The position numbers were made by a program, and so were the translations under genes. This document shows positions 1 through 60,303 of a stretch of DNA of 60,303 nt, piece after piece; the first letter of the stretch is position 1, and every line of letters begins with the position of its first letter. Below the pieces are notes generated by a model, which saw only the letters and a list, made by a program, of their open reading frames with translations, had not been told where the DNA came from and ran no database searches. Location: NCBI RefSeq assembly GCF_000003605.2, contig NW_003109081.1, forward strand, positions 115,118 through 175,420. Reading direction: 5' to 3'. The DNA is from Saccoglossus kowalevskii (lineage: Eukaryota > Hemichordata > Enteropneusta > Harrimaniidae).

Positions 1-290
1 TCCAATTATCCCGAAATAGTTCCAATTGTGTTAGGGGTAATCTTGTTACACTGTTCAGGGGAGTCTCAACAACCATCCCAAAGTACCGGTTTCTGAGAGT
101 TTTCGCCTTTTGTTTTCACCGTGATAGTTGCCAAGTGGTGAAAAATCCCAGATGTTCGACCAAGAATAATGAGCAGCGCATGGTGTTATAGTACAAAATG
201 AAAAAAAAAACGTTCTTTTTGCACGAGAAGTGTACTGTGGCGTTAGGAAATGTGATGTTACAGTGTGGCTGTACATTTTATTTCTTATAG

Positions 291-1209
291 GCAGCTGCTA
301 TCGAAGAGTTCAAAACCAAAACATGTCCAGCAATTTATGGAGGGTTAGAGAAAATTCTCGTAGCGAACAATGGAGGAGATGGATACTACGTGGGAAATGA
401 GGTATATTTATCGATCACGTCGCCAGAAACTGCAATGTTGTATTTGGTTAAAAATATATAGTATTAAACGACACATTCTATCACATGTCGATACGGACAT
501 GACTGGACTGATTACATTCAAACTGCACACATACATAATATTATATATATGCACATCTATTTGTTTCAAAATCTTATTTTGTTTTAATGAATGTGGTTTT
601 AGTAGCGCCTTATCTCTGACATGGTTTAGCTGATTATGATCAAATTTTATACATGTTTATGTTCCAACTTTATTACTATAAACAAAACTATGTATCACCA
701 ATTTGATAACTAAGAGGGACTGCTTATTTTTAGCTTGTTTAAAAATGGGTTGTGGGAATGTCAACACATCAATATGATACATTGTTAAAAAGTACTTGCT
801 GCATAAAATTGGGAATAACGTTAAGGAATTTAAAAAAATGCTCATAATAAAATACGACAGGTAAATATGTATCATGTCGTATGGCTTTAGTAACTGAAAT
901 TATGATATTATTCAATGGAATTCGGAGCGTAATTAAAGTGGAAACAATATCATGTTACTCGAATTAACATTTTAAACACCAAATATGAACTCAGGAGCAC
1001 ATATCCTATAACTGTAATAACATTGGATGTTCCCTTATTTGCAGGTGACATTAGCAGACACTACGCTTATTATGGCGGAAGACATTACAAAGAGGATGAA
1101 TCCCCAAGTATTAGACAACTATCCAAAACAGAAGGCTCTAACGGAACGGGTCCTAGCATTGCCAAAAATTGCAGATTGGATAAGGAAGAGACCACAGACT
1201 GATCACTAA
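291..1209 (+). CDS. Sigma-class glutathione S-transferase, 3' end only (gene A')
   Basis: These are the last two exons of a GST whose 5' part lies left of the window. The first is 291-401 (acceptor TTATAG, 37 codons, donor GTATAT), the second 1045-1209 (acceptor TTTGCAG, 54 codons plus TAA). They encode the C-terminal helical domain, including the NNGGDGYYVGNE stretch and the ending WIRKRPQTDH typical of sigma GSTs. The family conjugates glutathione to electrophiles or isomerises prostaglandin H2 in the cytosol. The mirror gene on the minus strand (20758-24364) has matching exons. The first of these exons differs from its partner by one residue in 37, the second by about 12 in 54. Bases 1-290 and 402-1044 are intron. 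An AATAAA follows the stop by 66 bases. Confidence 0.9.
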
Positions 1210-1274
1210 TTATTGTAAAGACAGTCTTTCAGGGATTCAAGTATATCATTCATGTATTGTGGCGTTGTCTTGGA

Positions 1275-1280
1275 AATAAA
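1275..1280 (+). terminator. Polyadenylation signal of GST A'
   Basis: AATAAA lies 66 bases after the stop codon of the partial GST. The mirrored gene has the same hexamer 70 bases after its stop, so the signal predates the duplication. Confidence 0.6.
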
Positions 1281-1864
1281 GATCAAAGATACCCAGTCAT
1301 TTACATTCGCAATTATTAAATCGCGACGTTCTTAGTTATAATATTGAATTACACAGTAATACCATATTTGGAGGTTATTCGCGGCAACCTAGAAATACCG
1401 TGCAATATATTTTAGTTTGTTCCGAATAGTCTTTCCAGCATTAATTTTTCTGAAAATATTACACACATTTTCACGCGAGAACAATGTAACGTGCCACAGC
1501 TCAAGTAACGATACATTCGCAGGCCAGAGATGTTGTGTGATCCTGGGAAAAGCAGCATTTATATTTTTCCAAGTGCGTATTTCGAGAAACAAATGCCAAT
1601 ATTGCTTGAGCAATGCGACACGTTATCTCCAGTATTACCTGTGAATGACCTCTTTGTCATATTAGCAACAACATTTCTGTATCAGCACAAACATTGCGTA
1701 ACTGGCCACTAAAGAGAGTAAGAGTTTGAAAAATCATAGCATCCGAAACCCCTGAGAGCACAATGCGCGTGTATAATGAATTATTTCTAAAACTAGCGAA
1801 TGTTAAGCAACTTTTGAGTTCTTGCAAAAACTCAATAAATTTGCAAATAATTTTGAATTATCCA

Positions 1865-1867
1865 TTG
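1865..1867 (-). other. Empty target site of the right-arm MITE
   Basis: Read on the minus strand, the left arm runs ..GCTGGCTG CAA TGGATAATTC... The right arm runs ..TTGGCTG TAA, then a 729-bp element, then TAATGAATAATTC. The left arm therefore keeps the uninterrupted site, with a single trinucleotide where the right arm has a duplicated TAA. Confidence 0.8.
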
Positions 1868-2384
1868 CAGCCAGCACTTTTGCCAGCATGGAGATGGATC
1901 AGCCAACTCTTCTTTAAAAGTAAATCAAGTGAGCTATCTGGGCAATATTAATATGTCTCACGCAAAATCGAATCAACTATTTATTGAAAGGAATATATGT
2001 AAATACATCTGTCTAATATTACCTTGTCCAAATTTACCATTACCACAACTACAGTATTAAGTTCTTGGTAGCAAATTATAACATTTTGCATTCCAGTTTT
2101 GTTTGCAAGCATATTTGAAAGGTTTCAATAGTATTCAAAATACGATTCGTCACTCATTACCCACAAAGGCATATGAGTTCAAGTATTAGAATTACTCACA
2201 AACAGAATGTTGGGATTTACTGATCTGCATGCCAATACTCGTGCTCGTTGCACCGTACAACACATACTTGTTTTAAAAACAAAAAGTCTCATAAAACGAT
2301 GGTCGAAGCCTGTATCACTTATCTCACAATATCGCAGCAGGAACACACAGGGTACTCAGTAGAAATGGTGGTCTCAAACTGTTA

Positions 2385-2985
2385 TCAGGGGGAAAATCTT
2401 CTCCTCTATGGTTCTCCACACATGTCAGGGGGGAATCTCGTCTCGTCTCTATATCTCGTCCCCTTGAGGTGTGGGATCGGGAAAGTCACTTAAACTTTAC
2501 AGATAAATAGACGCACACAACAAGATACGTTTCAACTTTCGTCTTAATCGGTCAGTCGAGCACTGTACAAGACACAGCGCCCTGGGGAAAAGTCCCCAAA
2601 GACTATCGCAAGGCTGACCCAAGACTCTCTCTAGGCTGCATCAAGACTCGCCCCAAGATTCTCCAGGACTGGACTGCCTCTGTCCCTGTGTACTCGCCAA
2701 GACCAACTAAAAACAACTTTATTCATTTTCAAAACATTAACCAATTACAAAGCAGTAAAAAGACTCTAGGGCGTAACCTTCAATCATAAAGCCAATCACA
2801 CCAAGTACTGAACACGTCATATTTTTTGATTAATCGTTCACTACATTAATAATTGCAAATACTGTCAGAAATAGTAGTCCGAATAGCGACGGTTATCTCA
2901 TAATTAGTTCCAAATCACTGAACCGAGTTCCGTCCAGAACATCGCATGGCCTAAACGATGCCAGACATAACACAGTCATTCCATT
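2385..2985 (+). mobile_element. Dispersed element, copy 1 (about 600 bp)
   Basis: This stretch matches the reverse complement of about 55225-55762 over its whole length. Matching blocks include the G-run start near 2385, ACACATGTCA near 2420, the block around CCAACTA..CATTTTCAAAA..TTAACCAATTAC at 2700-2750, GATTAATCGTTCAC at 2828, and GTCCAGA..CATCGCATG..CCTAAACGATG..AGACATAAC at 2930-2972. It has no long open reading frame, so it is non-autonomous or decayed. It is absent from the right arm, but that arm lacks the entire surrounding interval, so insertion after the duplication is likely and not proven. The exact ends are uncertain. Confidence 0.75.
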
Positions 2986-3133
2986 TGTAATCAGCTAATT
3001 AAGTCGATTAACAGATACGCAAAAACAAATTCATCACACTGTCCTCAGTCTGTCCAATAAATGGTCCAGATTCAGGGACACCACCTCGGTTACCATATGA
3101 GCCAAACAGAATGTGGTCTTGCCAGCAGCTATC

Positions 3134-3440
3134 TCACGTAGGCAACTCAGGGTTTAAGGTAATATGGCAAAACATAAAATAAAGGATGCTGTCAACCACC
3201 TTTATGATAGTTATCACACGCCAATGCACACAGTTTATTCCTCTGATTCCGTGCACACTTCTATTTGCAGGGTTTGAGGTAATATGACAAAAACATAAAA
3301 TAAAGGATGCTGACAACCTGTCAACCACCTTTATAACAGTTATCACACGGCAATGCACACAGTATCTTCCTCTGATTCCAGGCACACTTCTATTTGCATG
3401 GTTTGAGGTAATATGAGAAAATAAATAAAAAAAGGATGCT
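3134..3440 (-). repeat. 129-bp tandem repeat, left-arm array (about 2.4 units)
   Basis: The core GGTTTGAGGTAATATG followed by an AAAATAAAGGATGCT block recurs near 3145, 3280 and 3405. It is the reverse complement of the units at 19186-19350 and 26453-27025. The array lies about 650 bases upstream of the sulfotransferase membrane exon, as in the other two copies. It also carries small indels, so no long frame survives here. Confidence 0.85.
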
Positions 3441-4080
3441 TACATAGAGCCCGCATGACGACTAGAAGCACGGAAAAAATAAGAACATAAAGCGATTAAC
3501 ATAAGTATCAGTTTCTGGGCATAGATGAATCATTGTAACGTAAAATTATTACTGTTTTCGTGCCGTAACCATCAAATGATACATCCACACAGTTTTCCGT
3601 ACACGTCCTTTTGCACACATGCCGCTAAATACCAGACAAACTAATCATGAAACTGAAGAATCTTTAAAAATTGGACTGTCATTTTGTAAAAGTCATTTCC
3701 CATGTACATGATTTATTCCATTCTAGTTGCATGTTTTGTTTTCCTATATTCTTCTTTCTGTATTCTTCTGTCCGGAACGTCGATGAATTTCGGGTATTAT
3801 TGTCTTTTGTTTATTATCCTATACTAACATGAGAAAACACGTTTAGCGTATTATTACATACAAAATGTACAGGCTGTTACGTGAGATACCATCGCGCATG
3901 CGCCCATTCATTACCTATAGTATCATCATATAATACACACATACATCTTTTGGTTCCTCATTCGATTCAGGTTTAGGGTGTTACTGGCAAAATGCAAACC
4001 AGGTAATGTAGTATTTTAATGGTGACAACTCTTTGCTGGCGTTCCGTTCTGTTGCATAATTGGTGATAATTATTGAAAAG

Positions 4081-7000
4081 ATGAAGATGTCGAGTTGGAA
4101 CAATTGTTAAACACAAGTTATTGTATTGTATGTAGGACAACTAAACGATGTATTGCGGTCACTACTATATCAATTATTTTGCTGTATATGGGAGTGTATA
4201 TGATATTGAATCACAAATCTGGTTACACAGGCCGACATGTATTGGAGATTACAAAGAACTCATGGAGGTATGTAACAGCACAGTCACTCTCCTAGTAGAG
4301 TGACTGTGGTAACAGCGACAGTCGTTTTTCGTAACTGATGGCAGAAAATAATCTCGCTGCAAGCAATCAATTATGTATGATATTTAAGAAACGTAATACT
4401 ACTATACAAAGAAACAAATGCTATGGTGGGCATTTTATTAAGCAGCGACATTTCTACTAATAGCATTATGTGTCGTATTTCGATTGCATTATAGCGGTTC
4501 CAGGAATTATATTCGGACAGTCATTTATCAAAATCGGCTGTAGCTTCGCAAAATACTTGTGTGCTCTGTTGCCACATGTTTGACTAAGTTAGTTGTGCAG
4601 CAAACAATTTGCCGAATAATGTGTAGCCCTGGTTTATTTCAGTGAGCGGTATCATTTTAAAGCGGAGGGGTCGTCTCCCGCGCAATGGCACACTATGGCA
4701 CCTGACGCATGCGCAGATGGGATTCTCCCGCTTTAATACAGGGCGAACCAACTCTACTCGGTGTTCCACCATATATTTTATCGAGTATCTGAAAGCGCAG
4801 AAATCGACGCTTAGAGCGACGGTACGGTAGTATTCAGTTCTACATTTGTGATCGGTATAATCTGCCGTCATTTTTACTTATCGTGAGGGCATCGAAGCAG
4901 ATTAAAAATAGCGGTATAAACGGACATTATACTGAACATGAAGCAGTTTCCTAACTGGACTTGCAGGCTGTCAAATGTGGTATGAGGTATCTGACAAATG
5001 CTCTACATGCAACAAATTATATAAACATAGTAAAACGGGTACGAGAGGGTGTTCAAAGTGTAGTAATACGTTTCCGATGTCAAATATATACTGAACTTGC
5101 ACTATGAAGCGAGAGAGGTCAACCACTCTAGTGTTTTAGATGGCGCATCAAACGATTCGAATTCTTTAAAGAAGGATAAGGCATACACACGAACGAAGTC
5201 GGCCATGTACTCGCCGACACTGCTGATAGATAAGTGCGGATTACACAAAGAAACCCTATTCGATATGTGTGCAGCAACGCAGACCAATTCACTGTCCCAA
5301 ATCAATACCCCTGAATTCAACACGACAGACGTGTTTGCATATCGATTCAACAAGTCTGCCATTATCGAAGCCGTTACTGAATACACCGGTATATCGTTTT
5401 AAACCATGACCAAGACGTCACACTATTGTATTATTCAGTTATGAAACCACCTGCAAAGATTTTCAGAACGGAGAGTATTTTCTATTGAACATTTTGATCA
5501 TGGCCGTTCATCCATGACGCCTGTTTTTGATCTGAAAGTTAAATTGCAACCTTCTTTTTCTAGTGGCAATACTCGGGACACAATACCGGTCCCCTTAGAT
5601 CGTTCAAGCTATGAACTGGTATCTCATATGTCTGAAATAAGTGGGTGAGTATTATTGAATGAAAAAAGCTCTTGGTAATACATGTATGTTTCAAGTTTTC
5701 TGCTTGTCACTCAGTCGTTCGTACACCACCACACACATACAGATACCCTTTTGTCTTTATAATGCTGACAAGACGATGAAGAAATGTGTAGAGCCAGTAA
5801 ATATTGAGGTTGATTTCTGGCTTACCGGAATTTTATATACATATTTATGTGAATTTCTATGAATAATGAAGTTCTACTGTTTCATCTATATTATGTAACT
5901 AACCAGAATTTTCAGCGGGGGTTTTCAGATTGCGATCAAAATTTATGCCAGTTATGTGGCTGTCGACGCCCATCAACGTGTATAAGCTGGATGAGCTGTT
6001 AGTATTTCAAAATAGTCCCCAAACCTGTTATTCGATATTGATTCAAATGACCCATTATAAGCAGTTATGTTTATTCTTGGCAATCGTGGGAGTAAGCAGC
6101 GAGACAGTTGAAAACGAGTCAATTGTCTGACATCATTGTCGCCAGTGTTTGCGTATCGTACGCAATTGTAGGATTTTCGATCACAGCTGCCAATATAAAC
6201 AAAAAATAAACATGTACAGAAAATAAATATGAATATTAGCTGATTGCATGTAAAGTTCTAGCCTATTTACAACATTCGGTCGATTTTCACGGTAAAAAAA
6301 GCTCTTAGCCTTCGTTGTTGGCGCTATAACAATTTAGGCATCCGAGTTGCATAGGGGGAACAGTGCAATCTGCCATGGGTTTTTGTGTACTGAATTCGGA
6401 AAGTGGTAAAAATATCAAACATGGCTGACTGATTGTCTGATTTTTTTTATGTGCATTTTCATTTCATTTCGATTTTTAGTGGCGAATCGTCCGAAAACAT
6501 AGCATATTTTGTCCTCTCGAATATTTTCTACAATATAACGCAACTATTAATATTGTACTTGGTCATTGGTAGTCGGTGCTTCCGCTGTACTGTCTGAGTG
6601 CATACTTTGAGATATTCTCGTAATAACCTTTTAGTATACACCATAGGAATGCCGAAATCCAAAATCAGCGAAATTCTTTGTGTAGAGTCCCTGGTGGCAG
6701 CCATGTTTTTTTTATTATTAGATGACGCTTACGCGCGTAATCATTCCATATTTGGAACCCGCATTTCCTAATATGATGAAAATACCCCGTAAAAGGCTGT
6801 AACTTATGGCCTTACGGTGACAGATGTATAATACTAATATACATGTCTTTTAAGGTCTATGATTCGCGGTATTAGTTAAATGCTCAATGTAATCCGTCTT
6901 AGAGATCGAATAGTAGTTTTAATAACGGCAATGTTATGTGAGTCAATTTGAATTTGAGTAGCGATGCTTCTGATTCTTGTTTTTTTCAACAGAAATACCT

Positions 7001-8001
7001 TCCCTCATGACATTGTGATTACCAAAGCGGAGAAGAAGAGACATCAGCTTCCAGTTACTCCGTACCCAATTGTTAACATAACTGCGTTTGTACCGAACTT
7101 TTTCACTAAACTCGATCCAAAAAATGCAAGGAGGTACCTGAATAACGACACCATAACTGTATTTGTGCATCACAATAAAGCCGGGGGTACTTACATGCGA
7201 CGATGTCTCGACGAAACAAATAAAGTGATGCAAGACAAACGCACCTACAATTTATTATCATGGGGTCATATTTTTCCATGGTATGCTCAACGGAAATTAA
7301 GAAATGGATCTCCCCGTAATGAAAGATACATCGTTGGCGAAGCTACATTTGGAATATGTGAAACTTATCGAGGGAACAAATCTTGTTCATATTTAACGAT
7401 GCTGAGGGAGCCGTATGATCGCATTTTGTCTCTCTATGACCATTGTCATAATAAACCAGATGACTGGATATGTTCCCCGTGGGACATCGATAACATAACC
7501 GTCAACGAATTGGCAATATATACTGGAAGCTTTTTTTTCCAACAACTTTTGTTCAACATTGATATCTGTAACACGGAAAACACAACAAAGGCATTCAAAG
7601 CGTATTCACAAATAGACAAAGTGGTTAACCCGGAACAAACCCGTTGTGTGCATAAAATAAAGGCCTATCTCAATTACTACTTAGATATGAAGCAGAGAAA
7701 TGAACTTCTACAGTACGTTCTTGATAATTTAGAGAATTGGTTTACTGTCATCGGTATGCAAGATGAATATTCTCTGAGTTTGAAGATGTTGGAGAAGGCA
7801 TATGGCTTGCCAATTTACAAAACTTGCAACGGCAATGTCACTATGAAACATGCAAATCGAGCGCCTATAAGAGTCGAATATATGAAAAGTCTTAAAGCTG
7901 ACCCTCGTGTTTACGAAGCTCTGTATTACGATATACGCATTTTCGAAGAGGCGCGGAGAATTTTTGACGAACAAAAAACAAAATTGTTAGGCTCATATTA
8001 G
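4081..8001 (+). CDS. Golgi-type membrane sulfotransferase, left-arm copy (two exons recognised)
   Basis: Exon 4081-4267 encodes a short acidic N-terminus, a transmembrane signal anchor (CIAVTTISIILLYMGVYMIL) and the start of a stem. It ends in phase 2 (tgg ag, donor GTATGT). Exon 6993-8001, after the acceptor TTTTTTTCAACAG, needs exactly two bases to complete its first codon, so the two exons splice in frame. The catalytic exon holds VHHNKAGGT (5'-phosphosulfate-binding loop) and LREPYDRILSLY (3'-phosphate-binding element with Arg and Ser), plus NIT and NDT glycosylation sites. The family moves sulfate from PAPS to carbohydrate in the Golgi lumen; the acceptor cannot be told. The membrane frame has no ATG before the anchor and meets a TGA at 4074, so the start is unresolved: an upstream exon is likely, and 4081 is a guess. 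AATAAA is at 8091. Confidence 0.82.
5067..5402 (+). CDS. Unrecognised open frame of about 112 codons inside the sulfotransferase intron
   Basis: An open frame runs from just after a stop at 5064 to TAA at 5400. It contains phrases such as DGASNDSNS, CGLHKETLFDM and EAVTEYTGISF. It has no ATG near its start and I see no clear acceptor. Reverse-strand relatives lie at 17101-17441 and 24856-25189. Among the three, one indel is a whole six bases (in frame), and many changes keep the reading frame, which hints at a coding past. The other two copies are frameshifted near their ends. I do not recognise the family. It could be a remnant exon of a different gene carried by the duplication. Confidence 0.35.
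   Translation, partial: YVSDVKYILNLHYEAREVNHSSVLDGASNDSNSLKKDKAYTRTKSAMYSPTLLIDKCGLHKETLFDMCAATQTNSLSQINTPEFNTTDVFAYRFNKSAIIEAVTEYTGISF
6585..6830 (+). repeat. Dispersed repeat family R2, copy in the sulfotransferase intron
   Basis: It starts near TACTGTCTGAGTGCATACTT, runs through GGAATGCC..GAAATCCAAAAT, GAGTCC..GGTGGCAG.CATGTTT and GACGCTTACGCGCGTAATCAT, and ends near CTTACGGTGACA. Related pieces lie at 44570-44815 (with an inverted part) and 50618-50715 (head only). The right-arm intron passes through the corresponding place (about 15860-15960) without it, so it is specific to the left arm. Confidence 0.75.
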
Positions 8002-8090
8002 AATTCTCATTAAAATTGATGATACTTAATTTTGCATTATGATAATTTATTTCTTTACTCTTGTTTTGATAGATAGATTGATTTTAATTT

Positions 8091-8096
8091 AATAAA
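8091..8096 (+). terminator. Polyadenylation signal of the left sulfotransferase
   Basis: AATAAA lies 90 bases after the stop codon. The same TTTAATTTAATAAAGTAG context is mirrored at 14609-14614. Confidence 0.6.
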
Positions 8097-9716
8097 GTAG
8101 CTGGAATTTGGCGACTGACAATTAAAAAACTTTACCACACAAGCATACACATATTTTATTGTAATGAAAATTGTGAATTTGAGTTCTTGATTAGACGATA
8201 AGAGGCTGTAAATAAATTGGTCATGTTTTAGAAATGGAATAGGTGTATATTTCATTTGACATGTATTTTACTTGACCTGACATCAAAATATTCTGGCTTA
8301 ATACAGTACTCAAATATACAAAAATAAACGATAATGATATGTTTGGTAAACTGTTTTGGCCTACCTGAAACCAACTTAAATAAGCCGTTATAACCTGACT
8401 ATTACGCACCATTGGAAACTTAATATTTCTTTCGTCAGATTACATTACATTAATAGACAATAATCTGCTAGTTAGAGATTATTTTATGTTTCATTCATTT
8501 TGGGAATCATATTGCTCCAACTCCAAAATGAATAAAATATGGAATTATATGTTACATTTTGTGGAAATGAATTGCGCGGCTTACAACATTATAATATACT
8601 GTTGATTCTAAGCAAAGGTTTATAGATGATATTGAATTATAAACAATGATTAAAGTCTATAACACAGCGAAGAAAGAAAGTAAAATTCAATTTCTAACTG
8701 TTAACCTTAACTTAAGTCATTAATTTTCTTAACTTACCTAATGGCTGTGAAGTTTTGAATGATTTGTCATAATTTAAATGCCGAATGAATGCACACCAGA
8801 TTTTATGCTAGTGTCGTGGCATATATCAAATTTGTATTGGTTTTTCGTCGTATATATGTGTGACAGTGACAGCAACGCAGTGACCATCAAGTTATATTGG
8901 TACCCATTACATCAGTACAGTTATGCATGGCGTCTATTTATCAACTAGATCTGGGTTGGAGCTTTTTGGCAGTTACCTCGACATAATATATTGTAAAAGA
9001 ATAATAAAAATTAAGCAATACAAAGATAATATAGAGACAGGAAGTTAAGCCGTTTTTTATATGCAGTATGCTACTCATTAAAAATAACATTCAACAATAA
9101 AAATATAATTTCATTGGTATAGAAATATTGAAACACACATGCATACATTACCTTTCTTCGTTGAACATCTCGACAATTGTGAATGAAATAAATGAGATAA
9201 AATTTCAAGAAGGAAGAAGTATTACTGTTTCATTTTCTACTTTGGGAACTTAGAATAATATATATATTTAGACAACTATCAAGAAATTATTAAATAACTG
9301 TAAAGTGATTATCTAAAGCACCGTTAGTATTAGATTAGGTGTGTGATCACTATTATTAATCAGTGTAAACATGTTTTGATGAAAATATGAATGAAAGTCA
9401 CTCGTAGACATACATAACTAAATGTTTTTTATGTCTGACATCAAGCATTAAAAACTATCATCTGATACAAGCTTACGTTGGTCAGGCAACCAGGCTAACT
9501 GTGTTGCCAATAGTCCATGTATATGTGAATCATGAAGGTGTATTGTTGCATATTGAATACAACTGTTTTGATCAATTATACTGATAATACGCCCTAAGAA
9601 TAACAACTGACCTCAACAGTATTGCGTTCATGAGTCTTCAGTACTACGGCCATGATAAACATTGCACTGAGCATTGCGTTCTTGTAAATAGAGAACGCCA
9701 GAATAAAATCTGAAAT

Positions 9717-9738
9717 ATTCATATATATATATATGAAT
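9717..9738. repeat. Perfect AT palindrome at the inner edge of the left arm
   Basis: ATTC, then seven AT dinucleotides, then GAAT make a 22-bp perfect palindrome exactly where homology to the right arm stops (CCAGAATAAAATCTGAAAT is the last shared block). Confidence 0.8.
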
Positions 9739-10394
9739 GTCTTCATTATGACATTGGTTGCATGTCCCAGGATGCAATATTGTTTCAGTTTATATATAGC
9801 CATCCCTTGCCCAATGTCTTCATAGCTTCATAGTAGTACAGGTTTCTCTCTCCTATCTGCAACAGTTATGCATGTTGATGAGGTCAGACGACCTCACTCC
9901 ATGAACCCCAAACCCTGTGACCAATACATATGAAAATGAATACATAAGATCAATCTGACAACACACCACGCGTAATTACACAATTTTAATTTTCACAGAC
10001 TCGAAAATGGCAGACAAACCACTTTAGTGATTAAAATTGATATTTCTCGTAAAGTCTGTTGCTATAGTTTTTATATACAAAATATCAAGTTGATTGGTTA
10101 AAGCACTCATGAGAAACAAATATTTGGTAATTTTTGTCAAAAATCAAAGATGATGTCAAAAACTCGTGATTGACTTATTTTTCTCGTAAAATACCTTGAC
10201 CATGCATGCCCAATATCAAGTTAATCGGTAAAAACAAATACACTAGTTTTTTTTGCAACTTGTGATAAAAATCTAAGATGGTGGCAATATAATTCAATGA
10301 ATGCAACAACTAGAATCGACTTATGCTTTAGACCTGCAGCATCAAGCGTATGGTTTACAAATATTACACATAAATGTGCCCGCAATAGTTAAGG

Positions 10395-10885
10395 GAAAGC
10401 GCGAATGTTCTTCGTCGGTGGTGGCGCTATTAGTTATCCATGTCGCTTTTTCGAAGCTAATGGTAACTTACGTCTTTATTTATCTATACATGTAAATATT
10501 TTTGTGAATATTTACTACTCAGTATCTGTACATTATTTTTACAGATTATTCCATAAATTGTGTGCACGTTACGATTTTAGCACAACGAAAAAAACCATAT
10601 ATATAAGTATAAATATAAATTATATAACCACTAAATAACCGATTTGTTAGTGTTAATTGCCATTTAATAACTGTTCTGGTCGTTATGTCTTTATATAAAA
10701 ATGCGAAATAATTTATAGCTACATAATGCTTATATGCAAGTCTACCTTGTATTTATTAATTAGTTTATTTTCAAGCACAGTTAAAATTCAAAACTGTCTT
10801 GAGTAAAGTGAGCTACGTACCCAACCGCCTTAAAGTTGGTGTGGTCTCTTGAATACTGTAACGCTGCGAGGTCATAGAATAGAGA
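10395..10885 (+). repeat. Dispersed repeat R3, copy 1
   Basis: Shared with 27957-28605 in the same orientation: TTCGTCGGTGGTGGCGCTAT, then GGTAACTTACGTCTTTATTTAT, then AGTCTACCTTGTATTTATTA, then TTTTCAAGCAC.GTTAAAATT, ending near GTAACG..TCATAGAATAG. No terminal inverted repeat or coding potential is evident. Confidence 0.8.
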
Positions 10886-11953
10886 CGATATTTCAATTTC
10901 TGGCTACAATGTTATAAGTGTAATTAGGTCAAGAATAAAACAAGATAAAAAAGACTAAAATAGTGCAGCGTTTTCAAAAGTGAAGCTTGATCATGGTTCT
11001 TGCAAAGTGTGGGTTCTATATATTAATAATGAGCTGCGGACGTTAGATATATTCTGCCAAATATATGCTTGCATATTCTGCAAACATGGTAGGTTTTGAT
11101 TGGCCTAATTTGGACATTCTAAACGAATTTCCTAATTTTACGTCACTGGTTAAAACTTAGTCGGTGCCGCTGATGGTGCAAAGAACACAAGTCGTTATTT
11201 GTTAACGCGATCAATCCATATTTTACTTTTCATTCCTATTACTTTTATATAACCGAACACTTTTGCATTGTATGAAAGTTCTTTTTATCTGAAAAAAATA
11301 GACTTTGAGAAACTAACTACTTTTAGGGGCTAGGCCACACTTCCTCCTCTTTCACCTTTTTCGTCAATGCGTTTGGAAATATGGTTTAAGCTCAGAACCT
11401 GAAACGTCATGTACTCGGATGCGTACCAATGAGAACTTGTGCACCTGACTACAAAATGATTTTATTCACAAAAACAGCAAAGGACGCTTGGAAATCTATT
11501 TCTTAAAAACCACTAAAGACGGGGATCTGAAATTTTGATTGTATAAAGTGCATCAATGATTGAGAACTTTCCAATGATTTGTGATGTGGTTTAGTCGCAA
11601 TCTTGGATTATTTATAAACAGGAAAAATAATCTTTCACATTTGTCCTATTCATTTGAAATTTGTCATGTTGCATCTCTTCCCTCATCTCCTTTAAACAGC
11701 TGGAAAAAAAATTCTCATCAATCACGTGATATTGCCGCCATCTTTATCTTCGCTCGTGAAAGTACGGCCGCAGGATACACCGCATCACTCGTGAAAATAA
11801 CCTCCATACGCAACGAAAGCCACGGGGAAGGGGTGGGGTTCTGTCATATTACGCCTATGTTGAATTAGTTACAATACCCAAGTACCTACCAAAAACAGGA
11901 GTAACTGCAATGATAATCGTTATGTAAAATTAAATTACAACTATTGACAAAAA

Positions 11954-12256
11954 TTACGGATATTTTAAAATGCATTCGGATTCGCGCCTGCCGTACACCT
12001 TCTCCCTCATTTTCAAGCTCAAAGTATATTCACCTTGCATATAGATGACAGGAGACCAGTTTTCTAAATTATTACTAACGTACTGTAAATGTTTATTTCT
12101 TTGCTTCTGGTCTATATCATCACTGAGCATTGATTCCTCTGTTATCAATTTAGCAATGGGATTATCATTTGATTCGTTACTCCCAAACAGTGTCTCAAAT
12201 GAATGCCACCAGAACGCGGAAATAAATATTAAGTTACATCCTTGCAATATCGACAT
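11954..12256 (-). pseudogene. Internally deleted sulfotransferase fossil in the spacer
   Basis: The minus-strand frame from ATG at 12256 encodes a possible membrane anchor (GCNLIFISAFWWHSFETLFG), about 17 further residues, and then QKQRN..LQYVSNNLENW and MQGEYTLSLKMREKVYG. The last part aligns with the C-terminal portion of the two intact sulfotransferases (MKQRNELLQYVLDNLENW, MQDEYSLSLKMLEKAYG). The whole PAPS-binding core between membrane anchor and C-terminal part is missing, and the frame stops soon after. It cannot be an active enzyme. The anchor resembles neither of the other two, so this is an older or different paralog. Confidence 0.75.
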
Positions 12257-14608
12257 TAGTGAAGTAGTTCGTGACACAAGAAGGGTATCGCGTAGTGTGA
12301 AATTTCAGAAATGCAGTGGACCCACTGATGACTGAAGTCACTTTCATGATTATATAGTCTAGATCAGATTCTTTACTGTGATCTACTTACAGAATGGGGA
12401 ACACTTTTGTGTGGGTAATATACATGATTTACAGTTGAATTAACTTCAGCAAGTCAATGCTCTCATCTCTGAACCAACAACGTCGCGCTTTGCTTAGAAT
12501 CACTCTTCTGTGAGTACTTAACTCTTTCTAAAGTTATAGTGTTTGCTTCACTTGACAAATTTGTATTTATTGTTCGATATTACTATTCATTGTTTGTTTT
12601 GTTTGTCTTTTTATATCTACTACGGTGCAAGTAATTGTCGTTCTAAAATGTTTTAACCTTTTTATATATATGATCAGATCAGAAAAACAACTAATCATGC
12701 AGCAAAGACTGCTCAAAATATGTCAGAAATTACTTGACTACAATCACTGCAACAACACAACCAGCACTAGAATTTATTCTTGAAGCTCAGATGGAAACGA
12801 AGTAATCAACTCATGATTGCAAAAAACGAGACTGCAACAACAATAAAACAGTCAAGTGTTTTGTTGATGCAACTATGCATAGTGTCTCTTTTCTCACACA
12901 GAATATCGCATCAGAAAATTCGCCTTATGTCGAGTTGATTTCAACCTCAGTCCAAATATATAAATCAGTAGGTAATGTCAATTTTACTTAGTGTTTCTAA
13001 AGAAGATGACGTTTTCTCCCAAAGATACATGATAACTATCTCATTCCCATGATTATTTTAGATTTTATTCTGGCTTTCTCTATTTACAAGAACGTAATGT
13101 GCAGAGTTCATCATAACCGTAGTTCACTCATAACGCAATATTGTTGAAGTCAGTTGTTGTTCTTGGGCGCATTATCACATTCATGATTAACATGGTTGCC
13201 TGTTCAACGTAATCTTGTATCAGATGATAGTTTGTTAATGTTTTCTCAATACGTGCTTTACACATATACTCATATGTTCCATTGAATCAGTGGTCTACAC
13301 TAATTAATACATGTGTCCATCAGGTGTGCTGTATCACAGATACCATACAATCATATTGGATATATACACATGTACATATAACCCTCCAAACCCTGGTTTA
13401 GTGAAAATATCAAAATGGGTTTTCAACCATACAGTATCTGCATATATTTCGTGTTATTATATTGTTTGTGTCATTCACATCACATCAACTAGGAGAGACA
13501 GATTTCATCCATAGATACCCAGTTTTAAGGTATAATTGTAATTAATACTGTGACTCGCCATCACAGAATATAGTGCCCTAGGAATAACAATTGTAAAATC
13601 TGAGTAAAATACTTCTTTACAGTGAATTGATTTTAGCAATTTGCAGTGGTTTGATGTCAGACATTGTAAACATATAGTTATGTATGTCTACGGGTGACTT
13701 TCATTCATATTTGCATCAAAACATGTTTACACTGATTAATAATAGTGATGACACACCTAATCTAATACTAACTGTGCTTTAGATAATCACTTTACCGTTA
13801 TTTAATAATTTCTTGATAGTTGTCTAAATATATATTTTATTCTAAGTTCCCAAAGTGGAAAATGAAACAGTAATACTTCTTCCTTCTTGAAATTTTATCT
13901 CATTTATTTCATTCCCAATTACCGAGATGTTAAACTTCGCTGGTACATTTTTGCAAACTGTGAAAAAGTAAGTAATGTATGCATGTGTATATCTATATTT
14001 CTTTCCCAATGAAATTATATTTTCATTGTTGTATGTTATTTTTAATGAGTGGCATCTTGTATATAACAAACGGCTTTACTTGGCTACATTTCTGTCCCTA
14101 TATTGTCTTTTGCTCAATATTTTATTATTCTTTTATAATACACTATGTCAAGGTAACTGCCAAAAAACTCCAACCCAGATCAAGTTGATTTATAAATAGA
14201 CGCCATGCATAAATGTACTGATGTAATGAACTTTTCAGGGTAGCAATATAACTTGATGGTCACTGTGTTGCTGTCACTGCCACACATACATCCAACGAAA
14301 AACCAATACAAATAGCATAAAACCTTTTGTGCATTCATTCGGCATTTTAATTATGACAAATCATTCAAAACTTGACAACCATTATGTACGCGAAAAGAAT
14401 TTATTAATGACTTAAATTGCGATTAACAATGCGCTAAAGAAACTACTGAATTGAATTTTACTTTCTTTCTTCATTGTCTAAATATAATATAATAATATAA
14501 TTCCCAAAATGTCAAGATGAAACATAAAATAATCTGTAACTAGAAGATTATTGTCTATTGGTGTAATGTAATCTGAAATATGTGTATGTGTCGCTAAGTT
14601 CAAGCTAC

Positions 14609-14614
14609 TTTATT
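14609..14614 (-). terminator. Polyadenylation signal of the right sulfotransferase
   Basis: AATAAA on the minus strand, 90 bases past the stop codon at 14704, mirrors the signal at 8091. Confidence 0.6.
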
Positions 14615-14703
14615 AAATTAAAATCAATCTATCCATCAAAGCAGGAGTGAAAGAATAAATTATCGTAATGCTAAACTAAGTATCACCATTCTTAATGAGA
14701 ATT

Positions 14704-17700
14704 CTAATATGATTCTAAAAATTTAGCTTTTTGTTCGGCAAAAATTCTCCGAGCCTCTTCGAAAATGCGTATATCGTAATACAGAGCTTCGTAAACACGA
14801 GGGTCAGCTTTAAGACTTTTCATATATTCGACTCTTATAGACGCTCGATTTGCATGTTTCAAGGTGACATTGCCGTTGCATGTTTTGTAAATTGGCAAGC
14901 CATATGCCTTCTCCAACATCTTCAAACTCAGAGAATATTCATCTTGCATACCGATGACAGTAAACCAATTCTCTAAATTATCAAGAACGTATTGTAGAAG
15001 TTCATTTCTCTGCTTCATATCTAAGTAGTAATTGAGATAGGCCTTTATTTTATGCACACAACGGGTTTGATCCGGGTTAACCACTTTGTCTATTTGTGAA
15101 TACGCTTTGAATGCCTTTGTTGTGTTTTCCGTGTCGCAGATATCAATGTTGAACAAAAGTTGTTGGAAAAAAAAGCTTCCAGTATATATTGCCAATTCGT
15201 TGACGGTTATGTTATCAATGTCCCACGGGGAACATATCCAGTCATCTGATTTATGATGACAATGGTCATAGAGAGACAAAATGCGATCATACGGCTCCCT
15301 CAGTATCGTTAAATATGAACAAGATTTGTTTCCTCGATAAGTTTCACATATCCCAAATGTAGCTTCGCCAACGATGTATCTGTCATTACTTGGAGATCCG
15401 TTTCTTAATTTCCGTTGAGCATACCAAGGAAAAATATGACCCCATGATAATAAATTGTAGGTGCGTTTGTCTTGCATCACTTTATTTGTTTCGTCGAGAC
15501 ATCGTCGCATATAAGTACCTCCGGCTTTATTGTGATGCACAAATACAGTTATGGTGTCGTTATTCAGGTACCTCCTTGCATTTTTTGAATCGAGTTTAGT
15601 GAAAAAGTTCGGTACAAACGCAGTTATGTTAACAATTGGGTACGGAGTAACTGGAAGCTGATGTCTTTTCTTCCCCCTTTTGGTAATCGCAATGTAATGA
15701 GGGAAAGTATTTCTGTTGAAAAAACAACAACAATTAGAACTCAATTGTTAAAAACTACTGAACGATACTAAATGCACTATATAAACTAATGAATATTATG
15801 ATTTGCAGTCATGGAAATTAATATGTTATGAAATGCTCGGCTCGAAGTTTATACGTTTTCAAAATATACATGTACTCCGCGATTTTGAAATGCAATGCGT
15901 TCGATTACCAAGGAGTAAGTACAATGTTATTTATTTGCAATATTATTAGTTGCGTTCTATTGTAGAAAATATTCGAGAGGATAATTTACAAGAATATACT
16001 ATGTTCTCAGAAGATTCGCCACTAAAAATCGAAATAGAATAAAAATGTACATGAAAAAAAATATGAATGCAATCACAATCAGGCAGCCATGTTTGATATT
16101 TTTACCACTTTCCGAATTCAGTACTTAAACGCTCACGGCAGATTGCACTATCCCCCTATGCAACTCGGACGCCTAATTATTATAGCGCCAACCACGAAGG
16201 CTAAGAGAGCTTTTTCCATGTTTTTTTACTGTGAACATCGACCGAATATTGTAAATAGGCTAGAACTTTAATTTTTGTTCGAGTTTGCATGCAATCTGCT
16301 AATATTCATGTTTATTTTCTGTACATGTATATCTTTCGTTCATAATTGCAGCTGTGATCGAAAATCCTACAGTTGCGTACGATACGCAAACACTGGCGGC
16401 AATGATGTCAGACAATTGACTCGTTTTCAACTGTCTCACTGCTTACTTCCTCACGATTGCCAAGAATAAACTTAATTACTGCTTATAATGGGTCATCCAG
16501 CGTATATACACGTTGATGAGCGTCGACAGCCACATAACTGGCATAATTTTTGATCGCCATCTGAAAACCCCCGCCGAAAATACTGGTTAGTTACATAATA
16601 TAAATTAAACACTAGAACTTTCACATAAATTTGTATATAAAATTCCGCTGAGCCAGAAATTAGTCTCAATATTTACTGGCTCGATACACATACTTTAACG
16701 TCTTGTTATCATTGCAAATACACAAGTGTGTATGTGGGCGGATGGTTTACGAACGACTGAGTGACAAGCAGAAAACTTGAAACATACATGTATTACCAAG
16801 AGCTACGTTTTTCATTTCAGTAATACTCACCCACTTATTTCCGATTTTCGAGATACCAGTTTATGACTTGAACGATCCAAGGGGAGCGGTATCGAGTCCC
16901 GGGTATCTCCACTAGAAAAAGAAGGTTGCGCTTTAATTTTCAGATCAAAAACAGACGTCATGGATGAACAGCCATGGACGAAATGTGCAGTAGAAAATAC
17001 AAGAAGTACTGGAGTGGTTTCCAGAATCTCTCCGTTTTGAAAATCTGTGCAGGTGGTTTTATAACTGAATAATACAATAGTGTGACGTCTTGATCATGGT
17101 TTAAAACGATATACCGGTATATTCAGTGACGGCTTCGATAATGGCAGACTTGTTTAACTGATACGCGAACACTTCTGTCGTGTTGAAATTAGGGGTTTGA
17201 TTTGGGACAGTAAATTGATTTGCGTTGCTACAAACATATCGAATAGGGTTTGTTTGTGTAATCCGCACTTATCTATCAGCAGTGTCAACTTCGGCGAGTA
17301 CATGGCCGATTTCGTTTGTGAGTACTCCTTATCCTTCATCAGAGAATTCGAATCGTTTGACGCGCCATCCAAAATACTAGAGTGGTTGACCTCTCTCGAT
17401 TCATAGTGCAAGTTCAGTATACATTTGACATCGAAATCGTATCACTACACTTTGAACACCCTCTCGTACCCGTTTTACTATGTTTTTTTCAATTTGTTGT
17501 ATGTAGCGCATCTGACAGATATCTCGTCAAAAAGCAGACAGCCTACAAGTACATTTAAGACAGTGCTTAAATATAATGTCAGTTTATTTCGCTATTATTT
17601 TTTATCTGCTTCGACAAGCGACAAGTAAAAATGACGGCAGAATATACCGATCACAAATGTATAACTGAAAACTACCGTCGCTCTAAGCGTCGATCTCTGC

Positions 17701-18544
17701 GCTTTCAGATACTCGATAAAATATATGGTGGAACACCGAGTAGAGTTGGTTCGCCGTGTATTAAAGCGGGAGAGTCGCCACCTGCACATGCGTCAGTGTC
17801 AGTGTTTGCAAACAAGCATCTATCCATGAGCCTTTGCGTTTTAGCATGCGTTGTTATCATCGCTTGGGATTCAATTCCCGCGCGTGCGCAGATGGCGACC
17901 CTGCCACTTCGCTTTAAAATGACCATAGATACCGATCACTGAAATGAGCAAGGGCTACACATTATTTGGCAAATTGTTCGTAGCACACCTAACTTACTGT
18001 AAGTATTATATATGGATATTGAATACATAGGTCAGATAATATTGCAATTCGCTGTGCGACTAGACAAAGCGTCTGTCAATCAGGTGGCGCCAGAGCACAC
18101 TACAAGTATTTTGCGAAGCTGCAACCCATTTAGATAAATGGCTGAATTAATTCCTAGGACCGCTATAATGAAATTGACATACGACACGTAATGCTATTTG
18201 TAGAAATGTCGCTGCTGTTATTAATAAAATGCCCACCATAGCGTTTGTTTCTTTGTATAGTATTATTACGTTTCCTAAATATCACAAATAATTAAGTGCT
18301 TGCAGCGAGATGATTTTCTGCCATCAGTTATGCAAAACGACTATTGTTGTTACATACCTCCATGAGGTTTTTGTGATCTCCAATACATGTCGGCCTGTGT
18401 AACCTGATTTGTAACTCAATATCATATACACTCCCATACATAGCAAAATAATTGATATAGTAGTGACCGCAATACATCGTTTAGTTGTCCTACATACAAT
18501 ACAATAACTTGTGTTTAACAATTGTTCCAACTCAACATCTTCAT
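14704..18544 (-). CDS. Golgi-type membrane sulfotransferase, right-arm copy (two exons recognised)
   Basis: Mirror of the gene at 4081-8001. The membrane-anchor exon is 18544-18358 (donor GTATGT, phase 2). The catalytic exon is 15712-14704 (acceptor TTTTTTCAACAG). Both PAPS motifs are intact (VHHNKAGGT; LREPYDRILSLY). The catalytic exon of 335 residues plus stop differs from the left copy at roughly 20 positions, for example LTI for LTM before LREP, DDW preceded by HKS for NKP, and the C-terminal tail. It has no frameshift, so both copies look functional. As in the left copy, no ATG precedes the anchor in frame, so the 5' end is provisional. The upstream side (18545-19350) holds the 129-bp repeat. 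The intron (15713-18357) holds a broken copy of the 112-codon frame. Confidence 0.82.
17101..17441 (-). pseudogene. Frameshifted copy of the intronic 112-codon frame
   Basis: Same content as 5067-5402 (LHYESREVNHSS, DGASNDSNS, CGLHKQTLFDM). Two bases are missing at the AATCAA..CCCC stretch near 17190, which shifts the frame. After the shift the original frame continues to the same ending, EAVTEYTGISF and stop. It carries a six-base in-frame insertion (two codons) relative to the left copy. Confidence 0.55.
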
Positions 18545-19185
18545 CCTTTCAATAATTATCACCAATTATGTAATATAAGAACAGAACGTCAGCAGATTGT
18601 TGTCATCATTAAAATACTACATTACCTGGTTTGCATTTTGCCAGTAACACAAAGGAATTAAACCTGAATCAAACGAGCAACCCGATGATGTCAGTGTGTT
18701 CTATATGATGATAGTACAGGTAATGACTGGTGTGCATGCGCGATGGTATCTCACGTAACAACCTGTACATTTTGTATGTAATAATACGCTAAACGTGTTT
18801 TCTCATGTTAGTATAGGATAATAAAACAAAAGACAATAATACCCGAAATTCATCGACGTTCCGGACAGAAGAATAGAGAAAGAAGAATATAGAAAATCAA
18901 AACATGCAACTAGACTAGAATAAATCATGTACAGGGGAAATGACTTTTACAAAATGACAGTCCTATTTTTAAAGATTCTTCAGTTTCATGATCAGTTTGT
19001 CTGGTATTTAGCGGCATGTGTGCAAAGAGACGTGTACGAACTGTACGGATGTATTATTTGATGGTTACGGCACGAAAACAGTAATAATTTTACGTTACAA
19101 TGATTCATCTATGGACAGGAAACTGATGTTAACCGCCTTATGTTCTTATATTTTCCGTGCTTTTAGTCGCCATGCGTGCTCTATG

Positions 19186-19350
19186 TCAGCATCCTTTATT
19201 TTATGTTTTTGTCATATTACCTCAAACCCTGCAAATAGAAGTATGAATGGAATCATGGGAAGAAACTGTGTGCATTGCCGTGTGATAACTGTCATCAAGG
19301 TGATTGACAGGTTGTCAGCATCCTTTATTTTATGTTTTTATCATATTACA
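19186..19350 (+). repeat. 129-bp tandem repeat, right-arm array (about 1.3 units)
   Basis: TCAGCATCCTTTATTTTATG occurs twice, 129 bases apart, with TCATATTACCTCAAACCCTG and GTGTGCATTGCCGTGTGATA between. The array breaks into CATGCTGGCAAA where the left arm has a further 1.25 kb, so a deletion ended it. Confidence 0.85.
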
Positions 19351-19374
19351 TGCTGGCAAATGTGTTGGCTGTAA

Positions 19375-20103
19375 GGCCACACTGATTTAATTTTATGGAT
19401 GACATTCTCTGGTGAGCCCAAATCTAATGCGAGAGGGCGAAAAAAAAACTGCCAAAAAAATGCTTCTTTGACATTCAAACTACAGCTTTTAAAGTGACAC
19501 TTCAGATAGACTAAGTGTAGACACAAACGCTCTAGAACTACTTCAACTATGTAACAAATTATAAGAGGCGCGATATTTAAAAAAAAAAACACCAACACAA
19601 ATTTGGATGCAGAAAATTATGTACATGTATCTTCATGAAAATGTGTCATATGATCAAAATATTACTGACTGTGTGTGCAAGCAAATTATCCAAATCAGAA
19701 AATGAAATAAAAAATAATAAGAAACTTTTCTTCATCTCAAAAGCGGACAAAGCAACCGAACTGACTTGTCGCCTGACTGATATTTAGGCCACCATACGCC
19801 TCCACTCCTCTCCCATTCCTCTGGACTTTTATGCTCACGTATTTTGGTGGCGTGGTCGCCATGTTGGAATTCCCGGCAACGCAATACGCATGTACAGAAG
19901 ATCATTTACGACAAAATTGGCACGTTTTGAGGTTGTCCAAAACGAGTTTTACGACAAGCCGGCGCTTTGCGACAATATGAGTCGGCAAGTTCTGGACAGA
20001 AAACCAATCTGTGGAGACTCGTCGTCGGAGATTTACTTTGTTGAGAACAGGCGAAAACTAATGCGCGCGCGGATGTCATCCATAAAATTAAGTCGGTGTG
20101 GCC
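19375..20103. mobile_element. 729-bp MITE with TAA target-site duplication (PIF/Harbinger-like)
   Basis: The element begins GGCCACACTGATTTAATTTT at 19375 and ends with the inverted form at 20073-20103 (AATTAAGTCGGTGTGGCC). The terminal inverted repeats are about 31 bp with two mismatches. It is flanked by TAA at 19372-19374 and 20104-20106. The inside (long A tracts, no open frame for a transposase) is non-coding, so it depends on an enzyme encoded elsewhere. TWA target duplications are typical of the PIF/Harbinger superfamily; that assignment is inference. The left arm has the uninterrupted site at 1865-1867. Confidence 0.88.
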
Positions 20104-20473
20104 TAATGAATAATTCAAAATTAATCAGAACAAATTCAATTTTATCCAGCTTTTGCAAGAACTTAAGAAAGTTGCTTAACATTCGCTAGTTTTAGAAATA
20201 ATTCATTACACATGCGCATTATGCTCCCCGTCGCTCTCAGGGGTTTCGGTTGCTATGATTTTTCAAACTCTTCCTCTCTTTAGTGGTCAGTTACGCAATG
20301 TTTGTGCTGATACAGAAATGTAGCCAATATGATAAAGAGGTCATTTACGGGTAATGCTGGAGATAATGTGTCGCATTGCTCGAAGCAATATTGAAATTTG
20401 TTTCTCGAGATACGCACTTGAAAAAATATAAATACTGCTTTCCCCACTCAACATCTCTGGCATTGCCCGCGAA

Positions 20474-20476
<3 letters not shown>

Positions 20477-20522
<46 letters not shown>
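20477..20522. repeat. (AT)n microsatellite
   Basis: Twenty-three AT dinucleotides in the right arm. The left arm lacks the expansion at the matching place near 1500. Confidence 0.95.
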
Positions 20523-20525
<3 letters not shown>

Positions 20526-20682
20526 ATATTTTCAGTTAAAATGAATGCTGTAAAGACTATTTGGGACAAACTAAAATCTATCGCACGGTATTTCTAGGTT
20601 GCCGCGAATAACCTCCAAATATGGTATTACTGTGTAATTCAATAATAATTGCGAATGCAAATAACCGGGTATCTTTTTAATC

Positions 20683-20688
20683 TTTATT
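20683..20688 (-). terminator. Polyadenylation signal of GST A
   Basis: AATAAA on the minus strand, 70 bases past the stop codon at 20758. Confidence 0.6.
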
Positions 20689-20757
20689 TCCGAGACAACG
20701 CCATGTTCCATGAATGATATACTGGAATCCCTGAAAGACTGCCTAACTTAACAATAA

Positions 20758-23700
20758 TTAGCTATCTGTCTGTGGTCTTTTCTTTATCCACTCTGCAATT
20801 GTTGGCAATGCTAGAACTCGTTCTTTTAGGGCCTTCTGTTTTGGATAGCTGTCTAATACTTGGGGATTCAACGTCTTTGTAATGTCTTCCGTCATAACAA
20901 GCATAATGTCTGCTAATGTCACCTGCAAATGAGAGAACATCCAATCTTATTACAGGATATGTGCTCCTGAATTCATATTTAGTGTTTAAAATGTTAATCC
21001 GGGCAACATGATAATGCAATTACGCTTCGAATTTGATTGAATAATATCAAAGTTTCAGTTACTAAACCCTTATGACATGACATATTTACCTGTCGTATTT
21101 TATTATGAGCATTTTTTAAATGTCTTAATGTTATTCTTACTTATGCCGCAATAACTTTTTAACAATATATCATAATGATGTACTGACTTCCCACAGCCCA
21201 TTTTTAAACAAGCCATGCATGGCACAGTCCCTGTTAGTTATCAAATGTAAGATACATGTACATAGTTTTGTTTATAGTAATAAAGTTGGAACATAAACAT
21301 GCTAGACATATGGATCCATAAGCTGATGTTTGATTATGATTTTTAACATTGAAATGGCATTTGTCCATATTGAGAGATATTGTTCTGGAACAGAATTGAT
21401 TAAAACAAAATTGCCACCGGTCGACCATCTTCAATCAGATAGTCAAACTAAACATACCTGTATATATATGACATAATGTATAATTAATATATAAAATTTA
21501 AACATAATCAGCCAAACCATGTCAGGGATATGGCCGTAGAGCCACATTCATTAAAACGAAATGGCCACCAGTCAGCAATTTTGAATTCAATATGATAATA
21601 TAAAACAAAATGACGTGCATCAGGGACCCATAATGTCCAATGTATGTACCAAGTTTCAACAAAATTCCTCCATAAAAGACCGAGATCCGGTACTGGAATG
21701 CCAGAAATGCTTGATTTTGCTGATTTTTATATATAATATTATGTATGATGTATGTGTGAAGTTTGAATGTAATCAGTCCAGTCATGGGCGCACGTTAATA
21801 CATAAGTCCCCGTTATCGGACTTGCGTCAGAACAGATAATTTTAACACGATACAACATGGCAGTTTCTGGCGACGTGATCGATAAATTTACCTCATTTCC
21901 CACGTAGTATCCATCTCCTCCATTGTTGGCAACGAGAATTTTCTCCAACCCTCCATAAATTGCTGGACATGTTTTGGTTTTGAACTCTTCGACAGCAGCT
22001 GCCTATAAGAAATACAATGTACAGCCACACTGTAACATCACGTTCTTGCTTTGTTGGTGTTCTTGAGATCAATGGATGAATATATAAACAAGAATGTGTG
22101 TAACTCAGTCATGTCCAATGTTTCCCAAAATGTGTATGGATCATTTGAACAGTAAAGCCTCTGTGATTATTTCATATCAATAAATCCTAATTATATTCAT
22201 CTAGAAAATTACTTATCAGCGCGTTTCCACGTGTTCTTTCCTTGTACACGTTGATATCTTCCTTCTCAAAATACAACTACACGTATATTATTTTTACCAC
22301 ATTTGTGGGTAGTATAATTGAAATGAAGGACTTCGTACTGTCATAATATTGCATGACAACAGGGCTAGAATAAAGACGCCCATTTTTGCGTTCATCCCGT
22401 CTGACAATTGTATGTCACGAACCACAATATCATCGGGCATTCACTTATTACGGTCATATAATTGGAATGAGTTATACTTTCTTGTTACCTATGCGTTTCC
22501 TGCCGATGTACATTATTAAACATCTATATTACGTCAGCTATTCTATTTAATACTATACAGTTTTTAACCTTATCACTGATATCCACAGCAAATAGTACGT
22601 TAACTAGTCTTAACATAAGAAAAGTAACAGTATTAGTTAAATCAAGAGGGTCACTACCTTCGCGTCTTCATCTGCTGCATAATACCATTTAATTGCCAAT
22701 TTGACTAAATCTCCAAAGGCATCAACAATCATGTCAACTTTGGCTTTCTCCAGGTTATTCTTTCCAGCAAATCCGTACTCGTTGGCCAAGTAACGGGCAA
22801 TGGCGTTTGACTGGGCCAACATTACTCCGTCCACTTCTAAACAAGGAACCGTGCCAAATGGAAACTCTATTGCACAGAAAATAATAAAAAAACATTTCCT
22901 ATATAAAGTTTGTGTGCTTTCAAGATTTCTACAATACACAATCAAGATACGCAGTATAAAACTGAAGCTGGTATATAGTCCGAGAACCACAAACGAGTCT
23001 GGCAAATGAGCCCGCCCTCTTGTGGTCAGACGGAAGTTGCCACTGGTGTAGTATTAATTCCTTTTTCTGGTTTCAAGCAAACGCCAGCATTTACAAAAAA
23101 CAGATATTTACTTGGTGACCGGCATTCGGCTTGCACTTGAAACACTTAATCGTCGTGATGGAAAGAGCAGTCAATAGTTAAAAACCCAAACCCAAAATGA
23201 AAACTTGCTGCATATAATCAGACTTTTCAATTTTCTACTGATTTTTTTTTCCAGCAGTTTTAACAATATCACTATGATTTTGCTTGAGAGATTACGGTTA
23301 TGGCATATCAATAATATGGCCATGTGATATGTTAGTATTATCTCGTCCGCTTACAACTCTGAAGCTGTCACTGCTGTCATGTATCCAATCAAATATGATG
23401 CGTGTGTAATAAACATCTGTGAAGATAAAAATAAAATAATTGGGCACACGCACCTCCGAGTCGGTCCCACGTTCCAATGATATGTTATTGTTACCGGTAG
23501 TTTGTTATGGGGTGAGATTAGCGCCAAAATTATATATTATGACATTAAAACACTAATGGCGGACAAAATCCACAATATTGATAAAATAATGAAAAAATAA
23601 CGGTATAATAATTACACAATAATACTTTACAGAACACTTTAGAATATGTAATTGAATAGTTATTATGTAAATTGGATGATCATTATGCAAGAATTATAAT

Positions 23701-24364
23701 CAAAAGCGTATTAGGTCTAGGCATTGTCAAAGAGCATCTATTGTAAAACAGGTCTTTTTAGCTAGCATGTTATTTTAGCTAATTTGTAATTTCGCTAATT
23801 CAAGATGTCGCTAATTTAAAATAACCTATATTCTCACAATGAGAGTGTTGACACTTTAGCTAAATTAAGATTTAGTTAATTCATGCATGGAGTCAAATTC
23901 GCTAAAATATCATGTAGCTATTTAAACATGTTTTACAGTATGTACCAAGACACCAAGTTTCATAGAAATGGGACAATTACTTCTCGCACTTTCGGTAGAA
24001 AAAGCGGTAATTTTTTTTATACAAAGACTCCAATTGTTTGCTTTACACAAAGGTCGCCTGCAGTTATCTAAAGCGGGAATATACAACTTGAATTGGGGAG
24101 GGGGAGGGTGAGGGTTAGGCTTATGGGGGTACAAATGGAACTCCAAAATTTAAACTCAAATGAGGAATTCCAGTTCAATAAAGATTATTTATATATTATT
24201 GTAAGGTCAAACAGAGGTCACTCACTTCCCGTTGCTTTGACTGCTGGCCATTCTTCTTGCGTGTATCTGATGTCTTCGTATTCGACGCCGGCTAAAGCGA
24301 ATAGTACTCTGATTGGCTCGCCAAAACCTCGACTGTTAAAATAATGTAATTTGTAGGAAGGCAT
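20758..24364 (-). CDS. Sigma-class glutathione S-transferase A, complete, four exons
   Basis: Exons are 24364-24226 (ATG), 22866-22658, 22002-21892 and 20922-20758 (stop); all have GT..AG borders and phases 1, 0, 0. The product is 207 residues, the usual sigma GST length. The thioredoxin-like N-domain shows MPSYKLHYFNSRG with catalytic Tyr8, EEWP with Trp39, PFGTVPCLEVDG and [10 protein letters not shown] (glutathione contact). The helical C-domain follows and ends WIKKRPQTDS. At positions 14-15 it has Phe-Gly (RGFGEP) where B and C have Arg-Ala. Unlike B, C and D, the segment across NEYGFAGKNN is continuous, so one intron is missing. Soluble glutathione transferase or prostaglandin-isomerase-like activity is the family role. 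The introns (22867-24225, 22003-22657, 20923-21891) hold no gene I recognise. Confidence 0.93.
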
Positions 24365-24831
24365 GGTCACGTCACGATGTGTATAGCAGGTCTGTGTGAA
24401 AACTGTAGCGTTGTACTGTACCACTGGTGTTCGCTAGTTGAACTGAGCTCAAACAGATCATTGGGTCACGTGATGTCATTAAACGGTAACTAAAGGTCAT
24501 GCCGTGCAGCAACCTTGCCATATTCAGTCAAGGTCACGTGCAGATTTGAACTAAAACGAAGAAACATGCACATTTTTTTAATGTTCAACCTTTCAATACA
24601 ATAATGCTACATAAGATCATTTAAATAAAGTGAATTGGCAACGTCACAGCTATAGCACTGTGCCATGATGAGTCAGCAATATTCATTGTGTATCCATTTC
24701 AATACGTTGTGTGGCAGCTGCACTATTAAAGTCAATATACCAGCATGAGTCAGCAAAATGAATATTTCTTGCAACTGGTATGCTGTATCAGTCCGGGTTC
24801 CTTGGGTTAAGTCGTGTGAGGGAACGGAACA
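24365..24831. other. Upstream region of GST A
   Basis: About 470 bases between the GST A start codon and the third sulfotransferase-region copy, so the promoter should lie here or within that copy. Two GGTCACGTG-type E-boxes (near 24463 and 24531) and TGAGTCAGCAA motifs (near 24669 and 24746, AP-1/antioxidant-response-like) are visible. Their function is not shown. Confidence 0.4.
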
Positions 24832-24855
24832 ATAGTGTGACGTCTTAATCATGGT

Positions 24856-25189
24856 TTAAAACGATATACCGGTACATTCAGTGACGGCTTCGATAATGGC
24901 AGACTTGTTGAATCGATATGCAAACACGTCTGACGTGTTGAATTCAGGGGTATTGCATTGGGACAGTGAATTGCATTGCTGCAAAAATATCGAATAGGGT
25001 TTGTTTGTGTAATCCGCACTTATCTAATAGCAGTGTCACCTTCGGCGAGTACATGGCCGACTTCGTTCGTGAGTACGCCTTATCCTTCATCAGAGAATTC
25101 GAATCGTTTGATGCGCCATCCAAAACACTAGAGTGATTGACCTCTCTCGATTCATAGTGCAAGCTCAGCATATATTTGACATCGAAATC
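24856..25189 (-). pseudogene. Frameshifted third copy of the 112-codon frame
   Basis: Content matches 5067-5402 and 17101-17441 (LHYESREVNHSS, DGASNDSNS, CGLHKQTLFDI). A five-base loss before TTCACTGTCCC shifts the frame. Confidence 0.55.
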
Positions 25190-25631
25190 GTATCACTACA
25201 CTTTGAACACTCTCTCGTATTCGTTTCACTGTGTTTATATATTATAATTTGTTGCAATAGATACCGGCCGCTCACTGAAATAAGCAAGGGCTACACGTTA
25301 TTCGGCAAACTGTTCGCAGCAAACCTAACTTACTCGTCTTAAGCGCCTGTCAATCAGGTGGCGCCAGAGCACACTACAAGTATTTTGCGAAGCTACAACC
25401 GATTTAGATAAATGGTTGAATTAATTCCTAGAACCGCTATAATGCAATTGACATACGACACGTAATGCTATTTGTAGAAATGTCGCTGCTTGTATTAATT
25501 AAATGACCACCATGGCGTTTGTTTCTTTGTATAGTATCATTATGTTTCCTAAATATCATACATAATTAATTGCTTGCAGCGAGATGATTTTCTGCTATCA
25601 GTTATTAAAAACGACTATTGTTGTTACATAC

Positions 25632-25818
25632 CTCCATGAGGTTTTTGTGATCTCCAATACATGTCGGCCTGTGTAACCAGATTTGTAACTCAATATCATA
25701 TACACTCCCATATATAGCAAAATAATTGATATAGTAGTGACCGCAATACATCGTTTAGTTGTCCTACATACAATACAATAACTTGTGTTTAACAATTGTT
25801 CCAAATCAACATCTTCAT
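25632..25818 (-). pseudogene. Orphan sulfotransferase membrane-anchor exon
   Basis: Encodes the same anchor as the two sulfotransferase genes (AVTTISIILLYMGVYMIL), with the same phase-2 donor GTATGT. Its frame is undamaged, yet no catalytic exon follows within this copy: downstream on the minus strand lies GST A. It is a non-functional leftover unless it splices to something outside its own duplicate. Confidence 0.75.
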
Positions 25819-26452
25819 CTTTTCAATAGTTATCACCAATTATGTAATATAAGAACAGAACGTCAGCAGATTGTTGTCATCATTAAAATACTACATTACC
25901 TGGTTTGCATTTTGCCAGTAACACCAAGGAATTAAACATGAATCGAACGAGCAACCCAATGATGTCAGTGTGTTCTATATGATGATGACTGGTGAGCATG
26001 GGCGACGGTATCTCATGTATGTACAACCTGTACATTTTGTATGTAATAATACTCTAAACGTGTTTTCTCATGTTAGTATAGGATAACAAACAAAAGACAA
26101 TAATACCCGAAATTCATCGACGTTCCGGACAGAAGAATACAGAAAGAAGAATATAGAAAATCAAAACATGCAACTAGAATGGAATAAATCATGTACATGG
26201 GAAATGACTTTTACAAAATGGCAGTCCTATTTTTAAGGGTTGTACAGTTACCTGATCGGTTTGCCTGGTATTTATCGGCAAGTGTGCAATGGGATGTGTA
26301 CGAGGAACTGTACGGATGTATCATTTGATGGTTACGGCACGAAAACAGTAATAATTTTACGTTACAATGATTCATCTATGGACAGGAAACTGATGTTAAC
26401 CGCCTTATCTTCTTATATTCTCCGTACTTCTAGCCGCCATGCGTGCTCTATG

Positions 26453-27025
26453 TCAGCAACCTTTATTTTATGTTTTTGTTATATTACCTCAAACCCTGCA
26501 TATAGAAGTGTGCATGGAATCATGGGAAGAAACTGTGTGCATTGCCGTGTGATAACTATCATCAAGGTGATTGACAGGTTGTCAGGATTCTTTATTTTAT
26601 GTTTTTGCCATATTATCTCAAACCCTGCAAATAGAAGTATGCATGGAATCATGGGAAGAAACTGTGTGCATTGCCGTGTGATAACTGTCATAAAGGTGAT
26701 TGACAGGTTGTCAGGATTCTTTATTTTATGTTTTTGCCATATTATCTCAAACCCTGCAAATAGAAGTATGCATGGAATCATGGGAAGAAACTGTGTGCAT
26801 TGCCGTGTGATAACTATCATCAAGGTGATTGACAGGTTGTCAGGATCCTTTATTTTATGTTTTTGCCATATTACCTCAAACCCTGCAAATAGAAGTATGC
26901 ATGGAATCATGGGAAGAAACTGTGTGCATTGCCGTATGATAACTGTCATAAAGTTGATTGACAGGTTGTCAGGATCCTTTATTTTATTTGTTTGCCATAT
27001 TACCTCAAACCCTGTAAATAGAAGT
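26453..27025 (+). repeat. 129-bp tandem repeat, third array (about 4.4 units)
   Basis: Unit starts fall at 26453, 26582, 26711, 26840 and 26969, exactly 129 apart; the middle units are nearly identical. Since 129 is a multiple of three, the array stays open on both strands: 322 codons on plus (26240-27208) and 249 on minus (26479-27228). The three arrays have 2.4, 1.3 and 4.4 units. A repeat is the safer reading than a gene, as neither frame is kept in the other copies. Confidence 0.9.
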
Positions 27026-27230
27026 GTGATTGACAAGTCATACTCGTTTACAACTCTGGAAGAGCAATTGGAATCTACCAGATGGGCTTGTGATTTACAT
27101 AACAAAGGATGTTTACCACCTACTGGCATGATTATGATAGGCTCATATGGTAACCCAGGTGGTGTCTCTGAATTCGGGCCATTTATGTCTATAAATAGGC
27201 AAGACTGAGGACAGTTGGGGGCCATCATTT

Positions 27231-27956
27231 CATCATGAGAGGTATTAAAGCCAGGATCTTTAACTTGATATTTTGGTGTATGTGTATTTAAGTTACTATT
27301 GCCTTGTCTACCCCATTCTAGCAGTGAAATAACCCCCTGTCCAGTGTGAGATCCCTCTCAATAGCAATACGCAGGCTTTACACTGTGACGCTCAATACTC
27401 TACTACATTGTGCACTATCTATTCAGACACTAGCGATACAGGGTCATTGCAATGTCTGGTTATATTGAACGACTCCCAACTACTATTTTACATGCGTTAT
27501 AGCTCGATATAATCGACTACACATCGACTACACATTGCCTTTTCAAATGTGCAATAGCGTGGTGTCAATCGTTGTCTTACGGAAACGAAAGACATAACGG
27601 GATAGGTAATAATTTTAGGCGATTCGGGGTACGGTGTCAATGAAATACAGGTACATTCATCTATAAAAGTTTATGTATTTACGAAAAGCTTTTTAGGTAT
27701 ACGAGATCCAGCTCGTAGAATAATAAAGTATCAATGTTTTTCATTTGTAGGTTTTTCTTTTCAGATTTATTTATTACTAATTTTTTCCGTCTTTTTTTTT
27801 ATTTCTCGAATTTCCAATTCTCATATTCTTTAAATATTATTTTTTATAATTTAGTTTTTCAATTGTTATTTCTATATATATAGATTTTGAGAACAAGGCT
27901 ATGAAATTCTGTTTTTTATTATTCTGTATGATAGAATATTTTTGCAACACTTGGCG
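27231..27956. other. Intergenic, no feature recognised
   Basis: Low-complexity T-rich DNA toward its right end (27740-27900). No gene, repeat partner or splice structure was found. Confidence 0.5.
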
Positions 27957-28605
27957 CGCCGTAGCGCAACTGTTTTTCGTCGGTGGTGGCGCTATTAATA
28001 TCCCCACATCGCTCGTGTACGAAGCTCATGGTAACTTACGTCTTTATTTATTTATCCCTGCATGTAAAATCGACAATGATATCAACTGTGAAAAAAACAC
28101 GTAAATATTACTCAGTAATATTTCTGTAACTGGTACAGTATTTTTTAAAGATTATTCAACACATTTTGTGCACGTTACGATTTTAACACGACGAAGGAGG
28201 AAATATAAATCGCATAAACACTAAAAACCGATTTTGTTTAGTGTTAATTACCATTTTATGCAATATTAGAGAAATTACAATGCCTTGAATTCCAGAGCAC
28301 ATTTCTGGACGATTTTCATAAATAATGGCCCCGTTGTCCTTCATTTATTAGCATCTGCGTCATTGAAGTCGCGCGTTGACGTTAACAAGTAACTTTTATG
28401 GTCGTTATATGTTTTTATATCAAAAAGAAGAACTAATTTATAACTACGTATAACTTATATGTAAGTCTACCTTGTATTTATTATTTACTTTTTATTTTCA
28501 AGCACGGTTAAAATTCAAAACAGGCTTGAATAAAGTGAGTTATGCAGCTTACAGTCTGAAAGTTGTCACTTACCTGAACACCGTAACGTGGCGCCCTCAT
28601 AGAAT
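27957..28605 (+). repeat. Dispersed repeat R3, copy 2
   Basis: Partner of 10395-10885 and longer by an internal block of about 120 bases (around 28260-28390). It starts near GTAGCGCAACTG..TTCGTCGGTGGTGGCGCTAT and ends near CCCTCATAGAATAG. Confidence 0.8.
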
Positions 28606-30309
28606 AGTTCAGCCGTTTCCTTCGAAATAGAGAGAACTGGATCAATAACATGTGCTTAAAATTGTATGGGGATGTTATGCAATGAGTTCACCACGCATCC
28701 CGCATGTGTTATTCCGGGGTGTTATTTAACTAGAAAACAAATTTCCACAATTTTATAAACATAAATAAACATCATCTACTAGCGTCATAATTCTAGGGTG
28801 TAGTAAAAGTTTCAAAAGGCAAGAAATAATATTTTTACAAATTATTTTCATAAACCATATCAAACTGTACTATTTAAACAAACAGACGGTCACGTGACTG
28901 CTGAGGGAATAAATCGTTTATTGAAGATTAAAATGAGTACTGTGAGGAATTAAAAGGAATACCACGATTATATGACATGAGAAACATAACAGTCGTAATC
29001 ATCTTACACAACTTTTTTTCTTTTAAATGCCTGTTTTTGCATTTTTATTGGGATATGTTGTTCGTGTTTACTTTAGAATGCAGACATTTGACGAAAATCG
29101 CGGATAAAGTATTGTTCGTTTATACCACATCTGCAATGTCTAAAAAAGACAGAAATATGAAGAGTGCCTGCTGAGAAGTACTAATTTAATTGATAATGAT
29201 AATTTTGTTGTAGAATTTGAACAAAAATAATTCACTAATTTGCATATCAATAGATGAGTTGCTGCATATATTTTGGTCATGAAATCTTCTGTGACTAATG
29301 TTTTTGATTTCCAGTAAAATTCTGACCATTGTTTATAATTTATTTCACACCTGTGTGATTTTTTTAATTATTTAAATACATGCAAATGTAGTAACAATAT
29401 GGATTGTTAATTTTGACAACTGTTTAAATTATGTGCATTTATAATACAGCTCTGAAATGTTGATATCGTATTTAATATAAAAAGTTTATTTTCAATAACG
29501 TGTCAAGAAATCTCCTTACTTAGTAAATAAATTATATATAGGATCACATGATTAACTTTTCACCCACAATTGCAAAGCGATCTGAGTTGAAAATTCATTC
29601 AAGATCCGACAAGATACCAGAAACATTCCGACGTCGTGATAACGCACACATGGAGTCGAATATAGGTCAGTTTTTCAGCTGTTTTTAAACTCAATCGATA
29701 ACACTAGCGAGTTAATAGCCTTCAGAATTGCACATTTGATATTTTCCCGGAAAACGTGGGACAGGTCAGGGTTAGATTCGCAGTTTTTACAATGCTAGAC
29801 ATTTCAATATTTCCGTATTATGCTATAGTCAATTGATAGCTGACAGTCGAAATAATTACATCCGTACTGTTTATTATATCATGTGTCATTACTATATTAA
29901 AACAGTACAACGAGGCCGCCAACTATAATGTCTAATATCTATCTAGCTATGGACTCATAGCAGTAGAATAACCAGACATTGGATGAATACTTAATGAGAA
30001 GTGCATGCATAACGTGCGTATCTCCACAGTACAAGACAGATTGAAAATGTATATCACGTGATAGTTAATGACGTCACATATTCATCCGACCATTTTTTCA
30101 TTGTACGCGCTGCCAGATTTTTTTTACGCAGCTTCCGAGTTTACATACATCCCAATAACAATTGTGGAAAAATGGTTTGTTTTGTCAAGCTCACATGTTT
30201 GTTTTGTCAAGCTCACAGAACGTCATAATATATACAATAATATGTAAATGTATTCCTGTTTCTGCCCAAAATGTTGGTCAAGATGTCCATAAGTACATAC
30301 CCATATTAG
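28606..30309. other. Intergenic, no feature recognised
   Basis: AT-rich sequence with scattered short open frames, none with recognisable content. A direct duplication of GTTTGTTTTGTCAAGCTCACA occurs in tandem near 30175-30220. Confidence 0.5.
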
Positions 30310-30690
30310 TATAATATCGCCGAAACTCATATAACATCGCTGGTACTCATATAATTTCGCCGATATTCGAATAACACCGCCGATACGCGTATAACATTGC
30401 TGATACACGTATATTATCGCCGATACTCGTATAACATCGCTGATACTCGTATAATATCGCCGATACTCATATAACATCGCTGATACTCGTATAATATCGC
30501 TGATACTCGTATACCATCGCTGATACTCGTATAATATCGCTGATACTCGTATAACATCGCTTATACTAGTATAATATCGCTGATACTCGTATACCATCGC
30601 TGATACTCGTATAATATCGCTGATACTCGTATAACATCGCTGATACTCATGACTCGTATATTATCGCCGATACTCGTACAACACCCACGA
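30310..30690. repeat. 20-bp minisatellite
   Basis: About nineteen copies of a 20-base unit of the form ATAAYATCGCTGATACTCGT, with variants ACC and AAC/AAT in a partly alternating pattern. The period is not a multiple of three; the minus-strand frame of 124 codons across it is a by-product (three units per 20 residues). There are no spacers, so it is not a CRISPR array. Confidence 0.93.
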
Positions 30691-38490
<7,800 letters not shown>

Positions 38491-39142
38491 CCTTCCAATC
38501 GTTAGAGTTAGTAGTCCAGAAATCCGGAAATGTTGTGACGTAATACGTTTGTGGCTGTAGACGCGAGAGGGCGTTTCGATGTCGGCGACTTTTGAACTCG
38601 GAAACTGCCGCAATGTTTTTCTTCGGTTAAGCCCCCATATAGCCACATTGATGTTCAATAACTATTTCTATTTTGTTCAATGATAATTAATGCTCGTCGG
38701 TAGTCCATTGAAATAGCGCCGTATGAAGGGAACTTTTCACCAAACTCAGGTTTCTCAACAGACTTGCTACCAGTACTCCACACAAACCAGAAACTGGGAA
38801 ATATTTCCTACCAAGCGTCAACAACAAGATAAACTATTTTCTAAATGCGGCATGTATTGTTATGGTGATATGTGATTATAAATATGTATTTTCTCACAAT
38901 GCGGGACGTTTTTAGTGATACGTTGTAATTCCCTTTGTGCCACCATATCACATACGCACCCCGGTATTTTAATAATGTAATATGTAAATTGCTGAAACTA
39001 GAATTTGCTGAGTGGTTGAAGTGTACATCAGCCGAAATGCAGGCAATATATCTATATTATAACAGAATTATATATATCTTGGAGTTGTTTATTTTAGTAG
39101 TTGTGTTTTTATATGTGATGTGAATATTATGTGAAGAGAAGA

Positions 39143-39148
39143 AATAAA
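39143..39148 (+). terminator. Candidate polyadenylation signal of GST B
   Basis: AATAAA about 650 bases after the stop; no nearer canonical hexamer was noticed. Confidence 0.4.
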
Positions 39149-39239
39149 GTATCAGGTCCGAATATTGGGATAAATATTGTTGTTTGTTTACCACATCCAG
39201 TCAATCATAAATGAAATCGACTCAAGCATCAATGGCACC

Positions 39240-39430
39240 GGCACAGGTGAGGGGCGGTCGTCCCCTCGAAAAAAATGTTGGAAGGAGGAACGTCGCCCCC
39301 TCAAATCAAGCTGAAACCCTTGTATGTCAGCAAAATTTGCCTCTCAAAATGCAGGAAATAGCGTTTGAGATTTCAAAATTGAGCAGATCTCGCCTCCATG
39401 CAAACATTTTGCGTCGCCTCTGAGCATGTA
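39240..39430 (+). repeat. G-rich dispersed repeat R1, internally shortened copy
   Basis: GGCGGTCGTCCCCTCGAAAA, then GTCAGCAAAATTTGCCTCTC, AAAATGCAGGAAATAGCGTT, then GAGCAGATCTCGCC and CGTCGCCTCTG. The middle part seen at 51195-51460 (GGGGGA..TGCCCCCGGACC) is absent. Confidence 0.8.
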
Positions 39431-41308
39431 AGAAAAAATCGGCAAAACGGATCTTACAATGTTATTATGATGTAGTGTAAATAATGTCACTCTAATACAA
39501 CATCCACACAGGTAACACAATTATTATAAATTGCACCTATAGTCATTTGCATATACATATACCTATGCCATAGAACAAAGTAATTTGAATACAATTTACT
39601 CCGTGATATAAGTTTGTACACTAATTATTTTAATTTGTTGCCCGTTGCTCACGACTAGTGATGTTTTGGTATGGTTGACACTTATAAGGACTACTTCGAA
39701 AGGCACACCAGTATGAAATTAATTCATTTTCAATACAGTCTAAACAGATTTCAAAATATCCTTTACCCGGACCCAGACCCACACACCTATTCTCATGGAT
39801 ACACTATCTATACATTGCAATTGATCGGCGTATTTGTGGTTGTGTGTGTCTAAATTTTAGTTTGAAATAACCATTACGTATTTTCTTCTGATTAAAGGAT
39901 TTGTTTTATAAATTACAATATGATATTTCAGGCAGTCCTTACTCATTTTACATTTGCATAATAATGAGTCTAATTCGCTGACTGAATATAAACATCATAA
40001 CATGACCCATACTCGAAGTTTTACGTTCAAATCTGACGACGTGTCTGACCTGTCAAGTTACCAACTCCCTCAGATAATGTGCTTCCACGGGAAACAAACC
40101 TAATAAATACGTATACAGATTTACATCAATTGTTTTCCCTGCCATACTTTATTACTTGCAATGTGACTTCCTACGTAAATTTTTCTGCAATTAACTCGAA
40201 GTTTACATTTTAAACTAAATTGCTTTAGTACGTTATTGGAACGTTGCAGACAGGCAGCCGAGTCTGTGATTCTGATTTTGTTTGTTATGTGTTATTCCAC
40301 TGAAACCCGTATAACCAATGATAGTATTACACGGTGACCTCCCATGGAGGAAGTTAATAGTGAGATTATTGCTTCCTATAAACACAATTTTTTTTATTTA
40401 AAAGTAGTACATGCTTTCTCTGACACAGCAACACTGTTATTGTTATCTATAGAGAAACGTCTGTCAATAAAATGATACATTCAATATAAGGTTACATCGA
40501 AGGTTACTATTACCATTTTGGCGTTAACTAAACACAACATTTGTTTGCATTAATTTTGACGTGTAAGCATCTCTAAATAAAACCACTACTAGCAAAGACA
40601 AGTAACTAAAATTTAAAACATTTAAAACTTACTTAAAACAGTTTAGTTCCAGAATATGGTCGTGTGTGCCTAAAATTGCACATTTTCAGCTTTAATGAGT
40701 TGAATATTTCCAAAATAATCGCATACACCAGCAGTAAACACAATTAAGTCCAATTTTAGAGACCGTCCCAATATTTCGCTGCTTGATTTATTAGTACACC
40801 TGATTTGAACATCTGCGAAAGCACGTAGTAAATAAGTATATACATGGAATAGTATCAGGCCTAACTGATTGGAATTGGTGAGTTCAGATGGAAAGACACG
40901 CCGGTAATCAGCAGCCCATTCACCAACGTATGTATTAATCGATCGAGGTCAGCGTATTGACCTTATTGACCTTAATGCAAACACTAAAACTGTAAACTCA
41001 TCTTAGTTATTCCATGGTTATTCGTACAAACTCTTGGTAAGATAAATTTGAAAGAGTTCTGGTGTAAACAAATTGTTATTAAGCTTTTAGTTGTAGAACT
41101 GTGTTCATGTGAGTGTTGCTTTTAAGATTACACTGACGCATGGATCGAATATCAGGATATATTTTATTAATCATGCATGGCCTACATGTTGAACTTCACC
41201 GACGTAAAACTGCTGACTCATTGTTTGAGTTAAATCCTTTAAAAAAGCCGTTGAAATCTGCTCTGCTGTTAGTACTACCCTTGACATCGCCAGTTTATAA
41301 ACGATTGA

Positions 41309-46532
<5,224 letters not shown>

Positions 46533-49500
46533 TATTGGTCGAAACCCCTTCTAAAAAGAATCATCATCTGTAATAGACTTCTGGGATTTTTACTTGTAGC
46601 GGTTCTTTTTCACTAGTTGATTGACCTATTTAACTCAAGCGTGAGAGTAGCAGTCTTAGCCATGGAAATTGTTGATGTCAATGATGTTTCAAGGTCATCA
46701 TGCTATAAGCATATAGAGTCTAAAATAAACACTACATCAATACAGCAATGCTCATGGCCAAGTTCATACCGGTCAAATGCAGTTGGGAAATTAAGATACC
46801 CAATCAATGTTTATTTCGATGCATGGACGGGAACAGTCCTATTATCGGGAAGTTGAACTTGATATATGTATAAACTTTTAGGTTCATTTTCTATTCTATA
46901 AATTTCCATAATCCCATAATCTGGGTATTCTCCGAGTTGTTCTGCTGAATGTTGTTTTGGGTGGATTAAATATAAGCTACTTTGCAGTAAGTTCGTGAAG
47001 AGAAGTTTTCAATCTTGGCAATTCGTTGTCAAAGAACACATTCGATGAATAAACTGTATTTTACTATAAGATGATGAATATTGTGTTGTTATGACCGTTG
47101 TTGCATATTTACGATGAACAAGATTGTAACAATGTATATCAAATGCCAATCCATTTACTCAGTTTTCACAATAGCTACTATAAGTACTGAAACAAAAATA
47201 CTACTAAGCACATTCTCTATTTACGAAGACGTACTATCTGATAAGAACCAGTGTAGTATTTAGCAAGAACAATGCACGTGCGAGCTGCCCCATGGAAATA
47301 CGAATCTATAGCTTCAAACACAACATACATCATTACAACTAATTATCATAGTTTCCCGTCAATGTATATTTCACTAATTGACTCTGACGACTCAGCAGCT
47401 ATGACCACAAACTTCGATAGCAGGCATTATTCGCATTTACTAGTAAGGCACTTTTCCTTTGCTCCTAGCAAAGAGGTTGTTATCAAACGATCCAAGTGGA
47501 GAATACAACAAGCTGTGCTGAAAAAAAAGAAAGAAATAAAAACCCGAATAATGACGAGAATAAAAAACTCTAGAAATCTGCACCGGTCACATACTCGAAC
47601 GCACCTGCGGGAGGGTGGGGAGTATCAACTCTCGCTATGCATGTAAGGGGAGTTGTAAATCTACGAGTATGCTTACTGCATTGAACACATAGTGATGTTA
47701 TGTAAAATTCGTAAATACCCTGCTTAATAGCTACCTTCGAAATAAAACTGAATGAAATGAGTGTAAAACACAAAGCTAAATGCTCCATGGCAACGCGTAG
47801 ACTGACGAAAATCTGTCAAATTACACACAAGCCACCGCGGTATGCGGGGAGCGCCCTCTAGGGACAATGTAAACATCCAATTCCTGCTATACTGCGTACA
47901 GGAAGGTAATTTCATTCGTGCGCTGCCCTGATAGTTCTAAGCCAAAATTCTATGGCTGGCAAGTTTGCAGTATCAATCTCTGCTTCGGTATAACCCGGTT
48001 ACAGTTGAAACCATGTAAAGTTGATCAACCATTTTTCAATTTGCTGCTCGAATGTAAACGTCTTCTTAAGTTAGATTTTCCTTTTTTTCTGCTAGTTTGC
48101 TCTATGTACTATTTAAAACAACGACACGAGCATTCTTCAATGACATTTTAATTAATGACTGAAACGATACACAAACATTGTTGCACCAATGAAAACATCA
48201 CGCAGTGTTTATCTCACTTCAATTTCCTAGAAGACTACCCGTTTCGCAATTGTCCCCACTTAAAGATGAAATTTATTCGTATTTAAGTTCCTCTTTGTAT
48301 GAACCAAATTTAGCAAACACTGTAGTGAATATTTCACAAAATATTTAGAAACAAAATGTTCGTTGACCTTTAATACGTCAATATTTTGCCATTTAATGGT
48401 CTGACATTGACTTATTCCCTTTTCCATTAACTGAATAAAAAAATGAAGATTGCGAATTCCCATGAGTGCTGATTATCAATTACGCCTTAGCAAAATCCGG
48501 TTCCATAAAACAATTCCGTTTTTTAAAACTCGGCTGGATCCCAGTGGAATTGGTGATTTTCAAACCCTGACCTTGATACGACATTTAAATACAGACTTTA
48601 GTAGAATTCAATTTAGTTTGTCAAAATTGGTTAACGAATTAGTTGGGTCACATTACCTTATGATCATTAGCTGTTATTGTAGCACGTGTCAGCCAATACT
48701 TGTGAATTTGTATTATCTAGTAAATACTCGGGTGTGTGCATTATATAAGACGACATGCTGCCAACACCAGAGCTGTCGACCTGCAACACGATTCTGAATA
48801 CCATGTAAAATGCATTTTACAGGCTTATCCGTGGAGAAAGACAGAGATATATTGCTCTGATTGGTCGAATTGTTTTCAACCGCCATTTTTAATTTTTACA
48901 AGTTATTTGAATATTTATAAACTAAACGTAAATAACATCCGAAAATCACGTGCGTGTCGCATTGTAATAACACGTTGATTTCGCATTTAAGCTTACCTCA
49001 AGATGAGCACGTGTAACCAGAATTTATTACCTTGGATTGGTAAAAATTTCACGAGTAATCAATTCAGTATTTGGCGCAGTGTCACGTTAATTATTTAACG
49101 GCCATCGAGTGTCATAATTTATTATACAAATGAATCCATTCACCATACACAAGTGGGCATAGAAGAGTTCATTAATCGTCGCATCGTTGTTCATTGTCGG
49201 AACACCGTTATTCTATGGTCAAAATGTTCACATGTCTTGTGTCATGCCTGGCTGAAATAACAGAAAGATCCAGATCCAGTCTTCTAATCGGGTAAAAATT
49301 AAAACACCTGCGAAGTGTCAATATATTGACACAGTGTTATTTTTCATGTTTCTCGAAAAATGTAGATAAAATCTCCAAAATTAACCTCTAATATGCCAAT
49401 AAAGGGGATAATCTCGGACTCGATCCAATTGCCATACACACATGTCTCAATATGCAGCCAATGGTTTGGTCACCGCGTACAAACGAGACGAAAATTGTAA

Positions 49501-49684
49501 TAATGTCTTGTCGGAGTACGACCTGACCGATGACAACTGGATGACTGGTCCAGTGACAATACCACAGAACATCGGCAATGCCCAATTGACGTCATCAGAA
49601 TGCGTTAGTACAGTTTCATATCTATTACAGGCATACGATACAACAAGTGTAAATGACAGTCTTTAATGTTTTTTAATATATATT
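46533..49684. other. Convergent intergenic region between GST C and GST D
   Basis: The 3' ends of C (+) and D (-) face each other here. Open frames of 115 and 124 codons (48450, 47272) have no recognisable domains, no homologous copy in the window and no splice context. I see no gene. Confidence 0.5.
47048..47053 (+). terminator. Candidate polyadenylation signal of GST C
   Basis: AATAAA about 515 bases after the stop codon. Confidence 0.4.
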
Positions 49685-49690
49685 TTTATT
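49685..49690 (-). terminator. Polyadenylation signal of GST D
   Basis: AATAAA on the minus strand, 76 bases past the stop codon at 49766. Confidence 0.55.
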
Positions 49691-49765
49691 CAAATCATAA
49701 AATATATCAATTCATGTTGTATTCCAAATTGAACACATAAGTGTACATATCTTATACAAATAGAT

Positions 49766-52700
49766 TTACATGTCAGTCTTTGGTCTTTTTTCAATCCATT
49801 CTGAAATTTTCGGCAAAGCGATTACTTTCTCGTACAGAGCTTTCAACTTTGGGAAAGCATCTACTGATGAGGGACCTGGCAAGGGACGTTGTACGTGGTT
49901 CACAAATACCAAGTCGGCCCATGTTAGCTGTAGAACAATTACAACGAAAACAATTAACACAATATCACAGATCCATTTATCATTGAATACTTTGGGATTT
50001 GTTTCAGTTGTAAGAAACACTGCGATTCAAAAAATCGTAAACTCGTCATGGTTTGCAATTGAATCAGTATGGTGCTATGTTATCCTCCATGATTTATTTC
50101 GGGTACATAAATTAGTCAATTTACGTAATCCAAGCTAACAGCATCTACGAAATATATTTTTAATTTTAGCTCATTATCTCACCTCGCTTCCAACAAAATA
50201 TCCATCACCTCCGTTGTTCTGGATAAGAAGTTTCTCCAGGGATGTATTGCATGCTGGTAATGTTTTACTGGTGAATTCCTTCTTCAATTCGTCCTAAAAT
50301 TAAACCATTCATTTCGGAAACATTTGACAGGGGTTAGGCAGATATTTGATTCAGATCATACAAAGTTGGAATTACACGAACTTCCATTATACGAATAAAC
50401 GCATTAAGAACATTATGTTTAACGATGCCGAGTGGAATATACAAACTACATTTCCATATTTTAGGATACAATACCCACTTTCTTAGTTTCGTCTTGTTCT
50501 TTGATTATCTTGACAAGGTGCGGCGAAAGATCTCCCATGGTATCCACTATCATATCAGCGCGGGCTTTCTCCATGTTATTTTTACCAGCAAGGCCTGTGT
50601 AGTGTAATAAAATAAGGTTATTACAGCGTACTGTCTGAGTGCATACTTTGAGGTATCTTCGTAATAACCTTATTATTATACATCTTTTCCTTCCAAGGAT
50701 ACATCATGGGAATGCAAAATTAATATATGTGTATATATAAGAATGCATACCAACCAATGTGATACTGTAAATTAAGAATGTATGTACACGTATTATAATA
50801 TAATAAGTCATTGTATGGTTAGTAATTCATTAAATTGCTTTCTTACCATGCTCGTTTGCAAGGTAGCGAGCTATAGCGTTGGACTGAGCAAGCATGACAC
50901 CATCCACCTCCAAACATGGCATCTGACCCAATGGAAATTCTGTGACAAAAAACATATACACACGTGTATGAATTCATATATTTAATTGTTTTTGTAAAAC
51001 AAAATTATTATTAAGATTTAGCAGATTGAAGATTTTATAACTCAATAACAACAAGTGTATTGTACCAGTAATTGGTACATTACTAAACAAATGCTCATGA
51101 ATTATAGGTAATGTAGTTAGTTTGTAATTCGGTTGTTATCGTGCAAATTAAAATGATTGCTGTTTTCAGTTGTTGGTTGCAGTGTACTGTAAGCACCGAG
51201 TGCAGAAGGGGTGGTCGCCCCCTCGAAAAAAAATATTGTGTCAGCAAAATTTGCCCCTCAAAATTCAGGAAATAGCGTTTAAAAAGGTCTAAATTTCAAA
51301 ATTGTTAAGGGGGAGCATGCTTTTCAGAGGGTCTAAATTCAAAATTGTTAAGGGGGAGAATGCCCCCGGACCCCCTAGTAAGGTAGCGCTTTCGACGCCA
51401 GGTTGGTGAGCAGATCTTGCCCCATGCAACATTTAGTGTCGCCGCCTCTGGTGTGCTAAGTCATCGTGATGAACTATACTGTCATAACTGGGAAATGCTA
51501 CGTTTGAATTGTGTTAAGTGATCTTTCTGAGTTCGAAAACGGTGGGGGGGGGGTTCCTCTGTGTAAATTATAGTATGTTCAGTTGAGGGCAGTGTGGTAT
51601 ATTTCAAGCTTGTATTATGTTTTCAAATTGGTTGGTTGTGTTTATTTGAAATGTCCGGTTTCGAGTAATAACATTTATTTACTGTCTGGCATGAAATTGA
51701 AATGGCTTGTTGAGCAGTTCACGAGCTAGAAACGGTCATGTTCATGGGTGGTGGCTGGAAGAGCATAGAACAATTGAATAGGCAGCGTGCATGCCAACTT
51801 GGTTGGAGACTAATTACACCATGACGATATTGAACATTACTCATTATATAGTGTCAATTATTTAAATAGGGATAACTGGTTCTATAAGTGAATTCATAAT
51901 AGAGCGGCAAGCACAATATGAGTATTCCAAGTTTTATAAGGCAGTTTGGTGTTTCTCCGTTTTTGGTTATTGTGTTTTAGCTCTAAAGTGTGTCTGCACA
52001 TATCCCTAAGTAATCTATGTAACAAATTCGCCCAGAATTTATAAAAAATCTACTTTTGAGATCTTGCTTTAATAGCCTGAAATGAGACAAATAAACAAAT
52101 TAGCTACTTAACATGCATATACATTGCCCCATATATATCTATATATCTGCATATAGTATATACATATATGATTTAATGACTGCAACATGCAGTAAATGCA
52201 TCACACAAACTTGCAAAACTTTGTTATGACATATAACGTACTACACAATGAAACAAACGTAATACATGATATAACGAATGCAAAACACGATATAAAACGC
52301 ACACCAAGATACAGTGATGTCTCAGATATTAATTGTTGAATTCCCATTCTAAAATGGTGCAGTCCTATTCAAGAAATAGAACATAGAGGGTTGTCACCAA
52401 CTCGAAAATAATTAGAATATTATTCAATTGCCAGTGAGACAGTTATTAGCCTATTTTTATGTAGATACCTAGAGTATCAAAATTAACAATTTAACAATGA
52501 TACGGGTAAAACACGTATCTTAATATGATGACACTAAGTAGCTGGGGAGTGCTGTCCAGTTCATGCGCTTTGTGTGGTGAATACCATGTTGTTCCCCTGT
52601 AAGACTCCATGTTGTTTGTCTACCAGTACTACTGACAGTGACTTGATGACGATGTGTTTTCAGAATAAAGACATTATATTTACCCCTTCAATGTAGGCAT

Positions 52701-53635
52701 GTGTGTATCACTTTACTATCCTATCTGATTCCATACTTTTCATATACGATGATTCGTTCGAAATTGTCTTGGTTCGTTTATATACGCACAACTGTTTGCA
52801 CCAATGTTTGTGCCTGATAAAAAAAACAAACTACAGACTGACTGCCACTCGAAATGAGACGTGTGAATTAATCATACACTCCCACCTCGATCGAAGTAAT
52901 AAAACAACACTGCCACCTTTAAAAGCGCCAGCAACTGCCTTGTTTGAAGAGAATTCGACAACACAACTATGACGAATGTGTAGTACGTGATTGATATCAG
53001 ATGATTTTTACCAAACAAGTTTCGACCTAACATCGAGTTGTATCATCATAATTTATAATTGGAATTACTAATACCATGGACGCACACAGCACACCAATAT
53101 AAGTCTAAGCTAATACAGAATAGTTTAATAAATACAATAACTGACCAGACATATAAACAGAATATCATTGTTGATAATAGTAAAATCTGGATTTTAATTT
53201 AAAAGCACATTCTGTATTGTGGCTATCGGCACTGGTTTTGGCAATTGCTTTCCTCTGCTCTGTTGTGGTGCACGAATTAATCAAACTGATAAATTGAATC
53301 GCCAATTTACAAATGACAGCATTTATCCATCTTGCAATATGTTGTGCAGTGAACTGTACCCTGGATTCGTGCTACATAATAGCATTAGTACTACATTATA
53401 TACGACCAGGTCAGGTTGTTGTAATCTCCCACTCTCCGACGCATAACATAAACCTGTAGTTTGCACAGCGTCTATGTTACGTTTATGTTCACTTACTTCC
53501 ACTTGCTTTTTCTGCAGGCCAATTTTCTCTCTTAATTCTCACATCTTCATAGTCTACACCAGCCGCAGCTAAAATGAGACGACTTGGTTCAGCCCGGGCA
53601 CGCAAGTTAAAGTAGTATAGCTTGTAACTTGGCAT
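49766..53635 (-). CDS. Sigma-class glutathione S-transferase D, complete, five exons
   Basis: Exons are 53635-53497, 50939-50847, 50594-50479, 50293-50183 and 49927-49766, phases 1, 1, 0, 0. The product is 206 residues because the last exon is one codon shorter than in A-C (162 against 165 bases). [16 protein letters not shown] keeps Tyr8 and Arg14 but has Ala where the others have Gly13. ENWP holds Trp39; [13 protein letters not shown] and [14 protein letters not shown] follow. The C-domain reads [16 protein letters not shown], then [12 protein letters not shown] and WADLVF, ending RPKTDM. The last exon has a distinct proline-rich loop (RPLPGPSS) shared with the fragment at 57574-57718, so D and E are sister genes. 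Intron 1 (50940-53496) carries a G-rich repeat at 51.2 kb. Confidence 0.95.
50618..50715 (+). repeat. Dispersed repeat R2, head fragment in GST D intron 2
   Basis: GTACTGTCTGAGTGCATACT, TTGAG.TAT, TCGTAATAACCTT and GGGAATGC match 6587-6655. The rest of the element is missing. Confidence 0.7.
51195..51460 (+). repeat. G-rich dispersed repeat R1, fullest copy
   Basis: It begins GGGGTGGTCGCCCCCTCGAA, runs through GTCAGCAAAATTTGCCCCTC and two in-tandem copies of GTCTAAAT..CAAAATTGTTAAGGGGGAG, then TGCCCCCGGACCCCCTAGTA, and ends GTGTCGCCGCCTCTGG. Compositionally it stands out from the AT-rich background. No coding potential was seen. Confidence 0.8.
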
Positions 53636-54215
53636 GGTTGCTACAGAAAGAACGTTCGATGTGTGCTCTCGTGAACCTGTGAACTTTACCCTGTTAATAG
53701 TTCTTATCAGGTCGATCGTCAGGTGACCACCACCTCTCATGTTGATTCATTGGCGTTGGCTATAATTCTGTTTCTGTATGTAAGTGTGTTTGTATTAATA
53801 ACCGTGTCCACACGTTTGCCAAGAAACGTGTTGGAGACCAGCTTTACAGTTAAACCGGCGTTGAAACACTTATGAACAAAATAAGCTGGCGCCATGCCGA
53901 TCTAGTTTAAGACGTCCTAAAACACAAATCCCAACTAGCGCCTCGTACTTACGGGAACGGTTTTAGCACGCGTGAACAATAACGCCGCCCTAAGGACACA
54001 CCCTCAACGTCAGCCTCGCTCTGGAGTTACATTCATTTTAAGTATTTTAAAGAAACATGGCGGCCGATAACAACGCCGGTTCTGTTTAGTCTTTATACAC
54101 ATGAACACTTGAAACCACTGATACCGATTGGTTACCAAGTTAGTCAAGCCAGCCAAGGACCAATTATTTCGCCGAAGCCTCAACAGTAACCCTTGGCAGA
54201 TTTCACCACGATTTT
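53636..54215. other. Intergenic region upstream of GST D
   Basis: Divergent promoter side of GST D; richer in CpG than the surroundings (53830-54080). No gene recognised. Confidence 0.4.
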
Positions 54216-54420
54216 GTGTGTGGCGCACGCCCTCAAGCGATTAAAAGATTCAATTGGGCTCATTTGCATTACCCGATCAGAACTCACGATAGAAACTACA
54301 AATACAAGAAAGCGCTTAGTGCTATATCTGAGGGAAATAATGTATTTATTGCAACGAAGACCGGCTCGGGCAAGTCTATATGTTATCTGTTTCGACAGTT
54401 TACTAAAACACGATTTGCAC
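54216..54420 (+). pseudogene. Helicase ATP-binding fragment (RecQ/DEAD-like)
   Basis: The frame reads KKALSAISEGNNVFIATKT then GSGKSICYLF, a Walker A motif in the setting typical of the first RecA-like domain of superfamily 2 DNA helicases (a nucleotide-binding loop following a Q/motif-0 region). Only about 50 residues look homologous. No DEAH/DExx box or later motifs follow before the frame ends at 54572. It is therefore a fragment, perhaps a captured exon or part of a transposable element. Confidence 0.6.
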
Positions 54421-55099
54421 AAATATTTAGACATTCCATCGTTTTCATTCATTCGACTACAAGCAATTTTCACGTTGGAATAAACAAACATGGAAATGTG
54501 TTCTTGACCGGCGGTGAATCAGCGCAAAGCCCAAACGCCGCCATTGTTTTAATATGTGATGGTTCACATTGATACAGCCATGCTGATTGGTGTAATGAAA
54601 TACCGCTTTTCCTATTACGATCACGCACGGGTTCGAGGGTCGGTTATCAATGCCCGGCTTTAGCGAAACCATGTGATTCCGAGGATGGTCAATCCGGCTC
54701 TGTGACACACGTGTGAATATTGTATACGTTACTTGAATGAGTTCCTTAATCCAATTTAACAAATCAAACGAGTATAACTTGTTACGCCAGTTACGTGATA
54801 CAAAAACAGTTAAATGGCATTTGAGAGGGGGTGTAAAACCAGACCTGACCAGACATGGCACGATAGGAGATAACCACTTATGTCAGTGATCATAAACAAC
54901 GGCGGACGGCTTTCGGCCACCATATACGAGTATACTAGCAGACTACGAATCGACAGAAACCAGTGCGGGAAGAATTGTATGCGTTTCATTGGCCGGACAG
55001 GATAAAATTGAACAGACGGAATGAATCAGTACAACGTAACGGAAGGGTTACATGGGATGCTGTATTTATATTCAGAACAATGACGACTTTACCAATATA

Positions 55100-55860
55100 G
55101 CCGCCAATAGACAGAGGCGGCGGCACGAAAATTTGCATGGGGAGGGGGGTCTGCTCACCATCCATCCCTCCGAAGGCGCGACCTTACTAGGGAGGTCCGG
55201 GGGAAATGTCATGAATTAGTTTTCGCGTAGCTGTGAATGGCTATGTTATGTCTGTCATCGTTTAGGCTCATGCGAGGTCCTGGACGGAACTTAACTCAGT
55301 GATTTGGAACTAATTACGATATAACCGTTGCCACCCGGACCGCTGTTTCTGATAATTGGGTATTCGCAGTTAGTAATATAGTGAACGATTAATCAAAAGA
55401 TATGACGTATCCAGTATTTGGTGTGATTGGCTGTATGATTGAAGGCCACGCCATAGAGTCTTTAAACTTCTTTGTAATTGGTTAAGATTTTGAAAGTGAA
55501 TAAAAGAGTTTTAGTTGGCCTTGGCGAGAACACCACGAGAGACACAGTCTTGGACCAGCCTTGCGATAGTCTTATAGAGTACTCGACTAACCGACTAAAG
55601 TCGATACGTATTTCGTTGTGTTCGTCTATTTGACTGTAAAGCTTAAGTGACTTTTCGGTCCGGTACCTCAAGCAGACAAAATATAGAGACAGACGACAGA
55701 CGATATTCTCCCTTGACACGTGCTGGAGAACGTACCCCGAGCCCAGAGAAAACTTCCCCCGTGATAGAAATTTGAAATCTAGACCCTCTGAAACGCCACT
55801 CCTGCATTTTGAGGGGGCAAATGTTGCTGACATACATAACATCCCCTAACCCAGGTGCCG
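55100..55860 (-). repeat. G-rich dispersed repeat R1, split by an inserted element
   Basis: On the minus strand the left half (55860 to about 55762: GTCAGCAACATTTGCCCCCT, AAAATGCAGGAGTGGCGTTT, CAGAGGGTCTAGATTTCAAA) and the right half (about 55215 to 55100: CCCCCGGACCTCCCTAGTAA, GGTGAGCAGA, GCCGCCGCCTCTGTC) together rebuild the order of the copy at 51195-51460. Between them lies the unrelated element found also at 2385-2985. Confidence 0.8.
55225..55762 (-). mobile_element. Dispersed element, copy 2, nested in a G-rich repeat
   Basis: Reverse-complement partner of 2385-2985. It sits inside repeat R1 at the position where the intact copy reads GGGGGAGAATGCCCCC. The 126- and 92-codon minus frames across it are not conserved in copy 1, so it is non-coding. 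Confidence 0.78.
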
Positions 55861-57573
55861 CCACAACTGCTACAAACACCGCAATGCAGTGATGACATTC
55901 ATCGCGAAACACTTCGAACAAAGAAACTGTTCAGCATTTTAATTCGAAACCAATGCTTACTCGTGAAGGCGGTCGGCGAATTACCAATGAGTTGTAGCAC
56001 ACATTGTTCAACATTTAGGAGTTCACTCAGATAGTACTCTTACTACGTACAGTGTTACAATTCATTATCAAGTGCCACATGTTAATACGTTAACCATTGA
56101 ATCAATTATGTATATAAAATTGAATATACCCTGAACAAAGGTTTTGAACCAAAACATTGTAAAGGTTTTAAATGACAAAGTTCACTTTATTAATTATTCA
56201 CTATCTTATTCCATAGTCTCATATATGGTTAGCTCAGAGTTGTTCGTTCTGAGTTTTTCGTTTTTGAATAAATTATAGAAGGGTTGAGCTTATCCAATGT
56301 GTGCGTGTTCCATTAGTTTTGTAAATTGTTGTATATACTTACATAACAATCATTGTATCGCAATGTTTTGCTTGTCAAAACGTGATAACATGTTTGGCAT
56401 CATTTTTGAATTAACAGATTCAGGTTTTTACCGAATTAGATATATTATAAGTTGTCATCACCACATTTGGTAATTTTGATCTATTTGCTAAGTTCAAATT
56501 TATTGCACTATTCAGACTTAGTAAGAAAACAAAAACCTGATATAATCATCTCTGTAATACAGAGCGAGTGTTGACCTTTTGAAATTAGATATACACAGAA
56601 ACAGGGATGGTAAACATTAAACAGTATAATTTTTGTCACGTATTTTATTGTTTGCCTATTATTGTTAAATGTTAGTTACTAGTTACATAATTTGAATTCT
56701 GTAATATTGTTATCCATATATTAAAATTTAACTATTCTATCTAATTCAGTGTTACATGCGATTCTGGCCACAAATGAGAATAGGTTCTAAATAACGCAAG
56801 AAAAAGTTGAGTGCGCGGTGAACTTTTGAACGTCGCGATATTCTGCTTGAAGTTATTTAAGTTTGTGGTATCAATGAATAACTGTGCATGTAGAAAGTGA
56901 CATTCTAATGTGCGTTGTGTGCATTTAATACACAGGTACATGACACACTGGTGAATGCTAACCATATTGTGTACAATCAACCTCTCATCAAGCTCTACTG
57001 AAATTATGTGAAGCTTCACTCGCAGATATTAACAGGAACATAACCTAGGTAAAATCAAGTTGAACTAAACACTTCTTAAAATCATTTAAATGAAAACATG
57101 GCAAAGAAACACTGAACCACAGGGTGGCATCCGAATTAATAAGCAGAATTTTTCTAATCACGCAAATATTTTAACAACTGCTTGTTATCAATGGATTTGG
57201 CACCGTATTGAAAATGTGAGCGAAGATGGAATCTTAGAAATTGAAATTTCTCACGATGCCCACCACCAATACAAATGAAGGACACAACCTCAAACTAGGT
57301 ATGATTGTCAGGTCAACATCATACATGTTTCAATAATTATGCAGCAATTGGTGTGCGCATCTCGTACAAACGGAAGTTCTTAACAATGTTTAGTTTCGTT
57401 TCGTTGGCCTGTTCGATTTCGTCTGTGTCAGGGGTAACCCCTCAAAACTCGTACGACATATATAACAAGTGCACATCAGTTTTTAATTACCGAGCTGCAC
57501 ATAGTTGAATTCAAATGTGCATTTTTTAATGTTATATTACACACGTAAGTGAACGTATTTTTTGCATATACAT
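55861..57573. other. Intergenic, no feature recognised
   Basis: AT-rich DNA between the nested repeats and the GST fragment E. The 92-codon frame at 56741-57019 has no recognisable content. Confidence 0.5.
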
Positions 57574-57718
57574 TTACAGGTCAGTTTTTGGTCGTTTTTC
57601 AAACCATTCTGCAATTTTCGGCAAAGCAATTACTTTCTCATACAGTGCTTTCAATTTCGGGAAAGTATCTACTGATGATGGGCCCGGGAAAGGACGTTGT
57701 ACGTGGTTCACAAATATC
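57574..57718 (-). pseudogene. Truncated last exon of a fifth GST (fragment E)
   Basis: On the minus strand this encodes the final 47 residues or so of a sigma GST, very similar to D ([30 protein letters not shown]) and ending in RPKTDL and TAA. Homology to D stops sharply at 57718 (GTTCACAAATATC), about 17 bases short of the expected acceptor, and is followed by unrelated sequence. No other exons lie upstream to the window edge, so it is a truncated duplicate, not a gene. Confidence 0.88.
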
Positions 57719-59679
57719 AGAATTAAAGATATTATCTATCAAAATTTGAATCCAAATCACACCAAACAGTACTCAATCACAAAAACACTTTACACTAAAT
57801 TTTACAAGTTGATTAAATATGTAATTTGTTTATAGAAATGTTGCTAATATATTAATCGACATGAGTAATGACTTGATTGAAGTAGATAGAGGTGATAATG
57901 CAAGTCACATAAAAAGAGTTCTATCACACAGAATTGAATTGGTGCAGATGCTGCAAAATATATTCATACATTTCGTTGTAAAGACTATGTTATAGAAGTG
58001 ACAATGCATTGGAAATATAGTCTTACCCCAGTCTTCTCAGAACAGATAAATTAAAACAATTAACGAGCTTAGTCTAACTATGCGCCTACACTTCTGAATA
58101 ATAATATGGCGTACACAATGAAATCAGGGGAAATGTCCAGGGGAGCTACATGACTTGACTGGTTGAAATAATCGCAAAGTTTTCATAAATTAGTATTCAT
58201 GAGCAATAAATCAGTTAAATTGTGCCAAAATTCATTCTGATAGCCATCATAGTAATTCTAATTTGACTGATTCTATCGCTGCGATATTGTTTTTTAAGAC
58301 ACCTTTTTGATCGGAGTCCAGCAAACTTTCGAAGTAATCAGAGGTTTATTTATTAGCGTGATCATAGAAGGTTACGAAATTCATGGAGGACGTTGATATT
58401 TCACTATAGTACCATTGCTTGAAATGGAGCAATTTTTGAAAGCAATAAAATCACGCGTAGAACTTACTACAACAAAAAACTGGTCAAACTAGTTGTCAGT
58501 TGATTTTTTTTTTGCAATAGACATAATTTTAGAACCCGAATATTTCTATGTGATGTTTCTATATATTGTTGAGAATTATTCTGTAAAGAAATCGATGAAA
58601 TTATTTTATCTGTTTGTAAACGGGACATTGTTACTTCTACGATGGTCTACGAACGACTGACTTCGAAACGTTCCATCCAGTACGAACGGCGCCCTCTCAT
58701 GCCAATCCCCCTGGAAATATCCATATACATGTGACCCATTGTTCTGGTCGTTGGATATTTTGTGGGGTAAATCTACACATGTCTCTTTGCGTGTATGTTA
58801 ATTGTAAACCGTCCACACTTGTATTCATGCGCAAAGTGTAATTTTTACAGTTGCATTCATATGTTATAAATGTAATTGCTTCAGATAACTGTGGCATGTA
58901 TTGTAATTGTAATTGTAAATCAGACCCTGCACCTCAGCTAGCACTTAGCTGTTGAAACTTCTGGAGCTGATGAGGAGCTAGATCTTTTTCACAAATATTG
59001 AAAATATTGGTCAGGGGCTGAACCCACAAAATCAACCACGACTGAGATATTGGATTTCTGATGGAGGTTTCATGGTGAAAATGGGTATTAAAAAGGTCAT
59101 GTCAATATCAAATGATATGTATTGAATTTGTCTCTATGTAGATTTACATACGTACAATGCTTTGCACTATGCTTTGTCTGAGACACACACACACACACAA
59201 ATGCGAGTTTGCATATATATAAACACGACGTTTTATCCATAGTTTTGTAAATACATTCGGACTGACACCAATCAAGATAATGACGAAGCTTTGATTAGGT
59301 TTATCTTTTAGTTCTATGAAGCAACAACTGAACTGAACAATGGTATGGTTTACTATATTTGGAAAGTTTATTTTTCTATTTTACTTATTTTGGATACATA
59401 TGAAAATAAAAAAAGAACTTCCAGGTGCAAACGTATGTTGATAATGAAAAGCCTTCACTTTGAATTGTGACCTGACCTGTGTCAAGACATTTTTATATTT
59501 TCGTAAGCAACGTTTAGTATTTGTATATAAGAATTGTGTAAGATTTCAAGGACAAGTGTAGTAATGCCGACTACAGTTAATACCAAAATAAAAACATTGT
59601 AAAATAATCTATAGTCGGACTATTTGCGTTACATGAAGGTCAGGAAACACATGACCTTCAAATTCCTGTAGCATGCATC
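57719..59679. other. Intergenic, no gene recognised
   Basis: AT-rich sequence with a short (AC)n near 59183-59200. No open frame with recognisable content. Confidence 0.5.
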
Positions 59680-59684
59680 AAATG

Positions 59685-60303
59685 TCAGGAACATCACACC
59701 TATTATTATTTACATTGTTAAATTATTTACATGTATAATTAACCAAAGAATAACATCATACCTAGGAAAAAATAATTATATTTCTAAAAAGCAATTTGGA
59801 TTTAGGAGAGATTGTCGCACATCAGACAACCTCTTCATTTTAAAAACAATAATTAATAAGTACCTATATCATAACAAAAATCTAAATGATCTTACAGGAA
59901 ATAAGAACAAACAAAACCCTAAAAGACTATATGCTTGTTTGGTAGACCTTAAGAAGGCATTTGATAGTGTGTGGCATGAAGGAATGTTTTTAAAATTATT
60001 AAAATCTGGCATAACAGGCAATATTTATAACATTATAAAAGACATGTACAGTAAAGTAAACTATAAAGTCAAGGTTAATGATGGATTAACAACTGAATTC
60101 ACATCACATACCGGGGTGTAACTTAAGTCCAACTCTTTTCAATTTGTTTATTAATGACCTACCAGGAATTTTTGATACTGCAACATGTAATCTACCCACA
60201 CTGGGAAACAGTAAAGTTGGATGCCTCCTCTTTGCGGACGACATTATCGAAACAAAACATGGATTAAACATGTATACAAAACACTGGAAGCTGACTGTTA
60301 AAT
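59685..60303 (+). pseudogene. Non-LTR retrotransposon (LINE) reverse transcriptase fragment
   Basis: One frame gives KLFTCIINQRITSYLGKNN, KKQFGFRRDCRTSDNLF and CLVDLKKAFDSVWHEGMFLK up to TAA at 60119. The next part, GCNLSPTLFNLFINDLPGIF followed by LLFADDI, is in another frame, so a small deletion before 60121 has broken it. The order (fingers, GFR, AFDSV with the first catalytic Asp, SPTLFNLFINDL, FADD with the catalytic Asp pair) is that of LINE reverse transcriptases of the jockey/CR1/RTE type. The element runs past the right edge. It normally copies element RNA at a nicked target site; this copy is inactive. Confidence 0.9.

What the first reader, a model, noticed from the sequence alone, without database searches (positions are those of the whole stretch)
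1..24364. Large inverted duplication carrying a linked sulfotransferase and GST pair
At least 9.7 kb on the left is mirrored on the right around a 3.3-kb spacer. Both sulfotransferase catalytic exons stay open with about 20 residue differences, so this is an old enough duplication to collect several arm-specific insertions while keeping both genes. Such a structure can also form a hairpin and may promote rearrangement.
Basis: seen in the sequence. Interest (0 to 1): 0.7.

Follow-up and report, generated by a model that had tools for sequence, protein, structure and literature searches.

The report
Old inverted gene-segment duplication in animal
A roughly 9-kb piece of what is probably an animal chromosome, carrying a sulfotransferase-like gene and at least part of a glutathione-transferase gene, was copied backwards next to itself long ago, an ordinary way for gene clusters to grow.

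Summary
The inverted duplication is real: left 249-9722 matches right 22044-13049 on the opposite strand around a 3,326-bp spacer. In well-aligned blocks noncoding divergence is about 0.11; synonymous divergence of the sulfotransferase-like exon is about 0.08. The arms are thus old, of roughly one age, and not kept identical. Both sulfotransferase-like exons are open and constrained (pN/pS about 0.3, P = 0.001). The right arm carries a private 729-bp MITE with TAA target duplication; the left has the empty site. The 'GST pair' is half visible: the right side has a complete sigma-type GST gene, the left only exons 4-5, because homology stops at 249. Around it lie three more intact sigma-type GST genes and an orphan exon. 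The spacer holds an older sulfotransferase-like relic. Best reading: an ordinary local inverted segmental duplication; its spacer fits fold-back or template-switch formation. A hairpin role is unsupported. An assembly join is unlikely but needs reads; the genome search did not complete. 'Sulfotransferase' rests on a sub-threshold Pfam match. New member of a known kind, low interest.

The parts
249..9722 (+). left arm of the inverted duplication, as visible in the window
   Evidence: collinear minus-strand matches to 22044-13049
13049..22044 (-). right arm of the inverted duplication
9723..13048 (.). 3,326-bp spacer, not duplicated within the window
   Evidence: only short repeats and a sulfotransferase-like relic match elsewhere in the window
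6993..8001 (+). sulfotransferase-like exon, left copy (acceptor ...TTTTCAACAG, stop TAG)
   Evidence: open frame; Pfam Sulfotransfer_2 below cut-off
14704..15712 (-). sulfotransferase-like exon, right copy, stop TAG
   Evidence: open frame; 18 of 335 residues differ from the left copy
11990..12127 (-). relic of an older sulfotransferase-like copy in the spacer, on the strand of the right copy
   Evidence: 138 bp, 106 identical to the left and 105 to the right copy
291..401 (+). left-arm GST (A') exon 4
1045..1209 (+). left-arm GST (A') exon 5 with stop TAA
20758..24364 (-). GST gene A: 24364-24226, 22866-22658 (exons 2 and 3 without an intron), 22002-21892, 20922-20758; 207 aa; its 3' half lies in the right arm, its 5' half beyond the visible arm end
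   Evidence: (which stops one base short of the stop codon)
32337..38490 (+). GST gene B, five exons, 207 aa
41318..46532 (+). GST gene C, five exons, 207 aa
   Evidence: (one base short of the stop codon)
49766..53635 (-). GST gene D, five exons, 206 aa
57583..57681 (-). orphan GST exon 5 (E); nearest to that of gene D
19375..20103 (.). right-arm-only MITE, about 31-bp terminal inverted repeats, TAA on both sides (19372-19374, 20104-20106); the left arm has the uninterrupted site, reading TTG at 1865-1867
3148..5429 (-). repeat element with 129-bp tandem units, left-arm copy
17074..19349 (+). same element, right-arm copy (one end missing)
24829..27186 (+). third copy of the element, outside the arms
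9717..9738 (.). 22-bp perfect A+T-rich palindrome across the inner edge of the left arm; the longest in the window apart from pure (AT)n runs

Best explanation
A chromosome segment holding a sulfotransferase-like gene and at least the 3' part of a sigma-type GST gene was duplicated next to itself in inverted orientation, leaving a 3.3-kb unduplicated spacer. Since then the arms have drifted apart at roughly one rate (about 0.1 substitutions per site) and gained private insertions and deletions, while the sulfotransferase-like exon pair stayed under purifying selection. Shown here: structure, divergence, selection on that exon, private indels, the surrounding GST cluster. Inferred: that the host is an animal, that it was one event, and that the event was a fold-back or template-switch repair event, since a single-copy spacer of a few kb between inverted copies is what fold-back leaves in human inverted duplications (PMC3907307, passages seen). 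I give about 0.5 to that route and about 0.3 to tandem duplication followed by inversion. The confidence below is for a genuine old inverted segmental duplication, whichever route formed it.
For: Collinear inverted chain over about 9 kb. Noncoding JC divergence 0.107 outside and 0.093 inside the shared repeat element, in the 125 of 159 fifty-column blocks with at least 80% identity. Sulfotransferase-like exon: 16.5 synonymous changes over 205 sites and 19.5 nonsynonymous over 800, Fisher P = 0.001 on rounded counts. Right-arm MITE with TAA duplication and an uninterrupted site in the left arm. The repeat element sits at the same place in both arms, so it most simply predates the duplication. 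An older relic in the spacer, equally far from both copies (106 and 105 of 138), and four GST genes plus fragments show that the locus has duplicated more than once. Gene A, intact, runs across the outer edge of the right arm.
Against: No reads or depth were available and the genome search did not complete (13 calls). Divergence is not even: noncoding mismatches vary more between 100-column stretches than under permutation (variance 15.1 against 8.4, P = 0.002), and the longest identical run of retained columns is 113 against a mean of 67 (P = 0.0055; gaps and dropped blocks are bridged in that count). That leaves room for small conversion tracts or uneven constraint. GST exons 4+5 look older (dS 0.14-0.16), but on 61 synonymous sites. 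The inner junction is too eroded to read microhomology. The spacer could also have grown by later insertion.
Confidence: 0.83

Rival explanations
1. Assembly artefact: two divergent haplotypes of one locus joined head to head.
For: No read data, and the assembly could not be searched (13 unanswered calls). Invertebrate haplotypes can differ by several percent (recalled).
Against: About 10% noncoding divergence, many indels and a MITE gained in one arm are much for alleles. An intact GST gene spans the outer edge of the right arm. The spacer shows no inverted repeat of its own at E 1e-3.
Confidence: 0.08
2. Two-step origin: the segment was first duplicated in tandem and one copy was later inverted.
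For: The relic in the spacer lies on the right copy's strand, as in a tandem array. GST genes and fragments lie in both orientations: A' +, A -, B +, C +, D -, E -.
Against: It needs an extra event. I did not test for inversion boundaries, and the left outer end lies at or beyond the window's edge.
Confidence: 0.3
3. The inverted pair is kept as a structure, by arm-to-arm gene conversion or selection, as proposed for Caenorhabditis inverted gene pairs (PMC1803023).
For: Mild clustering of identical stretches. The element copies R and T are closest over one part of the element, as after conversion. Some inverted pairs in that paper also have arms of only about 82-83% identity.
Against: Arms about 10% diverged in noncoding DNA, with synonymous sites of the exon at a similar level; several of the nematode cases have arms above 95% identical.
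Confidence: 0.05

Closest known systems
Adjacent inverted gene duplicates of C. elegans
   Same: newborn duplicates there are often adjacent and inverted, and often partial (PMC2728529, Background section read, other passages)
   Different: here the visible span is about 9 kb against a median of 1.4 kb quoted for C. elegans, and the pair is not newborn (dS 0.08)
Human inverted duplications with a single-copy (disomic) spacer, formed by fold-back
   Same: two inverted copies around an unduplicated spacer; human spacers have a median of 3,428 bp (range 766-70,466) over 21 sequenced junctions (PMC3907307, passages seen)
   Different: the human cases seen in the passages are megabase-sized and tied to terminal deletions, translocations or rings; this one is about 9 kb and old, with no readable junction microhomology
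Long inverted repeats of Caenorhabditis gene pairs thought to be actively maintained
   Same: inverted paralogous genes with shared intergenic DNA (PMC1803023, abstract and passages)
   Different: those spacers are short (126 and 414 bp in two examples) and several arms exceed 95% identity; here 3.3 kb and about 90%
Sigma-class GST gene cluster
   Same: intact sigma-like GST genes side by side; PDB sequence matches of gene A include sigma GSTs and hematopoietic prostaglandin D synthases
   Different: gene A lacks intron 2, which B, C and D have

Membership tests
Inverted segmental duplication | two long collinear copies on opposite strands | tested here: met
Inverted segmental duplication | copies are distinct loci, not alleles | tested here: inconclusive
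   divergence and private indels favour paralogues; no reads, no depth, own assembly not searchable
Fold-back inverted duplication | single-copy spacer between inverted copies | tested here: met
   within the window only: spacer 9723-13048 has no arm-scale repeat
Fold-back inverted duplication | inverted microhomology at the spacer/arm junction | tested here: inconclusive
   inner edges eroded; a 22-bp palindrome spans the left edge, suggestive only
Conversion-maintained inverted repeat | arms near identical, well below neutral divergence | tested here: not met
   noncoding divergence 0.107, exon dS about 0.08; mild clustering of identity remains
Sulfotransfer_2 (PF03567) | score above the curated cut-off of 22 bits | tested here: not met
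   16.0, 16.4 and 16.7 bits, E 0.013-0.008, 28 residues with REPYDRILSLYDH; NCBIfam none; PDB best E 0.61, unrelated; PHROGs best E 0.015, a phage 'ATPase' family
Sulfotransfer_2 (PF03567) | 5' PAPS-binding loop and 3' phosphate-binding motif | tested here: inconclusive
   HHNKAGGTYMRR and REPYDRILSLY read by eye in the frame; motif knowledge recalled; fold prediction failed (pLDDT 33)
Sigma-class GST | GST_N and GST_C domains, about 200 aa, N-terminal catalytic Tyr | tested here: met
   four models of 206-207 aa; GST_N and GST_C_3 above cut-off in 4 of 4; Tyr in YKLxYFN seen in sequence, its role recalled; class by sequence similarity only
Harbinger-type MITE | terminal inverted repeats and 3-bp TWA target duplication | tested here: met
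   inverted ends 30 of 32 bp alike, TAA on both sides, uninterrupted site in the left arm; the type name is recalled and no autonomous partner was sought

The most novel reading that the evidence does not exclude
The locus could be a hot spot where copies of one repeat element, in inverted and direct orientation, repeatedly drive inverted duplication and local conversion and so spread the GST cluster in alternating orientation. The third element copy T is closer to the right-arm copy than the two arm copies are to each other over one part of the element, but not over the other (private differences left/right/third 80/23/40 in 1,243 columns against 15/16/17 in 401; Fisher P = 0.004; register in the 129-bp tandem units is uncertain).
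Probability: 0.12. Interest if true: 0.35.

Novelty: new member of a known kind. Interest (0 to 1): 0.2.

Why it matters
It is a readable example of how a gene cluster grows by inverted duplication and then decays around constrained exons. It adds a case, not a principle. Practically, it corrects the finding's outer ends and shows that the GST half of the pair is not yet established on the left.

Tried and rejected
Hairpin or cruciform function: rejected for lack of evidence (3.3-kb spacer, about 10% divergence, longest perfect run 110 bp). Gene conversion to explain the 95.2% identity of the exon block against about 81% in flanking BLAST blocks: not needed, since the 81% counts gaps; substitution divergence of aligned noncoding blocks (0.107) is near the exon's synonymous divergence (0.08). 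Upstream exon of the sulfotransferase-like gene: a scan for an ATG exon with a hydrophobic stretch and a phase-matching donor, upstream in each arm, found none, so the gene model lacks its 5' part. Relatives of the sulfotransferase-like protein: 8 pattern matches in viral contigs and 26 in prokaryote genome contigs, none confirmed by tblastn. Single-sequence fold prediction: pLDDT 33, discarded; no fold search was made. Rfam at gathering thresholds: 0 matches. Organism: not identified; 'animal' is inferred from the spliced sigma-type GST genes. Rows dropped: one search prints only matches of 100 bp or more; one search left out 34 of 159 blocks below 80% identity, so its divergence figures are lower bounds. 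Papers: four searches gave listings; three papers were opened in part (PMC2728529, PMC3907307, PMC1803023), none read whole.
Full report
What was checked. A self-comparison of the 60,303-bp window shows one dominant inverted repeat: left 249-9722 against right 22044-13049, a chain of collinear minus-strand matches around a spacer of 3,326 bp. A global alignment of the arms has 6604 identical of 7912 gap-free columns, poorly aligned stretches included. 1,896 16-mers of the left side recur in the reverse-complemented right side, against 0 or 1 in five mononucleotide shuffles. The outer limits 1 and 24364 are not: no match was found between 1-248 and the right arm, nor between 22045-24829 and the left arm.

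Age and selection. In the 125 of 159 fifty-column blocks with at least 80% identity, noncoding divergence is 0.107 (JC) outside and 0.093 inside the repeat element that both arms share. The sulfotransferase-like exon has dS about 0.08 and dN about 0.023-0.024, with 18 residue differences in 335; the relative excess of synonymous change is significant (P = 0.001). The first eight residues of the open frame differ entirely and lie before a TTTTCAACAG splice acceptor, so they are probably intron. GST exons 4+5 give dS 0.14-0.16 and dN about 0.07, not significant (P = 0.064). Synonymous and noncoding divergence are of one size, so the high identity of the exon needs no gene conversion. Against complete uniformity, mismatches are somewhat clustered (P = 0.002 for variance, 0.0055 for the longest run).

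Private changes. The right arm carries a 729-bp element at 19375-20103 with about 31-bp inverted ends and TAA on both sides; the left arm is uninterrupted there (TTG at 1865-1867). The right arm lacks about 1.3 kb that the left has next to this place, including one end of the repeat element, part of which the third copy at 24829-27186 keeps; this looks like a right-arm deletion. The left arm has about 280 bp extra after the sulfotransferase-like exon, and the right about 400 bp extra near the spacer. These are marks of two long-separated copies. They make a false head-to-head join of haplotypes unlikely but do not exclude it; no read data were available and the assembly search did not answer in 13 tries.

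Genes. The GST is one of a cluster. Four gene models of 206-207 aa can be spliced: A (-), B (+), C (+), D (-), with GST_N and GST_C_3 above Pfam cut-offs in 4 of 4. A left copy A' (exons 4-5) and an orphan exon 5 (E) add two fragments. Pairwise identities of A-D are 53-65%, and A' groups with A (98/96 support) in a five-row tree of the last two exons, so the A/A' split is far younger than the rest of the cluster. Gene A lacks intron 2, which B, C and D have. The sulfotransferase name is less sure: Pfam Sulfotransfer_2 scores 16.0-16.7 bits against a cut-off of 22 over 28 residues; PDB, NCBIfam and PHROGs gave nothing that supports it, and the fold prediction was useless. The motifs HHNKAGGTYMRR and REPYDRILSLY fit the family as I recall it. 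A decayed relic of the same gene lies in the spacer (12127-11990, minus strand), with 106 and 105 of 138 bases identical to the two copies, so it is older than the duplication.

How it arose. Two inverted copies around a few kb of single-copy DNA are what fold-back repair leaves in human inverted duplications (spacer median 3,428 bp over 21 junctions; PMC3907307, passages seen), and newborn C. elegans duplicates are often adjacent, inverted and partial (PMC2728529, Background section). I rate a single fold-back or template-switch event at about 0.5 and tandem duplication plus inversion at about 0.3. The junction is too eroded to decide. A 22-bp perfect palindrome lies across the inner edge of the left arm and is the longest in the window apart from pure (AT)n runs; it was noticed after the fact and is weak evidence. 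The kind of inverted repeat proposed to be maintained in Caenorhabditis (PMC1803023, abstract and passages) is not matched: several of those arms exceed 95% identity with short spacers, though some there are as low as 82-83%.

Side result. The element shared by the arms has a third copy (T) outside. Over R 18067-19348, T and the right-arm copy are closest (private differences left/right/third 80/23/40 in 1,243 columns); over R 17074-17485 all three are about equally distant (15/16/17 in 401); Fisher P = 0.004. Part of T may have been copied from, or converted with, the right-arm copy after the duplication, or the parts have different histories; the register within the tandem units is uncertain.

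Verdict. The hairpin suggestion is unsupported, the left GST gene is unproved, and reads are needed to close the artefact question.

Noticed in passing
20758-24364, 32337-38490, 41318-46532, 49766-53635, 57583-57681: Cluster of four intact sigma-type GST genes in mixed orientation plus an orphan exon 5; gene A lacks intron 2, which the other three have.
   Followed up: yes
24829-27186: Third copy of a repeat element with 129-bp tandem units; mosaic relation to the right-arm copy.
   Followed up: partly
54144-54572: Frame with a weak DEAD-box helicase match (E 6.6e-5, 23.1 bits, cut-off 26), in a 2-kb stretch of higher G+C (0.439).
   Followed up: partly
59672-60121: Reverse transcriptase fragment (RVT_1, E 4.1e-10), probably of a LINE-type element.
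   Followed up: no
2411-2981 and 55235-55731: Two copies of another interspersed repeat in opposite orientation, one in the part of the left arm that the right arm lacks.
   Followed up: no
30309-30648: Array of about 17 copies of a 20-bp unit.
   Followed up: no
10398-10882 and 27963-28607: A repeat shared in direct orientation by the spacer and the region beyond the third element copy, 78-85% identity in pieces.
   Followed up: no
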